From a virus, in IMG/VR virus record IMGVR_UViG_3300027770_000064, positions 1-61,008 of that record: a stretch of DNA of 61,008 bases. The stretch is one strand, 5' to 3'. Position 1 is the stretch's first letter, and each line of letters begins with the position of its first letter. Both the position numbers and the translations under genes were made by a program. Below the pieces are notes generated by a model. The model saw only the letters and a program-made list of their open reading frames with translations. It did no database searches and had not been told where the DNA came from. Shown here piece by piece: positions 1 to 61,008 of the stretch.

Positions 1-752
1 GTTATCCATAAGAATCCACCAGAAAGACCAGCAGCAGTATAACCAGATCCCGTAGCACCAGTGTTACCTGTTGTTCCATTATTACCAGTGTTTCCAGTAT
101 TACCTGTTGTTCCTAAAATATATCCTATAGAGAATGATGCACCTCTAGTTCCATCATTCAATACTGGAGATATCCATAAGAATCCACCAGAAAGACCAGC
201 GGCAGTATAACCAGATCCCGTAGCACCAGTGTTACCTGTTGTTCCATTATTACCTGTAGCACCTGTAGATCCAGTAGGACCAGTAGATCCAGTTGTTCCT
301 TGAACTCTACCCACAGAGAATGAAGCACCTTGGATTCCACTACTGTCTACTGGTGATATCCAAAGAAATCCACCAGAAATACCAATAGCAGTATACCCAG
401 ATCCTGTTGCTCCTGTATTTCCCGTTGTTCCCGTTCTTCCAGTTGCTCCAGTTGAACCAATAACATATCCAATGGAGAATGATGCTCCAAGTATACCAGA
501 AGATAAAACTGGAGTTATCCATAAGAATCCACCAGAAAGACCAGCAGCAGTATAACCAGATCCCGTAGCACCAGTGTTACCTGTTGTTCCATTATTACCA
601 GTGTTTCCAGTATTTCCAGCTGGTCCTGTTGCTCCTGTAGTACCAAAATTATCACCAACAATCAACCAAGCAGAACCATTCCACTTCCATTGAGTTCCGT
701 TGAAAGTGTATGGTAAATTGAGGGTTGGATTTGAAGGAAAATCTAGTGGCAT
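1..752 (-). CDS. Collagen-like tail fibre protein, 3' end outside window
   Basis: The reading frame starts with ATG at 750-752 and stays open to base 1, so only the first 250 or so residues are present. It opens with MPLDFPSNPTLNLPYTFNG and a QWKWNGSAW motif. The same N-terminal cap (MPLDFP.., YTFG..WKW) starts the gene at 5037-6185, which suggests a common attachment or trimerisation module. After it come GATGPAGNTGNTG-type collagen triplets, then repeated units of about 40 residues (GSGYTAAGLSGGFLWI.P...G.GASFSIGYV) alternating with short collagen runs. The same units occur in the genes at 1102-4071 and 6219-7994. Function as a virion fibre is inferred from collagen-like triple-helix potential and neighbours. 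Receptor specificity would lie in the missing C-terminus. Confidence 0.8.
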   Translation of the reverse strand, partial: MPLDFPSNPTLNLPYTFNGTQWKWNGSAWLIVGDNFGTTGATGPAGNTGNTGNNGTTGNTGATGSGYTAAGLSGGFLWITPVLSSGILGASFSIGYVIGSTGATGRTGTTGNTGATGSGYTAIGISGGFLWISPVDSSGIQGASFSVGRVQGTTGSTGPTGSTGATGNNGTTGNTGATGSGYTAAGLSGGFLWISPVLNDGTRGASFSIGYILGTTGNTGNTGNNGTTGNTGATGSGYTAAGLSGGFLWI

Positions 753-763
753 GGTAGTTTAAT

Positions 764-771
764 TATTTATT
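764..771 (-). promoter_or_regulatory. Late-promoter-like box AATAAATA
   Basis: Reading the minus strand, AATAAATA ends 11 bases before the ATG of the partial fibre gene. It differs by one base from the T4 late box TATAAATA and overlaps the stop of the 767-1102 gene. Similar boxes precede the neighbouring fibre genes, which supports use by a gp55-type late sigma factor. Confidence 0.4.
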
Positions 772-1102
772 CCCAGAATATCCTCTGAACTATATCACAC
801 GCTTCTGCTCTTGTGGATTCTTGTCCATCCCAAACAACTGCGAGTATCTCTGCTTCTTTTTGATTTGATATTGTTCTTATTGCTTGTATTGAATCTTTAA
901 TCTGTTGTGTTTCTTCATCAGACAGCAATCCAAGTGCTGCGTTTCTTTGCTTATATTCTGGAACACTAGAGATAATCAGTTTGTTAGCAATATTTCTTAG
1001 CTCTTTTAATTGAAATTGTTTACAATGATAAAAATCTCTATCATCTATTAAAGTTGATTCTTGTGTGAGTTCGTTGAAACTGTATTGTTTGAATACTTTC
1101 AT
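767..1102 (-). CDS. Small tail-fibre-linked protein of unknown function
   Basis: A 111-residue soluble, helix-rich protein with no signal peptide or membrane segment. Its middle contains PEYKQRNAALGLLSDEE followed by charged helix and a WDG..STRAEACDIV end. The EYKQRNAALG type of segment resembles small phage proteins found beside or fused to tail fibre genes, where an assembly or chaperone role is often supposed. That role is inference here. The ATG overlaps the stop of the 1102-4071 fibre gene by one base (TAATG), so it is probably translated by coupling from that fibre mRNA. Confidence 0.65.
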   Translation of the reverse strand: MKVFKQYSFNELTQESTLIDDRDFYHCKQFQLKELRNIANKLIISSVPEYKQRNAALGLLSDEETQQIKDSIQAIRTISNQKEAEILAVVWDGQESTRAEACDIVQRIFWE

Positions 1103-4071
1103 TATAGAATCCTAAATTCTATTAGTGGACTTACCATAAGATTTGTATATGTTCCACCAACGCTATAATCAACAAATCTAGCACCACTAGTGATTCCACT
1201 TATCGGTAAGGTAAATCCACCCTGATCTATAATAATAGCTCGGTTCTGATATCCACCAGCAAGATTTTGAGATCCAAATGGACTTGTACTGGTTTGCGCT
1301 CCAGTAGTAAACGAATATAGTGTAGGATTATTATTAAATACTGCTGCAAGATAATAATATCCAGGAGATAGAGTAATCAATCCAGAAGGATTATAATCAT
1401 GAGTATTGGCAAAATCACTTAATACTACTAGACTGCTGGACGAATATAGTTTGTCTTTTGGCATACCATAAGAATTTGCATTATATATTCCTAAAAATAC
1501 ATTTCCAGTTCCACCACATAATCCGTTTTGATATCCACTAAGTCGCAATATTTGTATTGTTGTTTGGGTTGGAATTACAAATGGATTAAAATAAACTCTA
1601 TTTGGTTTTGCTCTACCCGATGATATTATATCATTAAATGGTGAGGAACTGTAATATACTGGTTGATTTGACGCATAATTAGCAGTTCCACCTTCTGGAT
1701 ATGTTGAAGTGTTTACGGTGGAAGTAAACCCTAGATAATATTCAAACACAAAAGCATTTCCAGTTTTACCATTCACTCCAGTAACACCACCAGCGAATGT
1801 AATATCACCAGTTGATCCATTGAACGAAGTTACTGCATTGTGAATTCCAACAAGTGTTGTAGATACAGTTGGGAATGTTATTACTGATGCAAATGTTCCA
1901 CCTTCAATTGTCACATCACCACCACTAAATCCAAGAGTTCTTTGGGTTATACCACCAGAAATCAAGAATCCATCATTCGCACTGGTCATTCCTAGAATAG
2001 TAGCAACTGTAGTTCCTGCGGATGCTGTAGTTAGAGTAATTCCTCTTCCAGCAAATAGAGTTGTTCCACTACCACCAGATGTAGAAACCGTTCCCCAATA
2101 AAGTCCAGCATCACCTCTTGTCAGTAATGCTTGACCAGTAGTTCCATTTGATGCAGGGAATGTATATCCCCAACCAGATCCATAAAATTCTATAGTTGGA
2201 GCAGTTAATTTTAATTTAACATTTGATTGAACTGTAAATGGTGATGATCCAACATTACCAATATTGGTAGCAGAAACACTTGATGAGTCTGTACTAGTAT
2301 TAAATTCAACATAGGTTGCGTTCAATGAGGATGAATTAACTCCAGTTGCTATGGCGAATATCTTTGCTGTTAATGCACCACTACTTGGGACATATGTAAA
2401 TGGTGTAGTGACATCATCAATATAAATGTAAGTATTTCCAGAACCTCCAGCAAATAATGGATAGAATGTGGATGCTGAATTTGTTGATCGTATATCGGTT
2501 GGACCACATGCTCCAGTATTTCCAGTATTACCTTGAATACCTGTATTTCCAGTGTTACCAGTGTTACCTTGAATACCAGTGTTACCAGTGTTACCAGTGT
2601 TACCTTGAATACCTGTATTTCCAGTGTTACCAGTATTACCAGTGTTACCTTGAATACCTGTATTTCCAGTGTTACCAGTATTTCCAGTGTTACCTTGAAT
2701 ACCTGTATTACCAGTGTTACCAGTGTTACCTTGAATACCTGTATTACCAGTGTTACCAGTGTTACCTTGAATACCTGGAGAACCAGTAGCACCAGTATTT
2801 CCTGTAGAACCTGCAACAGTTCCTACACTAGAAGATATTGTAAATGTGTTTCCTGTTTGAGTGATTGTTATGAACGATCCAGCAGAAATACCAACATTTC
2901 CAGTTTTTCCATTGAACAAAGCAACATAATCACCAGAGACTACTCCGCTCGGACCAGTTGCTCCTTGAGGACCAGGAATTCCTTTAAGGAATTGAACCCA
3001 TTGAGAAGAATTTCCGTCATAAAAATAAGTGAGCAATGCTCCAGTATTGCTATCTAACCATTGATCTCCACCAGTTGGGTTGGAAGGAGCAGTTGCACCA
3101 AAAGCAAAATTAACACCACCAGATGGACCTTGAGAACCAGTATTACCTGTATTACCAGTGTTACCTGTATTTCCTTGAATACCTGTATTACCAGTGTTAC
3201 CTGTATTTCCTTGAATACCTGGAGAACCAGTATTACCTGTATTTCCTTGAATACCTGGAGCACCAGTGTTTCCAGTATTACCTGTATTACCTGTATTTCC
3301 TTGAATACCTGGAGAACCAGTATTACCTGTATTTCCTTGAATACCTGGAGAACCAGTATTACCAGTATTACCAGTGTTACCTTGAATACCTGGAGAACCA
3401 GTATTACCTGTATTTCCTTGAATACCTGGAGAACCAGTGTTTCCAGTATTACCTGTATTTCCTTGAATACCTGGAGAACCAGTATTACCAGTGTTACCTT
3501 GAATACCTGGAGCACCAGTGTTTCCAGTATTACCAGTGTTACCTTGAATACCTGGAGAACCAGTATTACCTGTATTTCCTTGAATACCTGGAGAACCATC
3601 AGAACCAGTGTTTCCAGTATTACCAGTGTTACCTTGAATACCTGGAGAACCAGTATTTCCAGTGTTACCAGTGTTACCTGTATTTCCTTGAATACCTGGA
3701 GAACCAGTATTACCAGTGTTACCAGTGTTACCTTGAATACCAGTATTTCCAGTGTTACCAGTTGATCCTAAAACATATCCAATGGAAAATGATGCTCCAC
3801 GAACTCCAGTATTACTTACAGGAGAAACCCAAAGAAACCCACCAGAAAGACCAATTGCAGTATAACCAGAACCAGTAGCACCAGTAGCACCTGTAGTTCC
3901 TCTTATACCTTGAGCACCAGCACCACCAGCAATTGCTGGCCCCAATGCAGCAGCAATCAATACTGTGGATGGTAATGTGTTATTGACTACTAAGTTATTA
4001 GCAGAACTCTCCGTAACAATTGTGTTCGGAGGAATTTGAGTTACTACCAGTATTGGTTTCTCTTCTGCCAT
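1102..4071 (-). CDS. Large collagen-like tail fibre protein
   Basis: A 989-residue protein. After about 50 N-terminal residues and a GxxGATGATG start there is one GYTAIGLSGGFLWVSPV module. Next comes a long Gly-X-Y tract (about residues 105-320) made almost only of GNT, GSP, GIQ and GAP triplets. A globular insert follows (GDQWLDSNTG...SSQWVQFLKG). A second Gly-X-Y tract (about 425-520) precedes roughly 460 residues of beta-rich, Ser/Thr/Gly-rich sequence that should form the distal tip. The collagen tracts should trimerise as a triple helix and act as a shaft. Thr in the Y position recalls glycosylated bacterial collagen-like proteins such as BclA. There is no catalytic motif, and the binding target is unknown. 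Confidence 0.85.
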   Translation of the reverse strand: MAEEKPILVVTQIPPNTIVTESSANNLVVNNTLPSTVLIAAALGPAIAGGAGAQGIRGTTGATGATGSGYTAIGLSGGFLWVSPVSNTGVRGASFSIGYVLGSTGNTGNTGIQGNTGNTGNTGSPGIQGNTGNTGNTGNTGSPGIQGNTGNTGNTGSDGSPGIQGNTGNTGSPGIQGNTGNTGNTGAPGIQGNTGNTGSPGIQGNTGNTGNTGSPGIQGNTGNTGSPGIQGNTGNTGNTGSPGIQGNTGNTGSPGIQGNTGNTGNTGNTGAPGIQGNTGNTGSPGIQGNTGNTGNTGIQGNTGNTGNTGNTGSQGPSGGVNFAFGATAPSNPTGGDQWLDSNTGALLTYFYDGNSSQWVQFLKGIPGPQGATGPSGVVSGDYVALFNGKTGNVGISAGSFITITQTGNTFTISSSVGTVAGSTGNTGATGSPGIQGNTGNTGNTGIQGNTGNTGNTGIQGNTGNTGNTGNTGIQGNTGNTGNTGNTGIQGNTGNTGNTGIQGNTGNTGNTGIQGNTGNTGACGPTDIRSTNSASTFYPLFAGGSGNTYIYIDDVTTPFTYVPSSGALTAKIFAIATGVNSSSLNATYVEFNTSTDSSSVSATNIGNVGSSPFTVQSNVKLKLTAPTIEFYGSGWGYTFPASNGTTGQALLTRGDAGLYWGTVSTSGGSGTTLFAGRGITLTTASAGTTVATILGMTSANDGFLISGGITQRTLGFSGGDVTIEGGTFASVITFPTVSTTLVGIHNAVTSFNGSTGDITFAGGVTGVNGKTGNAFVFEYYLGFTSTVNTSTYPEGGTANYASNQPVYYSSSPFNDIISSGRAKPNRVYFNPFVIPTQTTIQILRLSGYQNGLCGGTGNVFLGIYNANSYGMPKDKLYSSSSLVVLSDFANTHDYNPSGLITLSPGYYYLAAVFNNNPTLYSFTTGAQTSTSPFGSQNLAGGYQNRAIIIDQGGFTLPISGITSGARFVDYSVGGTYTNLMVSPLIEFRIL
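2506..2785. repeat. Collagen-coding tandem repeat, tract B
   Basis: Tandem 9-bp-based repeats (plus strand: accagtgtt/accagtatt and accttgaatacct) encode GNT/GIQ triplets inside the 989-residue fibre gene. Near-identical units make this tract prone to slippage and unequal recombination, so length may vary between isolates. Confidence 0.85.
3131..3765. repeat. Collagen-coding tandem repeat, tract A
   Basis: About 630 bp of near-continuous Gly-X-Y codons in the 989-residue fibre gene. The units combine GNT triplets with a recurrent GSPGIQ/GAPGIQ hexapeptide. The same DNA words recur at 7245-7590 in another fibre gene, giving homology for exchange between fibre genes. Confidence 0.85.
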
Positions 4072-4074
4072 CTG

Positions 4075-4506
4075 TTATGTTCTCGTAATTTCTCTTGAGA
4101 CTTCAAATGAACCTTCCATAAGTCTCATCACTTCATTGAGCGAATTCTTTAATTCAAGATCATAAAAATGCTTTCCATTTGGAACATTAGTCATAGTATC
4201 AGCATCAACTCTTAGAAATATTCCACCAGTAAATGCTGTTGCTCCAGAAATAGAAGTATTGAAACTAATTCCACCACTACCAGCAATTCCACTACCAATA
4301 GCAAATTCTCCAGTAATACCACCACCAGTAACACCATTTTGAGTTAAGAATAAAATAACATTTGGATCTTTTGAGGATCTTCGGACTTGCATTCTTCCTG
4401 TAAAGTTTCCAATATCAATTCCAGTTCCACCAGAAAATTTATAATGCAAATGCAACTTGAATGTTGCTCCCTGATCTGCTTGAATATCGTACCGTGATGC
4501 TGGCAT
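4075..4506 (-). CDS. Phage virion beta-sandwich protein, QGATF family (putative)
   Basis: A 143-residue protein that begins MPASRYDIQADQGATFKLHL and continues with a NFTGRMQVRRS strand. This QGATF...GxTARMQVR pattern is common in short structural proteins of environmental phages, where it begins a beta-sandwich domain that anchors fibre parts. The rest is Gly/Ser/Thr-rich strand sequence ending MRLMEGSFEVSREITRT. The start is well supported: a GGAGAA ribosome site lies just upstream and a CATAAATA late-type box precedes it. It lies between fibre genes, so an accessory or adaptor role in the same fibre complex is likely. Exact function unknown. Confidence 0.65.
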   Translation of the reverse strand: MPASRYDIQADQGATFKLHLHYKFSGGTGIDIGNFTGRMQVRRSSKDPNVILFLTQNGVTGGGITGEFAIGSGIAGSGGISFNTSISGATAFTGGIFLRVDADTMTNVPNGKHFYDLELKNSLNEVMRLMEGSFEVSREITRT

Positions 4507-4521
4507 ATAATTTCTCCGTTA

Positions 4522-4529
4522 TATTTATG
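4522..4529 (-). promoter_or_regulatory. Late-promoter-like box CATAAATA
   Basis: Minus-strand CATAAATA lies 15 bases before the ATG of the 143-residue structural gene, overlapping the end of the gene upstream. It is one mismatch from the T4 late consensus. A GGAGAA ribosome site follows it. Confidence 0.45.
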
Positions 4530-5040
4530 GATTTGTTATTGCGTCAAAAGTATCCAAAGTAGCTGCACCAGCAGATTCGTTATTGACTGTAACTGTCCAT
4601 GTTGGGAATATAACTGATGGACCAGGCGCCTGATCAGCACCCCAGCATATAAATGCAACAAAATCATTATTATTCACTGCAAAAGTGCTTCCAGTACTAT
4701 TGAATGGAAGACATGCAGTGAATCCTTGTGAGGATGATCCAAATCCTACAGCGTAATCAAATGCTGTTACTCCTACAAATACATCTTTATTGAGTAAAGG
4801 GTTTGGCAATGGCGTTGTAGTTGGAGCAACACGATAATATAATGTACTATTGGATCCCCATGCTCCATTCACACTTAAAACTATAGGAGTTGAAATTCCT
4901 GTTATTTGCTGTTCTGTGAATTGATGTGTTCCCGAAGACGCGGTAAATCTTATATTGGTCCAATTCACTGCTGCTGGAGTATTGGATCCTTTGATCTGTA
5001 TTGGTGTTAAATATGCAGGACGACAATTAGGAAGTATCAT
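4525..5040 (-). CDS. Hypothetical beta-rich virion-associated protein
   Basis: A 171-residue protein rich in Ser, Thr, Asn and aromatic residues, with no collagen repeats, no signal peptide and no catalytic motif. The spacing of alternating hydrophobic stretches (VNWTNIRFTASS, STPIVLSVNGAWG, PTWTVTVNNESAG) suggests a beta-sandwich. The ATG overlaps the end of the 5037-6185 fibre gene by 4 bases (ATGA), so translation is coupled to that fibre. I do not recognise the family. A small fibre cap or accessory protein is an inference from position only. Confidence 0.6.
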   Translation of the reverse strand: MILPNCRPAYLTPIQIKGSNTPAAVNWTNIRFTASSGTHQFTEQQITGISTPIVLSVNGAWGSNSTLYYRVAPTTTPLPNPLLNKDVFVGVTAFDYAVGFGSSSQGFTACLPFNSTGSTFAVNNNDFVAFICWGADQAPGPSVIFPTWTVTVNNESAGAATLDTFDAITNP

Positions 5041-6185
5041 CCTGTCAGTCCTCCTGCAAGATTGAATGTATCGGTGGTATAAGAAATCAAACTTACAGCA
5101 GCATGTTGACCAGCAATATTTTTCTGATTCTGGAAACTATTGATTGTCACACCACTAGCGGCACTTATTCCAACATTTAGAGTAGAGCTAAGACGAATAA
5201 TTGTTGTTGTGTGACCGATGGGCAATCCAGTAGGAACAGTAAGTGTGATTCCTGTAGAAGCAGGATTCATGGTTATGATTTTGCCGTTGTCTGATCCTAG
5301 CATAGTATAACTTACTGTTTGGGCATTGATTGCACCAGCTGTTATTTTATACCCAGAATCTGATGTGATGCCAGAAGCAGAAATTCCACTATAAGAATTT
5401 AATGATCCAAATAATGTCATTCCACCAGAGGCGGTTATGCCAGCATTGAATACTTGACAAACACTAAAGGTATTTCCAAGATTTGTAAATGCCACATTTA
5501 TTATAGTACCTGTAGCACCATTGATTGATGTCACACCTTGAATGTCACCCGTTCTTCCATTTATTGAAGCAACATACTGTAATTTATCATTCAGTAATGT
5601 TCCTGTAGTCGCTGGCAGAGTATGTGTTAAATTTCCAGTCTGTGTAGTCTGGGGTTTAATATCATTAGTATATGAAGTTTCACCACTTCCATCAGATCCC
5701 TGTAGTCTGAGCGTAGCATTGTTTCCTGGTAAGAAAGTGGTTGAAATAGTCAGCAGTGCTGCTGTATTCTGAACTGTCGTGGCAGTTGATGCAAGAGTGG
5801 TACTTGTTCCGCCTAAAGTATTCTGTCCGCTGTTTGATGGATTGAATGATGCTACACCAGCAACATTTATAGAAGAAGTCGTAAGACCAGCATTCATTAC
5901 CTGTCTGACAGTAAAGGTATTTCCTAGATTTGTAAATGCCACATTTATTATAGTACCTGTAGCACCATTGATTGATGTCACACCTTGAATGTTACCAGTT
6001 CTTCCATTGAATGTAATTACATAATCACCAACTGGACCAGTAGCACCTGTGTTGCCAGTAGCACCAGTGTTACCCAAAAGTGGAGTAGAATAAACTGTCC
6101 ACGAATCACCAGTCCACTTCCAAGAAGAAGTGCCAAAGGTATAAATATAATTCGGTGCTGGGGATGGAGGGAAATCTAATGGCAT
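5037..6185 (-). CDS. Tail fibre protein with short collagen segment
   Basis: A 382-residue protein. The N-terminus MPLDFPPSPAPNYIYTFG and SWKWTGDSW match the cap of the partial fibre at 1-752. A short GNTGATGNTGATGPVG collagen stretch follows (about residues 38-52). The unit ITFNGRTGNIQGVTSINGATGTIINVAFTNLG occurs twice (near residues 57 and 205). The C-terminal 100 residues (ITAGAINAQTVSYTMLGSDNGKIITM...) read like a beta-helix or beta-prism tip. A TATAAATA late box lies 15 bases upstream. Virion fibre role is well supported. The receptor is unknown. Confidence 0.8.
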   Translation of the reverse strand: MPLDFPPSPAPNYIYTFGTSSWKWTGDSWTVYSTPLLGNTGATGNTGATGPVGDYVITFNGRTGNIQGVTSINGATGTIINVAFTNLGNTFTVRQVMNAGLTTSSINVAGVASFNPSNSGQNTLGGTSTTLASTATTVQNTAALLTISTTFLPGNNATLRLQGSDGSGETSYTNDIKPQTTQTGNLTHTLPATTGTLLNDKLQYVASINGRTGDIQGVTSINGATGTIINVAFTNLGNTFSVCQVFNAGITASGGMTLFGSLNSYSGISASGITSDSGYKITAGAINAQTVSYTMLGSDNGKIITMNPASTGITLTVPTGLPIGHTTTIIRLSSTLNVGISAASGVTINSFQNQKNIAGQHAAVSLISYTTDTFNLAGGLTG

Positions 6186-6199
6186 GTATTATCCTTTAA

Positions 6200-6207
6200 T
6201 ATTTATA
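6200..6207 (-). promoter_or_regulatory. Late promoter, TATAAATA
   Basis: A perfect T4-type late box on the minus strand, 15 bases before the ATG of the 382-residue fibre gene. It lies just after the stop of the 591-residue fibre gene. Confidence 0.7.
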
Positions 6208-6218
6208 GTCCATAACGA

Positions 6219-7994
6219 TCACACCCAAGTAGAAATTGCTGTCCGCTTCCAAGTGTCAGTTGCTATGCAGACATAGATGTAGTTTGTGTCGTAAACAATG
6301 TCTCCTTTTGTTCCTGTCGCAGTAGCGGAAGCGGGAGTCAACTCGTAGAGATATTGACTACCTTGAGATGCAGCATTTAATGGTTGTACCCATTGTGGAG
6401 AGTTACCATCGTAGATATATACAAATTCAATTCCTGTATCGGAATCCATCCACCTGTCGCCAGTCGTTATACCAGAAGTCGGAGCAGTAGCTTGATAATA
6501 GAATATTGGTGCTTGACCAGTAGCACCTGTATTACCAGTATTACCTTGAACATATCCTATAGAGAATGATGCTCCACGAATACCAAATCCATCTATAGGT
6601 GATATCCACAAGAATCCACCAGAAAGACCAGCGGCAGTATATCCATAACCAGTAGCACCAGTTGAACCTGTGTTACCAGTAGCACCTGTATTACCTGTGT
6701 TTCCTGTATTTCCAGTATTTCCTGTATTACCAGTGTTTCCTGTATTACCAGTATTTCCTTGAACATATCCTATAGAGAATGATGCTCCACGAATACCAAA
6801 TCCATCTACTGGCGATATCCAAAGGAACCCACCAGAAATACCAGCAGCAGTATATCCATAACCAGTAGCACCAGTTGAACCTGTGTTTCCAGTGTTTCCA
6901 GTATTACCTGTGTTTCCTGTGTTTCCATTGTTTCCTGTATTACCAGTATTTCCTTGAACATATCCTATACTAAAAGAAGCACCTTTACCAGAATTATTTA
7001 CTGGTGATATCCACAAGAATCCACCAGATATACCAATTCCAGTATAACCAGATCCAGTAGCACCTGTGTTTCCATTGTTACCAGTGTTTCCAGTATTACC
7101 TGTGTTTCCATTGTTTCCTGTATTACCTGTATTACCTTGAACATATCCAATGGAGAATGATGCTCCACGAATACCAAATTCATCTACTGGCGATATCCAA
7201 AGGAACCCACCAGAAATACCAGCAGCAGTATATCCATAACCAGTAGCACCTGTGTTTCCATTGTTACCAGTATTACCAGTGTTTCCAGTATTACCTGTGT
7301 TTCCTGTGTTTCCATTGTTTCCTGTATTACCAGTATTTCCTTGAATACCTGGAGAACCAGTATTACCTGTATTTCCTTGAATACCTGGAGAACCAGTATT
7401 ACCAGTATTTCCTTGAATACCTGTAGCACCAGTATTACCTGTATTTCCTTGAATACCTGGAGAACCAGTATTTCCAGTATTACCAGTGTTGCCTTGAATA
7501 CCTGGAGAACCAGTATTTCCAGTATTACCAGTATTTCCTTGAATACCAGTATTTCCAGTATTACCAGTATTTCCTGCTGCACCTGCTGGTCCCACGGTTC
7601 CAGCATTTAATGGTTGAACCCATTGTGGAGAATTGCCATCGTTGATGTATACAAATTCAATTCCTGTATCGGAATCCATCCACCTGTCGCCAGTAGTTAT
7701 ACCAGAACTTGGACCAGTAGCTTGATAATAGAATATTGTTCCTTGACCAGCAGTACCAGTAGTGGAAATTGTTATAATTCCACCAGTACCACTTAGAGTG
7801 ATACCAGACCCCGCTGAGAGCGTGACCCCACCAATGAATCCGTTTATGGATATTACATAAGGACCACTAATACCACCAGAACCCCCTGTGCTAGTTCCTA
7901 GATCTAGTCTATCCCACGCGATGCCATTATATGACCACACACGACTATTAACGCCGTGTGTGGTTCCTGAAATTGGATTTATTGGAAATGCCAT
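6219..7994 (-). CDS. Collagen-like tail fibre protein with repeated modules
   Basis: A 591-residue fibre. It opens with MAFPINPISGTTHGVN and a VWSYNGIAWDR cap. A GDRWMDSDTGIEFVYINDG...QWVQPLNA module of about 45 residues occurs near the N-terminus and again near the C-terminus. Between them lies a GNTGNTG/GSPGIQ collagen tract and then four copies of the GYTAAGISGGFLWISPVD..GASFSIGYVQ unit, each separated by collagen runs. The end (GTKGDIVYDTNYIYVCIATDTWKRTAISTW) is a short beta tip like those ending other phage fibres. The modular redundancy with its two neighbours suggests evolution by duplication and recombination. A perfect late box precedes it. Confidence 0.85.
   Translation of the reverse strand: MAFPINPISGTTHGVNSRVWSYNGIAWDRLDLGTSTGGSGGISGPYVISINGFIGGVTLSAGSGITLSGTGGIITISTTGTAGQGTIFYYQATGPSSGITTGDRWMDSDTGIEFVYINDGNSPQWVQPLNAGTVGPAGAAGNTGNTGNTGIQGNTGNTGNTGSPGIQGNTGNTGNTGSPGIQGNTGNTGATGIQGNTGNTGSPGIQGNTGNTGSPGIQGNTGNTGNNGNTGNTGNTGNTGNTGNNGNTGATGYGYTAAGISGGFLWISPVDEFGIRGASFSIGYVQGNTGNTGNNGNTGNTGNTGNNGNTGATGSGYTGIGISGGFLWISPVNNSGKGASFSIGYVQGNTGNTGNNGNTGNTGNTGNTGNTGSTGATGYGYTAAGISGGFLWISPVDGFGIRGASFSIGYVQGNTGNTGNTGNTGNTGNTGNTGNTGATGNTGSTGATGYGYTAAGLSGGFLWISPIDGFGIRGASFSIGYVQGNTGNTGATGQAPIFYYQATAPTSGITTGDRWMDSDTGIEFVYIYDGNSPQWVQPLNAASQGSQYLYELTPASATATGTKGDIVYDTNYIYVCIATDTWKRTAISTWV
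6660..7590. repeat. Alternating collagen and GFLWISPV modules
   Basis: Within the 591-residue fibre gene, units of about 135 bp coding for the GYTAAG.SGGFLWISPV..GASFSIGYVQ block recur (for example 6765-6870 and 7140-7240), each separated by Gly-X-Y runs of different length. The final stretch, 7245-7590, is pure collagen code. Same-word DNA is shared with 1-752 and 3131-3765. Confidence 0.8.
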
Positions 7995-8009
7995 AGTTTA
8001 CTATAGCAC

Positions 8010-8017
8010 TATTTATA
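8010..8017 (-). promoter_or_regulatory. Late promoter, TATAAATA
   Basis: A perfect late box on the minus strand, 15 bases upstream of the ATG of the 591-residue fibre gene. It lies in the 28-base gap after the last sugar-island gene, so the fibre block is probably transcribed late independently of the island. Confidence 0.7.
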
Positions 8018-8022
8018 CAAAA

Positions 8023-9237
8023 TTATTTAACTTTTTGTTTCTTTCGTTCCTTAAATTTTTGGGATTTAATTTCAGGAACTGGTTGTGTTTTTTGTATGTG
8101 TGCTTCGTATTGTTTTCGTTGTTGATCTATTTGTTCAAGAATTGTTTTATATTGATTATAATTTTGCTGAACTCTGTCAATTTCGCCCTTTGGTAGTCTA
8201 TTTTCTTCCAAAAGTTTCTTACACGCAAGAAATCCAAGTTCTGGTCTACCAGCAGCAAATGCTGTTGCTCCAAGTTCATCTAATGCCACAAAGTTATAAA
8301 TGGCATCAGGAACAAATAGAATCTCACCTTGAGGTAGTGGCATTTCTGCTGCCATTCGTGCAAACACAAATGCAGCTGCTGGTTGATTATATTTTTGACG
8401 AAGAACTTGGGAAATATGGACCAACGGTTCGGAACGAATTGGACGATAATTATATGCATCAAGGAATGATGCTTGAATCTCAGGCCACGGTCTATCCAAC
8501 ATTGCGCGACAAACAGCAACACGATAAAGTGCGTAATAAACTTCCTCTGCCCATCCACCCATTTCAGCACGCTTCTTATATGCTGCCTCAGACTTTTCCC
8601 ATTGCTGAGAATCAAAATACGATTGTGCAAGATAGAATTGATACCTAGTGTTGGTTGGTTCATCCACCATTGCAATTTCAAGCATATCGGCATCTCTCTT
8701 GTATTTTTCTACTGGAGTAATTCCAACATTTCTTGCACCAAGAGTTCGTGCATTGAGATTATACTTTCCTTCAATCTTTGTAAGCATTGGTTGTTCTTTA
8801 GCACATGCTGGATATTCGTGAAGAACACCTTTGTATTCCCACTTGGCATCCATTCGGAAAATTTGAGTTCTCCACCAAGAGAAATCTTCGCGACCCATGC
8901 GAATCACATATCCATCTGCTGTCATTTCTAATGGAAATTTAAAATCACCTTCTATGCAGTCATCCGCATCAATCATCCAGATATAATCACACTTACCATC
9001 ACAATGGCGAAGTGCCTGTGTTCTATTGTGACCAAAGTTCTTCCACTCATCTTGATGAATCTCACCAGGAATTCCTTTTTCTGCAAAGAAATTCTTAATG
9101 ATATCTTGAGTTCCATCGGTGGATCCAGTATCGGAAACAATCCAGTAATCAATGTACTTGTAAATAGAATTCAAACACTCATGAATAATATGAGATTCAT
9201 TCTTAACGATCATAGATAGTGCAATTTTTGGTTTCAT
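8023..9237 (-). CDS. GT2-type glycosyltransferase with TPR-like C-terminus
   Basis: A 404-residue protein. The N-terminal 100 residues form a clear GT-A family 2 domain: MKPKIALSMIVKNESHIIHE start, VSDTGSTDGTQDI nucleotide-binding loop and YIWMIDADDCIEGDF carrying the DxDD metal-binding motif. The C-terminal half (about residues 180-350) is helix-rich with TPR-like spacing (YQFYLAQSYFDSQQWEKSEAAYKKR, YYALYRVAVCRAML). The tail is very basic (KSQKFKERKKQKVK). This SPBc2-type GT2 plus TPR layout is known in bacterial surface glycan and protein glycosylation loci. It is the last gene of the sugar island and sits directly next to the collagen-like fibres. Donor and acceptor are unknown. Confidence 0.85.
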   Translation of the reverse strand: MKPKIALSMIVKNESHIIHECLNSIYKYIDYWIVSDTGSTDGTQDIIKNFFAEKGIPGEIHQDEWKNFGHNRTQALRHCDGKCDYIWMIDADDCIEGDFKFPLEMTADGYVIRMGREDFSWWRTQIFRMDAKWEYKGVLHEYPACAKEQPMLTKIEGKYNLNARTLGARNVGITPVEKYKRDADMLEIAMVDEPTNTRYQFYLAQSYFDSQQWEKSEAAYKKRAEMGGWAEEVYYALYRVAVCRAMLDRPWPEIQASFLDAYNYRPIRSEPLVHISQVLRQKYNQPAAAFVFARMAAEMPLPQGEILFVPDAIYNFVALDELGATAFAAGRPELGFLACKKLLEENRLPKGEIDRVQQNYNQYKTILEQIDQQRKQYEAHIQKTQPVPEIKSQKFKERKKQKVK

Positions 9238-9248
9238 AATTAATACTC

Positions 9249-10586
9249 TTAAAACTTGACTGACTGAAAATATTCATTCACTTTCTCTTCTATGTAGACA
9301 AGTTGTTGATCTGAAATTACTGGACTTGTACCTAAAAAGAAAGTATCTTTTGTAATTTTTGTTGCAACTGGAAAATCTATCATTGCGTTTCCACTATACA
9401 ATCCACGATAAGCTGGTTGAAGTAATAAATTACCACCAAAATAATTTCTAGTCTGTATTTTACAATTTTCAAGATATAAAGTAAAATCAGATCTATTTAA
9501 CTGAACACCATCCCTCACGGTCAATGGAAATGCAAACCATGAAGGATCTGAATTTTGAGTTGCTTTGGGCAAATGAAATATTGTTTCATATTTCGAAAAT
9601 ATAGAATATAATCTGTTAAAATTATTCTTTCTTATTTTTATAATTTCAGGTATTTTTTTAATCTGAACTAGACCAATAGCTGCTTGCAAATCTAGTGGTT
9701 TTAAATTATAACCAATTTCATCGTAAATATATTTGTGATCAAAAATTACATCTGGCATATCTGGCAACCAATTGCTGAATCTCTTTTTACACATTCCATT
9801 CTTCAGGCAAGCAGAACCTTTACCAGAGCAATAGCAACCTCTACCCCAATCACGAATACTTCTAATTACTGTTTCTTGTTCTTCTGTTCTACATCCAACA
9901 AATCCACCTTCTCCCATTGTAATATGGTGTGCTGGGTAAAAAGAACATGATGCAAATTGACCAAACGATCCCAAAAGTTTACCATCAAAAGAACTACCAA
10001 GAGCATCACAACAATCTTCAAGTAAAATAAGATTATATTTGTCTACGATCTCCATAACACGATCCATGTTTGGAGGATTACCTAAAACATGTGCAAAAAT
10101 TACTGCACTTGCTCCATCTTTTGCTGCCTTTTCAAATTGATCCAAATCAATATTAAGAGTCTCAATTTCTATATCCACAAAAACAGGAACAAAACCATTT
10201 TGCAATATTGGATTTACTGTTGTTGGAAATCCAGCACATGGAGTTATTATTTTTGATCCTACTGGCAAATTGTATAAATTTTTAGATTTAAGCGCAGAAA
10301 CCATCAATAAATTTGCACTAGATCCACTATTCGTCAATAACCCATAATTTTTCCCTATATGAAATTTAAATTGTCTTTCAAATTTAATACCATTTTCACC
10401 GAGAGCAAACCAACCATCCAATAGGCATTCGACGGCAGCAATATACTCGTTTTCATCCATAAAAGATCCAGCATATGAAATCCAATCAATACCTGGAATC
10501 CATTCTTTTTTAGATGAAATCACAATCTCTGTTATCAATTTTGATAACTTTTCTTTAATAAGATTATCAGTGTTTAAATTAATCAT
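9249..10586 (-). CDS. rfbH: CDP-4-keto-6-deoxy-D-glucose-3-dehydrase (E1, RfbH-like)
   Basis: A 445-residue DegT/DnrJ-fold enzyme. The usual PLP-binding lysine is replaced by histidine in FYPAHHITMGEGG (His220/221), the hallmark of PMP-dependent 3-dehydrases. Cysteines at 192/193, 251, 253, 260 and 266 (GCYCSGKGSAC...) closely match the [2Fe-2S] cysteine pattern of Yersinia E1, and DHKYIYDEIGYNLKPLDLQAA is the RfbH-type C-terminal motif. It should remove the 3-hydroxyl of CDP-4-keto-6-deoxyglucose on the way to 3,6-dideoxyhexoses (abequose, paratose, tyvelose or ascarylose type). Cytidylyltransferase and 4,6-dehydratase genes are not in the window and would have to come from the host or elsewhere in the phage. 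ColD, which lacks the Fe-S cysteines, is a less likely alternative. Confidence 0.88.
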   Translation of the reverse strand: MINLNTDNLIKEKLSKLITEIVISSKKEWIPGIDWISYAGSFMDENEYIAAVECLLDGWFALGENGIKFERQFKFHIGKNYGLLTNSGSSANLLMVSALKSKNLYNLPVGSKIITPCAGFPTTVNPILQNGFVPVFVDIEIETLNIDLDQFEKAAKDGASAVIFAHVLGNPPNMDRVMEIVDKYNLILLEDCCDALGSSFDGKLLGSFGQFASCSFYPAHHITMGEGGFVGCRTEEQETVIRSIRDWGRGCYCSGKGSACLKNGMCKKRFSNWLPDMPDVIFDHKYIYDEIGYNLKPLDLQAAIGLVQIKKIPEIIKIRKNNFNRLYSIFSKYETIFHLPKATQNSDPSWFAFPLTVRDGVQLNRSDFTLYLENCKIQTRNYFGGNLLLQPAYRGLYSGNAMIDFPVATKITKDTFFLGTSPVISDQQLVYIEEKVNEYFQSVKF

Positions 10587-11415
10587 TGTTTATTTTCAAT
10601 ATAGAATCTACGCACTGATACACAGTGCTTTTTGGTGTATATCCTAGCATACAAAGAGCGGTATTGTCAAGATACATGTTCTCAATTTGAACAGTTTTAT
10701 GAAATTGTGGTGTATCTATTGATAATATTTCACTTTGAGAATTTAACTTAACTTTAGCATAATTGATTATATCTTTTATCTTTGTTGGTTCTGAATTGGA
10801 AATATTTGTTATGGATTTATTATCTGCATTATCAATACATGTCATTATAGCATTACAACAATCATCAACACCCATATAATCTCTAATAACTTCTCCATTA
10901 TTATACAATTTGACCTGATCATTGGATTTCAACTGATTGAACATATATTGCAATGCATTCTTCTTATTGGATACTTTTTTGTCACCAGGACCAATTATAT
11001 TGGTCAATCGCATTATCTTATAGTTGATGTTAAAAGTTTCACAATAAGATTCAACCATTCTTTCTGCTGCATATTTAGTAATCGAATAAAATCCTCTGGG
11101 ATTGCAAATTGAAGTTTCCTTTGCTGGAAATTCATTAGTCTTTCCATACACAAACCAAGAACTGATAAAATTAAATGTTAATGGTTCTGAAAAGTTTTTA
11201 CACTGTTCAAGAACATTTATTAGTTTTATGAGATTTGTATTAACATCCAAATATGGATCTGTATATACATTATAATTATCAACTGTGCTTATTAAATAAA
11301 GAACAGTATTAGATTGTGGTGTATTACATTCTCTAGGTATAGCGATACATTTGTCTTTGAATGTATCAACAAATCTAGACCCAATAAATCCACTAGATCC
11401 AAATACCGATATCAT
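10579..11415 (-). CDS. NAD(P)-dependent SDR nucleotide-sugar reductase/epimerase
   Basis: A 278-residue extended-SDR protein with Rossmann start MISVFGSSGFIGSRF (G6, G9, G12), active-site Ser near 85 (FNFISSWFVYG) and Y110-xxx-K114 (FYSITKYAAER). The length and RLTNIIGPGD motif fit RmlD/RfbJ-like 4-ketoreductases or epimerases. It overlaps the E1 gene by 8 bases, so a natural inference is that it reduces the 4-keto-3,6-dideoxy intermediate made by the E1 system. The precise sugar stereochemistry cannot be told from sequence alone. Its ATG also overlaps the stop of the upstream glycosyltransferase (ATGA). Confidence 0.75.
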   Translation of the reverse strand: MISVFGSSGFIGSRFVDTFKDKCIAIPRECNTPQSNTVLYLISTVDNYNVYTDPYLDVNTNLIKLINVLEQCKNFSEPLTFNFISSWFVYGKTNEFPAKETSICNPRGFYSITKYAAERMVESYCETFNINYKIMRLTNIIGPGDKKVSNKKNALQYMFNQLKSNDQVKLYNNGEVIRDYMGVDDCCNAIMTCIDNADNKSITNISNSEPTKIKDIINYAKVKLNSQSEILSIDTPQFHKTVQIENMYLDNTALCMLGYTPKSTVYQCVDSILKINND

Positions 11416-12278
11416 TTTAGTAAATTGGATAAATGGTTGACAGCATTATCTAAATTTCTCACATTTCTAAACAAGGTTTGAATATGAGATTTATCATAAT
11501 CAGCATACTTATCGTATGCATCTTTAATTGATATATCATCATTAAATATGAAACATTCATCTGGAATATCAGAAAGACCAGTTTCAATTCTATTTTTCTT
11601 TGTCATATAAATTTTACATCCAGAGTCCAATGCTTTGAGAACAGCACCACATGAAATCCCATATGCCTTGTCGTGAACTAGAAATCTAGTTTGTTCCAAT
11701 AGACGAAGATCGTGAACAACTCCATCTGGTGCTTCGATTGCACCAGAAACAATGACTGGGAATCCTTCTTGCTTCAACTTCATCAAGTCTGCAAGATACA
11801 TGGTATAATATCTCTCCATCAACTGACTGATATAAGTCTGTGGACCGATCTTTCCATATTGCGGAACAAACTTTGGAACAAAATGTCCATTCCATTGTTT
11901 AGCATCTGGATGTGCTATGATCTTGATGATATTATCCACACCATTAAACTTATCAATATCAAACTTAACTACTACGCAAGCAAAGACTTTCATTTTTGGT
12001 GCGAGCACATATGGAATCTTTCCACTGATTGTAACAGCAGCATCAAATCCATGAATAGTGTCAGTAAATTTCAAGTTCATGTCTGGGTGAAGATGTTCCC
12101 ATTTATAGAATACTGGACCTTTTTGAACATGCCCCTCTTCGTCAAAAGAGCAATAATTCTCTCCACATTCTAGTGTTAATTTTCTAGTAGCAACATGACA
12201 ATCATGACCAAGTGCTTCAAAAGTTTTAATATGCCAATACATTTCATCTGGGTGATGATTAAAAAATACAATTTTCAT
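11412..12278 (-). CDS. GT-B-like glycosyltransferase (putative)
   Basis: A 288-residue protein starting MKIVFFNHHPDEMYWHIKTFEALGH, which looks like the first Rossmann half of a GT-B fold. In the C-terminal half the stretch LEQTRFLVHDKAYGISCGAVLKALDSGCKIYMTKKNR resembles the donor-binding region of GT4-like enzymes, where a conserved G-x-x-x-x-E/D or K-A-L-x-x-G pattern holds the nucleotide sugar. No membrane segment. It lies between the E1/SDR pair and the GDP-mannose epimerase, so either sugar could be its donor. The family assignment is by fold-like features, not a confident match. Confidence 0.6.
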   Translation of the reverse strand: MKIVFFNHHPDEMYWHIKTFEALGHDCHVATRKLTLECGENYCSFDEEGHVQKGPVFYKWEHLHPDMNLKFTDTIHGFDAAVTISGKIPYVLAPKMKVFACVVVKFDIDKFNGVDNIIKIIAHPDAKQWNGHFVPKFVPQYGKIGPQTYISQLMERYYTMYLADLMKLKQEGFPVIVSGAIEAPDGVVHDLRLLEQTRFLVHDKAYGISCGAVLKALDSGCKIYMTKKNRIETGLSDIPDECFIFNDDISIKDAYDKYADYDKSHIQTLFRNVRNLDNAVNHLSNLLK

Positions 12279-12281
12279 TGT

Positions 12282-12437
12282 TTACCATCCTATAAATTTA
12301 TCTTGTTCTTCTACTTTGATTACTACAGTTTTATTCAATCTGTAGTCTTTGACTATCTTGTCCACATCAACATTCTTTTCATATGTCGGTATTGACAAGA
12401 ATGGTTTACCATCTTCATATACGATGATGTAATGCAT
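12282..12437 (-). CDS. Small hypothetical protein in sugar island
   Basis: A 51-residue protein starting MHYIIVYEDGKPFLSIPTYE and ending KVEEQDKFIGW. Its ATG lies one base after the stop of the GDP-mannose 3,5-epimerase gene and it fills the gap before the next glycosyltransferase. Codon pattern and tight packing support it as real. It is a short alpha/beta protein with no recognisable motif. A longer frame is open upstream but overlaps the epimerase coding region, so I use the short start. Confidence 0.55.
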   Translation of the reverse strand: MHYIIVYEDGKPFLSIPTYEKNVDVDKIVKDYRLNKTVVIKVEEQDKFIGW

Positions 12438-12438
12438 T

Positions 12439-13467
12439 TTACTTTCTATGTTTATCTTCCATGTCCAGTTGTGCGGAATTTGCATGAACTGGAACGCTAG
12501 TAAATGACGAACAATCCTCATGCTGAGTTTCAATCCATTTGTAAGTTTTCTCAATACCAACAGAAAGTGGTTGCGATGGTTCCCAACCAATCTTTTCCTT
12601 ATAGAGTTTATTATCAGAATTTCTACCCATAACTCCAACTGGTCCTTTCACATTGTGTATCTTAACATCTTTTCCAGAGATATCAATAACCATCTTTGCT
12701 AGATTATTAATTGTTATCATTTCCTCTGAACCAATATTCACTGGACCAGAAAAATCTGATCGCATCAATCTTAGAGTTGCTTCAACACACTCATCGATAT
12801 ATAGGAATGACCGAGTTTGTTCTCCAGTACCCCACACATCAATCGTGCCATTTTTTGCTTCTATAACCTTACGGCAAAGTGCCGCTGGTGCTTTCTCCTT
12901 GCCACCCTTCCATGTGCCTTCTGGTCCAAAGATATTATGATATCTTGCAATCCTTACATTCAACTTATGATTGCGAGCATAAGATAGATAAAGTCTTTCG
13001 CTGAAAAGTTTCTCCCATCCATACTCACTATCTGGTGCAGCAGGGTATGCGGAAGATTCTGAACACTTTGGATTATTTGGATCTTCCTGGTTGTATGCAG
13101 GGTACATGCAAGCAGATGAAGAATAAAACACTCTTCCTACTCCAGTACGCATACAACGCTCAACAATATTTAAATTGATAAGAGCGGAATTATGCATTAC
13201 ATTTGCATCATTCTCTCCAGTGAAGATATATCCTGCACCACCCATATCAGCAGCGAGTTGATAAACCTCGTCATAATGCATATTAAAGAGTTTGTCGCAC
13301 ACCACTTGATCGCGCAAATCTCCAATCATAAAATCATCTGCTGTGCTTGCAGAATATTCTGGATATTTAAGATCACATACCTTTACATAATTTCCTTCAT
13401 TTTTAAGTCGTTTAACGAGATGAGAACCAATAAATCCCCCACCACCCAAAACCAATATATTTTTCAT
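12439..13467 (-). CDS. gme: GDP-mannose 3,5-epimerase
   Basis: A 342-residue extended-SDR enzyme very close in motif to plant-type GME. It has the GGGGFIGSH dinucleotide loop, YSSSACMYP with candidate catalytic Cys120, Y149-xxx-K153, and a HNIFGPEGTWKGGKEKAPAA segment with Lys192 in the place of the second catalytic residue. The later VNIGSEEMITINNLA and GRNSDNKLYKEKIGW motifs are also GME-type. It should convert GDP-D-mannose to GDP-L-galactose (and GDP-L-gulose). A last 20-residue extension after EKTYKWIETQ is unique-looking. A phage copy implies a need for L-galactose-type sugar in a glycan. GDP-mannose itself would come from the host. Confidence 0.88.
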   Translation of the reverse strand: MKNILVLGGGGFIGSHLVKRLKNEGNYVKVCDLKYPEYSASTADDFMIGDLRDQVVCDKLFNMHYDEVYQLAADMGGAGYIFTGENDANVMHNSALINLNIVERCMRTGVGRVFYSSSACMYPAYNQEDPNNPKCSESSAYPAAPDSEYGWEKLFSERLYLSYARNHKLNVRIARYHNIFGPEGTWKGGKEKAPAALCRKVIEAKNGTIDVWGTGEQTRSFLYIDECVEATLRLMRSDFSGPVNIGSEEMITINNLAKMVIDISGKDVKIHNVKGPVGVMGRNSDNKLYKEKIGWEPSQPLSVGIEKTYKWIETQHEDCSSFTSVPVHANSAQLDMEDKHRK

Positions 13468-14267
13468 ATTAAAAAGTCCTTGAATTTTTCTATATTATCC
13501 TGCACATACTGTGGCATAGTCTGTATTGAGTCTACAACTATATTTATACCTTCGTCTTTTCTCCCTAATGGGTCGATTAAATTTTCTCTATTCTTTTTTA
13601 AGTCATCAATAGTTAGATGAGAGAATTCTGTATGTGCAAAATTATCAAGTTTTGTTTTTACAGTATTAGGATTTCCAATATAAGAAAAATGCCAACCACC
13701 ATCTTTAATTCTAGGAAATGTAAAACAAGTTTTGTTATCCTTGAATCCTCTTGTTCCAATTTCCTCTAAATCTTTCTTTAAACACATTCCAGAATTAATC
13801 CAAGGGAATCCGTCTGCTCTTGCATTCAAATACCATAAATAAAAATTTTGTTCAAATATAACAGGTATTGGAGATTCCCAATACTGTGAATTTTTATAAT
13901 CTTGTATTTTTTTACTAGAAACAATTTCATCTAAATCAGATATAATAATAAAATCTTCATCATTGGCATTTTCTATTCCATTTCTCAAAGAATTTCTTTG
14001 AATTTGATCATTATGATGAGCAAAATGCTGAACCGTATTCGATACAAATTTATCTGCTGGCACAACAACATGAATGATCTTATGCAAGAATTTAGAATAT
14101 CTTTCTTTATTTTCTTTAAAATATAATGGTTTTGGTTTTAACTGATGACTCAATTCTGCTTCAACAATAACAAAATAGTCAACTTGAGAATCCAATTCAT
14201 TTAATCTAATATCAAGAATATCCAATTCGTTAAAAAATTGAAAACAATCATATATTTTTCTTTGCAT
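13464..14267 (-). CDS. GT17-type N-acetylglucosaminyltransferase-like protein
   Basis: A 267-residue protein with the glycosyltransferase family 17 signature: IYDCFQFFNELDILDIRLNEL at the start, VDYFVIVEAELSHQLKPKPL, and later RNSLRNGIENANDEDFIIISDLDEI with the SDxDE metal motif. GT17 members include eukaryotic beta-1,4-N-acetylglucosaminyltransferase III and many bacterial or viral relatives of unknown acceptor. The ATG overlaps the stop of the gene downstream in the same ATGA style as the rest of the island. Donor sugar is not certain from sequence. Confidence 0.8.
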   Translation of the reverse strand: MQRKIYDCFQFFNELDILDIRLNELDSQVDYFVIVEAELSHQLKPKPLYFKENKERYSKFLHKIIHVVVPADKFVSNTVQHFAHHNDQIQRNSLRNGIENANDEDFIIISDLDEIVSSKKIQDYKNSQYWESPIPVIFEQNFYLWYLNARADGFPWINSGMCLKKDLEEIGTRGFKDNKTCFTFPRIKDGGWHFSYIGNPNTVKTKLDNFAHTEFSHLTIDDLKKNRENLIDPLGRKDEGINIVVDSIQTMPQYVQDNIEKFKDFLI

Positions 14268-14284
14268 TTTTATTCCTCTTAATT

Positions 14285-14824
14285 TTATTGAACTCTAAAA
14301 GTAATGCTGTTGTCTTTGGTCATATACCCGTTATCGATATCAAAATGTAAAGATAATGCAGATACAACTTCATACCAATCAATGTCATGGAATGACATAT
14401 AACAATTTTCTTTTACTTTTGGTTTCCAATATTTAACATCCTTCATCACACAATCAAATGAGTGACAACCATCAATATAAATGAAATCAAAAATTTTATT
14501 TTCAAAATCTTTTGATGCGTTTTCTGAATCTTTTCTAATATGCTTGATTGATGGATATTGTTCAATATTTTTATAGAAAATGTTCATTATTCCTTCTATA
14601 TTTTCTTCATCAAATAAATTATCAGAATTAAAATTTAAACTAAACGGATCGACTGCATACAAAATTTTTAAATCTTTAAAATTTTTAGCAAATGTAACAG
14701 TTGATTCTCCAATATATGATCCCAACTCTAAAGCAGTTTCTACTTTAATGTTACTAGAAACAAAATCGCAAATATCAATCAATCCTTGTACACCTTCAAG
14801 TGGTCGCATTGGTCTAACTTTCAT
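14285..14824 (-). CDS. Class I SAM-dependent methyltransferase
   Basis: A 179-residue protein with a typical motif I VETALELGSYIGESTVTFA, an acidic end of strand 2 (ILYAVDPF) and FDFIYIDGCHSFDCVMKD, the Methyltransf_24-like strand 4/5 signature. Such enzymes in polysaccharide clusters methylate sugar hydroxyls. A protein or small-molecule substrate is equally possible. It is followed by an 18-base gap before the GT17 gene. Together with the second methyltransferase at 15605-16129 it suggests O-methyl decoration of the product. Confidence 0.75.
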   Translation of the reverse strand: MKVRPMRPLEGVQGLIDICDFVSSNIKVETALELGSYIGESTVTFAKNFKDLKILYAVDPFSLNFNSDNLFDEENIEGIMNIFYKNIEQYPSIKHIRKDSENASKDFENKIFDFIYIDGCHSFDCVMKDVKYWKPKVKENCYMSFHDIDWYEVVSALSLHFDIDNGYMTKDNSITFRVQ

Positions 14825-14827
14825 AAA

Positions 14828-15547
14828 TTAATTTCCTCTGTTAGTATTTCTTGTAATTTCATATTCATCCCATCTTTCAATCATTTTTTTAACTTCCGAC
14901 ATATATTCATTGCTGTGGAATCCAAATGTAGTTTCCAATTGATTTTCCTTTAGCGGAGCACTCCCTAGTGCAAACTTCTTTGCAAATTCTCCTGTTGGAA
15001 ACTTACAATCCATTTTTTCAAAATAATCCCTCAGTGATACACATATGATTACATCCTCACCCATTCCTGCGTGTGTCATTCTTGAGATAAATTCCCTGCT
15101 TATATTTGCTCCTGTTTGTAGTAATTTCTTACTACGGAAACAAAATCCACCACAACCAACTTGATACTTTGGTTCAGTAACCCAAGGAAAATATCCAGGT
15201 TCGGCATCCATCCACGGACAACCGATGTAATCATAGTTATAAAATTCATCTGTCCAGTTTGTTGGTTTGCAGATAAATCCATCAGTCTGAACAATCAAAC
15301 AAAATTCTGTATTGACATATTTATTCAAATCCGTTATACAAAATGTATTATACTCTGGATATGACATCTTGTCAATTGTATGAATTGTCACTTTAGCAGT
15401 AGTCTGAATGTCTGGATCTGCTGTAATCAAAATAACAGACCCAAAGTTTATTTTACGAGTGCAGATATCGATTACTTCAATAAGTTTGGAAGTATCTTTG
15501 CCAGTACCATCTATAGTGACTAAAGTTACTTTTGATAAATCTATCAT
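14828..15547 (-). CDS. DUF5672-type putative glycosyltransferase
   Basis: A 239-residue protein from the ATG at 15547 (MIDLSKVTLVTIDGTG). An upstream ATG at 15583 is open but has poorer ribosome-site context and adds residues not seen in the paralogue. Motifs: VTIDGTG near the start, FCLIVQTDGFICKPTNWTDEF, YDYIGCPW and GCGGFCFRSKKLL, with GEDVIICVSLRDYFEK. The same order occurs in the protein at 18815-19525 (HGDGF, YLGAPW, NGGFSFRSKKL, PEDLVIA), so these are two diverged paralogues of the DUF5672 family common in capsule and O-antigen loci. Glycosyl transfer with a GT-A-like fold is inferred. Confidence 0.75.
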   Translation of the reverse strand: MIDLSKVTLVTIDGTGKDTSKLIEVIDICTRKINFGSVILITADPDIQTTAKVTIHTIDKMSYPEYNTFCITDLNKYVNTEFCLIVQTDGFICKPTNWTDEFYNYDYIGCPWMDAEPGYFPWVTEPKYQVGCGGFCFRSKKLLQTGANISREFISRMTHAGMGEDVIICVSLRDYFEKMDCKFPTGEFAKKFALGSAPLKENQLETTFGFHSNEYMSEVKKMIERWDEYEITRNTNRGN

Positions 15548-15604
15548 GAACCAACTCGTTTCAGTATAGTAAGACCATTGCAATTACTAAACATTTCATG
15601 AATT

Positions 15605-16129
15605 TTATTCTCCAATAATTGCCCAACTATAATCAGAAAAAACTTTAATTTTTTCAATATTAAATAAACTATTTACTGCTTGACTTACTCCAAATAATGT
15701 TGGACTATCTGGTATATAATCATGTCCAGACATTATTCCAGTTTTTTTTAATTTTGGAAGACTAACATTTATATCATGTACTACAGAATGAAAAGAATGA
15801 TCTGCGTCAATATAAATAAAATCATAATAATCATCAATTAAATTTGGAACTATCTGAGAAATACTTCCTTGTTTAAAATTAATGTTTTTATGAAAATTTA
15901 AAATATTTTTCATTTTTTCTGTTAAAACTATATCAACAGTATCAACAACATCAGCATAGTATGCAAATAAAGATGTGCTAACTCCATCATTACAACCTAA
16001 TTCTAGAACTTTATGATTTTTGTTCATTTTAAAAAATAAACAAAGTTCATCTAATCCTTCTATATAATTAACTCCACCAGCATCTCCCATTCCATGCATT
16101 CTTTCTTGTTTTAAATTTGGTTTATTCAT
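15605..16129 (-). CDS. Class I SAM-dependent methyltransferase
   Basis: A 174-residue protein using ATG at 16129 (MNKPNLKQERMHGMGD). A longer frame begins at a TTG, and the preceding gene stops just before 16129. Motif I is KVLELGCNDGVSTSLFA, followed by VDTVDIV and YDFIYIDADHSFHSVVHDI, then GIMSGHDY. This is the same Methyltransf_24-like group as the 14285-14824 protein but clearly diverged. A sugar O-methyltransferase role is inferred from its place among glycosyltransferases. Confidence 0.75.
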   Translation of the reverse strand: MNKPNLKQERMHGMGDAGGVNYIEGLDELCLFFKMNKNHKVLELGCNDGVSTSLFAYYADVVDTVDIVLTEKMKNILNFHKNINFKQGSISQIVPNLIDDYYDFIYIDADHSFHSVVHDINVSLPKLKKTGIMSGHDYIPDSPTLFGVSQAVNSLFNIEKIKVFSDYSWAIIGE

Positions 16130-16131
16130 TT

Positions 16132-16393
16132 TTATTTCACTTTCCAATAGTTGTAAATTCCTTTATCCAATTCATACTTATCCCATAACTTTCTCTCCCG
16201 CATGGGTTGGGTCTTTGCCCATTCCCACATTTTACCCAATCCATCTTTTAAAGATGTCACTTGCTTATATCCAAGAACATCCTTGATCTTATCATGCGTC
16301 ACCCATGCATGTTTTACTTCATGTCTCTGTTCGAGATGCTGTTTAGTACCTGATCCTACCACATCAATTAACAAATTGCAAGCATCATTTATA
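16132..16393. repeat. 262-bp duplicated segment, copy 1
   Basis: Direct repeat of 17823-18084, same orientation, about 1.7 kb apart, roughly 88% identical by eye with a perfect central run of about 67 bp. Similarity stops abruptly after agcatcatttata. Confidence 0.9.
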
Positions 16394-16443
16394 TCCGATG
16401 CACTCAAAGACAATGCACGATACGATTCTTCAACTGTATTCAC
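16132..16443 (-). CDS. Duplicated C-terminal fragment of the island SDR epimerase
   Basis: A 103-residue frame whose last 86 residues (INDACNLLIDVVGSG...GIYNYWKVK) are a second copy of the C-terminus of the epimerase at 17823-18818, with only about 5 substitutions. The Rossmann half and active-site Ser/Tyr/Lys are absent, so it cannot be an epimerase alone. At DNA level the 262-bp copies differ at about 30 sites, mostly silent, which hints that the peptide is or was under selection. It keeps its own ATG overlapping the upstream stop (ATGA). It could be a decaying remnant, a standalone domain or a recombination scar. Confidence 0.75.
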   Translation of the reverse strand: MNTVEESYRALSLSASDINDACNLLIDVVGSGTKQHLEQRHEVKHAWVTHDKIKDVLGYKQVTSLKDGLGKMWEWAKTQPMRERKLWDKYELDKGIYNYWKVK

Positions 16444-17186
16444 TGTATTACCTCTCTATCGCTAATTGCTTGCCAATCAATTGTGGGTGAACATTCTCCA
16501 ACACAATGAGTTGATAATCCAGGGATAGGAGTCAACAGAAATCTTTTTCTATTTTCTTGTAACCATACAAATTTACCATGATCTTCTTTTCGTGTCGAAT
16601 GAACATCATAATCCTCATCGAAGATTTTCTTACTTAACATGAATGTTCCCGTTGTGCTTGGGGTAGTTCTCCAGTGATGGGTTCTGGTTATAATAATCTT
16701 TTCCCTCAAATGCGAATAATGATCATAAATGTATTTATCCAAATGATCGTATAGTGAAACATAACTTACATTATCATTGTACATTGTGTAGAGTTCTTCT
16801 ACCTTTGAAACCCATCCATCAACATGAAGATAATCATTTTCTAAAAGATAAACTATATCATTTTGTCGAATAGATGTATCATTTTTTACAATATCCATTG
16901 TTGGAAAAAATGACGCAAAATCAGTTCCACCGACAATTTCATATGGTGTAAATTTATTTTTGTATTTTGCAATCCAATTTTCTTCGATGATGCCATCCAT
17001 AACAACATTAATCTTAACATTAGCACCAGCAGTAGTACGAAGAAGATTTAAAAATACTTTTTCATAATTAAACCAATTGTCTACATTTCCCCAACGACGA
17101 GCAGATCGTGCTTGATAACGATTGTCTTGTCTTGCAGCATTATTGCTTCCACCAACATTATAATGTCTAAAAAATATATGAATCAT
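16440..17186 (-). CDS. Putative GT-A glycosyltransferase
   Basis: A 248-residue protein starting MIHIFFRHYNVGG. The region INVVMDGIIEENW followed by DIVYLLENDYLHVDGWV resembles a GT-A fold with an ExD/xND-type metal site. Further on, HHWRTTPSTTGTFMLSKKIFDED is the type of acceptor-side loop seen in such enzymes. No membrane helix or signal peptide. The start overlaps the end of the mini-DegT gene (TAATG), so the two are translated together. The donor and linkage are unknown, and the family assignment is inferred from motif pattern. Confidence 0.6.
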   Translation of the reverse strand: MIHIFFRHYNVGGSNNAARQDNRYQARSARRWGNVDNWFNYEKVFLNLLRTTAGANVKINVVMDGIIEENWIAKYKNKFTPYEIVGGTDFASFFPTMDIVKNDTSIRQNDIVYLLENDYLHVDGWVSKVEELYTMYNDNVSYVSLYDHLDKYIYDHYSHLREKIIITRTHHWRTTPSTTGTFMLSKKIFDEDYDVHSTRKEDHGKFVWLQENRKRFLLTPIPGLSTHCVGECSPTIDWQAISDREVIQ

Positions 17187-17821
17187 TATTTACTATCTGT
17201 ATATACTGGATGCTTTGAAAGATCTGGATATGGTAATTCAAGATCTGGATTGTGTTTTGGAGTGCCATCAAGATTATAAAACTGTGTCATCAGAAGAAGA
17301 CCACGGGCAGCAATCTCTGGCATCATATAGAAGTTCCACCCCAACATATCAAATGTATCTTCGTGATAAGAACACTCATTTCTTCCACTAAATCTTGCTT
17401 TCTTGAACCACTTGTACGCATCCACATCATCAGTAATTATCATGCCACCCTTGCCCAATTTAAGATGCTTATATGGTCCAGTGAAAGATAAACACATATG
17501 TGTATTTGGCACATACATGTTTGTTGTGAATTGCAATGCGCAATCCCAAACCTTTGTTGGTTTTAGTTGATACCCACCTTTGATCTTGGTTCCTTCGACT
17601 GGTTCAAATTTTACTTTTGCACCAGCATGAATAATTTCACAGGGAACTGACATATAAGTTCTTGCTGGTATTGTGATCTCAAGTCCTTGAACTTTCTCAT
17701 AATACAAAGCAAGAAACAATGCGTTACTCATGTTGTCAAGAGCAACAGCATAAGGCGCACCAGTATATTCTGCTACCTTTTCCTCGAACTGTTCTGTAAT
17801 TTTATGTACACCTTGTGCCAT
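17186..17821 (-). CDS. Short DegT/DnrJ/EryC1-fold enzyme
   Basis: A 211-residue protein, about half the length of normal DegT/DnrJ/EryC1/StrS sugar aminotransferases (near 370). It has the family start (FEEKVAEYTGAPYAVALDNMSNALFLAL), the ITIPARTYMSVPCEIIHAGAKVKF substrate region, and SFTGPYKHLKLGKGGMIIT in the position of the PLP-lysine loop, with the lysine of PYKH as the likely Schiff-base residue. The C-terminal small domain is missing. Compact homologues are known in phage and marine genomes. It may be a true minimal aminotransferase or a 4-keto-sugar-modifying enzyme. Confidence 0.75.
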   Translation of the reverse strand: MAQGVHKITEQFEEKVAEYTGAPYAVALDNMSNALFLALYYEKVQGLEITIPARTYMSVPCEIIHAGAKVKFEPVEGTKIKGGYQLKPTKVWDCALQFTTNMYVPNTHMCLSFTGPYKHLKLGKGGMIITDDVDAYKWFKKARFSGRNECSYHEDTFDMLGWNFYMMPEIAARGLLLMTQFYNLDGTPKHNPDLELPYPDLSKHPVYTDSK

Positions 17822-17822
17822 A

Positions 17823-18084
17823 TTATTTCACTTTCCAATAGTTGTAAATGCCCACATCTAATTCATACTTCGACCATAGTTTTCTTTCACGCATTGGTTG
17901 AGTTTTTGCCCACTCCCACATCTTACTCAATCCGTCTTTTAGAGTTGTTACTTGCTTATATCCAAGAACATCCTTGATCTTATCATGCGTCACCCATGCA
18001 TGTTTTACTTCATGTCGTTGTTCAAGATGTTGTTTGGTTCCAGATCCTATCACATCAATTAACAAATTGCAAGCATCATTTATA
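17823..18084. repeat. 262-bp duplicated segment, copy 2
   Basis: The parent copy of the direct repeat at 16132-16393, forming the 3' end of the complete epimerase gene. Confidence 0.9.
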
Positions 18085-18818
18085 GAAATATGATCATCTC
18101 CACCAATATTGAATATTTGCTTTGATGCCTTATCTTCAATAGCACCCATCCAAAAGTATGGAACACAGTCATCAATATAACTAAATGCTCTGGTTTGCTC
18201 TCCATCACCATAGATCGTCATTGGCATACCGTTAAGATGCTGATACATCCAAATACCTAAAACATTTCTATACTTGTCCCAGATGTTTTGATTGACACCA
18301 TATACATTGTGAGGTCTAAAGATACACCAATCAAGACCATGCTGTTCTCCTGCAACATGGAGATCCATCTCACACGCATATTTTGCAATGCCATATGGAT
18401 CTATTGGTGCTTGCTGATGCGATTCCTTGAAGGGAACTTCACCATTGCCATAAACTGCCATGGTCGATGTAAATACAAATCTCTTGATCTTGTGCTTGAT
18501 GCTAAGATTGATCAACTTTGTAGTTGCAATCAGATTATTTTCATAATTATATTGACGAATGAAAGGACTTAACCCTTCAGCAGCATATGCGGCAAAATGA
18601 AAGACATAATCAAACTTATGTTCCTTGAAAAGATATTCTATTTTTTTGCTATTGCTTGTAAGGTCGTAGTTGTAAAAAACAACTTTAGAATTTACATTCT
18701 GGATGTATCCACCAGAAAGATCATCAATACCATACACCGTTGCTTTGTCATTCTCAATCAACCAATCAGCAAGACGAGAACCTAAAAGACCAGCAACACC
18801 AGTAATTAAAACCTTCAT
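17823..18818 (-). CDS. NAD-dependent nucleotide-sugar epimerase (GalE-like SDR)
   Basis: A 331-residue extended SDR starting at ATG 18818 (MKVLITGVAGLLGSRLADW). This start is fixed by a GGAGAC ribosome site and an ATGA overlap with the previous stop, although a longer frame is open. It has the GxxGxxG loop, FTSTMAVYGNGEVPF with active-site Ser/Thr, PYGIAKYACE with the Y-xxx-K pair, and YGDGEQTRAFSYIDDCV. Together these fit a UDP-hexose 4-epimerase or related dehydratase. Its last 86 residues are duplicated at 16132-16443. Substrate is inferred only to be a nucleotide sugar. Confidence 0.82.
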   Translation of the reverse strand: MKVLITGVAGLLGSRLADWLIENDKATVYGIDDLSGGYIQNVNSKVVFYNYDLTSNSKKIEYLFKEHKFDYVFHFAAYAAEGLSPFIRQYNYENNLIATTKLINLSIKHKIKRFVFTSTMAVYGNGEVPFKESHQQAPIDPYGIAKYACEMDLHVAGEQHGLDWCIFRPHNVYGVNQNIWDKYRNVLGIWMYQHLNGMPMTIYGDGEQTRAFSYIDDCVPYFWMGAIEDKASKQIFNIGGDDHISINDACNLLIDVIGSGTKQHLEQRHEVKHAWVTHDKIKDVLGYKQVTTLKDGLSKMWEWAKTQPMRERKLWSKYELDVGIYNYWKVK

Positions 18819-19525
18819 ACAGTCTCCAATAATTTCACTTTGTGGGGATGAGTTCCACCACAATGGAATCCAAAACTCTCATCCGATGAAAGTATGTATC
18901 CATCTACAAAGGGTGCTTCACATGAAAACTTACCAGCAACTCCTATATCACTTGTAAATTTAAATCCTTGTTTTTCCAGTTGTTTTCGCATGATTATTGC
19001 TATGACAAGATCTTCTGGTATACCATAATATTCATCTTTGTACAGTTGACTTACAGATTCCATTAATTTTTTAGATCTAAATGAAAATCCACCATTCCCA
19101 ACAAAATAAGTTTTTTGTGATTCGTAGTACGCTTTTTTAACCAATTCCCATCTATTTGAACTTCTTTCTAGATTAGATCTTGGCCAAGGTGCTCCTAGAT
19201 AATCATATTTTAAAAATTCACCAGTCCATGCATTTGGATTTGTGGCAAACCCATCACCATGACAATATATCATATAACTAGTATCAAAATACCGATACAA
19301 TTCAGTTAAACAGAATTTGCTAAATTCATCGTATCCAAGATTTCGTATTTGCACATGTTCAATATCAGGATCGATTGAATGATGATTTCCTGAAGTTAAA
19401 AATTTAACTTTAGCATTTGGAAAAAATTGTTTGCTGTATTTTAATGAACGCAATATAGTTGCATCATTACCAACACCGTCCACTCCAAGAAATGTTATAT
19501 CTGATATATCAATTGTATTTGGCAT
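18815..19525 (-). CDS. DUF5672-type putative glycosyltransferase, second copy
   Basis: A 236-residue protein from ATG 19525 (MPNTIDISDITFLGVDGVG). The frame is open further upstream but overlaps the neighbouring gene. Motifs run parallel to the 14828-15547 protein: VDGVGNDAT, YMIYCHGDGFATNPNAWTGEF, YDYLGAPW, GNGGFSFRSKKLM and GIPEDLVIAIIMRK, ending SFGFHCGG. The two copies are strongly diverged outside these motifs and probably have different acceptors. Glycosyl transfer is inferred. Confidence 0.75.
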   Translation of the reverse strand: MPNTIDISDITFLGVDGVGNDATILRSLKYSKQFFPNAKVKFLTSGNHHSIDPDIEHVQIRNLGYDEFSKFCLTELYRYFDTSYMIYCHGDGFATNPNAWTGEFLKYDYLGAPWPRSNLERSSNRWELVKKAYYESQKTYFVGNGGFSFRSKKLMESVSQLYKDEYYGIPEDLVIAIIMRKQLEKQGFKFTSDIGVAGKFSCEAPFVDGYILSSDESFGFHCGGTHPHKVKLLETV

Positions 19526-19889
19526 ACGACTTTTCTTCTTTGAGATTCGAATTTGACTTTTGATTGATTTGATTTTTAATTTCAAATCTTTTATCATTAG
19601 TAATATAAACAGATCTTGCAAGTTCTATGAACTCATGATCGAACTGTTTATTTGCTTCTTTAATTCGTATCTGATCTTCTATATCCCAAAGAGTTTTATT
19701 TACTTTAGTCAAGTCTGCCATCTCTTCGATGAATGAATAAAAGTATCCCTGATCTATCAGGGATTTTTCAATTTCCATTCTTTCTTTTTTAATATTTACG
19801 AGTTTTCTCTCGTCTTTGATACATTCTTCTTTGATTGTAAGAATTGTATATTTGTCAATTGCCTCGCCAATAGAAACTTCAAGCATCAT
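19509..19889 (-). CDS. DUF6165-like small protein of sugar clusters
   Basis: A 126-residue protein beginning MMLEVSIGEAIDKYTILTIK, with KTLWDIEDQIRIKEANKQFD in the middle. This layout (V-S-I-G-E-x-I-D-K-x-T-I-L near the start, L-W-x-I-E-D later) is that of DUF6165, short helical proteins that accompany glycosyltransferases in bacterial and phage glycan loci. Function not established. The ATG at 19889 overlaps the stop of the gene before it (ATGATG context). The C-terminus is Lys/Asn-rich and probably flexible. Confidence 0.7.
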   Translation of the reverse strand: MMLEVSIGEAIDKYTILTIKEECIKDERKLVNIKKERMEIEKSLIDQGYFYSFIEEMADLTKVNKTLWDIEDQIRIKEANKQFDHEFIELARSVYITNDKRFEIKNQINQKSNSNLKEEKSYAKYN

Positions 19890-20626
19890 ATTATATAATT
19901 CCAATCCTTTTTATAAATATGGTCAACATATGAAAAATCTGGATTCTGCAATCTGTCATTCACTTTTCGCGAATACATGTTCAGTTTTCCTTTAGTATTT
20001 AGTTTTTCAACAAGATAGCAAAGTGAAGTTTCAACTGTATGAATCTCTACAGCATTCTCAATAACCCAGCATAGATCAAATACATTGAATAGTTTGATAT
20101 GTTCTGGTTTATGGTATACACACTTTATATTTGAATTTGTAATATTGACTTCCCTGTATACCATATCAGGTGGAGAAGCAAACATATTATTCACAAAAAT
20201 AAATGGTTCGTTCTTTATACCAAGGATTTCCTTACAACGAATCTCTCGTTCTTGATTTCGTTCAAATTGCAAATAATCTTTCCAATTATTTTCATTGACA
20301 TCAAATCCCAGGAATTGCATCAACAGATACTTGCCCTTCATCGGTAGCACACCAAATCTATGATGTGAAATATCAAAAGGAATATAAATGAATTCTTCTG
20401 TATTGATTGCAATTGGTGTCTTATATAATTCCTTACGAGGAAAATCTTCATTTACATTTACAAAATTGATTCCCTTGATGTAATCCTTGATGTATAGGAA
20501 TTCTGGAATCACAGGCCATATGACTTCATATTCTGAAGATATAAAATGTCTTGCTGCCTTCTGTAAGAAGAATATATCACCAATGCCAGCTGGTTGCCAA
20601 AATAAAACTTGTTTATTCACTTGCAT
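19886..20626 (-). CDS. GT9/heptosyltransferase-like GT-B protein (putative)
   Basis: A 246-residue protein with MQVNKQVLFWQPAGIGDIFFLQKAARHF at the start, the GxGD-type first loop of heptosyltransferase and ADP-heptose family GT-B enzymes. Near the C-terminus, FDLCWVIENAVEIHTVETSLCYLVEKL resembles the donor-side motif (a conserved acidic and Thr/Ser residue contacting the sugar nucleotide). It is shorter than classical heptosyltransferases (about 320-350) and may be a minimal version. It overlaps its upstream neighbour by 14 bases. Confidence 0.65.
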   Translation of the reverse strand: MQVNKQVLFWQPAGIGDIFFLQKAARHFISSEYEVIWPVIPEFLYIKDYIKGINFVNVNEDFPRKELYKTPIAINTEEFIYIPFDISHHRFGVLPMKGKYLLMQFLGFDVNENNWKDYLQFERNQEREIRCKEILGIKNEPFIFVNNMFASPPDMVYREVNITNSNIKCVYHKPEHIKLFNVFDLCWVIENAVEIHTVETSLCYLVEKLNTKGKLNMYSRKVNDRLQNPDFSYVDHIYKKDWNYII

Positions 20627-21281
20627 TACCTACTAAGTTAAATTTTACGATTTCTTCTCGAAGTCCCATTTCTCTCAGTGAATTTTCTTTGGATTTTCCA
20701 TCAGCAATTCCCATTGTTATCATTGGCGTGAATCCTTCTGGCAATGATGTTCCAGGCCATATGGCATATGGATGTCCAAGCATACCAATTCGCATCTTGG
20801 ATAAAAATTCTGGCAATACTTCACCCATCAGAACTTCATGATCAAAAAATTTCACACCCAAATTCATTTCATTGAATTCGCATCGTTCAACCCAGTAAGT
20901 CAAACACTGTATAGTCTTTTCTGTATAATTTACATAAATTGGTGATGCTTTGGGTAAATTGGGATTCACATCTGGAGGATTGCCTTGATATGCAAATGCC
21001 ATATCGCAGTTGTCTTTCAGGGTATCAAATATAGAAAGTTCAGCATGAATCAAAGAATCAACATCCATCCACACAAATGGTCGTTTCTTTTCTTCCAACA
21101 CAGAAAGAATGAATCTTGGTTTAGCAAGACAATTTAAACGGTATTCACCACGCGAAGGTAATTCGCGAATATCATGTGGAATATTATTCTCATTGCAATT
21201 GATTCTCAGACGACGCGCGTGATCGCTATAGTATGTACGATCATCTATATCACAATAAAAGGATACAATTTCAGTTTTCAT
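20613..21281 (-). CDS. GT-A-type glycosyltransferase (putative)
   Basis: A 222-residue protein. KPRFILSVLEEKKRPFVWMDVDSLIH carries the D-x-D metal-binding motif (DVD) of GT-A transferases, preceded by an acidic start (IVSFYCDIDDRTYYSDHARRLR). EFNEMNLGVKFFDHEVLM lies where the acceptor and catalytic loop is expected. Similar small proteins occur as nucleotide-diphospho-sugar transferases in marine phage glycan islands. The specific family is not certain. Confidence 0.65.
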   Translation of the reverse strand: MKTEIVSFYCDIDDRTYYSDHARRLRINCNENNIPHDIRELPSRGEYRLNCLAKPRFILSVLEEKKRPFVWMDVDSLIHAELSIFDTLKDNCDMAFAYQGNPPDVNPNLPKASPIYVNYTEKTIQCLTYWVERCEFNEMNLGVKFFDHEVLMGEVLPEFLSKMRIGMLGHPYAIWPGTSLPEGFTPMITMGIADGKSKENSLREMGLREEIVKFNLVGNASE

Positions 21282-22110
21282 TGATTAATTTAAATAATTG
21301 ATCATCAGCAGAAACAAGTTCTTTAACCCGATTAAAGTTGTCTCTTACTGCATCAAGTTTACTTTCATATAGTTCTTTTGTCAATGTTTTTGGATCAAAA
21401 TCTGGAGTTAATTCTATAATTCCATCTTTGTTGAAGATATCACCAATATCTGGTGCTCCCCAATATACTGGTATTGTTCCCGTAGCAAAACAATCAGTTA
21501 TTTTCTCTGTATAATATGTACTGTACTTATCATTTTCCACAGTAATAGAAAACATATAATCATTCAGTCCTTCAGACTTATCGCCCCACGGAACACCTGG
21601 ACTTAATCTACGAGATCCAAGAACTCCACCATACAGATCAAGGTTATTTTTATATTGTTCTGCCAATTGATGACGAATAGCATGTCCAAATGCAAATTTC
21701 TTGGGAGAAGCAATCATAGATGCTAATTTTGTTTTTGGAAAAATATCTTGGTTCTTTATCCATGGAAGATTACTTCCTGCTGGACAATATCTTACATTTG
21801 GATGCTTTCCCAACCAACTCTTCTCAGAAGTAAAAAGAAGATCATATGAATCGCAAATATTTAAAAATTGTTCTTCCCAAACTTCTCTTGGAAAGTTCAT
21901 TGCATGAAAAATAGCACGCGATTCGCAAACCCATGCTATTTTCAGTGTTCCAGGTTTCTTTTGATAAGACATTCCGATGGCAATTCCACCATCTATAAAA
22001 ACTTTTACAGGAAAGTCTTCCGCGATCCAACTGAAGGATTGTGGCAATAAATTAGAATTTGATGAATATTCTATTTGAAATGGAGCACCAATTGCTTGCA
22101 TTTTTTTCAT
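21271..22110 (-). CDS. GT10-like (fucosyltransferase-type) glycosyltransferase
   Basis: A 279-residue protein from ATG 22110 (MKKMQAIGAPFQIEY). A GGAGA site lies 9 bases upstream, whereas an in-frame ATG at 22128 has none. The C-terminal half holds the GT10 signature: YMFSITVENDKYSTYYTEKI, then DCFATGTIPVYWGAPDIGDIF and GIIEL. GT10 enzymes transfer fucose or related 6-deoxy sugars from GDP-sugars. Since this island also makes GDP-L-galactose, a GDP-L-sugar donor is attractive but unproven. This is the first gene of the island, 27 bases after regA. Confidence 0.78.
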   Translation of the reverse strand: MKKMQAIGAPFQIEYSSNSNLLPQSFSWIAEDFPVKVFIDGGIAIGMSYQKKPGTLKIAWVCESRAIFHAMNFPREVWEEQFLNICDSYDLLFTSEKSWLGKHPNVRYCPAGSNLPWIKNQDIFPKTKLASMIASPKKFAFGHAIRHQLAEQYKNNLDLYGGVLGSRRLSPGVPWGDKSEGLNDYMFSITVENDKYSTYYTEKITDCFATGTIPVYWGAPDIGDIFNKDGIIELTPDFDPKTLTKELYESKLDAVRDNFNRVKELVSADDQLFKLINEN

Positions 22111-22137
22111 AATATAAAATCTCCACACTTATATATG

Positions 22138-22533
22138 TCACTTACCGATGTGATACTTAGGAATCAAAGTCCATTCTTTCTTTTCTTTATGCGGAATGAT
22201 CTTCAATCTAGCAAGAGAAAGTTGTGGTTGCTCATACTGTTTTGGATCTATCACATTCACCAATTCCCATTCTACCAGTAATTTAACTATTGTATTTCTT
22301 CGCCCAAGATCGTCTTCTGATATATCAGAGTCAAGACCATCAAGAACAAACATTTCTTTAAAATGTATGATAGCATATCTACCTCGCTTGTGTAGTATAT
22401 GACACGATTGATATAATTTCTTTTCAGTTTTAGAAGATACACCGATTCTAGTGAGAGTTTCCTTAACTTTAAGGAAATCTTCTTCACTTTTCAATGTTAT
22501 CTCCACGCCCAATCCCTCAAAAATATCTTCCAT
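22138..22533 (-). CDS. regA: RegA translational repressor
   Basis: A 131-residue homologue of T4 RegA (122). It has VEITLKSEEDFLKVKETLTRIGV, KKLYQSCHILHKRGRYAIIHFKEMF and EWTLIPKYHIGK, all strongly conserved RegA segments. RegA binds AU-rich start regions of early mRNAs, including genes 44 and 45, and shuts off their translation. It follows 62 as in T4. In T4 the next gene is DNA polymerase (43), but here the sugar island follows. A CTAAATAT box sits between 62 and regA and might give extra late expression. Confidence 0.95.
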   Translation of the reverse strand: MEDIFEGLGVEITLKSEEDFLKVKETLTRIGVSSKTEKKLYQSCHILHKRGRYAIIHFKEMFVLDGLDSDISEDDLGRRNTIVKLLVEWELVNVIDPKQYEQPQLSLARLKIIPHKEKKEWTLIPKYHIGK

Positions 22534-22568
22534 AATAATGCTCCATATTATAGAAAATATTTAGGGTT

Positions 22569-22940
22569 TTACCGTTTTTGACCACCTTTTTGTATTAATT
22601 CGCGTAATTTGTCCATAGGAAGCAAGTCAATTACCTCCCTAGCACGGGCATCTGAGTACCCATAGACTTCCTTGATCACCTCTAAATCCTTGCTTTCCTC
22701 GGATTTGATCCACTTGGAAAAACGCTTACGCTTGGATATTGAGTGAATATAATAGTCATATTGCATCTTTTTATCTAAGAATGCAGACTGATTCATTCTA
22801 TTGGCATAAAAGATGGTATCGGGAAAATACGAAAAGCATTTATTGATGACAAAGGGAACATAATCCTTCTCCAGACGGGGGTCTTTGGATAGGAGATTTT
22901 CCTTGGTCTGATTGATTGAGTTTAAGATATCGGAAAGCAT
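22569..22940 (-). CDS. 62: Clamp-loader small subunit gp62
   Basis: A 123-residue protein in the 62 position directly after 44. Motifs such as YVPFVINKCFSYFPDTIFYANRMN and KMQYDYYIHSISKRKRFSKW are those of T4-like gp62, which joins gp44 to load the gp45 clamp. T4 gp62 is 187 residues, so this is a short form of the kind seen in environmental T4-like phages. The stop of 44 and the ATG are one base apart, consistent with the known translational coupling of 44 and 62. Confidence 0.92.
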   Translation of the reverse strand: MLSDILNSINQTKENLLSKDPRLEKDYVPFVINKCFSYFPDTIFYANRMNQSAFLDKKMQYDYYIHSISKRKRFSKWIKSEESKDLEVIKEVYGYSDARAREVIDLLPMDKLRELIQKGGQKR

Positions 22941-22941
22941 A

Positions 22942-23886
22942 TTATTTGAAAGCGCAAGACATCATCAACTGGACTAGACACGCTACAAGATTGATCTCTT
23001 GATCAGCAACAAAAGCAGAGCGATACTGTGCCTCTGCGATTATCAAGATCGCCTCTGGAATGGTCTGATTCTCCATATGCTCACCAAGGGCATCGTAGAT
23101 TTTCCTATAGATCTCTTGGGGGGAGGTTTCAGCATTGAGTGCTGCCCAACGACGAACCGTGACAAAATCCTTGTTGCGAAGTGCAGTCATCAGGTTCTTA
23201 ATCTCTACCTCTGCGATAGAGGAAAGAATTCCCACATCAATCGTACCAGACACTCCGTACCGTTGCAATTCATTTAGAATTCTACGCATATCTGGAAAGT
23301 GCTTCATGATCAATTGACCAAGAACCTTCTTATCTGCCTTAACACCTTCTTGGTTAAGAATATATGAACACCGTTCCATCATCTTTGCGGCAATGGTTGG
23401 TTTTTCGGAGGCAGCAAGTACGAAGTCAATACAAGTGCAACGAGAGTGAATAGGTTCAATAATTCTTGATTTATAGTTACAAGTAAGGATAAACCTACAA
23501 TTATTTGCAAATTCTTCAATAGCACCTCGCAGAGCAGGTTGAATGCTATTAGCATTTGAATAATCAAACTCATCTAAAATGACCACCTTTTTAGTATCCC
23601 CACTCAGAGATACGGTACTGGCAAACTGACGAATCTTTGTTCGCAGCGTGTCAATGTTTCCTTCCTCTGAGCAATTAATAATAATCCAGTCACACTCCAT
23701 CTCATTGCAGAGTGCCTTTGCGACTGTTGTCTTGCCAACACCAGCAGTACCAGAGAAGAGCAAATTCTGAGGTTCTCCCTTAGCAACCATGTCGCTGAAG
23801 GTAGACTTCAGCGACATGGGGAGAACGCAATCTTCAATGGTCTGCGGACGATACTTTTCAACCCACAGAAAATTTTCTGGTTTCAT
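22942..23886 (-). CDS. 44: Clamp-loader ATPase gp44
   Basis: A 314-residue AAA+ ATPase. It shows VEKYRPQTIEDC at the start, Walker A GTAGVGKT (46-53), Walker B VVILDEFD (101-108), sensor 1 in FILTCNYKSRI and the arginine-finger SRC (148-150). With gp62 it opens and loads the gp45 sliding clamp for DNA polymerase and, through the clamp, supports late transcription. Codons 23-34 form an unusually strong inverted repeat (see the 23772-23826 feature). Confidence 0.96.
   Translation of the reverse strand: MKPENFLWVEKYRPQTIEDCVLPMSLKSTFSDMVAKGEPQNLLFSGTAGVGKTTVAKALCNEMECDWIIINCSEEGNIDTLRTKIRQFASTVSLSGDTKKVVILDEFDYSNANSIQPALRGAIEEFANNCRFILTCNYKSRIIEPIHSRCTCIDFVLAASEKPTIAAKMMERCSYILNQEGVKADKKVLGQLIMKHFPDMRRILNELQRYGVSGTIDVGILSSIAEVEIKNLMTALRNKDFVTVRRWAALNAETSPQEIYRKIYDALGEHMENQTIPEAILIIAEAQYRSAFVADQEINLVACLVQLMMSCAFK
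23772..23826 (-). promoter_or_regulatory. Strong two-tier RNA hairpin inside gene 44
   Basis: Bases 23787-23800 and 23806-23819 are perfect inverted repeats of 14 bp with a 5-base loop. An outer 7-bp helix (23772-23778 with 23820-23826) extends it past an 8-base bulge. It lies in codons 21-39, encoding LPMSLKSTFSDMVAKGEP, so it is fully coding. No U-tract follows, so it is not a terminator. A role in translation, mRNA stability or nuclease processing of the 45-44-62-regA message is possible. Confidence 0.6.
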
Positions 23887-23888
23887 TA

Positions 23889-24572
23889 TTAAGATCCATA
23901 GTTAGAGGTATTTGCTTCCATCGCATACCAGTACTTGACAGGAATAGACTGGTGAATGAATTCACCCACAACATTCTTGGCAAAGTTAATCTTATAATCT
24001 CCAGGAAGAATCTTGATATTCTCCATCTTAAAGTTAAACAAGAATTCGGGACCATTATACTTTGTCCCAGAAATTACCTTATATGAATTACTGGTAGGAT
24101 CTCCAAGATCAGAAACCATAGCAACAATGTCACCATCGTCAGACTTAAACGACATATCAGGAAGTTGCATCACGGATGCTGCTTTCTGAAGTTCATTGAA
24201 GTTCTTTTCGGTGAGAATAATACTCACATTGATTTCTGGCATATTGACATCCTTTGTAGGACATGTCAATAGTCGTGGTTCTGAGTAGTAATAATTGACT
24301 ACAGAATCTCCACCATTCTTGATCTTGACGCTCTTATCTCCAAAGGTGAATGTTGGAGTATTGAAGAGACTGACTACACCAAGAAATTTATTGAGATCCC
24401 AAATGCCGAACTCAACATTAAAGGTTTCTTCAATGGTAGCGACTGCCATACCTGTCTTGGATGGTGTAATCGTCTTGATTACATTTCCTGGTTTTACTAG
24501 AATATTGGAATTTAGACTTGAGAAGTTCTTAAGAATTGTTAGGGTATTTTTCGAAAAAGTCACAGTGCTCAT
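23889..24572 (-). CDS. 45: Sliding clamp gp45
   Basis: A 227-residue protein, the same length as T4 gp45 (228), starting MSTVTFSKNTLTILKNFSSLNSN. It has the PCNA-like strand pattern including EFGIWDLNKFLGVVSLF and PEFLFNFKMENIKILPGDYKI, ending KYWYAMEANTSNYGS, a typical gp45 C-terminus. It forms a trimeric ring for DNA polymerase and couples replication to late transcription through gp55 and gp33. It sits two bases ahead of 44. Confidence 0.95.
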   Translation of the reverse strand: MSTVTFSKNTLTILKNFSSLNSNILVKPGNVIKTITPSKTGMAVATIEETFNVEFGIWDLNKFLGVVSLFNTPTFTFGDKSVKIKNGGDSVVNYYYSEPRLLTCPTKDVNMPEINVSIILTEKNFNELQKAASVMQLPDMSFKSDDGDIVAMVSDLGDPTSNSYKVISGTKYNGPEFLFNFKMENIKILPGDYKINFAKNVVGEFIHQSIPVKYWYAMEANTSNYGS

Positions 24573-24587
24573 AATTTACCTCATGAA

Positions 24588-24755
24588 GTTATCTTCAAAA
24601 TTATCGTCCTCAAAGTTGCTTTGGACATAATTTTTCAGTTGTTGTTTTGATCTATTCTTCTCTGAATCTTTTTCCTTACGGGAAACAGATTTCAATTGTT
24701 TAGGTGGTTTTGGCTTTTCTTTAAATTCATTACGCCCCGTATTGGTGTTATTCAT
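24588..24755 (-). CDS. 55-residue charged protein upstream of gene 45
   Basis: ATG at 24753-24755, stop at 24588-24590, too short for routine calling. The sequence starts MNNTNTGRNEFKEKPKPPKQ, is rich in Lys, Ser and Asn, and ends in an acidic-aromatic tail (NYVQSNFEDDNFED). It is almost certainly disordered. The position directly before 45 is that of T4 rpbA or 45.1-type genes, but length and sequence do not match RpbA. The acidic-aromatic tail resembles the ends by which some partners bind sliding clamps. This is inference. Confidence 0.55.
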
Positions 24756-24782
24756 AACTTGTCCTATTATACCATGTTTTAA

Positions 24783-25103
24783 TCATAATTCAACCCAAAA
24801 AGCATTATTTCTTTCTTTAACATAAGTGTACATTATCGCTGTAGACGGAATATACCATCTATCTCCAACTTCAGCATTTTTTGGTAATTGTTCTTGAATA
24901 AAGAAACCAAAATTTCCTCCAGTTTCTTTCCAATATGCTGAACCTTCCTGTGTTCCTGGAATTTTAGTGGTTGTTGCCTTTACACAAACATAAATTTGAG
25001 AATTGTGTTCAACAGAATCACCTATAAAATAAATATAAGGATGACCATCAACATCATATTGCCGAAATTTTCCTCTAAAATTAAGTGTATCTACTTTAGA
25101 CAT
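24783..25103 (-). CDS. Small fibre-type carbohydrate-binding module protein
   Basis: A 106-residue protein between replication genes 46 and 45. The first half (YIYFIGDSVEHNSQIYVCVKATT...GSAYWKE) has the GDxVxxxxxxYxx...W pattern of CBM5/12-like chitin-binding modules. The second half ends GDRWYIPSTAIMYTYVKERNNAFWVEL, which matches the GDRW..S..G..Y.Y...N..QWVQ module of the collagen-like fibres at 6219-7994 and 1102-4071. It looks like a free-standing fibre or adhesin module placed in the early gene block. Carbohydrate binding is inferred from the fold pattern. Confidence 0.6.
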   Translation of the reverse strand: MSKVDTLNFRGKFRQYDVDGHPYIYFIGDSVEHNSQIYVCVKATTTKIPGTQEGSAYWKETGGNFGFFIQEQLPKNAEVGDRWYIPSTAIMYTYVKERNNAFWVEL

Positions 25104-25106
25104 GTC

Positions 25107-26837
25107 TTAACTATATATGATCTTGCTAAAATTATTCTTTTTCTCAACGGAAATAATCGTTGAAAATTTATCAACAAGTTGATCTGCTTTGTGACTAATA
25201 ACATACACATTCGCTTTGTCGCTTATAAGTTTTAAAAGTTTCATAAGTTCGTCCATGCCAACGGAGTCTAGAGAGGAGTCGAACACCTCATCAAGAATCA
25301 AGAGATTACAACTGACGCTATTCTTGAGTCTTGCGATCTCTCGCCATGCTAGCAATAGTGCCAGATCTATACGCATTTTCTCACCTTCGCTAAAATTCAT
25401 GTAACTAAAATCATCACGATAGCGAGATTTAATCTGTTCATTGAATTCCTCATCCAGTTGAAACTGCACAAAGAAATCCATGGACGATAGAAACTTATTG
25501 ATGAACTTATTCATGTGAGGAAGATAATACTTGATGATCTTTCCCTTGACTCCCCCATCGCGAAGTAACTCACCTGCGAATTCATGATACATCAGATCAC
25601 TCGAATGAATTAACTTTTCCTCATCTAAAGCAGCAAGTCCACCCTCAAACATCTTGAGTTTTTCTTTCTCCTCTACAAGATCATCCTTGATTGCGGATTT
25701 ATGCATAGTGCTACGAATCCGTTCAATCTCTTTATTATACGCTTCAATTTCTTTGTTGAAGGAAGTTACTTCATATATGAGATTGGTTGTATCCTGAATG
25801 TGACTTTCAAATTTAGTGATATCATATTGAAGAGAATTGCTATGATCTTTGGTAGTTACCATATCATCTTCTAAATTAGAAATCTCATAATTATTCATCA
25901 ACACCTTTTCTTTTTTGACTTTATCATCAATAGGTTGGGTGCAAGTTGGGCAGGTACAATTTTCCTTAAAGAAGTTTATCTCCTTCTGTTTCTGATCCTT
26001 TGAAGTCTTCAATGTGACGATATGGGTACGACAATCTTGAATTCTGTTGGTTTTGTCTTTTAAAATTTTCTTTGCATTATTAATATCTTCTTGTAGACCC
26101 TCAACCGAAAGATTTTTGCATATTAAATCATATTGAATTGTTTTAATCTTTGTCTCTAGTTCAGTAATTCGTTGATTCTTTACATCATCATCTTCGGTGT
26201 TCTTCTTTTCAAGAGTAGCAATATAACTCTTTTGAACATTAATCTTGTTCTTTTCAATTTCAATCTTCATGCTGAGTTCTTTGATCATTTCCTTTAATGA
26301 AAGAATCTTACCCCTGAGCACGATATTCATTGTGCTGAATATATTGATGTCAAGAATATTTTCAATAACAGAGCGACGATCTGCTGCCGACAACTGCATG
26401 AAAGGAACAAATGAAGAACTACCAAGAATTACCACCTGCGTGAATGTCTTGTAATTCATCTTAAGAATTTGATTCTCAAGAAGTTCCTGATAATCAAGAC
26501 TCTTGGCATCCTGATCAATAAGTTCACCGTTTCTATAAATCTCAAAGACGCGCGGATTAATACCACGACGAATCATGAATTTATCGGATCCACGACTAAA
26601 ATCAATCTCAACTAAACACCCTTTTTCATTGACTGAATTGACGAGTGTAGGAATATTGATCTTACGAAATGGTTTGCCAAACAACGCAAATGTAATGGAA
26701 TCAAGAAAAGCAAAAGACTTTCCACTTCCATTGCTTCCACAGATAAGAGTTGTGCTGTTTTTATCCAGCACGATTTCTGTGATATTGTTTCCAAAAGATC
26801 CAAAGTTTTTGAATCTTACTTTTTCAAATTTAATCAT
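25107..26837 (-). CDS. 46: Recombination nuclease subunit gp46 (Rad50/SbcC-like)
   Basis: A 576-residue SMC-like ATPase. It has Walker A GSNGSGKS (34-41), a long coiled coil with zinc hook CPTC (296-299), ABC signature FSEGEKMRIDLALLLAW, and Walker B LLILDEVFDSSLD near the C-terminus. With gp47 it resects DNA ends for recombination-dependent replication and host DNA breakdown. The ATG overlaps the 47 stop (ATGA), so expression is coupled. Confidence 0.96.
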   Translation of the reverse strand: MIKFEKVRFKNFGSFGNNITEIVLDKNSTTLICGSNGSGKSFAFLDSITFALFGKPFRKINIPTLVNSVNEKGCLVEIDFSRGSDKFMIRRGINPRVFEIYRNGELIDQDAKSLDYQELLENQILKMNYKTFTQVVILGSSSFVPFMQLSAADRRSVIENILDINIFSTMNIVLRGKILSLKEMIKELSMKIEIEKNKINVQKSYIATLEKKNTEDDDVKNQRITELETKIKTIQYDLICKNLSVEGLQEDINNAKKILKDKTNRIQDCRTHIVTLKTSKDQKQKEINFFKENCTCPTCTQPIDDKVKKEKVLMNNYEISNLEDDMVTTKDHSNSLQYDITKFESHIQDTTNLIYEVTSFNKEIEAYNKEIERIRSTMHKSAIKDDLVEEKEKLKMFEGGLAALDEEKLIHSSDLMYHEFAGELLRDGGVKGKIIKYYLPHMNKFINKFLSSMDFFVQFQLDEEFNEQIKSRYRDDFSYMNFSEGEKMRIDLALLLAWREIARLKNSVSCNLLILDEVFDSSLDSVGMDELMKLLKLISDKANVYVISHKADQLVDKFSTIISVEKKNNFSKIIYS

Positions 26838-27895
26838 ATCTTCAGACTTTCCATATAAAGATCACGAATCAAAGTCTTAAGTTTACCCTTATCTACATCG
26901 CGTTCAATCGCATCAATCTCACGACCTATGATGCTCATTGTATCCTCAGATTCACTGAATTCAACTCCAGATGTTTTATGATCTATTTGATCTTCCACTA
27001 CCGATAGATCTTGAATTCCTTTATCCCAAAGAGCATCAATAAATTTATCAAAGATTTCTTGTCGTGCCTTGGATCTTACAGTGACACGAATAAACCCATT
27101 CTTTAGATTAGTTTCATTTATAAATTTGACAATACGCTTGACTTCATCTTGATTGGAATCGTCATAGTTAAACACATGAAATATATTGCCAGCATTCTCA
27201 ATAAAATCCATCTCGTCGGTTTCTGTGTCATAAACATGAAATCCTTTTGTAGAATATACATCTGAGAAATTCAATTGATATTGAGTCCCAAGATAATGAA
27301 TATTTCCTTGTGATTGTTTGATATGAAAGTGTCCAGATAGAACACGATCAAATCGTTTGAAGATTTCTGTAGTGAATCCGTGTGAATGCTTGACACCCAT
27401 GACTACTTGGAATCCATTGATTTCAAAATGTCCACCAATCATTCTACATGGACATTTTGAAACGAAATCAACGACTTCTGCTTCGTTATCCTTAGTCACC
27501 CAAGGAACTATTCCAAAGCAGAAGTCGTCAAAATTAATTGTAGTTGGTTTTTCGTAAAGTTTAATATTATCGTAGCGATCAGTCAAAAGTTCACGCAAAG
27601 AATTTAATTCATTTGTGTTGCGAAAATAAGTATCATGATTTCCTATGGTAATATGAAAAGTGATATTGTGTTCTTGCAACTTATTCACAAATCGTGTTCT
27701 GACCAAAGAAAGCGTGTTGAAATTAACATACTTCCTTCGGTCAAAAAAGTCACCAAGATGAATAACTTGAGTAATATTGTTTTCTTTTAAAAATGGAAAG
27801 AATTGATTTTCAAAAAAAGATAGGGCATTATCCAAAAAGAACGGCGAATCATTTCGTACACCAAAATGGGTATCACAAATAAATGCTAATTTCAC
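26834..27895 (-). CDS. 47: Recombination nuclease subunit gp47 (Mre11/SbcD-like)
   Basis: A 353-residue metallophosphoesterase. All phosphodiesterase motifs are present in order: CDTHFG, HLGDFFDRR, GNHDTY, GGHFEIN and SGHFH. It starts with GTG at 27893-27895, preceded by an AGGAAG ribosome site, and overlaps the gp55 stop. It is the nuclease partner of gp46. Confidence 0.96.
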   Translation of the reverse strand: MKLAFICDTHFGVRNDSPFFLDNALSFFENQFFPFLKENNITQVIHLGDFFDRRKYVNFNTLSLVRTRFVNKLQEHNITFHITIGNHDTYFRNTNELNSLRELLTDRYDNIKLYEKPTTINFDDFCFGIVPWVTKDNEAEVVDFVSKCPCRMIGGHFEINGFQVVMGVKHSHGFTTEIFKRFDRVLSGHFHIKQSQGNIHYLGTQYQLNFSDVYSTKGFHVYDTETDEMDFIENAGNIFHVFNYDDSNQDEVKRIVKFINETNLKNGFIRVTVRSKARQEIFDKFIDALWDKGIQDLSVVEDQIDHKTSGVEFSESEDTMSIIGREIDAIERDVDKGKLKTLIRDLYMESLKI

Positions 27896-28458
27896 TTGCG
27901 CTTCCTTTGTTTCCTTTTCTTTTTATCTTTGGGTTCTAACTTTTCAATATCATTTTCAGTTAATGCAAAATGTTTTTGTAAAAATTCACCATATGAACTT
28001 GCCTCTCCATCTTGCTTCAACCAATTCACCACTTTACCATCAAGATCGTTTAATTGCAAGCACTTATATTTTATAAATGCTTGTTTCTTTTCTTTTTCTA
28101 TGCGACGAAGAAAAGCATAATAAATTATCTGAGTAAAATATGAAAATGGATTTGATGATTTTTCAGGATCAAAATTATGAGCATATAGAAGACAATTCTC
28201 AATACCATCACCAATCATATCATCTCTAAATTGATAATTGATAAAGTTTGGTCTATGCGAGAGATGCTCTGCAATCTTAAGAAATGATTCTGCAATATAG
28301 TCAGTAACAGGTGGACGCTTTTCTCCACACTGCTCTGCAATATGCACTAGTTTTTTCCATTCGGTCATTGACTTGCAAAACTTTACATTGTCTATGTAAT
28401 GTTTCAGAGTCTTTACTTCTTGTTCTATAATTTTTGGATCTTCATTTTCGTTTTTCAT
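27892..28458 (-). CDS. 55: Late-transcription sigma factor gp55
   Basis: A 188-residue T4 gp55 homologue using ATG 28458 (MKNENEDPK). An ATG at 28464 is possible but has the ribosome site too close. Diagnostic segments are VTDYIAESFLKIAEHLSHRPNFINY and FRDDMIGDGIENCLLYAHNFDPEKSSNPFSYFTQIIYYAFLRRI, the sigma2-like core. It directs host RNA polymerase to TATAAATA late promoters, which are abundant in this window. The C-terminus is strongly basic (DKKKRKQRKRK) and lacks the acidic-hydrophobic clamp-binding tip expected from T4 gp55. Confidence 0.95.
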   Translation of the reverse strand: MKNENEDPKIIEQEVKTLKHYIDNVKFCKSMTEWKKLVHIAEQCGEKRPPVTDYIAESFLKIAEHLSHRPNFINYQFRDDMIGDGIENCLLYAHNFDPEKSSNPFSYFTQIIYYAFLRRIEKEKKQAFIKYKCLQLNDLDGKVVNWLKQDGEASSYGEFLQKHFALTENDIEKLEPKDKKKRKQRKRK

Positions 28459-28479
28459 GGTCATCCTGTTCGTAATACA

Positions 28480-28507
28480 AGTATAGCATGGAAAACCAAT
28501 CTTTCAA
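28480..28507 (-). promoter_or_regulatory. Sigma70-type promoter for the 55-47-46 operon
   Basis: On the minus strand TTGAAA (28502-28507) and TATACT (28480-28485) are 16 bases apart, about 16-22 bases before the gp55 start codon. A host-type promoter here would drive the late sigma factor and recombination genes early. Confidence 0.5.
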
Positions 28508-28546
28508 GTGTTTTATACTATTTTTGGTAAACTTGATGATAAGGGC

Positions 28547-28576
28547 TTGACAAGAATCGTACATTGCGTGTATAAT
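28547..28576 (+). promoter_or_regulatory. Consensus sigma70 promoter facing the opposite way
   Basis: Perfect TTGACA (28547-28552) and perfect TATAAT (28571-28576) with an 18-base spacer on the plus strand. It points away from gp55 and into the antisense strand of the 28619-29353 gene. No plus-strand gene follows. It lies in the 160-base gap between 55 and that gene, which holds nothing else I can recognise. Confidence 0.5.
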
Positions 28577-28618
28577 TTCTGTGTGGTAATAAAGAAGGAT
28601 CCCTATAGTAGCTAACTA

Positions 28619-29353
28619 TTAGTTATAGTCATCTGACTTAGGATCGGGATTCCAATCGGAAAACTTAGTACCGAAATCGCCACGATCCTTCTCATCACCA
28701 GTGAACTTATTACGCTTCTTGACTTCTTTTACCATATCAAGTAGAACTTTTGGTTCTAGAAGACCACTGGTCACCATATTCATAATTGCCTCAGCTGGAA
28801 TGTAGAGTTGCATCATAATCATATGACGCTCTAATTCGCTCTCATCTGACATATCTGGTGGAAGATAGTCCTTCTTTGGTTTTCTTTTTCTCTTTGGACC
28901 TTCTCTATTAGAAGATTCTCTATGAGAAGTAGGAGGTCGCGTATAATCCAAAGATTGATTAATAAGTTGTTCCAAGAACATACCAAACACATCTGCATCT
29001 TTTTCATTCATTTTAATAGAAGATGCTGGTGGTTTTTCTGTTTCTTCGACAGAAGTCTTGTAACTATCTTTGTCAAATTCTTTGACACTTTCAATTTCAT
29101 ATAGTTTTTTGGTGTTCGTATTTGGTTCACTGATGAATGCCACATGATCCATTGGCAATGAAACATTTTTCTCATCGGTATTTACCAACCAATCATGAAT
29201 TGTGGTGATATCACAAGGATTACCATCATCATTAAATGATTGAATTATGTTGAAGAACATAGGTTGAAAGATTTTTACTGAGGATTCAGTTTCTTCAAGA
29301 ATCTGACCTATTATTTCTTCACCGCTTCTAAGTTTCAGGATTTTAAGATTCAT
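28619..29353 (-). CDS. Sm/LSM-like domain protein (putative)
   Basis: A 244-residue protein. Residues 1-85 have an Sm-fold pattern: MNLKILKLRSGEEIIGQILEET (the L-x-x-G-x-E-x-x-G turn of Sm1), VKIFQPMFFNIIQ, and later a DHVAFISEPN strand like Sm2. The middle is disordered and basic (REGPKRKRKPKKDYLPPD). The C-terminal third is helical. Related short LSM-like proteins are widespread in cyanophage and environmental T4-like genomes with no proven role. RNA binding is inferred from the fold. It lies between uvsW and 55. Confidence 0.6.
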   Translation of the reverse strand: MNLKILKLRSGEEIIGQILEETESSVKIFQPMFFNIIQSFNDDGNPCDITTIHDWLVNTDEKNVSLPMDHVAFISEPNTNTKKLYEIESVKEFDKDSYKTSVEETEKPPASSIKMNEKDADVFGMFLEQLINQSLDYTRPPTSHRESSNREGPKRKRKPKKDYLPPDMSDESELERHMIMMQLYIPAEAIMNMVTSGLLEPKVLLDMVKEVKKRNKFTGDEKDRGDFGTKFSDWNPDPKSDDYN

Positions 29354-29362
29354 TGTTAGTTC

Positions 29363-30811
29363 CTAACTTAATTTAATTTTAGTTTTCTTGAATGTGAACT
29401 CTTCATTAGTATATATGGTAGTGCGCTCATCTAGGTGTCGGAGAGCATGATTTCTATACTTGCCCCAACTGAGATCGTCTCCTATGTCATATACCGTTGC
29501 TTTTTCCTTTGTATCTGACTTTCTAAGACCACGACCAATGGATTGAAGAACACGAACAACTGATTTTGATGGGGAAGCAAATACAATTGCGTGAATGTTT
29601 TTAATATTAATACCTGTGCTGCATGTTCCATAGGATGCCACAAGAACGCTATTGTTGCCCTTGTCTACAATCTTTCGTATTTCTTCTCTTTGTTCAATTT
29701 CGGTTTTACCACAGATAAGATATGACTGTTTCTTACTTGCCTTTGAAATCTTCTGATATAGAGGTATTCCATGCTTCTCAACAAAATTAAAAAGAACGAG
29801 CACATTACCAGGAATGCTAGTTGCGAGATCTGTAATAAACTGATTTCGTTTATCATTGAGAACTAACCATTCAATTTCATCAGGATATTTTGCACGCTTA
29901 ATCTCCTGTATATCTTTGTCAGTATAACGAAGAATCAAACATTCAATATTTAGCTGAGCTAGTACTTCTTTATCTATAAGTTCTTTTGTAGATGTGACTT
30001 GATGCACAGGACCAAATAATCCTTCAAGAACCAACCGATGTACCTGCGTGCCATCAAGCGTGCCTGTGGTTCCGATTCTATATTCACAGGTCTTCAATTT
30101 ACTCATGATCTTTACTAGAGATTTTGCCTTAAACAAATGAGACTCATCGCCGATGATACTATCAAATTGTTCAAAGTATCTTTCATCCTGTGTATAAAGA
30201 CTTTGCCATGTGGATATTATAACTCTACATTCAGTTGTTTTTTCCTGACCACCATATATTAAATGAATATGTTTGGCAATTGCCTTGGTATTTGCATAAT
30301 CTTGAAAGTCTGAATTTAATTGTGTAACAAGTCCTGTGGTGGGTACAACAATTAGAATCTTTTTCTTTGTACGCTTTAAAAGTTCAAGCATAATCATATA
30401 GATGATCAAACTCTTACCACTGCCCGTTGGCGATATCAGGAGAGTCCTACGATTTTCAAGGGCGTGTTTGATCGCATCAATCTGGTAGTCGTGCGGTTGA
30501 ATGACCTTGCCTCCAGAATAGACTGTAGGCAGTTCTAAGCAAGTGGTGTCTCGCGATAGACTTGATTGATATTCTACTTTGTAACCACGATCAGAAGCAA
30601 ATGTCAGAACATATGAAAGCAATCCAGCATAGATTTTGTTTGTAAGAATACTGAACAAACGAATCTTGCCATCCCAACGCTTCTTGCGAAATGCTGGATT
30701 GTATTGCGAATTTGGTACATTGAAGGTAAAGAATGAGGATAACTCCTTGGCGATACCTTTCTCGCACTCAATTTCGATATACACAGAATCTACTTGATGT
30801 ATCTTAATCAT
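29363..30811 (-). CDS. uvsW: UvsW-type SF2 helicase
   Basis: A 482-residue DNA/RNA helicase. It has Walker A SPTGSGKS (127-134), motif Ia VVPTTGLVTQ, DESH box (222-225), motif III TGTLDG and motif VI QSIGRGLRKSD, plus the N-terminal UvsW domain (FRKKRWDGKIRLF). UvsW unwinds R-loops and branch-migrates recombination intermediates, turning off origin-dependent replication late in infection. The ATG overlaps the uvsY stop. Confidence 0.95.
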   Translation of the reverse strand: MIKIHQVDSVYIEIECEKGIAKELSSFFTFNVPNSQYNPAFRKKRWDGKIRLFSILTNKIYAGLLSYVLTFASDRGYKVEYQSSLSRDTTCLELPTVYSGGKVIQPHDYQIDAIKHALENRRTLLISPTGSGKSLIIYMIMLELLKRTKKKILIVVPTTGLVTQLNSDFQDYANTKAIAKHIHLIYGGQEKTTECRVIISTWQSLYTQDERYFEQFDSIIGDESHLFKAKSLVKIMSKLKTCEYRIGTTGTLDGTQVHRLVLEGLFGPVHQVTSTKELIDKEVLAQLNIECLILRYTDKDIQEIKRAKYPDEIEWLVLNDKRNQFITDLATSIPGNVLVLFNFVEKHGIPLYQKISKASKKQSYLICGKTEIEQREEIRKIVDKGNNSVLVASYGTCSTGINIKNIHAIVFASPSKSVVRVLQSIGRGLRKSDTKEKATVYDIGDDLSWGKYRNHALRHLDERTTIYTNEEFTFKKTKIKLS

Positions 30812-31242
30812 ACGCCTTGGGTAAACTTAATCCATTCAATGGCTGAACGAATATTCCACATTTTGTTTGAAATGATCTTGATGACACTTTCAATGTATAT
30901 TACTTTTTCTTTTTGAAGAAATACTTTATTTGAAAGGTTAATGACTTCAGAATCGCTGTCAATGAACCGATCAAGATCTTGCTTAAGAATGTTAAGACCA
31001 AATGGTTCCCAACCTTTCTTCTTTAGTTCTTCTTCTGACAATTTGCCAGAGTAATATAACCATTTATCACGCTTGAGTACTTTGAGTTTAGATTCAAAGT
31101 TTTCAAGAACGAGTTTCTCATCCATAAGAATACAAAGATATTTATTGTGAATCTGAGGAACCTTCGTAGACTCTTCGTCTAGGTGGTTGACATCAATTAC
31201 AGTATCAAGTTCCGCTTGTGCTTTTATTTGGTCAATGTTCAT
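30808..31242 (-). CDS. uvsY: UvsY recombination mediator
   Basis: A 144-residue helical protein in the uvsY position directly upstream of uvsW. KRDKWLYYSGKLSEEELKKKG corresponds to the conserved W-x-Y-Y-x-G-K segment of UvsY, and the C-terminal VIKIISNKMWNIRSAIEWIKF to its hexamer region. UvsY loads UvsX recombinase onto gp32-coated ssDNA. T4 UvsY is 137 residues. Confidence 0.88.
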   Translation of the reverse strand: MNIDQIKAQAELDTVIDVNHLDEESTKVPQIHNKYLCILMDEKLVLENFESKLKVLKRDKWLYYSGKLSEEELKKKGWEPFGLNILKQDLDRFIDSDSEVINLSNKVFLQKEKVIYIESVIKIISNKMWNIRSAIEWIKFTQGV

Positions 31243-31260
31243 AATGTAAAGTATAGGGGA

Positions 31261-31851
31261 TTAAGGTTCGCTTGTGAATACATTCACTTCATAGTGAGTG
31301 TACGAAAATGTTGCGGTTGCTATGATTGTGTCGGTATCTGCTAATGATGAATCAAAATCAATACCACTTAGAAATGTTGGATATACATTTTTAAATGTAA
31401 AAGAAATCATTGGTCTATACGCACTATTTAATACAAGTAAATATGCGCTTGCTACCTTTTGATGTTCATTTAAAACTTCAGTTGCGCTATTGTACGATAC
31501 ACCAAGATCCTTTATCCAGTTGTGAATTTCTAACCAATTTTTCATATTTTCATCAACAGAAAACCCTATTTGTAGATCCTCATAGACATAGGAGGTTCCT
31601 GGTCTTTTGATTGTCACACCAGTTGGATTTGATTGAATACTTGTTCCAAAACTCAATGATGGCACATTTGCTCTTTGGCAAAAATATGTCATAGTTGGGC
31701 AACGAGTCATAACAAATCTAAACTTATTATTTGTTAAAGTATTATTTGTTGTTGGTTGAAAGTTATTTTCAAATAACATATCTCCAGGCAAATCTTTTAA
31801 AATGCTCGCTGGAACATTATCTCGGATTATCTGCTGATTGTTGTTTGGCAT
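31261..31851 (-). CDS. Tail-tube-fold virion protein
   Basis: A 196-residue protein. The core NKFRFVMTRCPTMTYFCQRANVPSLSFG...GTSYVYEDLQIGFSVDENMKNWLEIHNWI and the end TATFSYTHYEV have the pattern of gp19/gp54-type tail tube proteins (beta-barrel with FxVDExxxNW helix). It has its own perfect TATAAATA box and follows the gene 23 terminator, so it is a late structural gene although its neighbours are recombination genes. It could be a baseplate-tube initiator or tail completion protein. Exact T4 equivalent uncertain. Confidence 0.7.
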   Translation of the reverse strand: MPNNNQQIIRDNVPASILKDLPGDMLFENNFQPTTNNTLTNNKFRFVMTRCPTMTYFCQRANVPSLSFGTSIQSNPTGVTIKRPGTSYVYEDLQIGFSVDENMKNWLEIHNWIKDLGVSYNSATEVLNEHQKVASAYLLVLNSAYRPMISFTFKNVYPTFLSGIDFDSSLADTDTIIATATFSYTHYEVNVFTSEP

Positions 31852-31856
31852 ACTAG

Positions 31857-31864
31857 TATTTATA
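31857..31864 (-). promoter_or_regulatory. Late promoter, TATAAATA
   Basis: A perfect late box on the minus strand, starting 13 bases before the ATG of the tube-fold gene and just after the gene 23 terminator. Confidence 0.75.
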
Positions 31865-31896
31865 AAAGAAAAACCCAGGGACTTTCATCCCTGGGT
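31862..31896 (-). terminator. Intrinsic terminator after gene 23
   Basis: On the minus strand a 9-bp GC-rich stem (ACCCAGGGA/TCCCTGGGT, 31873-31881 and 31888-31896) with a 6-base loop is followed by TTTTCTTTTA. It lies 25 bases after the capsid gene stop and separates the abundant capsid message from downstream genes. Confidence 0.85.
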
Positions 31897-31921
31897 CTTC
31901 TTAATTATTTACTGATCTCTA

Positions 31922-33409
31922 TCAGGCGGTATTGCCGTGGAGATTCTTGACTGCGAAGAGGCGGAAGTATGCATTTGTAGATGCAACTAGACCATCGTTG
32001 CCAAGTTGTGTTGATGTAAATGCATCGCGACCTTGAGCGAACGGATTGGCGACAAGACCGTAACGAGTCTTGAAACCAATCTTCGGTTGGAAGGTGTCTT
32101 GGCCAACAGCACGGACCATTTGTAGTGGAACATATGGGCAGTAGAAGAATCCTGCGTCATATGGTGAGGTTCCCTTGTATCCAACAGTGATAAAGTTGAC
32201 ATTGTTGGCAACGAATGGATCAATGAATACCTTAAACTTATTGTTAAGAACACCAGCGAAGACATTACCAGTATCATCTACTTGCATATCAACATTGAGT
32301 GCTGGTGAGAGATTAAGGAATCCACCCATTGCAAGTGCTGATGCAACATCTGCACTGCATACGATGAAGTTACCCTTACCTCTACGAGTATCCTTAGCAA
32401 TTTGATTTGCTTCGCGTTCAATTTGGAACATCAAACCACGATAGCGTTCTGCTGACCAACGACCGTCAGAATCTTGGATAAGATCATATACGCCGCCAGC
32501 TGGTGTAGCAACTGATCCATAACCAGCAAGATCGTCATTTACGCAACCTGTCTTAGCAACAAAATACATTGCTCGGAGAATTTCGCGGTTGATTTCATTC
32601 ATGATTTCAACTGAGAGAATATTAGCGAGTTCTGCTTCGGCATCAAGACCGTGAACTGCACGAAGATCTTGTGCAAGTTCTGTGGTATATTCTGCTTTCA
32701 GAGCGCGTGAACGAGCTTGTACTGCGACACGCTCAATGCTGAATGCCATTTCACGGAAATCCGTTGTTGATGGAGACGCACCGAGAGTTTCAGCAGTTGA
32801 GGTCAACATTCCACGGAATGCTGTGAAGGGATCAACACGAGTGATATATGTAGCACCTGCGGTCCCAAGAACACCACTAAGAACACCAGCGGATGACCCA
32901 GCGAGAATACTTGCATATCCAGCTCCACCAGGACCAGATGCACCACATACACCAGAGAATTTAGCCCATGGTTCGTCAAAGAGTGCTTCGGTTCCTTGTG
33001 TATAACCACCAGAATCATTGCCGTAACGAGCACGCATTGCAAAGATGAGTCCTGTTGGAGCACTCATCGGTTGAACGCCTGCAATATCGTAGGCGACAAC
33101 ATTCGGCATTGCGCGACGAACAAGTGAAATCATTACTGGATCGTATCCAGCAAAGTTACCTGCTGCGCCAACTTGACCTGTGGTAAAATTACCACCCATA
33201 CCGACTGGTCCCATTGTATTTTCAAAGAGACTAGTGTTACCTGTTACTCTTTCTTCAGACATTGCCTTGATTTGGTTTTCAAGAAGAATTGCCGTTACTC
33301 TACGCTTATGGGCATCTCCGATTGTTGGTAAAGATTCGTGGTCCAAAACTGGAGCCCATTTTTCAACAAGAAGATCTGCTGCGGTACTTTGATTGAATTC
33401 ATTTGACAT
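31922..33409 (-). CDS. 23: Major capsid protein gp23
   Basis: A 495-residue gp23 homologue. Landmarks: SLPTIGDAHKRRVTAILLENQ in the N-terminal region, GYDPVMISLVRRAMPNVVAYDIAGVQPM, TDFREMAFSIERVAVQARSRALKAEYTTELAQDLRAVHGLDAE, and near the end FDPFVANN-type DPF loop and YCPYVPLQM with GFKTRYGLVANPF. In T4 the first 65 residues are removed by gp21 protease after a xxE site. AILLE may be the equivalent here. There is a GGAGAG ribosome site and a CTAAATA late-type box upstream. Confidence 0.97.
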   Translation of the reverse strand: MSNEFNQSTAADLLVEKWAPVLDHESLPTIGDAHKRRVTAILLENQIKAMSEERVTGNTSLFENTMGPVGMGGNFTTGQVGAAGNFAGYDPVMISLVRRAMPNVVAYDIAGVQPMSAPTGLIFAMRARYGNDSGGYTQGTEALFDEPWAKFSGVCGASGPGGAGYASILAGSSAGVLSGVLGTAGATYITRVDPFTAFRGMLTSTAETLGASPSTTDFREMAFSIERVAVQARSRALKAEYTTELAQDLRAVHGLDAEAELANILSVEIMNEINREILRAMYFVAKTGCVNDDLAGYGSVATPAGGVYDLIQDSDGRWSAERYRGLMFQIEREANQIAKDTRRGKGNFIVCSADVASALAMGGFLNLSPALNVDMQVDDTGNVFAGVLNNKFKVFIDPFVANNVNFITVGYKGTSPYDAGFFYCPYVPLQMVRAVGQDTFQPKIGFKTRYGLVANPFAQGRDAFTSTQLGNDGLVASTNAYFRLFAVKNLHGNTA

Positions 33410-33435
33410 GTTTTTCTCTCCTATTTCCTTTTTAG

Positions 33436-33443
33436 TATTTAGT
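33436..33443 (-). promoter_or_regulatory. Late-promoter-like box ACTAAATA before gene 23
   Basis: Minus-strand ACTAAATAC lies 27 bases upstream of the gene 23 ATG. The same CTAAATAC word precedes gene 22. It is two changes from TATAAATA. Confidence 0.4.
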
Positions 33444-33455
33444 TTTTTAAAAATT

Positions 33456-34469
33456 TTAGAACAAATTGTCCTTGGGGGACAGACCCATATTTGGGTTCAT
33501 GATTGATTGGATACGAGTATTTACTAGTGAATCACTTAATGACTTAAGTGCGGGTCTTGCTGGTCTATTCTTGTTAATTGCTGTGATGGCGTTAACGATA
33601 TTATTCATTGCTGAATCTGATGTTTCCGCAGAAACATAGGATGAATCTTCAGTCAACATTTGTCCTGCTGATTGTGGTGTATAGTAGGTGGTTTCTGGTG
33701 TTGAAGACATTCTTTGACCAAAATACGATTCTTTCAACAATGAAACTTTTTCACGGTAATGATTTACATTTGTAAATTCAATTCCTTCTGAAAGTTTAGC
33801 AAGTTTTTCAATTTGAGTGTCAGCAAGTCCTGCTGCTTCTTCCATAAATGCTTCAGCACAAAGACGAGCAGTGATCTCATTTTTGAGTTGAATATTTTCT
33901 TTTATCAAATTGTTAGCATTCTTCTGAAGTTCTTCATTTGCTTCATAGAGATCATCAAGAATATTATACTTCTCTGCTGGAACATCAATGAATGAAGTTT
34001 CAAACAATGACTTAAGTCCATGAATGAAGTTTTCAGCAATTTCAGTGCGAAGACCGCGTTCAATTGCTATTTTGTTTTCTTCCATCCACTCAGAAATTAC
34101 ATAATTAAGATAACCGTCAACATGCTCAACGAGTGAGTTTTGTTGATTCTGTGCGTTTTCTTGAATTATTTCTTTTGCTGCGTCAAGGATGTTATTTTCA
34201 ATTATAGCAACTTTTTCATTGATTGCTGCTTGAAAAATGGTTTCTGCCTTAAGTTTGAATTCTTCACTTAAGTTTTCACCATTGAACAAACTTTCAAGAT
34301 AATCGTCTTGTAATTGATTTGCTGCTCCAGTCATAGGGGCTCCTGTGTGTCTTGCGACTGCTGAGTTTGCTGGATTAGCAATAGGTTCTGCTATCTTTGC
34401 TCCCTTTCCAGTAGCGTCCATATAAAGTTTTGTTGATGAGTATTCTGCGTATGGGTTATTATCTGCCAT
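33456..34469 (-). CDS. 22: Prohead scaffold protein gp22
   Basis: A 337-residue helical, acidic protein between 21 and 23, as in T4. The start is ATG 34469 (MADNNPYAEYSS), preceded by GGAGAACCAC. The in-frame ATG at 34481 has no ribosome site. Long amphipathic helices (KAETIFQAAINEKVAIIENN, LYEANEELQKNANNLI) and a C-terminal TRIQSIMNPNMGLSPKDNLF fit a gp22-like core scaffold that gp21 degrades. It is longer than T4 gp22 (269). Confidence 0.88.
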   Translation of the reverse strand: MADNNPYAEYSSTKLYMDATGKGAKIAEPIANPANSAVARHTGAPMTGAANQLQDDYLESLFNGENLSEEFKLKAETIFQAAINEKVAIIENNILDAAKEIIQENAQNQQNSLVEHVDGYLNYVISEWMEENKIAIERGLRTEIAENFIHGLKSLFETSFIDVPAEKYNILDDLYEANEELQKNANNLIKENIQLKNEITARLCAEAFMEEAAGLADTQIEKLAKLSEGIEFTNVNHYREKVSLLKESYFGQRMSSTPETTYYTPQSAGQMLTEDSSYVSAETSDSAMNNIVNAITAINKNRPARPALKSLSDSLVNTRIQSIMNPNMGLSPKDNLF

Positions 34470-34493
34470 GTGGTTCTCCATATTGTTTAAAAG

Positions 34494-34501
34494 TATTTAG
34501 A
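34494..34501 (-). promoter_or_regulatory. Late-promoter-like box TCTAAATA before gene 22
   Basis: Minus-strand TCTAAATAC lies about 25 bases ahead of the gene 22 start. A second TCTAAATAG occurs about 40 bases further upstream, in the 100-base gap that holds no other gene. Confidence 0.4.
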
Positions 34502-34569
34502 TGAATTAATATTTACACTGTCTATTTGTCTATTTAGAAGATTTCTGTTTTTAAGTATTTTTTGTTTTA

Positions 34570-35493
34570 TCATACTCTGTTATATGCCTGTGGATTTGTC
34601 CACCAAGGTTCCTGGTGTTGTATATTTGCTGTTCGTGCTAATGATCGTCGCGATGCATTTACAAAATTTGCTGTTCGTCGTAACTCTGGATCTGCTGCGT
34701 GAATACCAGCAATTGAATGAGATAAATCTACTTTGGCATTCCATAAACTACGCTTTTGATCAAAATCCGTTTTCAAATCTCTGGCACTTACTCCGCGCGG
34801 CAAAGGAATGAATAAATTTGGAGCAATTGGTTGTTGATCTGGAGCATTTGCCAATATATTTCGTAGAGCTGCATGACTCATTCCCAGTCTTTGAGCATAA
34901 GTTTGTTCAAGAATATGCTGATGTCTATTTAATTCTTGATGTGTGTGTGCTGCAACGATAGCAGCCTGTTCTGCTGCTCCTGCCTTAATACCACCCCAAA
35001 TTATATCTTTAGCAATATCTTTGCCAACAACTCTAGCTACAGCCTTAGTGCCTCTCCATGCACCTCTTGCTCCAACCCTAGTGCCTCTACCAACCGCAGC
35101 TGCTCCAACCCTAGTGCCTCTTAATGCAGCGTCTGCTACAGTTCTAGTGCCTCTACCAACCGCAGCTGCTCCAACCGCAGTACCTCTTAATGCAGCGTCT
35201 GCTACAGTTCTAGTGCCTCTACCAACCGCAGCTGCTCCAACCGCAGTACCTCTTAATGCAGCGTCTGCTACAGTTCTAGTGCCTCTCAATGCAGCGTCTG
35301 CTACAGTTCCAGTACCTCTAGCAAGCGCATCTGCTCCAACTCTAGCACCTGCTGCGACTGCACTTCCTGCAACTCTGGCAAGACCCGCAATATCACTGAC
35401 TATTCCTTCATGAATGTCCTTTGACATAGTAGGAATTCTAGATCTTATTGCAGATATTGCTTCTTCCGATAATAGTTTTTTATTATTATTCAT
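34570..35493 (-). CDS. Ala/Gly/Arg repeat protein between 21 and 22
   Basis: A 307-residue protein I do not recognise. Residues 45-150 are tandem 11-residue units of the forms ADAALRGTRTV and AAAVGRGTRV, made of small residues with regularly spaced Arg-Gly-Thr. The first 35 and last 120 residues are ordinary, partly helical. It has no signal peptide. In T4 the prohead core genes lie here, so a head-internal or core protein (a basic DNA-associated internal protein) is plausible. Arg spacing and lack of hydrophobic length argue against a membrane protein. Confidence 0.7.
   Translation of the reverse strand: MNNNKKLLSEEAISAIRSRIPTMSKDIHEGIVSDIAGLARVAGSAVAAGARVGADALARGTGTVADAALRGTRTVADAALRGTAVGAAAVGRGTRTVADAALRGTAVGAAAVGRGTRTVADAALRGTRVGAAAVGRGTRVGARGAWRGTKAVARVVGKDIAKDIIWGGIKAGAAEQAAIVAAHTHQELNRHQHILEQTYAQRLGMSHAALRNILANAPDQQPIAPNLFIPLPRGVSARDLKTDFDQKRSLWNAKVDLSHSIAGIHAADPELRRTANFVNASRRSLARTANIQHQEPWWTNPQAYNRV
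35060..35330. repeat. 66-bp and 33-bp tandem repeats
   Basis: Inside the 307-residue gene, gcagcgtctgctacag recurs at 35126, 35192, 35258 and 35291, so the period is 66 bp with a final 33-bp step. Each 66-bp unit encodes 22 residues (two 11-residue motifs). Near-identity points to recent expansion. Confidence 0.9.
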
Positions 35494-36134
35494 ATTCTTC
35501 TCAGAAAATCAGAAAATAAGTTTATAGCAGTTTCTTCTAGTTTACGATTTGATGTTCTTTTTAATTGTTTTTCGTAATGGGCAATATCAGATTCAATTAA
35601 AATTCCATTGTTCCAGATCCATTCCTTACCCTCAAGAATGCCATCTACAAACGCATTTGGTGCTGATGGATCCGCAACAATATCTATTGCTGCGAGAGTA
35701 AAGTCTTCCTTAACATAATTTACACCATTGCGTTTTTCCAAACTTCCCATGCCTCTAGAAGATACCCCTAGTTTAGCACCAGCATCAATTAGATTCTTAA
35801 CAATATTTCCCATTGGAGTATCAATAATCTTTGCTTCCCCGATTATCTGTTTTCCATTTTCCTTAAGGGATTCAATCATGTGGGAAACGCGATCAAGATT
35901 GACAGTTGGACCAGATGGATGATTTAATTCACCCATTGCTCTATTTTTATTTACATATTCTATAACATATCGTCTAGTTTCTTTGATTAATATTCTATTT
36001 TCATAGATACGACCATTTCTATTTTGGGTATCACTTTCCATCATGACCCCACGAATCTTATATGTCTTAGCACCCGCTTCGTTGGATTCAACGATGGATT
36101 CTACATCTTCTACGGTTTCTGTGATTAGTTTCAT
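35490..36134 (-). CDS. 21: Prohead protease gp21
   Basis: A 214-residue serine protease of the gp21 family (T4: 212). Catalytic His72 lies in MGELNHPSGPTV and Ser125/126 in KLGVSSRGMGSL. The late region KEDFTLAAIDIVADPSAPNAFV is also characteristic. It cleaves scaffold, core and gp23 during head maturation. It overlaps the next gene by 4 bases (ATGA). Confidence 0.95.
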   Translation of the reverse strand: MKLITETVEDVESIVESNEAGAKTYKIRGVMMESDTQNRNGRIYENRILIKETRRYVIEYVNKNRAMGELNHPSGPTVNLDRVSHMIESLKENGKQIIGEAKIIDTPMGNIVKNLIDAGAKLGVSSRGMGSLEKRNGVNYVKEDFTLAAIDIVADPSAPNAFVDGILEGKEWIWNNGILIESDIAHYEKQLKRTSNRKLEETAINLFSDFLRRI

Positions 36135-36153
36135 GGAAGTCTTTCTGAATTAT

Positions 36154-36678
36154 TCAATACTCGGAATTAGTCCCAAGACGATAATTGGTTGCAGTTGGTT
36201 GGTCTTCGTCATTGTCTTCGTCATCATCATCGTCGTCATCGTCTTCATCATCGTCGTGATCTTCGTCACCATCAACATGATCTTCAGCGATCATATCAAT
36301 AAGCATATTAGCAATATCAATAATTTCTTCTTCAGATAATTGTTCACCAGTTTCTTCTTCAATTTCTTCAACTAATGACTTAAGTTGATTTTCAAAATCT
36401 TCAGCAAGATCTTCAATATCTTCTTTCATATTGACTCTTTTACCCACTTTCTTTTTATCCCTGGCTGCTTTTCTCATGGGTTCTGTTTTATTTCCATCTC
36501 TATCAAGATCAAGGAAATCTGGTTTTGAGCTTTCATTGAAAACTTCTGGCGCAAAATCAATTAATTTTTCTTCTAATGCTTGTGCCATTTTACTAGTGAG
36601 TACTTCGGTGATTGCTTTTTTTGCTGTGTATAGATCGTCGGCAAAAAGTGATTCTATAATTTGTTTGCTATTTGACAT
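36154..36678 (-). CDS. Acidic prohead core protein (gp67/68-like)
   Basis: A 174-residue protein between portal gene 20 and protease 21, the site of T4 67 and 68. It has FLDLDRDGNKTEPMRKAARDKK, an EF-hand-like loop found in core proteins of environmental T4-like phages, then a helical segment and a run of more than 20 Asp/Glu residues near the C-terminus. A very acidic tail suits a prohead core component that is degraded before DNA entry. Equivalence to 67 or 68 is by position. Confidence 0.7.
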   Translation of the reverse strand: MSNSKQIIESLFADDLYTAKKAITEVLTSKMAQALEEKLIDFAPEVFNESSKPDFLDLDRDGNKTEPMRKAARDKKKVGKRVNMKEDIEDLAEDFENQLKSLVEEIEEETGEQLSEEEIIDIANMLIDMIAEDHVDGDEDHDDDEDDDDDDDDEDNDEDQPTATNYRLGTNSEY

Positions 36679-36704
36679 GGGGTTCTCCTAATTTATATAT
36701 TATT

Positions 36705-38273
36705 TTATTTTTCTTGCTGTGGGTCCAGACCCATTTGCTGCATTTGTAGTTGTTGTTGTAACTGCTTTTGTCTATCCTGTTCAATTTCTATATCCATTTT
36801 TGCTATTTCTTCATCTGTCTGCTTTAGAATGTTTCTTCTAATATAATTCGTTGAGAAGAACATGCCATTATAATTTCCAAGGACATTCAACATATTAACT
36901 CGTTCATTAAGAATTTCATTTTCCTTGAGTTCGGTAAAATATGAATCCTTGCTATAAACTATGTTGATATCTTGATATATATTCTTCCAATCTTCTGGAG
37001 TTAGAATTCCACGAAGAATACATTGCTTCTTGAGAATGTCTATGAACATATTGCTAAATTTATTCTGAAGACGCTCTATGAACTTATAGAATTTAACTTC
37101 ATCTCTTGTGATTTCGCTGCTGCGACCAAGATTGAATCCGCTTTGAACTTCCATTCGGGTCAGTGGAACATTGAGTGCTCGGTATACCTTACGCAGAAGA
37201 TATTCAACATCTTCCATTGCTCCAAGATTTTGTCCACCTGGAAGAGTCTGAATCTCAGTTCCCTTACCACCTTCTCTACGAGGCAACCAATAGTCTTCTA
37301 ACATTGACATATGGTTTTTTTGATCCTTGATGTCTCCTGTAGCAGAATCGTATGTAAGTTTATTACGATAGCGAGTCATCAGAGTCTTAATGTATTCTTC
37401 TGCCTTTTGTTTAGGCAGATTTCCTACATCAATATAAAACACTCTACGCTCTGGAGCGCGAGCGAGGCGATATACGACCATCGCATCTTCGGTCTGACGA
37501 AGCATGTTCAATGGACGAATTGCCTTGTGTAAGAATCCTACGATTCTCTTAGAGGTCTGGTCAACCAATCCTGAATGTGCGTATGTGATTGCATCAACTT
37601 CAATCTTAACACCAACATTTGATGTTGCTGAAGTTGCTACAGAACTCATTTCAAAATCAGTATATACAAAATATTCTTCCACTTTCTTAACAATAGGAAC
37701 AGTAGTATTGTTTACTCTTTTTATTTCCTTTTGAACTTTTCTGATTTTTCTGATCTTTATAGGATCTATTGCTCTAAGTTCAAGGATGCCTTTTTCTGGA
37801 TGTTCCATATCAATAATATTTTGAAAATATACTCGTCCATCCACATACCATCTTCTAAAAATATCATATCCTCTGTTCTTAAAATCTAACAGTTTCAAAA
37901 TATTGATAAATTCTAAATTAATCTTGGATTTAATATTATCAGACAATTCAGTATTGTTCAAATCTAATCTAAGTGATATGTTTTGCTTATCATAAGTTAT
38001 TGCTTGAGTTACTATATCTTCAATTGCCATATCAACTTCTGGATAAAGCGACATACCACGGTATTGCCGTACCAAAGAATTTTCATCTATGAAAGAACCG
38101 CCAAAGTCATAAACAGAGGACATAAATCCACCTGTTTCAAGTACTTGCGTTCCATCATAATTTTCAGGTGCAGTAAAAGATAGGGTTGACGGAGATGAAC
38201 CCGTCAACCCACCATCTGGGAATAATCCCTCATCTTTTCTGCCAAAAGAAAAACCAAAAATATCAAATGCCAT
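36705..38273 (-). CDS. 20: Portal vertex protein gp20
   Basis: A 522-residue gp20 homologue (T4: 524). Typical segments are QYRGMSLYPEVDMAIEDIVTQAI, APERRVFYIDVGNLPKQKAEEYI, DYWLPRREGGKGTEIQTLPGGQNLG and YRALNVPLTRM. It forms the dodecameric portal that initiates prohead assembly and docks the terminase. The C-terminus is Gln-rich. Confidence 0.97.
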   Translation of the reverse strand: MAFDIFGFSFGRKDEGLFPDGGLTGSSPSTLSFTAPENYDGTQVLETGGFMSSVYDFGGSFIDENSLVRQYRGMSLYPEVDMAIEDIVTQAITYDKQNISLRLDLNNTELSDNIKSKINLEFINILKLLDFKNRGYDIFRRWYVDGRVYFQNIIDMEHPEKGILELRAIDPIKIRKIRKVQKEIKRVNNTTVPIVKKVEEYFVYTDFEMSSVATSATSNVGVKIEVDAITYAHSGLVDQTSKRIVGFLHKAIRPLNMLRQTEDAMVVYRLARAPERRVFYIDVGNLPKQKAEEYIKTLMTRYRNKLTYDSATGDIKDQKNHMSMLEDYWLPRREGGKGTEIQTLPGGQNLGAMEDVEYLLRKVYRALNVPLTRMEVQSGFNLGRSSEITRDEVKFYKFIERLQNKFSNMFIDILKKQCILRGILTPEDWKNIYQDINIVYSKDSYFTELKENEILNERVNMLNVLGNYNGMFFSTNYIRRNILKQTDEEIAKMDIEIEQDRQKQLQQQLQMQQMGLDPQQEK

Positions 38274-38290
38274 TTATTAATCCTTATAAA

Positions 38291-38845
38291 TCACGAATCC
38301 ACTGGTTCCCAATAATCATACGCAAGTTGTACTGTAAATTCACTGAATGTATCGGCAACATCATAGTTCAATGTAATTGGACCAATATCTGTTGGGAAAC
38401 AATTCTTCAATTTAACTGCTTTATTAAAATTATTTGGACTTTGAGTGTTTGACGGAGTAGATTGTTCACCAATTGTTACATCGCTATAACGAATGATCCA
38501 GTCACTTACCAAGTTATAATTAATTTGGTGAGTATTTCTACCATCCATTACTTCCATCCAACGCTCAAATCCCGTTCTTAGATCCTTTGTTGGCACATTG
38601 GAATCGTAAACATTTATAACCCAATCGGAATAATTTCGTTCACCTGAGAACTTAATTACTCTGCCTTGCCAAGCGACATTTATGGTTCCTATGGTAGAAC
38701 CTGGTAAATCCGCACCTTTAACATAAATGAAGAGGTCATTAACATTTGGAGGTGATGGAACCCCCGATGGCCAATTCGCTTGGACCATAAAACGATTTGG
38801 TCTTACACCAAAAAAGTTACTTCTGAATTCGTTTAAACTTGCCAT
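38291..38845 (-). CDS. 19: Tail tube protein gp19
   Basis: A 184-residue gp19 homologue (T4: 163). It begins MASLNEFRSNFFGVRPNRFMVQ and contains DLFIYVKGADLPGSTIGTINVAWQGR and FTVQLAYDYWEP, the standard gp19 pattern. It polymerises inside the gp18 sheath. A CATAAATA box lies 20 bases upstream in the tail of gene 18. Confidence 0.94.
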   Translation of the reverse strand: MASLNEFRSNFFGVRPNRFMVQANWPSGVPSPPNVNDLFIYVKGADLPGSTIGTINVAWQGRVIKFSGERNYSDWVINVYDSNVPTKDLRTGFERWMEVMDGRNTHQINYNLVSDWIIRYSDVTIGEQSTPSNTQSPNNFNKAVKLKNCFPTDIGPITLNYDVADTFSEFTVQLAYDYWEPVDS

Positions 38846-38864
38846 TCTAATTTACCTCTTTTTC

Positions 38865-38872
38865 TATTTATG
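38865..38872 (-). promoter_or_regulatory. Late-promoter-like box CATAAATA before gene 19
   Basis: Minus-strand CATAAATAG overlaps the end of gene 18 and lies 20 bases upstream of the gene 19 ATG, giving extra tube message beyond sheath read-through. Confidence 0.45.
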
Positions 38873-40079
38873 GTAATACTGCTGACAGATCTTTATTTGT
38901 TAGGGTTATTCTGACATAATTAATAGAAGTAATTGGTTTAACTAAAATATCAGCAACAAAGTAATTTGCTTGAACTACTGCTGGTGTGTTGTTGGACTGA
39001 TCACAAATTACTCTATACTCTGTAATACCTCGTTGTCCAACAATTCTATCTAAGAATCCTTCGGCAGCAATCTTAAACCCAGAGCGAGTTACAGCATCAT
39101 TTTGCTCAAAAAGTATAGAGCGAGCAACTGGTGCTAGTGCCTTTTTGATGTACATGTACAGTCTTGAAACATTTATTCTCGACAGCGAAGATGTTGCAGG
39201 TTCTCCTGTCTTATCTCCAAAGAGAATTGTTCCTTCTCCCGCAAAAGTTACAACTGGATTAATTCCAGCATCGTAGAGAATATCTTGTTCAATTGGAGAA
39301 AGTGCTCTCTTTAAACGAAGAACATTGAGGATTCTTCCTCTTCTAGCACCAGCTGGTGAGAACCATGGATAAAAATCTCTATCTGTGCGAACTATACACC
39401 CAGCAACATCTGGAGCAAGCGAAGTTTCAATTGTATACAACCCTGTAGTGTCTAAATGTAATTTTTCACCATAGACTATGGTGTAATCTTTATTTGTTGC
39501 TGGTTTAGTTGGAGCTGTAGTAAATGCGTTAGCAGAAGAAGTTAGGCCAAGAACACCAATTGCTGGTTGATCTGTGCTAGACTTAACATCAATTACAGTT
39601 GTCACTGCTGTTGGATAAAGTCCTCCTGGTGCTCCTTGAAACATAACATCAAATCCTATATTATAGAATGCTGTTACTCCTGCCAATCCATTTCCGAATC
39701 CAACATAGCAGGCTGATCCGTATTGAAGAAAGTTGTTTATTGCCCACCATTCCGCAGAGAATCCTCCACAAATTCCAGTGCCAGCATATAATCCATTTAG
39801 ATAAGTGGAAGCACAATATCCAGGACTATAAAATGTGATTCCTGATGATGCTGAAAGTCCACCGTCTGTTCTGATGATAAAGTCAGTTAACCGACCATAC
39901 CAGTCAGAAATATTAGGTACTAAATAGTATCCTAGATCTCTTTCATTTGTGTTTCCTGCTAACGATTTCATACTGAGTGTTGGGTTGTATACAGCACCAA
40001 TAGTTGTGGAAAATCCTTCAGTGATCGGAACCACCATAGATTCATCATTTACTCTAAAACTTATATTTGGTCTTGGCAT
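38868..40079 (-). CDS. 18: Tail sheath protein gp18, compact form
   Basis: A 403-residue sheath protein, against 659 in T4. The conserved C-terminal half is intact: RILNVLRLKRALSPIEQDILYDAGINPV, ILFGDKTGEPATSSLSRINVSRLYMYIKKAL and the final ITSINYVRITLTNKDLSAVLP. The outer protease-resistant domains found in T4 gp18 seem to be absent. A CCAAGGAGAG ribosome site and a perfect TATAAATA precede it. Confidence 0.93.
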   Translation of the reverse strand: MPRPNISFRVNDESMVVPITEGFSTTIGAVYNPTLSMKSLAGNTNERDLGYYLVPNISDWYGRLTDFIIRTDGGLSASSGITFYSPGYCASTYLNGLYAGTGICGGFSAEWWAINNFLQYGSACYVGFGNGLAGVTAFYNIGFDVMFQGAPGGLYPTAVTTVIDVKSSTDQPAIGVLGLTSSANAFTTAPTKPATNKDYTIVYGEKLHLDTTGLYTIETSLAPDVAGCIVRTDRDFYPWFSPAGARRGRILNVLRLKRALSPIEQDILYDAGINPVVTFAGEGTILFGDKTGEPATSSLSRINVSRLYMYIKKALAPVARSILFEQNDAVTRSGFKIAAEGFLDRIVGQRGITEYRVICDQSNNTPAVVQANYFVADILVKPITSINYVRITLTNKDLSAVLP

Positions 40080-40105
40080 GTTCTTCTCTCCTTGGTTTAA
40101 GTTGC

Positions 40106-40113
40106 TATTTATA
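40106..40113 (-). promoter_or_regulatory. Late promoter, TATAAATA, before gene 18
   Basis: A perfect late box on the minus strand, 26 bases upstream of the gene 18 ATG, in the 74-base gap after gene 17. Confidence 0.75.
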
Positions 40114-40153
40114 TGTAGTTAAATTCTACTTTTAATATTTTAAATGCCCTAAA

Positions 40154-41881
40154 CTATTTTTTATACGAATCCCATGGCAAGTTATAATTTTTTTTATCTG
40201 TTATAAGCCAATTTTCTGAAGACATACCCCATTTTTTGTCTTCTGCCTCATCTTCAAAATCTTCGATTCCGTCAAGAAAATAACCAAAAGGTAACATATC
40301 TTCTTCAATTTTCTCAATATCTTGCTGATACATCGCAAGTCTAACATCCATATCGGTCAAATTCTTGAAATACTGTTGACGAGTCGCCCATGAAAATAAA
40401 ACTAAACACATCACTAAGTCGTCATTATGTCCTTCATCTGCTCCAAAACTTTGTTTTTTGGAGATAAATGTTGTAAATTCTGAGATAATGTCGGCATCTT
40501 CAACAATGAGTTTATCTTCTTCAATCATGTTCTTTAGTACTTGACATCCAACCTTTTTAGTCAATACTGAAGTTTTAACACCCATCTGTATCTTTTTTCC
40601 AGGACCAAATCCCTCTGTAATAATTTGACCCTTTCTACCCATCATGGTGGTTTTAACTATATTTTCATATTCTAGATCGGTGTGTAATATATTGGCAACT
40701 TCCGTGCCTATGCTATTAATCTCAACTAGAACATATGCGTTATTATACTTCTTGGCAACTGTTCTAAGAACTGATGCGAATAGAAGGGGTGATACTGTAT
40801 TGTTTTTATAGGTGGCAATTACCCTGTATGGGAATTCAGTTACATCTATTACGGTCATAGCGGTATAGTCTTTGCCTTGACCTTCTGCGACATCGGCAGT
40901 TATAAAATAAAGATGATCCTGAGATTTTTCCACATCGGGGTCTTTTCTCTGTGGTTCCTGATATACACACATTCCATCTTTGGTTCTTAAAATTGGTTTG
41001 TTATATACCAAAGTGTGTAATTTAGCAGATGATATCAAAGTATTGGAACTGCCCAAGAAGTCACATTCGAACTCTTGTTCAAACTGTTTCTCGGAAGTCT
41101 TGATTATCATATCCTCTTTCCACTTATCATCTCTGAGTGGACCACCTGGATATTTTGGAACCTGACTCCAATGAACTTCAAATGGCACATAACCATTTTG
41201 ATTGTTTATAGCACCCTTCCAGTAATAATAAAACATATTAAGACCGTTTGGGGTGGAGATGATGAACATCTTGGTAGATTGACCAGAAGTGATGGTTGGA
41301 TACACTGAGGTGAAGAACTCTTCAGCAATTTGGGTAGGAATGTGGGCAAATTCGTCGAGCAGGATGCAATTAAATGAACCGCCACGGATTGCAGACGAAG
41401 AGGTGGCACTTGCTAGAATCTTTGATCCGTTTTCCAGAACAATAGAACCCTTATTCCATTCAATTACGCCTTGCTGCAACCACTTAGGCAAATATTCATA
41501 TGCCATCTTAATTCTGCCTAAAATTTCAATGGCAGTAGATTGTTTGTTTGCAAGAATTGCAACATTCATATTTTGATTGAATAGAACATAATGTAAAAGG
41601 TAAGCACCTACGGTGGTAGTCTTACCTACCTGACGAGGTAACTTTCCTATTACGAATCTATTATGATGTAGTATATCAATAAGGTCTTTCTGAAAGTTAT
41701 ACATTGCAAAAGGAACAAGACCCTTATCTACTGCTACAATCTTTACATATTTTTCCACAAAGTAGGCAGGTTCTGCTGCACACTTAATATATTCTTTTAC
41801 CTGATTTGGTGTGAATTGTTGTTGCACACCTACGGGTTTTAAATTTGGATTACCAAGATAACCATCTTTTTTAGCTGTCAT
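40154..41881 (-). CDS. 17: Large terminase gp17
   Basis: A 575-residue packaging motor. It has adenine-binding FQKDLIDILH, Walker A PRQVGKTT (82-89), Walker B ILLDEF (173-178), coupling motif ISTPNG, and a nuclease domain with FITADVAEGQGKDYT (Asp330), VLVEINSIGTEVAN and GHNDDLVMCL. It packages DNA by headful. The ATG overlaps the gene 16 coding end. Confidence 0.97.
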   Translation of the reverse strand: MTAKKDGYLGNPNLKPVGVQQQFTPNQVKEYIKCAAEPAYFVEKYVKIVAVDKGLVPFAMYNFQKDLIDILHHNRFVIGKLPRQVGKTTTVGAYLLHYVLFNQNMNVAILANKQSTAIEILGRIKMAYEYLPKWLQQGVIEWNKGSIVLENGSKILASATSSSAIRGGSFNCILLDEFAHIPTQIAEEFFTSVYPTITSGQSTKMFIISTPNGLNMFYYYWKGAINNQNGYVPFEVHWSQVPKYPGGPLRDDKWKEDMIIKTSEKQFEQEFECDFLGSSNTLISSAKLHTLVYNKPILRTKDGMCVYQEPQRKDPDVEKSQDHLYFITADVAEGQGKDYTAMTVIDVTEFPYRVIATYKNNTVSPLLFASVLRTVAKKYNNAYVLVEINSIGTEVANILHTDLEYENIVKTTMMGRKGQIITEGFGPGKKIQMGVKTSVLTKKVGCQVLKNMIEEDKLIVEDADIISEFTTFISKKQSFGADEGHNDDLVMCLVLFSWATRQQYFKNLTDMDVRLAMYQQDIEKIEEDMLPFGYFLDGIEDFEDEAEDKKWGMSSENWLITDKKNYNLPWDSYKK

Positions 41882-42347
41882 ATTCCACTTCTTCGGTTGG
41901 TATCGCCTTCAATTGACTACGAGACTGATTAATAATATTTTGAAGATCGCGAGTAGATCCAACAAATATTGAATTATTTGTGGTGGTCTTTACGACTTTA
42001 TTTACGCCTAATGCTTCCGCAGTAGTTTTGTGAATACCCATTAGATCGGTGTTAATCTCACTTACAGTTTTCATAAGAATAGAGGCGACCTCATATGCTC
42101 TAGGAGAATCGCCCGCCTCTGCTACCCTCATAACTCCATCTAGAGCTTCAAATCCACGATTTATGAGTTCTTTCATATTTTTACGAGCAGAATCATAATC
42201 CTGTCGCACTTGGTCTTTTCGTTTTATCTTTACTTCTTTTATGAAGATTTCAGATTGAACTATAGTCTTTGGTTCTTCCTTGGGCAAAATTTCTATGTCC
42301 AGAACCTCAGATAACTTTTCTTCTGCTGTTAGTTTTTCGTCACTCAT
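41871..42347 (-). CDS. 16: Small terminase gp16
   Basis: A 158-residue protein from ATG 42347 (MSDEKLTAEEKL), with a GGAGAG site 5 bases upstream and an ATGA overlap with the gene 15 stop. A GTG six bases earlier is less likely. DYDSARKNMKELINRGFEALDGVMRVAEAGDSPRAYEVA is the central coiled-coil signature of gp16. It recognises DNA and stimulates gp17. Confidence 0.92.
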   Translation of the reverse strand: MSDEKLTAEEKLSEVLDIEILPKEEPKTIVQSEIFIKEVKIKRKDQVRQDYDSARKNMKELINRGFEALDGVMRVAEAGDSPRAYEVASILMKTVSEINTDLMGIHKTTAEALGVNKVVKTTTNNSIFVGSTRDLQNIINQSRSQLKAIPTEEVEYDS

Positions 42348-43093
42348 GGCCACTCTCCAGGCACAGCAGTACTTGAACCTGTAATATAATCACCAGTATA
42401 TCCAACATCACCCCAGTATTCACTTCCAGCAACTTCTTCACCATCATACATGTTTATATCAGTTCTCAAGATCAGTCCACCAGTTCCACCACAAATATTT
42501 GGGTAGATGTAAGTTTTTGCTGAAAAATCAAATGAACTTATAAGAGATCGTCTTGTATCAAAAGTTCCTTCATAATTTTCATCTATATTTACACTATTTA
42601 ATACGAATGGAATATCAACAGTTTCATTCAAATTATTCATCTTTACAGTTACTGTGTAGTCTGGAGCAAAATATGGAACTATTTGTTCAATGACTTGTAA
42701 CATATCATCCATGTTTCTGGTAAAAACATAGAGAGCAAAATTTATAATATAAGGAACTTCAGCATATGCTTTCAAAACACTTCCATCAACAATATTTGTT
42801 CGTTGTAAAGTTCTATTTAATTTTCTACTTGGATCATAAATCAATGTTGTAATTTCAAATCCCATTTTTGGAAGAACAATTTCAACTCTACTATTCTTTG
42901 ACAGACTGCTCTCTTGCGACAGTCTCCAGAAGAATTTTTCCTTGCTTCCATAACTCAAAGGAACTCGTATTTTTTCTTTTTCTGTACCATCTACATTATA
43001 ACGAGTAATATACACAGATTCAAATATAGAACCAAAGGTTAAAACTACCTTTCTAATGGATTCATTATAATATGATTGACCTACCTTAAACAT
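42344..43093 (-). CDS. 15: Tail sheath terminator gp15
   Basis: A 249-residue protein from ATG 43093 (MFKVGQSYYNESIRKVV). An ATG at 43102 directly abuts the ribosome site. VPLSYGSKEKFFWRL is the highly conserved gp15 segment. Gp15 caps the tail tube and sheath and joins it to the neck. Confidence 0.93.
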   Translation of the reverse strand: MFKVGQSYYNESIRKVVLTFGSIFESVYITRYNVDGTEKEKIRVPLSYGSKEKFFWRLSQESSLSKNSRVEIVLPKMGFEITTLIYDPSRKLNRTLQRTNIVDGSVLKAYAEVPYIINFALYVFTRNMDDMLQVIEQIVPYFAPDYTVTVKMNNLNETVDIPFVLNSVNIDENYEGTFDTRRSLISSFDFSAKTYIYPNICGGTGGLILRTDINMYDGEEVAGSEYWGDVGYTGDYITGSSTAVPGEWP

Positions 43094-44016
43094 TATGAGC
43101 ATTCCTCTGAGAATGGATTATCTCTGCTAAAATTAAGTTCGTTGTCCGCTGCTTCTGCGTAGATATCATTTTCAATCTCATTAACTCCAGCAATTGGGTC
43201 AACTGAAAGATTCACATTTGTTGTATTGTAATTCAGTAGGTAATATTCTGTTCCTGTAGTTGTATTCTTGACAGATTGTATACCACTTGGACCTGTTGCA
43301 AATATTCCACTTATACCTTTCATATACGCATATGCTCCTGTAATTTCAACAAGTGTTGCTTCCGCTGTAGCATTAGAGTATGTGACTCCAGCACCAGTTA
43401 CTCCATAAACTTGATAAACAGTATCTCCTCGTTTAAATACTATAGATCCCGTAATTGGAGCTCCTGAAATTTGGAATTCGTACATATTGTATTTTCTCTT
43501 TTCTTCTACTTCATCTACAGTAGCAATACCAGTGTTTATTGTTTCATAAGAATAAGTGAAGAGTTCGCATGTGAGTGTATAGGTTGTCAGAATTCCAAAT
43601 TGGAAAAATGGCATTTTATCTTCAACATAATTTATTTCAAACAAACTTTTATTGAATGGAAAATAGATTAAATCGCCTTCGCGTGGATGTGTGATGGTTG
43701 AGTCTCTAGCAACCACTTCTTCATCAAATCTTCTTTTTGCTACTTGTAGAGTTACTTTATCAGTAATGTTGATACCAAATTTATTGATGATGTTCATCTG
43801 TCCACCGAAAGATGTAACAGACTGAATGTACATTTCAATTGTATAAGAGTCCTTAAATTGCGATAGCACATCCTCTCCAAAGATAACATCTTTATTGACA
43901 TATTCTCTAGGTATATAAATCATATCTCTACCCGTAGCCTTGATGGTTTCAACCGTCAAGTCAATGAGTAGATCTTGTTCTCCGATATATTCGTTGAAAT
44001 ATGGATTTGTTGCCAT
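43093..44016 (-). CDS. 14: Neck protein gp14
   Basis: A 307-residue neck protein with TVETIKATGRDMIYIPREYVNKDVIFGEDVLSQFKDSY, standard for environmental gp14. The C-terminal 120 residues include a Gly/Ala/Thr-rich insert (YSNATAEATLVEITGAYAYMKG) absent in T4 and typical of longer marine forms. It joins head and tail with gp13. Confidence 0.92.
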   Translation of the reverse strand: MATNPYFNEYIGEQDLLIDLTVETIKATGRDMIYIPREYVNKDVIFGEDVLSQFKDSYTIEMYIQSVTSFGGQMNIINKFGINITDKVTLQVAKRRFDEEVVARDSTITHPREGDLIYFPFNKSLFEINYVEDKMPFFQFGILTTYTLTCELFTYSYETINTGIATVDEVEEKRKYNMYEFQISGAPITGSIVFKRGDTVYQVYGVTGAGVTYSNATAEATLVEITGAYAYMKGISGIFATGPSGIQSVKNTTTGTEYYLLNYNTTNVNLSVDPIAGVNEIENDIYAEAADNELNFSRDNPFSEECS

Positions 44017-44019
44017 TTT

Positions 44020-44829
44020 TTATCCAATCATGAAATCTATCGGTAGTTCGTATGATCTTTCAAACTCTTGTTCTATCGCAACAATCTCTGCCATGGCATC
44101 CTGATATATCTGTTGTCCCTTGAAAGTGATGCCGCCTGGAAGTTGAACACCATCATACTTCAACATGTTTGCACCCCATTGCTTTTTAATCAAAGCAATG
44201 ACATACTTCTTCACCATGCGATCATCATAAATTTTAGTATACACATCTGGGTCTAGTTCTGCATATGATTCAATTATTAAATATCCACCAGCATCTATAT
44301 CTTGACTAAAAGCATCCACATAGATTTTATTTGTTACTTTATTGAATCTTAATGACTTCTCTGGACTAAAAAATTGTTCAAGAAGACTGATGTAAGACAT
44401 AGTCGCTTGATACCCAGCAAGAGGAGTTGATGAACTTCCGTTCAACCCACGATTGATTCCAAAGTAATCGGTCAATGCCAACTGATATCTGACATCAAAC
44501 ATATTAACACCAGAAAGAGTGCCGAATCTGAATATCTTAACAACAGACACAATATTAGTGCCATCGGGTCCATTGGGATCGCTAGCTGGGTTTTGAATAT
44601 CCGAAACATTTATAAACCCGCGATCCAGATCCGTCTGAGTTACTTGATACTTGAAAAACATTTTTATAACACCATCATAGTGTCTGGTGGTAAAATATTG
44701 CAATGCTTCATCAAGACGATCCTCGCATTGTTGCTGATCTACATTTATTTGGATTACGGGATGCCCGAGAGCACGAAGAGCATGTTCTATAAGCGTTTCT
44801 CTTGAATTTGGTGCGTTTACTGAAGACAT
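44020..44829 (-). CDS. 13: Neck protein gp13
   Basis: A 269-residue gp13 homologue. RETLIEHALRALGHPVIQINVDQQQCEDRLDEALQYF is the conserved opening, and KKQWGANMLKYDGVQLPGGITFKGQQI the conserved end. Its TAAGGAGAG ribosome site is the 3' arm of a strong hairpin, with a late promoter in the loop (see 44836-44864). Confidence 0.94.
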   Translation of the reverse strand: MSSVNAPNSRETLIEHALRALGHPVIQINVDQQQCEDRLDEALQYFTTRHYDGVIKMFFKYQVTQTDLDRGFINVSDIQNPASDPNGPDGTNIVSVVKIFRFGTLSGVNMFDVRYQLALTDYFGINRGLNGSSSTPLAGYQATMSYISLLEQFFSPEKSLRFNKVTNKIYVDAFSQDIDAGGYLIIESYAELDPDVYTKIYDDRMVKKYVIALIKKQWGANMLKYDGVQLPGGITFKGQQIYQDAMAEIVAIEQEFERSYELPIDFMIG

Positions 44830-44835
44830 TAAAAC

Positions 44836-44864
44836 ACTCTCCTTACTTTATTTATAAGGAGAGT
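44836..44864 (-). promoter_or_regulatory. RBS-hiding hairpin with late promoter in its loop
   Basis: On the minus strand the perfect inverted repeat ACTCTCCTTA ... TAAGGAGAGT (44864-44855 and 44845-44836) encloses a loop that lies within TATAAATA (44856-44849). The 3' arm contains the gene 13 Shine-Dalgarno. Long read-through mRNAs would fold and hide the site. Transcripts starting at the late box would lack the 5' arm and expose it. On the plus strand the stem is followed by seven T, so it could also stop antisense transcription. Confidence 0.75.
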
Positions 44865-44872
44865 TTTTTTGT

Positions 44873-45442
44873 TTATTTTAAAACTTCTGGTGGTTGTATA
44901 GGCACTTCGTGCGTAGTTACTTTTATGTGTTCTATATCTCTATATGGCAACTGTTCAATGTAATATCTTCTTGTTATTGGAGATGCAGATTCATCTGGTT
45001 TTGCCTTTTCATAATTTGTAAATCCAGGCATCTGTAATGGGCAGTTTAACTTTGGATAATCCAGTTTACTGTATTCTGGATCATCTGGAGTCAACCATGT
45101 ACCTTTACGGTCACCACATCCGCATCCACCACAGAAAAACTTACCGTCTGTTGTACTTTTCTTTAGATGTTCACATTGTGGTAGTACCCCACCCTGACCC
45201 TGATTGCCAAAGCAACTTAAAACCCGAAGTTGTTTGATTGGTTTTGTGACCTTTTCGTTGTTCATTCCACGAGAGGTAATCGCCATGGCAAAGCTTTGCA
45301 TCATGGTCAATTTTTGTTTTAATCCCCCCTGAGGAATTGCTTGTTCTGAACGGAAAACGATATCCGCAGGTGCTGCTGCGCGAGCGGGTTCTTGGGGTGG
45401 TTGTTCCCCACCAGTATTCTTGTTTTTACAATTACATCCCAT
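44873..45442 (-). CDS. Cys-cluster protein in the fibre/neck region
   Basis: A 189-residue protein. It begins MGCNCKNKNTGG, has Pro/Ala-rich linker residues, and a central cluster CFGNQGQGGVLPQCEHLKK...FFCGGCGCGDRKGTWL...NCPLQMPGF whose spaced cysteines and His could bind zinc or an Fe-S cluster. The end is polar and unremarkable. Similar Cys-rich proteins of unknown function occur in cyanophage-type T4-like genomes near the neck genes. I do not assign a function. Confidence 0.7.
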   Translation of the reverse strand: MGCNCKNKNTGGEQPPQEPARAAAPADIVFRSEQAIPQGGLKQKLTMMQSFAMAITSRGMNNEKVTKPIKQLRVLSCFGNQGQGGVLPQCEHLKKSTTDGKFFCGGCGCGDRKGTWLTPDDPEYSKLDYPKLNCPLQMPGFTNYEKAKPDESASPITRRYYIEQLPYRDIEHIKVTTHEVPIQPPEVLK

Positions 45443-45454
45443 GATAAAAAATCC

Positions 45455-46963
45455 TTATTGTAATACGATTCTTCTAAAAAATAAAGCACTCTCTGTATTT
45501 GTTTTTTCTATAAGTAAAGTTTTATAATTTACACTATAATTGATACTCATACCCACTCCATACACAAATCCTTTTCCAGATATCTTTGATTTCTGTGTGG
45601 TCTTGTTTAAGTATTTAGTATTGAATATGGAAGACGACATTACATTTCCAGATATATTTTTAGTATTTCTATAAAGATAGGCATTGTAGAAATACAATTC
45701 ATATATTGATGGTAGATAATAATCAATAAATCCTCCCCTATCAGCGTATCTAATTGTATTGGTCAGAGCATTATTAATTCCATTGAATACTCCATCTCCA
45801 TAAGTATTGTAATATCCATCCCACAGTGAAGTGGTATAGTCTACATCAATTTCATTTGCTGTTATAAATGGTACAGAATATTTAGTTTCATTTACAATCA
45901 ATGCCCACTGTGAAGCAGTACCTCCGACAGAATCGGCATACATGTTTGTCAATGTTGGATTTGCAAAACTTAAATTTCCATATAATTCACTGCTTTTACC
46001 ATTTAATACTGGTGGTTTGAATATTCCAATATAAATTCCACCTTGAAATGTGTCTCCAGAAGTCAATCCTAAATTATTAAATGCTGTAAGACCCATCGTT
46101 TGGACTTGATATTTTCCTGATATTTTTTGTGGATTGATTGGTTGAAAACTTGAAGTACAGAAAGAATTGTTTTCATCCTGATCTTCGATCCAATATCCAG
46201 CACACGATGCTTGTGGTGTTATAGAACACGAATATTCTAAAGATCCATTGTTATCTTCCAAGATATAACAAGACCCCATTACAAATCCTTCATATAATGA
46301 AGACCTTGTAAGCATATATGAATAATACGGTGAATCAATACATGTTGTAGTTTGATCGCCTTCTCGGAGCGGTGTAGTACATCTATTGTCTCCAAACACC
46401 GATGGATATGTTTCAGTTCCCAAAAGCGCACAATCTCTACTAGAACAAACATCTTTACATGTAATAGAAGTTGGCCAACCTGTATCTTCATCAAATTCTA
46501 AATGACAACAAGATCTTGGTGCTCTAGCATCTAATCTGCTTGAGTTTAAACATTGAGTTTGCCAAGTATCTGCTGTCAATATTGGACAAGTTCCTTCTGT
46601 CCATTTTCCATTCACTCGGTCACATTCGCATTTAGAAACATTACTTGTTGTTCCCGATGCAAGATATGGAGTTGATGTGTTTCCCTCGCTATCCAAAGTA
46701 GGTACTTGATTTAATTCTCCTGGAGTTACATACGAACACGCACAACAACATCCAAGACGAGTATCTCTATCTGGACATGAAACACTGTCAGCGTTTCCAT
46801 CTAGTGTAGGAATAAAATATCCACCTTCATTAAAACATTCAGTAAACGATTTTATTGTTTTATTGTCTGCACCTGTAGTCCCACAACAAACACCATAACT
46901 ATTCAGTTTATCTGAGTAGTCAAATGCTGGTTTTATTCTTGATCTAAACTGTACTGAAGACAT
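45455..46963 (-). CDS. Cys-rich adhesin with DUF1566/C-type-lectin-like end
   Basis: A 502-residue protein from ATG 46963 (MSSVQFRSRIKPAFDYSDKL), overlapping the previous stop by one base. The N-terminal half is Cys-rich (GVCCGTTG, RLGCCCACSYV, CECDRVNGKW). Then SGDTFQGGIYIGIF and FIDYYLPSIYELYFYNAYLYRN lead to a C-terminal region in the DUF1566 style, here ending FFRRIVLQ. It has no collagen run. It shares this plan with the 49677 and 52756 proteins. It is probably a receptor-binding virion protein. DUF1566 domains adopt C-type-lectin-like folds in known cases. Confidence 0.75.
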   Translation of the reverse strand: MSSVQFRSRIKPAFDYSDKLNSYGVCCGTTGADNKTIKSFTECFNEGGYFIPTLDGNADSVSCPDRDTRLGCCCACSYVTPGELNQVPTLDSEGNTSTPYLASGTTSNVSKCECDRVNGKWTEGTCPILTADTWQTQCLNSSRLDARAPRSCCHLEFDEDTGWPTSITCKDVCSSRDCALLGTETYPSVFGDNRCTTPLREGDQTTTCIDSPYYSYMLTRSSLYEGFVMGSCYILEDNNGSLEYSCSITPQASCAGYWIEDQDENNSFCTSSFQPINPQKISGKYQVQTMGLTAFNNLGLTSGDTFQGGIYIGIFKPPVLNGKSSELYGNLSFANPTLTNMYADSVGGTASQWALIVNETKYSVPFITANEIDVDYTTSLWDGYYNTYGDGVFNGINNALTNTIRYADRGGFIDYYLPSIYELYFYNAYLYRNTKNISGNVMSSSIFNTKYLNKTTQKSKISGKGFVYGVGMSINYSVNYKTLLIEKTNTESALFFRRIVLQ

Positions 46964-49680
46964 TAGGATTCCCCGTCGCAGAGTTCGTAACCTGAGAAAT
47001 CTGTATATGAAACAGGAACACAAACATAATCTGTACTATTTAGATACATCTTTACACTCTTAATTAGATCATCAGTAAGACCTGAATTTGAACACTGACA
47101 AGTATTGATTTCGGACCAATTACAATATTCAGAATCAGGGTGGTCCAATGAAGGACAATTCAGTCTTTCAGCAATTGGCTTTCCACAAGGTGAATCTCCA
47201 GTATTCTCAGGACCACCGCACTGACAACCTGGATTACCCATCGCGTCATTGGCAATCCCTAGATCAAGACATATGTCTCTGTATTGACAAAGGTTGCGAA
47301 CAGTCATTCGGTCGTCACCAATTGGTAGACAAAAAGGTAAACCAGGCGCCGTAGGGTTCTCACCCTCACATGTACAACACTTCTGTGAGCAAGGAGTCCA
47401 TCCATTTATAATCCACTCAGCTTCGAGCCAGGCCTTCAACATTCTATCTCCAAGTTCAATTATAATCTCTAAATTTTCAGTTGAGAGAGGACAAGACATT
47501 AAATCAATTAGTTGTTGTCTTACACCTACTGCCGACCTTAAGGGAATTGTAACACCATATATGTTGAAGAATAGATCAGAAATCAAGGCTATGTTAGCAC
47601 CTGTCATATTAAGATCATCACTAGGTGTATTAATAGTAGTTATTGGAGGTCTTTGGTCACCAGGGTCAGCGATGAATAAATCTAACTCGGGGTACACTGC
47701 ACAACTGCTATCGCCAATAGACATAGAAAATCTTAGAAATTGAATAAAAGGACTGCAATCGCCAGGGATTAAAAATTGCGATAAAACCATAACAGGTCGG
47801 TGTAACGCACAGAATTCACAGTCGTTTGGGTCTGATCCAAACTGATAACTACCTGGGGTGGGTACTTGTTGATCATAATAAATTTTATCTAACCAATTTC
47901 CACATGCGGCAGAACATTCTGCTTTGCTTCCAATATTTGGTAGGCATGTTCCATTTTTGCAACAAATTCCAATAGCGTCATTAGGTCCAGAGGGTCCAGA
48001 TGGTCCAGAGGGTCCAGATGGTCCAGAGGGTCCAATTGGTCCACAAACACAACCACAACTTACCTCATTGCATTGTTTTCCTGGACCCATGAAAGACCCA
48101 CCAAGAGATTTACAAGCTGATGGAGATAAATCGGGTATACATTCGTATTGTATAATTCCATTAACAGAATTACATTTACAACAAGCACCCTTAATTGTCC
48201 CATAATCGCAGCAATCTGCTTCAGAGCAAGACGCAGCGGTCAATGATCTACCACCAAGAATCAATTCACATTGAACTCTTGTATAGTTTCCTAAACATTG
48301 ACCATCCTTACAGCAAACAACTGGAGTATCATTACAGTTATTATAACAAAAACTTCCTTGCTCTTTTAGTTGATCTGAACTTAGTTCGCCAATTGGGTAA
48401 TTCAAATTTCCAGTGTAGTCTGTACAATTGAGTCCACTCCAATACTGACCACCAAATTGATCACATAAAGCAACAGTAATTTCACCTAAACATTTACCAT
48501 TTGAGCAACAAATTCCGTTTTCGCCACCACATGAATCTTCACACGACTTCGCTGGACTAAAATTTCCAAATAATTTATCACATGTTGAACGAGAAGTATA
48601 ATCCAAACATTCAAGAGTACCATCTGGATTATTATAACAGCAAGAACCAAATAAATATCCTGGAATACATGCTCTGTTTACATCTGCCACACCATGACCA
48701 CGATGCGATACAGTTGCCAACCAGGTTTCACCACCATCATATGTCATGAGTCCAATTATATTCTTACCACAAGAAAGATAGTTTTCATCTGGTTCAAAGT
48801 AAATATTTTCTGGAAATTTCCACACATCATCAGAATCAATTACTAGTGTTATTGAATCAACTTCATTTGAATTGAAATTTCCGCTGATTCCTCGTATTCC
48901 AATTGGTGTATGAAGAATGAATGCGCCAGCAGAATTTGCGTCAATGTATATTCCCTGCGTGGTCCCAACTCCACCAATTGGATTATTTCCAGTTAATCCT
49001 GAAAATGCTCCTTTACGAATTGGTCCAATAGTAGATACTTTTGCTCCAGCATTTAAGTTGTAACTTGTATCATCTGATGTTCCAGAACTAAAAAATGTGT
49101 TTTGAAAATTAAATGTACCAGTATGACCAAAACTAATATTATCGCTATTTAATTGAGTATGTGTGATTCCAGAACCATTAACTACTGTTGGAGTTCCTAG
49201 AAATGTTAATCTTCCAGGAGTCATTGTACCAGCATCATAATTTCCTATAAGATCTTTACCCCAATAGATCGTATCAATGGAAATATATTCATTTGCTGGT
49301 CCAGTTAAAGATGCTCTTAGTGAACCATAAGCACACAATCCTTTAAATTGAAATGTTCCACCATTTACAGCGGAAAATAATCCATATTGTGTAAGGAAGG
49401 AACTTGATGCTGTATTTGATCCTTGAACTAATCCAGAAGTCTTATCAATAAATGTTGTTCCTCTGAAAGCCCCATTTACAGCAATTGTACTTAAATCAGA
49501 GAATGTTAATGTTATTCCGTTCGCAAATCCGCGAGAACTTAAAAAGTGTATTCCTCGTTCTCCAGTAATACCACCATTACCAGTATTTCCTCTATTACCA
49601 GTAGCACCAGTAGAACCAACTGGTCCTACTGATCCAGTTTTTCCTACAGATATTATATTAGTTATTGGACTATTACTCAT
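46963..49680 (-). CDS. Cys-rich fibre protein with N-terminal collagen run
   Basis: A 905-residue protein from ATG 49680 (MSNSPITNIISVGKTG), with ATGA overlap to the stop before it. A short GSTGATGNRGNTGNGG collagen run starts it. Residues 25-350 are beta-rich. Then at least five units of the GACC..G.C......C...GG.....C type follow (GSCCYNNPDGTLEC, GICCSNGKCLG, VCCKDGQCLG, GACCKCNSVNG), with a GPSGPSGPSGPSGP run between two of them. The C-terminal 300 residues are also Cys-rich and lack a clear DUF1566 end. Probably a virion fibre or adhesin. Confidence 0.75.
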   Translation of the reverse strand: MSNSPITNIISVGKTGSVGPVGSTGATGNRGNTGNGGITGERGIHFLSSRGFANGITLTFSDLSTIAVNGAFRGTTFIDKTSGLVQGSNTASSSFLTQYGLFSAVNGGTFQFKGLCAYGSLRASLTGPANEYISIDTIYWGKDLIGNYDAGTMTPGRLTFLGTPTVVNGSGITHTQLNSDNISFGHTGTFNFQNTFFSSGTSDDTSYNLNAGAKVSTIGPIRKGAFSGLTGNNPIGGVGTTQGIYIDANSAGAFILHTPIGIRGISGNFNSNEVDSITLVIDSDDVWKFPENIYFEPDENYLSCGKNIIGLMTYDGGETWLATVSHRGHGVADVNRACIPGYLFGSCCYNNPDGTLECLDYTSRSTCDKLFGNFSPAKSCEDSCGGENGICCSNGKCLGEITVALCDQFGGQYWSGLNCTDYTGNLNYPIGELSSDQLKEQGSFCYNNCNDTPVVCCKDGQCLGNYTRVQCELILGGRSLTAASCSEADCCDYGTIKGACCKCNSVNGIIQYECIPDLSPSACKSLGGSFMGPGKQCNEVSCGCVCGPIGPSGPSGPSGPSGPSGPNDAIGICCKNGTCLPNIGSKAECSAACGNWLDKIYYDQQVPTPGSYQFGSDPNDCEFCALHRPVMVLSQFLIPGDCSPFIQFLRFSMSIGDSSCAVYPELDLFIADPGDQRPPITTINTPSDDLNMTGANIALISDLFFNIYGVTIPLRSAVGVRQQLIDLMSCPLSTENLEIIIELGDRMLKAWLEAEWIINGWTPCSQKCCTCEGENPTAPGLPFCLPIGDDRMTVRNLCQYRDICLDLGIANDAMGNPGCQCGGPENTGDSPCGKPIAERLNCPSLDHPDSEYCNWSEINTCQCSNSGLTDDLIKSVKMYLNSTDYVCVPVSYTDFSGYELCDGES

Positions 49681-52600
49681 GTACACATTCCTTCTACAAT
49701 GTCAAGACAAGACGCACATCCTGTAGATCCTGATGACCAATAATTATTTAGAATAGATGCACTATAGTAGAAATTATTACAAGTAACCACTAAAGGAATT
49801 CGTCTAACTGGTCTTAGATTAGCAACTCTAGCATTTCTATTTTGGGATTTGATCATACCTTCAGTAGTAGAATTGCCATCAAATACCTGCGTGAGCATTT
49901 TCTGTCCATTAGCAACTGCCATTGTGAATTTATATGCTTCATCTTCATTGGCGAAGAAATTAATATTATTACTTGTTAACCTATTGTCAGAAAGATATGG
50001 TTCTATTTGGGGATCAATATTTTCTAAAACATATTGATCTTTATCAAGAGGAACAAAAGGACTCCAACTCTTGAGACGAGTAACACTTGTTGAGCTCCAA
50101 TATTCGCTTCCCGACAATAGTTGATCGCCATTGACCGCAAATGCGGCATTTAGTTGTGGAAGATTATTGTAGATGTAGTTCAATTCAATGATGCTAGGAA
50201 TGTACCAATCATTATGTCCATAAAGACCAGATTCATTTATATTAGAAATTTGTCTTATAGCAGAGGATAGTGGATTTTTATTATTCCACATTTCAGTATA
50301 TGCTTCTTTAAATGAATTTATGTTTGTTGTAATTTGAGATTCTCTAACACTTGATGTCCATGCTGGACCATTTCCAAATGAGAAGCGCATATATGCTTTT
50401 GCATCTGTAGTTCCAGTTCCTCTGAACCAATATTCTGGTTTATTCTTTGAAGACGAATCGTGAATTCTTGTATTGAGTAATCCATCTACTGGATAGGTTG
50501 GAATTTCTTCCAGCACTATATCCAATGGAACACCAGTCACTCCAGGTTTATGTGCTCCTTGCATCATTCCCCAACTGAGAAGTCTAGATCCACCATCTGT
50601 TCCATTTGGTGTTGTAGAAACTTCAACATCCTCTGGTCCAATTATCAATGCCCAAAGAATATGAATATCTGATTCTCCATAGACTCTTTGTGAGAGATAT
50701 TTGTATAATGTTTCATTATTCTGATCTAAGTATTCTACTGCTAGACCTGAACCAACTAATGAATACGAGAATGCTCCACGATTTGCGGAATAATTTGTTC
50801 CACCCTCAAACATCAATTCTGATGGCCAAACAACTCCATTCAATGCATATGCTTGTTGAACAAATGGTGCTCCTGCCTTGAGCATACAGCGAGAATCCAA
50901 TGCATTCTTTGGAAGAATCTTTGGATATGTTCGTGCAAAGTATTCAATAGATCCTGTATTATCATTTCCTGTTATTCCCTTGCATGTCTTGAGATACCAA
51001 CTTGGAACATTTTCCAATCTACCTCTTGGATAGATCATACATTCAAGTGGTTCACCAAATGCCAAGGATGGCGAAAGGAATGAATCGCAAGGATTTGGCA
51101 TACCTACGAATCCTACAAAATATCCACCACCAAGTTTATCTCCTGGTTGAAGACACGAATAAATTTGATCTGCTCCTAATGCTTTACATGCATTTTTAGT
51201 TCCAGATGCTCCCTTGAAATAATCATCGGAGAATGAATACCCGCAGCAATTGACCTCTTTACATTTTGTTCCAGCACCTTGATAGATTCCATTGCAATTT
51301 TGAGGCAGAACATCATCTATACAATTGCTACCCGTGCAGCAAGCACCCTTTAGATCATAACTTACAGAACAACAAACAGAATCACCTTCTTCAGATGTGC
51401 ATAATTGTCCAGCAACAAATACAGATCCTGCAATAGACGCACAATCTCCGCTAGATAGATTGTAACATCTTCCATTAACACAGCATTTTCCTATTTGTGC
51501 TCCACCACTATTACATAAATTTGTTGGACATGTGAATAATTGCCCATTTACCCATACAGAACTACATGTCTTTGCTTCATTGAATACTCCACCAAACTGT
51601 TCACATCGCGCAGCGGTTGTGTTGAGGCAACGAACGCTTTCTGTTTCTGGATCATATACACAACAAGCACCTTCAGAATAGCAATCTGAACTTGTGGATC
51701 TCTCAACACAAGCACTTGCTCCAAATACACCAGAAATAGCATTGCAATAATCTTGAGAAACATAATCTAAACAAACCTGACCTGTCACATTCGTCTTACA
51801 GTAACAACAAGATCCTATTTTATCTCTAGTCACATTTTGTGGAAGATATGTATTGGTGTATGATATTCCTGTGGAATTAATGAAAGTGATTGTATCAAAT
51901 GTAGATCCACTGGTAAATCCTAAGAATATTTTCTGACCAAGCGAGATACTATCAACTGGACTTGCGAGTTTATATCTGGAACCAACTTCAAATATAAATT
52001 TTGGTAAAATATTATTTTCTACAACAGATTTACCAAATGTATCAGTAGTCAATCCACCATAATATGAAAATGGAATACTATTGTTGAATCTAAATGGAAT
52101 AGTTCCAATTGTTGACCAGTTTTTATTTTTAAATATAGATTCTCTTGAAAATACTTGATCAATTATTAATTGTTGGGTGCTTGGAGTGAAACTTGTATTT
52201 GGAGCAGCAGCTGCTTTTAGTGTTCCTGTTCCAAATCCAGCATTGCTGTTTATATACAGAATTTCTCCTGTATTTCCAAATGGTATCTGAGAATCTGAAA
52301 CCGTTGCTCCAAACAAAAATACAGTTCCAGCATCCGCACTCATTCCAACAAATGTCGCACCAAGTCCACCAGATAGTCTAAATGATTTAAAATTAACAAT
52401 ATCATTATTTGCTGGATAATAATCTTCTTGAGATGTGTATATTATGTTTGTTGATTTGTTTTCGGTATTGACACCTAAACCGTTCACTTTATAATATTCA
52501 TCTCCCGTTGAAACTCCAGTATTTCCTCTGGCGAAAAATGAGAATGAGAGTCCATTACCAAAGAATACAACATTGGAACCTATCGCAGTTGCTCCAGTAA

Positions 52601-52754
52601 TTCCCGCACCAATTGGTCCTTGAACTCCAGTAGACCCAGTTGACCCTGTAGGACCAGTAGGACCAGTAAACCCAGTAGGACCAGTTGGTCCTTGAGTTGC
52701 CCCTGGAACATTTCCCGATACTACTTGTACAATTCTGGATGACCCGTAAATCAT
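49677..52754 (-). CDS. Cys-rich adhesin with DUF1566/C-type-lectin-like end
   Basis: A 1,025-residue protein. It opens MIYGSSRIVQVVSGNVPGATQ, then GPTGPTGFTGPTGPTGSTG collagen. About 290 residues of beta-rich sequence are followed by Cys repeats (GSCCYCKTN, GACCVYDPETES, GKCCVNGRC, GACCTGSNC). The C-terminal third has GGGYFVGFVG and then NDWYIPSIIELNYIYNNL...SGSEYWSSTSVTR...NARVANLRPVRRI, a clear DUF1566 signature. The domain may bind the host surface. It overlaps both neighbours by a few bases, so the four adhesin genes form a translationally coupled set. Confidence 0.8.
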   Translation of the reverse strand: MIYGSSRIVQVVSGNVPGATQGPTGPTGFTGPTGPTGSTGSTGVQGPIGAGITGATAIGSNVVFFGNGLSFSFFARGNTGVSTGDEYYKVNGLGVNTENKSTNIIYTSQEDYYPANNDIVNFKSFRLSGGLGATFVGMSADAGTVFLFGATVSDSQIPFGNTGEILYINSNAGFGTGTLKAAAAPNTSFTPSTQQLIIDQVFSRESIFKNKNWSTIGTIPFRFNNSIPFSYYGGLTTDTFGKSVVENNILPKFIFEVGSRYKLASPVDSISLGQKIFLGFTSGSTFDTITFINSTGISYTNTYLPQNVTRDKIGSCCYCKTNVTGQVCLDYVSQDYCNAISGVFGASACVERSTSSDCYSEGACCVYDPETESVRCLNTTAARCEQFGGVFNEAKTCSSVWVNGQLFTCPTNLCNSGGAQIGKCCVNGRCYNLSSGDCASIAGSVFVAGQLCTSEEGDSVCCSVSYDLKGACCTGSNCIDDVLPQNCNGIYQGAGTKCKEVNCCGYSFSDDYFKGASGTKNACKALGADQIYSCLQPGDKLGGGYFVGFVGMPNPCDSFLSPSLAFGEPLECMIYPRGRLENVPSWYLKTCKGITGNDNTGSIEYFARTYPKILPKNALDSRCMLKAGAPFVQQAYALNGVVWPSELMFEGGTNYSANRGAFSYSLVGSGLAVEYLDQNNETLYKYLSQRVYGESDIHILWALIIGPEDVEVSTTPNGTDGGSRLLSWGMMQGAHKPGVTGVPLDIVLEEIPTYPVDGLLNTRIHDSSSKNKPEYWFRGTGTTDAKAYMRFSFGNGPAWTSSVRESQITTNINSFKEAYTEMWNNKNPLSSAIRQISNINESGLYGHNDWYIPSIIELNYIYNNLPQLNAAFAVNGDQLLSGSEYWSSTSVTRLKSWSPFVPLDKDQYVLENIDPQIEPYLSDNRLTSNNINFFANEDEAYKFTMAVANGQKMLTQVFDGNSTTEGMIKSQNRNARVANLRPVRRIPLVVTCNNFYYSASILNNYWSSGSTGCASCLDIVEGMCT

Positions 52755-52755
52755 A

Positions 52756-55700
52756 TTATGTTGCGTTTCTGAATATAGTGGATGTCTGTGGATCTAGAGT
52801 AAAATTGGCAGAACTGTACTGCGGATTGATTCCATCTATCTCTTGATTTGTTCCATTGCATACCGCAGCATCAGTTAGTCTGGGAACCATCCATGTTCTA
52901 TTTCTTAAAAATTCAGGTGAATTATTATCATAATATCTTTGATCACAACGAATAAGTCTTACCAATCTCAATTCATATTTATCGTCAAAGTCGTGTGCTT
53001 TTTTAACTTTAAACGAATTTGGAGATGGTGGTAATTGTGTGTCAATATCATGTTCTGGAAATTTCAATACCCACGCCTTGGTAAATTGGTTTGTTAATAT
53101 CTGCCCATATCTTGAATCGGATGGTAATATTACCTCTGATCCATTTTCTCCAGAATTTGGCCATGGCGATCCACCAGTTGCTTGAATGTATTGTCGTGTG
53201 ACACCTTCATCAAATGTTCCAGTAGATGACCAAACATATCCATTTGCTCCTATGGAAGAACTTCCAATAGGAATTCCATAAGTTATTCCATAATTGTATA
53301 GTTTTTCTTGAAGATTTATATCTACGCATTGTTTTGCTAAGAATGAAAGTTCGTCTATGCTGGGAACATACCATCTTGATACTTGTGGATATCCTTCAGA
53401 TTTCATTTGTTCTGAAGAATAATAATATCTGTTATATACGCTAGTTCCTTCAGCAATAGTTGTCTTTGCTGTAGGTGTTCCTGTATGAAAGAAATTTGCT
53501 GTAAATCCAGCATATCCTGTAGCACCAAATATTGTTTTAAGATTGGCAAATTGTGGCCCACCAATACCATTTCCAGATCTGAGATAATATTCAGCAACAT
53601 CAGAACCGAACAATCTACAAGAATTGTATAGACCCCAATTTCTTGACCACCATCCAGTATTTCTGGTAAATATGAAAGGTCTTCCTAAACTAGTTCTTGC
53701 TAATGGGGAATCTTCACAATCAACACACAGATTTACATCTGGACATGTATCAAAACTTGTAGCATTTCCCCAATAAGTATTGCCCATAGTTCCATTTTTT
53801 AGTATAGGCAATGTTCCATATGCACCATCGGATCGAATCCCTGTTCCAATGAATGCACATGATTCAGATAATACTTGTCCATCAAAAATTGAATTTAAAT
53901 TATCATCGAGTGTGAAGCAATGTGATGTTCCACCATGACTCCATGTGAATAAATTAATTATTCTGGAGTATACTAGATTTTCGCCAATTTCATTTAGTAC
54001 GAAGTCTGCAGCTGGCAATATACTTGTATCTGGTGAAACAGTAGAATCTACAAATGGTGTTGCTGTGAATTGATGAGTAGTTATATCCCAATCTTCTCGT
54101 ATTCTAGCAGGCCACGGAGAAACAATCATTAACCATGAATCGCAGTTGGATTGATGTGCTTCTGGCAAAGTAAATCCATATCCCATTGGATCATACACAC
54201 TTCTATATGCGCTTGATGTTTTTTCAGTTCCAGAATTTAATTCATTAAATACTAATGGTCCAGTGATTGAATTTCTAAGCGCATCATCGGTATAAGAACC
54301 AAGAGGTAATCCATCATACAATCCACCAAATGCAGATCTATTTCCTAAGCATGTTGCTCCATTTGGACTAAATACACCAGCAACAATTCCACCTGCAAAG
54401 AAATCACCAATTTTGACTTCAGTAAATCCAATAAAACTGCCAGTAGAATTATATTTTTTAACTTGGAATATTTGATTTGAATCAAGACATGAAGGACATA
54501 TAACTTGTGGATTATCCACGCAATCAAATGATCCGCATGTATGACCACATCCATAATATAATCCAGAGCAAGAAGATTGTCTAGAAACATCTGAGCATGT
54601 TCCTGTCACACAACACCCAGCAGTTCCTGTTTTACAGATCTCTATAGGTGCAGGAAAATCTGGTGGATTAGGTGGAAAATATTGACACACTGTTCCTTTT
54701 CCTTGCCAATATTTTCCACTGTCAGCACACGAAGCGCGAGATGTATTGTTTTCACATCCACCAACACCATTGCAGCAAGCACCAGTATCGTTAAACGCAG
54801 CATCACAATCTACACAATTTATATTCTTGCAACAACTATCTATTTGTTGCCAATATGACCATGGTTGTTCATTTGAATTTCTAGACAGTCTTAAACAATC
54901 ACACAATCTAAGTAGATTTGGATGTTTGATTGTGGAATTATTTCCATTTTTATAACAACAAATTCCAACAGGAGCATCATTGAATGTGCATCCACTATAT
55001 GTTCCATCTTTTCCTTCAAAGAATTGTGCCAATCCTTGAGATATTAACAATTGACAAGATGATTGTGTGCCAACAAATGAAGCGGATGCACCACTACAAC
55101 CAACACAGCAAAGACCAACTGGATCATAGGCTGGATAGTCTGGATCTGGTATATTATATGATCCTGGGCAATCGCTATATGATGTATTCCATGAAACAGA
55201 ACTTGTTCCTGAATTGTATAGTCCATAATTAGAATACCAAATTCCATCAAAATGTACAGAATTTATCACATCTATTCCACTAGTGAAGCATGGAGGATAT
55301 GTCAATGGCCAAGATACAGAGAAATCGGCATCGTTTAGTGTAAATCCAGATACATCATCGGCAACAGCAAATTTAGTTACCAATCCACCAGTGATTCCTG
55401 ATGGTACAACTATAGTGATTGCTTTTGCTATATTAGCAGTTGGTGGATTCTTAATTAAAACTACCTGAGCAACTGTTTTAGTTCCAACTATAAGTTGATC
55501 TTGAAACGAATTTAAAACAAATGTATTGGCATTTTGGCAATCTATTGGCCAGTAGAAATACCTTTGATCTGTTCCTGTTGTTGAGGATAATGTTTTTAGT
55601 ATTGGTCTTACAAATTGAACTCTTTCTCCATAATTTAGAGATTGTAGGTCAACCGTTTTTGCATCTATATTATACTTTGTGCCAGTCAATCCAACAAATC

Positions 55701-56238
55701 TGGTTCCACTCTGAAATACAACCAGTTGTCCTTCCGATCCACCACACAATCCAAGATATGGAAGACCTGATAAATTATATTGAACATTTATCATCCTGGA
55801 TTCTACAGAACTACTAATTCCAATTAATGTAAGATTACTATTTTGTGAACTTGTTGTTATTCCACGAATATTCAATCTTGATATTGTGAAGATACCATCT
55901 CTATCTTGAGGTAGAGATGTATTCAAAGATAATCCAGAAAATATTCCTGGAGTTCCTGCTACAATATTCTCACCATCAGCAAAGATATAATAATCACCAT
56001 CAGATCCTTGTATTCCATTTGGAGATTCAACACTAATGCTTGATCCATCAGTATATGTGTGGATTATTGCTCCGTTTGAATAAGTCATTCCTGTTAAACC
56101 AGGACCAGTATTTCCAATTGATCCTTGAGAACCAGTAGCACCAGTTGCGCCAGTAGCACCAGTTGCTCCAGTAGCACCAGTTGCTCCAAGAATTCCTAGA
56201 AGTTTTCGTTGAAGATATGGACTGCTTCCGTAAAACAT
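52756..56238 (-). CDS. Largest Cys-rich adhesin with DUF1566-like end
   Basis: A 1,160-residue protein. It begins MFYGSSPYLQRKLLGILG and then (GAT)n collagen. The MxYGSS start is shared with the 49677 protein. Cys repeats include GLCCVGCSG, GICCYKNGN, GACCNGVGGCENNTSRASC and GCCVTGTCS. The second half carries KIGDFFAGGIVAGVFSPNG, then RWYVPSIDELSFLAKQ and YVWSSTGTFDEG with RLVRLIRCDQ, a DUF1566-type domain, and ends with about 60 further residues (FLRNRTWMVPRL...). Probably a receptor-binding protein. Confidence 0.8.
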   Translation of the reverse strand: MFYGSSPYLQRKLLGILGATGATGATGATGATGATGSQGSIGNTGPGLTGMTYSNGAIIHTYTDGSSISVESPNGIQGSDGDYYIFADGENIVAGTPGIFSGLSLNTSLPQDRDGIFTISRLNIRGITTSSQNSNLTLIGISSSVESRMINVQYNLSGLPYLGLCGGSEGQLVVFQSGTRFVGLTGTKYNIDAKTVDLQSLNYGERVQFVRPILKTLSSTTGTDQRYFYWPIDCQNANTFVLNSFQDQLIVGTKTVAQVVLIKNPPTANIAKAITIVVPSGITGGLVTKFAVADDVSGFTLNDADFSVSWPLTYPPCFTSGIDVINSVHFDGIWYSNYGLYNSGTSSVSWNTSYSDCPGSYNIPDPDYPAYDPVGLCCVGCSGASASFVGTQSSCQLLISQGLAQFFEGKDGTYSGCTFNDAPVGICCYKNGNNSTIKHPNLLRLCDCLRLSRNSNEQPWSYWQQIDSCCKNINCVDCDAAFNDTGACCNGVGGCENNTSRASCADSGKYWQGKGTVCQYFPPNPPDFPAPIEICKTGTAGCCVTGTCSDVSRQSSCSGLYYGCGHTCGSFDCVDNPQVICPSCLDSNQIFQVKKYNSTGSFIGFTEVKIGDFFAGGIVAGVFSPNGATCLGNRSAFGGLYDGLPLGSYTDDALRNSITGPLVFNELNSGTEKTSSAYRSVYDPMGYGFTLPEAHQSNCDSWLMIVSPWPARIREDWDITTHQFTATPFVDSTVSPDTSILPAADFVLNEIGENLVYSRIINLFTWSHGGTSHCFTLDDNLNSIFDGQVLSESCAFIGTGIRSDGAYGTLPILKNGTMGNTYWGNATSFDTCPDVNLCVDCEDSPLARTSLGRPFIFTRNTGWWSRNWGLYNSCRLFGSDVAEYYLRSGNGIGGPQFANLKTIFGATGYAGFTANFFHTGTPTAKTTIAEGTSVYNRYYYSSEQMKSEGYPQVSRWYVPSIDELSFLAKQCVDINLQEKLYNYGITYGIPIGSSSIGANGYVWSSTGTFDEGVTRQYIQATGGSPWPNSGENGSEVILPSDSRYGQILTNQFTKAWVLKFPEHDIDTQLPPSPNSFKVKKAHDFDDKYELRLVRLIRCDQRYYDNNSPEFLRNRTWMVPRLTDAAVCNGTNQEIDGINPQYSSANFTLDPQTSTIFRNAT

Positions 56239-57362
56239 TATGGTTTAACTATTGCCTCAAGTGCTCTTAATCTTGTATCATAACTTGTTAATGTAGTTCC
56301 AACATCTGCCCATGTAATGCCAAGAGCAATATTAGATGCCGTTAAAGATGTGACTGTCACTGACCTTGGAACATTTACTTTTATTCCCTGGGGTTTTACC
56401 TTTATTGCAGTATTTACCTTTTGGGTTACAACATTTGTTCCATCTTTACCACTAATATTCAACGGTTGTGATAAAGTAATCACTGGCGATTGTACAGCAT
56501 ATATCTCTGTAGAAACGATAGTGAATGTCTGAGTTGTATTACTGCTTGTATCAACAATCAAATTTTTAGAAGTGCTTGCTAGACTTGAAGTTGGTGATTT
56601 ATAAAGATATAAAGTTGCATTTGCACTATCTGTTCTTACAATAGTTCCCACATATCCAGATGATGGTTGTCTTGCTTTCATTCCAACTTGTATAGTACCA
56701 CCTATAGCTTCATTAACAACTATCTTTTCAACATATCCGTATTGTGTTCCAAATTTAGAATAAAACTCGCCATAATCTGCTATTGCAAGTTCGTGTGAAA
56801 TTGAAGCATCAACATAACCTTCTGTAAATTCATTTGTGCCAAGAACTATTAGAATATTTCCCAATTCTGTATCTTCAAGAACAGATTCTATATCTCCACC
56901 TATCTTATATCCAAGATAATTCATTACAATTCCAGAAAATGATCCATGTGGTGCTGCTTGATATACTGGTTTGATTATATGATTCAAACTTGTGGGTGCA
57001 AGATTTTGAAGAGTTCCAGCAGTAATTCCACTTACGAAGTAAATGTCATTTCCACCAGATCCCCCACCGCTTCCCATATCTGCGAGATAAGATGCTCCAA
57101 GATTAATTGAACCATATATGACAACACTAAATGTATTTGTGGAAACATTCTGAGATTCAATTACACCAAATACTTCTGAACTTGGAGCATCATTCGCCTT
57201 AGAAGCAGTAAACCCAGTAGTTGCAACATCATAACGAATCACATTTCCAATTGTAAGACCAGAAATTCGTGTGATGTCAGTAACTAGTCGCGATCCCCCC
57301 TGAACAACACTTAGGGAAGTCAATGACGATTGGATATTTGAACTGTTGCTACAACTTGCCAT
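56238..57362 (-). CDS. Baseplate/fibre protein sharing a module with its neighbour
   Basis: A 374-residue protein with GGAGAA ribosome site. Residues 15-160 (ISGLTIGNVIRYDVATTGFTASKANDAPSSEVFGVIES...ITAGTLQ...HIIKPVY) match a region of about 100 residues in the 57374-59764 protein (VVRITSTGYTLAQANGADSAEVIGVISS...GQTAGFLT...YVSKPVM). The end (ADVGTTLTSYDTRLRALEAIVKP) looks like a short trimeric coiled coil. A fibre or baseplate attachment role is likely from position. I do not see a T4 gene equivalent. Confidence 0.65.
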   Translation of the reverse strand: MASCSNSSNIQSSLTSLSVVQGGSRLVTDITRISGLTIGNVIRYDVATTGFTASKANDAPSSEVFGVIESQNVSTNTFSVVIYGSINLGASYLADMGSGGGSGGNDIYFVSGITAGTLQNLAPTSLNHIIKPVYQAAPHGSFSGIVMNYLGYKIGGDIESVLEDTELGNILIVLGTNEFTEGYVDASISHELAIADYGEFYSKFGTQYGYVEKIVVNEAIGGTIQVGMKARQPSSGYVGTIVRTDSANATLYLYKSPTSSLASTSKNLIVDTSSNTTQTFTIVSTEIYAVQSPVITLSQPLNISGKDGTNVVTQKVNTAIKVKPQGIKVNVPRSVTVTSLTASNIALGITWADVGTTLTSYDTRLRALEAIVKP

Positions 57363-57373
57363 TTATTTCTCCA

Positions 57374-59764
57374 TTAAATTGGATAACTTGAATCTACTAC
57401 TAAATTACAATTGACTACATCGTAAAACACCGCACCAGAATTTACATTCAATCTAACATTTGTTGCGGGATTATCGGATGATGTGGATGTTGTTTGTGTT
57501 CCCAGAGGTGCTGTACGAACTGATCCATTGTACCCTCTTGACCCCGCAGCATTTCTTAAGTCATTTCCAAAAGTATAATTAAACATTTCATTCGCTGTCC
57601 CGCTAGATGGTGAATATACAGTTACAGTTGGATTTGCTCTCATTTTAGTTGGTAACTTAAATATAGAAAATTGAGCATTTGGGAGTACTGTAAAACTATA
57701 AGTATTCAATTCGGGTTCACTTGGACTTGACATTGTTTGAGATCCAACAGTCTGTGAATCAGAATATGTTGTGTAGTAATATTTCTGTGCTACTTTTAAT
57801 TTCTCTGTAGTTGTCATGAACATATGTGGAGGAGCAGTAAATGTTCCTGGATATACACACATTGAAGCAACACTAATAGTTACATTTGTGCTAGATGCGA
57901 CTAAACTGGTAAACGCAGTGCGAATCAATGGATTCAAATCCAAACCAATTTCAACATAATCATTTGAATAACTTGTCACATCTGTATATGCTGGAACATT
58001 ATAATTGAGTGTATGCTTAGTCCAATTTGATTGTGGAGTTATCTGTCCAATGATATTCTTCTCAACAAGAGCACCATTTCCATATCGTGCAAAATACACA
58101 TTTACTTTGTAGTTGTTATCAAATACTGCTGTCTTGGCATAGAAACTTACCGTTATTGCAGTATTACTAAAAGTATTGATTCCATCAACAACATGACCAA
58201 TAGAATATACAGGATTTGATGTTGTTGTGCTTAATGTGCTTGCAAGACTTTCTAAGCATTTAATATCAATATAATTTGTCGGAGTTCCTTCAACACTTGT
58301 ATCTGTCTTGGCAAATGTTTGTTTTTGTAAATTTTGTGAACTTGTAGTAGTTGATACAAATCCAGATTGTCTACGAATCCATCCATCGGCAAAGTAAACA
58401 TCACCATATGTCGTATATACTCCAGATTTATTTCCAGCATCTCTTTGCCATATAGAGAAATCTCCATTGTATGTCGTATTTGATCCATTGGTAAGAGTTT
58501 CTGGAACCGCAGTGGATCTATATGAACTTGTAATTGGACTATTCATCAGTGGACGAATATCTACAAAGAAATTTGAAGGTCGTGTTGAAGATGTAAAGTT
58601 ACGACCAAGTTGATAAACTGGTTGATATGCAGAATTACTAGATGTAGCACCTAATGTTAGTTGTCCAGTAACGCCTAGAGCAGCAACTGTATATGTGGTT
58701 CCAGCAAGATAATATACACCATCGTTTGGATTGCGTGAACTAACTCCAAGAGGAATTACAGTTGAATATCCTTTAGTTACAATTTCATAAACGAATGCAC
58801 TACCAGTTGTTACCATACCCTGAATCATTCCAACAACAAAATCATCTTCCCATGGTAAATTATAGAATGGGGCTCCTGGAGTATATAATCTACTGATAAA
58901 GTTCTTACTTCCGCTAATAAACCAACCTTTATTTAATGCAGTTCTGCCAGTATCTGCTAATACTTGGTTAAAGAATGTTGCACCATTTACAGATGCAGAT
59001 GCTCCTGCGACATGTGGAGCATATGAGAGGAAAGTACCTAATGTAAATCCAAGAAGTCTTGGATCTGGACTTTTTGGAAATGCAACATAAATGATATTTG
59101 AACCAGAAAGACCAGATCCAGAAGATGTTGAATTTAAAAAGTTTCCACGATACTGAACAATCATTCCTGCTGTTTCGCCGATACCAATCATGACTGGTTT
59201 TGAAACATATCCAATTGTATTTGGTTCTGTGGTTGTCAAGAATCCAGCAGTTTGACCATCCAAGAAATATACACAACCTGGGGATAGAGTTCCACCAGCA
59301 ACCGTGGTAAAGTTTCCATCTATCTTACCAGAAAGAGAAACCACAGAATATGAAGACTTCATTGAAGAAATCACACCTATAACTTCAGCACTGTCCGCAC
59401 CATTTGCCTGTGCGAGAGTATAACCAGTTGATGTAATTCTAACTACACTACCAAAAGTATATCCAGAAGTTCCCGTAGTAACTCCTGTAATCTTATAGGA
59501 AATATTTGGAAATACTGTTTCACCTAAGAAAGAAATTGAACCACTAAAAGTTAATCCTGCTGCTATATTTCCAGATGTTCCACCAATGGAAAGAGTAGCA
59601 AGACCACTAGATGCGCTTAACCCAACAAGAATACCATCTCCACCAGTAATACTTGAAATTTGGGCGAGATTTAATTTTGAAATAATTTCATTATTTTCTT
59701 TTTGATACCAATCGTAAAAGGTAGAAGTTCCCGTTAAATTTGAAATACTAGTATTAAATGCCAT
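57374..59764 (-). CDS. Large baseplate-associated fibre protein
   Basis: A 796-residue protein. It opens MAFNTSISNLTGTSTFYDWYQKENNEIISKLNLAQ, a start typical of T4-like baseplate/fibre proteins that join a trimer to the baseplate. It has the shared 100-residue module described for its neighbour, then TYNGDFSIWQRDAG...YFADGWIRRQ, the N-x-G-D-F-x-I-W-Q-R carbohydrate-binding-like beta-sandwich found in many phage tail fibres. Receptor binding or baseplate attachment is inferred. Confidence 0.7.
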   Translation of the reverse strand: MAFNTSISNLTGTSTFYDWYQKENNEIISKLNLAQISSITGGDGILVGLSASSGLATLSIGGTSGNIAAGLTFSGSISFLGETVFPNISYKITGVTTGTSGYTFGSVVRITSTGYTLAQANGADSAEVIGVISSMKSSYSVVSLSGKIDGNFTTVAGGTLSPGCVYFLDGQTAGFLTTTEPNTIGYVSKPVMIGIGETAGMIVQYRGNFLNSTSSGSGLSGSNIIYVAFPKSPDPRLLGFTLGTFLSYAPHVAGASASVNGATFFNQVLADTGRTALNKGWFISGSKNFISRLYTPGAPFYNLPWEDDFVVGMIQGMVTTGSAFVYEIVTKGYSTVIPLGVSSRNPNDGVYYLAGTTYTVAALGVTGQLTLGATSSNSAYQPVYQLGRNFTSSTRPSNFFVDIRPLMNSPITSSYRSTAVPETLTNGSNTTYNGDFSIWQRDAGNKSGVYTTYGDVYFADGWIRRQSGFVSTTTSSQNLQKQTFAKTDTSVEGTPTNYIDIKCLESLASTLSTTTSNPVYSIGHVVDGINTFSNTAITVSFYAKTAVFDNNYKVNVYFARYGNGALVEKNIIGQITPQSNWTKHTLNYNVPAYTDVTSYSNDYVEIGLDLNPLIRTAFTSLVASSTNVTISVASMCVYPGTFTAPPHMFMTTTEKLKVAQKYYYTTYSDSQTVGSQTMSSPSEPELNTYSFTVLPNAQFSIFKLPTKMRANPTVTVYSPSSGTANEMFNYTFGNDLRNAAGSRGYNGSVRTAPLGTQTTSTSSDNPATNVRLNVNSGAVFYDVVNCNLVVDSSYPI

Positions 59765-59779
59765 TTGTAGTTAATCCGC

Positions 59780-60514
59780 TTAGGTTGAAACTTGTTGATC
59801 GTCCATGAATTTGACTGTTGCCGTAGCACCATTTATGCTAAATTTAAATATTGGATAAAAATTAGAAGCAATCGCATTTCGTATTTCTGGAGTTGATCCA
59901 AAAGTTATTCCCAATCTTGCAGCACCACAAGTAAAGTAAGAATTACTGGTGCTTCCATCTCTAGAATTGTCTCTAAGTGTTGGATCTTGAGTATCTGAAC
60001 ATTCTGCTGATGGACAGCAATTTATTTGATTGGTTGATCCATCAAGACCAATATAAAATGTGCCTACTCCACCCACAGCAGTAGTTTGTACTGTTCTTCG
60101 TAATGTACTACTTAAATATATCCAAAAACTCAATTTGCTTGAATATTCCGTCCAAAGATACCAACCAGCATTAAAAGTTACACTTGTGCTTGCCTGATTA
60201 AAATTAGTGCCTATATCGGCAGCGATAATTGGAGTAGATGCTGTACATCCATTTGATTGTAGTGGAATCAACCCTTCCCAAAATGGAGTACTGTAAGCAG
60301 TTGCTGACCAATTACTATTCATTCTTTGCGTTAGACTTTGATTCAAAAAGAATAATTCTTGAAATTCATTAAGTTCTGATGCTTGTAAAGCATATCCAGG
60401 GGTAAATGCCACCATATAGTAATTCTTATCTTCACTTCCATAGTGTGAAGATACTCTACTGTGGTATGGTGAACCGCTTAGGGGTAAATCTGAACCTAGA
60501 GGACTTTGTGGCAT
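59780..60514 (-). CDS. Baseplate/fibre adaptor protein (putative)
   Basis: A 244-residue protein with YMVAFTPGYALQASELNEFQELFFLNQSLTQRMN, the FxPGxALQAxELNExQ motif shared by many phage baseplate and fibre-attachment proteins. The remainder is beta-rich with a QINCCPSAECSDTQD loop. It has a perfect TATAAATA box and an AAGGGA ribosome site. In T4 order it sits where genes 8-12 lie, so a wedge or fibre-base role is likely. Confidence 0.65.
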   Translation of the reverse strand: MPQSPLGSDLPLSGSPYHSRVSSHYGSEDKNYYMVAFTPGYALQASELNEFQELFFLNQSLTQRMNSNWSATAYSTPFWEGLIPLQSNGCTASTPIIAADIGTNFNQASTSVTFNAGWYLWTEYSSKLSFWIYLSSTLRRTVQTTAVGGVGTFYIGLDGSTNQINCCPSAECSDTQDPTLRDNSRDGSTSNSYFTCGAARLGITFGSTPEIRNAIASNFYPIFKFSINGATATVKFMDDQQVST

Positions 60515-60515
60515 G

Positions 60516-61008
60516 TTACATTCCCTTTATCATATTTATACGAATAATTACAGAATCCACATCACTTATTGGCAGATCTGTATTTAGTTTCTTAACTGAC
60601 AGAACTTTACCAGTATATTGAATAAATTCTGGTTGTTGGTATACTGCCGTAATAGTTACATTATTTGCCAGTGTGACTCCAACCAATGAATTTGCTTTAG
60701 CATATGCTACATTTTTTAATTCACTTGCAATATAAAAAGATGCCGCTCCACCTTCACCTATATTTCCTACACCACCAATAAAAACACCATTTGTTGTACT
60801 TGAGGTTACACTGGAATTTGTTGAATTTACTCCCTGTGTGTTGTATATGTTATCTGTTGTTGGAAGGGAATTTAATGTGTCTGTAGATACTTCTGCCAAT
60901 ATAGTTGTTCTGTAGACAATATCTAACTTTTGATTTTTATTAGATCCAGATGTGATTATATTTGTTCCAACTGTAGATGATGGATTTTGAACAAGACCAA
61001 GAAAATTC
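60516..61008 (-). CDS. Baseplate protein, C-terminal part only
   Basis: The frame is open from 61008 (residues NFLGLVQNPSSTVGTNIITSG...) through to the stop at 60516-60518, so the true start is outside the window. The TTG at 60899 is internal, not a start. About 163 C-terminal residues are visible, ending DVDSVIIRINMIKGM. FLGLVQNP and the beta-rich remainder fit a baseplate wedge protein of the gp8 neighbourhood, but I cannot fix which one. Confidence 0.6.
   Translation of the reverse strand, partial: NFLGLVQNPSSTVGTNIITSGSNKNQKLDIVYRTTILAEVSTDTLNSLPTTDNIYNTQGVNSTNSSVTSSTTNGVFIGGVGNIGEGGAASFYIASELKNVAYAKANSLVGVTLANNVTITAVYQQPEFIQYTGKVLSVKKLNTDLPISDVDSVIIRINMIKGM
60533..60540 (-). promoter_or_regulatory. 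Late promoter, TATAAATA
   Basis: A perfect late box on the minus strand, 18 bases before the ATG of the 244-residue baseplate/fibre gene and overlapping the end of the gene upstream. Confidence 0.75.

Follow-up and report, generated by a model that had tools for sequence, protein, structure and literature searches.

Organization of the Locus

The 61,008-nt stretch of DNA analyzed here (the window), from an uncultured relative of T4, contains an island of sugar genes bracketed by the gene for a collagen-like fiber and by regA (Table 1). The island ORFs form an unbroken minus-strand run, overlapping or separated by short gaps, with exact outer limits at the ATG of GT10 (22110) and the stop codon of GT2 (8023), in agreement with the tightly packed same-strand arrangement described in an earlier sequence-only reading; the neighbors named there are confirmed by profile matches for regA (PHROG, 7e-53) and the fiber (PF01391). 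That reading counted 17 genes; there are instead 18 ORFs that are 100 aa or longer, along with one of 51 aa, and one of the 18 is a truncated duplicate. The island is real: it recurs in L004 (100% identity across 29,819 nt), L005 (100% across 30,192 nt), and L006 (99.98% across 25,445 nt), and is therefore not an artefact of one assembly. GC content within it falls to 0.29, the minimum of the window, but composition is weak evidence because part of the adjoining replication genes (24–30 kb) is also low, at just 0.33–0.36.

Table 1. Genes of the island and its surroundings, by position in the window.
Feature	Coordinates	Strand	Evidence or remark
regA, upstream border of cassette site	22138..22533	-	PHROG 242 translation repressor, 7.2e-53
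GT10, fucosyltransferase-like, clade anchor	21271..22110	-	PF00852; PDB alpha-1,3-fucosyltransferases, 2.8e-15 by profile
nGT, GT-A-fold glycosyltransferase, clade anchor	20613..21281	-	Predicted model (pLDDT 90.9) and Foldseek
No-family protein, GT9-like by eye only	19886..20626	-	No Pfam, PHROG or NCBIfam match
DUF6165 protein	19509..19904	-	PF19662, 4e-11
DUF5672 protein a	18815..19621	-	PF18922, 2e-16; start probably further in
SDR3, UDP-glucose 4-epimerase-like	17823..18818	-	PF01370, 1e-45; PDB 4zrm, 165 bits; under NCBIfam galE cut-off
Short DegT-type protein	17186..17821	-	PF01041; partial alignment to PDB perosamine synthetase
No-family protein, glycosyltransferase-like by eye only	16440..17186	-	No Pfam, PHROG or NCBIfam match
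Truncated duplicate of SDR3 3' end	16132..16443	-	262 nt, 89% identity
Methyltransf_24 b	15605..16129	-	PF13578, 2e-13
DUF5672 protein b	14828..15547	-	PF18922, 1e-19
Methyltransf_24 a	14285..14824	-	PF13578, 9e-17
GT17 glycosyltransferase	13464..14267	-	PF04724, 3e-23
GDP-mannose 3,5-epimerase-like (GME)	12439..13467	-	PDB 2c59, 320 bits; next kind, 104
51-aa ORF after GME	12282..12437	-	Relatives after GME in L034 (47%), L035 (41%)
No-family protein	11412..12278	-	No Pfam, PHROG or NCBIfam match
SDR1, sugar-nucleotide SDR accompanying RfbH	10579..11415	-	PF01370, 2e-30; SDR1-RfbH pair in L017, L041, L070
RfbH, CDP-4-keto-6-deoxyglucose 3-dehydrase (E1)	9249..10586	-	NCBIfam NF011936, 477 bits (cut-off 423); PDB 3bcx
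GT2, GT-A + TPR-like, predicted protein glycosyltransferase; downstream border, constant gene	8023..9237	-	PF00535, 2e-14
Collagen-like fiber, proposed acceptor	6219..7994	-	PF01391, 2e-31; Thr at Y in 53/71 triplets
Small virion gene	4075..4506	-	PHROG 1084 and 3304; relatives directly after GT2 in many loci
Second collagen-like fiber, possible acceptor	1102..4071	-	PHROG tail fiber; Thr at Y in 69/107 triplets

Pfam families in the island comprise GT10, GT17, GT2, DUF6165, two DUF5672, two Methyltransf_24, a full and a short DegT, and three Epimerase-type SDRs. The sequence-only reading had named GME-like and E1-like enzymes, two more SDRs, a mini-DegT, two DUF5672 proteins, two methyltransferases, and a DUF6165 protein, and all of these are upheld by profile or structure-database matches. 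It also estimated about seven glycosyltransferase-like proteins: GT10, GT17, and GT2 have Pfam matches and nGT has the predicted fold; the proteins at 16440 and 19886 match no family. Five of the 18 ORFs (11412, 16132, 16440, 19886, and 20613) had no Pfam match at E ≤ 0.1, and only 20613 (nGT) showed a glycosyltransferase fold here, its predicted model resembling BoGT6a (Foldseek, 2.5e-8) and the PBCV-1 capsid glycosyltransferase (2.8e-8).

With respect to the host, photosystem D1 was found in 0/32 contigs and CsgG in 0/12, the search for a near-identical isolate returned none, the major head protein reaches at most 56% to cyanophages, and the nine tRNAs in the flanks of a longer contig are not decisive.

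Sugar-Nucleotide Enzymes

RfbH passes its NCBIfam equivalog cut-off, matches the PDB E1 dehydrase at 367 bits, and carries a histidine in place of the PLP lysine (AHHIT aligned to 3bcx). The nearest solved structures to the putative GME are, by sequence, GMEs by a wide margin. CDP-glucose 4,6-dehydratase is not in the island (best NCBIfam score 41 bits, cut-off 278), glucose-1-phosphate cytidylyltransferase has no above-cut-off match there in Pfam or NCBIfam, and the sugar-nucleotidyltransferase families have no Pfam match; some of the donors must therefore be host-supplied. Judged by its gene families, a glycan-assembly role for the island is well supported, and this much of the earlier proposal that the phage assembles a complete modified glycan stands; "complete" does not, given the missing dehydratase and nucleotidyltransferase. 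The fragment at 16132–16443 was also considered as an imported piece, which was rejected; it is at most 76% identical to any other phage compared and closest to the SDR3 end of the window itself, so local duplication appears likelier.

The Constant Glycosyltransferase

The predicted model of GT2 (pLDDT 88.9) combines a GT-A family 2 domain with a C-terminal TPR-like helical domain. By both profile (GmaR 1.3e-15, SunS 1.7e-12, ThuS 1.3e-10) and fold (Foldseek alignments to SunS/ThuS that span the entire chain, 5.3e-18 to 1.5e-15, with modest TM-scores of 0.53–0.60 against SunS), its nearest solved relatives are protein or peptide glycosyltransferases. It scores 47 bits against the NCBIfam SunS equivalog (cut-off 350) and is therefore not SunS itself. 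Fiber-region genes occur downstream of GT2 (at most five genes and 6 kb) in 49 of 57 sampled loci, a count that leaves out L173, where no GT2 was called.

Exchange of the Cassette among Phages

The viral and genome scans each kept the best 80 loci, and it is to these samples that the counts refer. The phage of the window itself accounts for five of the 80 viral GT2 loci, and L004–L006, L028, and L049 were dropped as duplicates before islands were counted. An island was called complete if it ran from regA to GT2, so that GT2 is present in 21/21 islands by definition; in a tally independent of that definition, a strong GT2 (44–100%) was found in 24 of 32 gp44-bearing records, and the remaining eight end at most 9.2 kb from regA. 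Island gene counts run low because the gene caller missed some overlapping small genes, such as the DUF6165 gene of the window. Pfam tallies cover 247 of 275 island proteins, after exclusion of 17 window genes, seven crossing the fetch border, and four shorter than 80 aa.

In L007, whose flank is 95% identical to that of the window, the region from about 9.2 to 20.6 kb is wholly replaced, with break points at gene edges. Among other islands, modules are shared in a mosaic fashion, and 78 of the 117 gene clusters in the 21 islands are restricted to a single island. GT10 copies (≥40% identity) lie within the first three genes of 17/21 islands and nGT copies (≥40%) occur in 15/21. The sequence-only reading had suggested a comparison with relatives lacking the island; among the matches listed, 13 of 79 other GT2 loci have an empty site, where regA is followed directly by GT2 across a gap of 18–33 nt. 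The island thus represents one of several versions of an exchangeable cassette, and in some other phages its site is unoccupied. Since a close relative has a wholly different set in the same slot, these phages probably coat their own fibers in strain-specific sugars.

Collagen Threonines and Bacterial Relatives

The fiber adjoining GT2 is rich in Gly-Asn-Thr, and a Gly-X-Thr collagen gene adjoins GT2 in the window but not in all relatives. Bacterial GT2 loci (53 plus 27 weaker ones, from the best 80) have a collagen-like gene in the flanks in 16/53 cases, with Thr making up at least half of Y in 13/16, and none in the flanks of 37/53; for the weaker relatives the values are 7/27 and 6/7. Collagen-like calls among shuffled control ORFs numbered 0/543.

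Among phages, after removal of seven near-duplicate loci, Thr at Y ranged from 0 to 0.97 (median 0.195) in 32 cassette loci and had a median of 0.26 in three empty-site loci, and was thus unrelated to cassette presence in this comparison. The Gly-X-Thr pattern occurred in 10/23 long GT2-bearing records and 2/13 T4-like records without GT2, a difference that is not significant (p = 0.14). Thr at Y was accordingly rejected as a marker of glycosylated phage collagen, following neither the cassette nor, significantly, GT2, and this result counts against the strict form of the fiber-threonine hypothesis.

Target of the Glycan

Bacterial O-antigen loci have constant borders and a variable middle, an arrangement that the cassette recalls, and the gene classes of the island are those of such loci. 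The cassette might therefore remodel the O-antigen or capsule of the host against superinfecting phages, with lipid carrier, flippase, and ligase all provided by the host cell; host-supplied export could then stand in for the missing membrane genes, and a role of this kind has been published for pelagimyophage glycosyltransferases, as far as that account was available (PMC7029224). By hydropathy window, used here in place of a trained predictor, 0 of 275 island proteins have two or more membrane segments and three have one, so that no flippase or polymerase is encoded; the same scan of E. coli K-12 marked wbbH, rfbX, wzxC, and wcaJ and 0/11 other genes. The O-antigen or capsule set (flippase plus polymerase or transporter, lipid-priming enzyme), like a ligase, is absent from the islands, and GT2 is nearest to protein and peptide glycosyltransferases and adjoins fiber genes, all of which makes envelope remodeling unlikely. 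Of the two targets left by the sequence-only reading, virion or host envelope, the evidence favors the virion, because GT2 is of the protein-glycosyltransferase type and lies beside fiber genes in most sampled loci, because its bacterial relatives often flank collagen-like genes, and because a multi-pass membrane protein that could export glycans is missing from every island examined.

T4 glucosylates its own DNA, and GT2 and the cassette could in principle glycosylate phage DNA against host nucleases in the same way; in 9/12 empty-site loci with sequence past GT2, the genes there resemble dUTPase and other nucleotide and DNA genes rather than fibers, which also counts against a fiber target. 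T4-type glucosylation was rejected in that the thymidylate synthase/hydroxymethylase family it requires was found in 0/12 long, possibly incomplete contigs (77–157 kb; control positive in 9/14), and the protein-glycosyltransferase type and TPR-like domain of GT2 also make a DNA target very improbable. A search for TET/JBP gave no match but is uninformative because its control was equally silent. GT2 might instead glycosylate another virion protein, of the 4075 type or a non-collagen fiber, with the collagen threonines as bystanders: a 4075-type gene, rather than a collagen gene, often follows GT2 immediately, and the distribution of Thr-rich collagens described above fits such a case. The independent collagen association of the bacterial relatives and the SgtA precedent (see below) speak for a collagen acceptor, and another virion target is considered improbable.

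Proposed Mechanism

On balance it is somewhat probable that the cassette is an exchangeable glycan module that decorates the phage's own collagen-like fibers. Host nucleotide sugars would be converted by GME to a GDP-L-galactose-type sugar, by RfbH and SDR1 to a 3,6-dideoxyhexose-type sugar, and by the GalE-like SDR and DegT to further sugars, as their families suggest. In the host cytoplasm, GT2 would place the first sugar on Gly-X-Thr threonines of newly made fibers, its TPR-like domain holding the acceptor. The fold, sequence family, and gene context of GT2 are the observed part of this step. GT10 and nGT, present in most close-clade islands, may extend a shared core; the variable middle would then supply the glycosyl- and methyltransferases that build and cap an outer glycan on it. 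Recombination in the conserved borders would replace the middle as a block, as observed for one pair, and each phage would display its own fiber glycan, altering host binding, fiber stability, or recognition. That the locus is serotype-like, with a constant SgtA-type collagen-threonine glycosyltransferase and a swappable cassette yielding different fiber O-glycans, including dideoxy and methylated sugars, is a tentative extension that falls somewhat short of probable; if true, phages vary their contact surface via sugars as well as protein.

Comparison with Known Systems

As in bacterial O-antigen and capsule loci, a middle of sugar genes is swapped between constant borders, but the cassette has no flippase, polymerase, or ligase. 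In T4-like aquatic phages, sugar clusters have been called LPS genes, and, in the portion of the source available, it was left open whether these clusters have a function or amount to "stuffer DNA" (PMC3037559). The cyanophage clusters (S-SSM7, S-B05) resemble the island in their T4-like setting and in their GME, SDR, glycosyl-, and methyltransferases, but are placed in that portion near hli03 or phoH rather than between regA and fiber genes (PMC3037559); 0/35 of their proteins have membrane segments, as in the island. GT2 or nGT of the window's type was not found in isolates. The pelagimyophage host recognition cluster, as partly available, is likewise hypervariable and T4-like, with glycosyltransferases and fiber genes, but lies between VrlC and gp14 and diverges gradually, in contrast to block replacement at regA (PMC7029224).

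Among the titles and abstract openings listed by searches of open-licence literature, none describes glycosylation of collagen-like fibers by phage-encoded enzymes. The locus offers a testable alternative to the LPS reading, since both the enzyme and the acceptor motif can be named and since nature has supplied the experiment in the form of empty sites, swapped middles, and borders that stay constant. The closest precedent, from the part of the source available, is SgtA of Clostridioides difficile, which adds GlcNAc to collagen threonines; as here, the gene for a GT-A plus TPR enzyme lies immediately upstream of a collagen-like gene (BclA3) with a Gly-X-Thr acceptor region, the proposed acceptor in the phage (PMC7157674). 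The likeness is one of description; BclA3 belongs to the spore coat of a bacterium rather than to a virion, and that part describes no exchangeable sugar cassette (PMC7157674). The bacterial link of GT2-type glycosyltransferases to threonine-rich collagen genes would be of use in itself. If the proposal is true, glycan-cassette exchange is a route of phage-host coevolution, and phages join the chloroviruses as viruses that make the glycans of their own virions: in the available account, capsid glycosylation in PBCV-1, whose A064R transferase nGT resembles in predicted fold, is N-linked, concerns an algal-virus capsid, and has no single-site block-exchanged locus, but, like the process proposed here, it is virus-encoded and cytoplasmic, with a common core and virus-specific decorations (PMC5408694).

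Gene Content and Borders of the Island

The sequence-only reading had described a same-strand run of sugar genes between regA and a collagen-like fibre gene, and profile searches bear this out: 8023-22110 is an unbroken series of minus-strand genes with PHROG and PF01391 matches at its borders (see table). Behind regA lie gp62 and gp44, and genes there are labelled gp45-47 from position alone. The same stretch is present in other contigs at 99.98-100% identity; a 118-kb contig of the same phage (L268, L269, L270) carries nine tRNAs, all outside the window.

Features of the island and its surroundings
Feature	Position	Strand	Match or remark
Collagen-like fibre (second)	1102-4071		
Collagen-like fibre	6219-7994	(-)	PF01391
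GT2	8023-9237	(-)	
RfbH	9249-10586	(-)	firm prediction
SDR1	10579-11415	(-)	
51-aa ORF	12282-12437	(-)	
GME	12439-13467	(-)	firm prediction
Truncated duplicate of SDR3 end	16132-16443	(-)	
Shortened DegT	17186-17821	(-)	
SDR3	17823-18818	(-)	
nGT	20613-21281	(-)	
GT10	21271-22110	(-)	
regA	22138-22533	(-)	PHROG 7e-53
Three large genes	46963-56238		near right window end

The earlier count of 17 genes becomes 18 ORFs of 100 aa or more and a further one of 51 aa; one of the 18 is a truncated duplicate (262 nt, 89% identity to the SDR3 3' end, 17823-18084) that has its own start, sits between two cassette genes and is a scar of rearrangement. Profile matches comprise GT10, GT17, GT2, three SDRs, a full and a shortened DegT, two Methyltransf_24, two DUF5672 and one DUF6165, and five island proteins lack a Pfam match. 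When aligned to perosamine synthetase, the shortened DegT-type protein (211 aa) retains the lysine region, but some 40 residues ahead of that region are missing, as is the C-terminal part. The proposed E1-like and GME-like enzymes were both recovered: RfbH is firmly predicted from its equivalog score (477 bits; cut-off 423), with E1 structures also matched, and GDP-mannose 3,5-epimerase is by far the closest relative of the predicted GME. Early CDP-dideoxyhexose enzymes were found neither in the window nor among the genes checked beside RfbH in two relatives (L042, L071). Other cassettes (L042 18124-20152; L100 668-3795) have nonulosonic-acid-synthase-like, dTDP-glucose dehydratase-like and acetolactate-synthase-like TPP enzyme genes beside RfbH-type genes.

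GT2 Is the Constant Gene of the Site

Because islands had been defined by GT2, a fresh GT2 search was run in 32 gp44-bearing records; 26 matched at E ≤ 0.001, two of them trivially (14 bits). Constancy of GT2 at the site rests on the 24/32 records with strong matches (44-100% identity); the remaining eight end within 9.2 kb of regA. Among the best 80 viral loci matching the GT2 alignment (A1), five of which are this same phage, the gene was called in 79, and 13 of these are empty sites, with a regA-GT2 gap of 18-33 nt and no cassette. Where at least 2.5 kb lies downstream (57 loci), fibre-region-like genes occur within five genes and 6 kb of GT2 in 49, and Gly-X-Y runs of at least 8 in 29. In the 12 empty-site loci whose sequence continues past GT2, that gene is followed by dUTPase-like and other nucleotide/DNA-like genes in nine and by fibre-type genes in three (labels from inspection of the sequence). 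A distant clade (L153, L154, L156, L158, L163, L167, L171, L175, L176) has GT2 directly between regA and dUTPase-like/DNA-related genes rather than fibres.

A 21-sequence GT2 profile matched GmaR (1.3e-15), SunS (1.7e-12) and ThuS (1.3e-10) in the PDB, followed far more weakly by engineered TPR proteins, TarS and chondroitin synthase. Peptides are the substrates of SunS and ThuS, flagellin that of GmaR. The GT2 model (pLDDT 88.9) combines a GT-A domain with a helical repeat domain; its Foldseek ranks 1-6 are SunS and ThuS (5.3e-18 to 1.5e-15, TM 0.53-0.60), with O-GlcNAc transferase TPR domains at lower ranks. Across 50,697 phage records, 12 match GT2 at E ≤ 1e-5, the best being a 309-kb Tunturiibacter phage (36.6%); no named T4-like isolate is among them, and no record matches nGT.

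Exchange of the Cassette

In the best 80 loci among the matches listed from a gp44 search of IMG/VR, most close relatives retain GT10 and nGT downstream of regA, and genes differ after nGT. The clearest pair is the window and L007, a phage relative: the regA-side flank aligns at 95.1% identity over 13,284 nt, ending 13 nt before the nGT end; the middle (11.4 kb in the window, 9247-20625; 10.2 kb in L007) gives no alignment at E 1e-10; and 97.0% identity over 1,667 nt resumes 9 nt before the GT2 start codon. Within that flank similarity is lowest in GT10-nGT (83%; GT10 protein 70%), so GT10 may be exchanged independently of the rest.

Islands counted as complete if they ran from regA to GT2; 21 remained after redundancy removal (5-17 called genes, 5.1-15.8 kb). 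With identity of 40% or more required, 17 of them carry GT10 within their first three genes and 15 carry nGT within their first four; 78 of 117 protein clusters are restricted to one island. The pieces that are shared come as modules: the block from 19886 to SDR3 (window, L035), GME with the 51-aa ORF (window, L034, L035) and SDR1-RfbH (window, L017, L041, L070).

Destination of the Glycan

On balance, the island is read here as an exchangeable glycan cassette that would decorate the phage's own collagen-like fibres, a reading of moderate confidence, tempered slightly by the fact that GT2 constancy rests on 24/32 records. In the 21 islands, 0/275 proteins have more than one membrane segment and three have a single weak one, and the S-SSM7 and S-B05 islands have membrane segments in 0/35 genes; the same scan in E. 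coli K-12 marked wbbH, rfbX, wzxC and wcaJ and 0/11 other genes there. Lipid-linked assembly would have to borrow export from the host. As for T4-type DNA glucosylation, no member of its hydroxymethylase family was found in 12 long contigs. The predicted fold of nGT is similar to those of GT6 enzymes and of the PBCV-1 capsid glycosyltransferase; chloroviruses attach glycans to their capsid protein in the cytoplasm, the core being shared and the decorations specific to each virus (PMC5408694).

Fibre decoration would draw on collagen threonines as candidate acceptors. Thr occupies Y in 53/71 triplets of the fibre after GT2 and in 69/107 of the second fibre; other large window genes also contain short Gly-X-Thr runs, including three near the right end that are possible further acceptors. 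Among best-matching bacterial loci, a collagen-like gene lies in the flanks (up to 6 kb a side) of 16/53 stronger and 7/27 weaker GT2 relatives (shuffled-ORF control, 0/543), with Thr at half or more of Y positions in 13/16 and 6/7; 37 of the 53 have no collagen gene nearby. In the two bacterial genomes with listed positions matchable to the locus, 22/24 and 21/35 Gly-X-Thr pattern matches fall at it. Thr-rich collagen-like genes adjoin GT2 relatives in several phyla (L188, L190, L197, L199, L205, L207, L212, L213, and also L216, L218-L220, L222-L224, L235), a pairing that seems to be general for collagen glycosylation in bacteria. In the phages, Thr at Y does not track the cassette: its share runs from 0 to 0.97 across 32 loci (median 0.195), and three empty-site loci have a median of 0.26. 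The Gly-X-Thr pattern occurs in 10/23 long GT2-bearing records vs 2/13 T4-like records without GT2 (p = 0.14). Some of these phages may therefore use an acceptor other than collagen threonines.

Comparison with Known Systems

Sugar islands carrying GME and RfbH-like genes have been described in cyanophages before, as has the pelagimyophage host recognition cluster (PMC7029224). The two cyanophage islands scanned above (L104 13213-24973; L105 3693-20523), with their 35 genes, are also without membrane proteins, which puts the "LPS" label in question. In C. difficile, SgtA is a GT-A plus TPR protein, encoded immediately upstream of bclA3, that in vitro attaches beta-O-GlcNAc to threonines of the collagen repeat (PMC7157674); this layout recurs in the window, where GT2 is followed by a Thr-rich collagen-like fibre. 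As far as the literature searches show, the absence of export genes, the regA-GT2 site that occurs both empty and with exchanged contents, the constant gene of protein-glycosyltransferase type and the collagen link are new.
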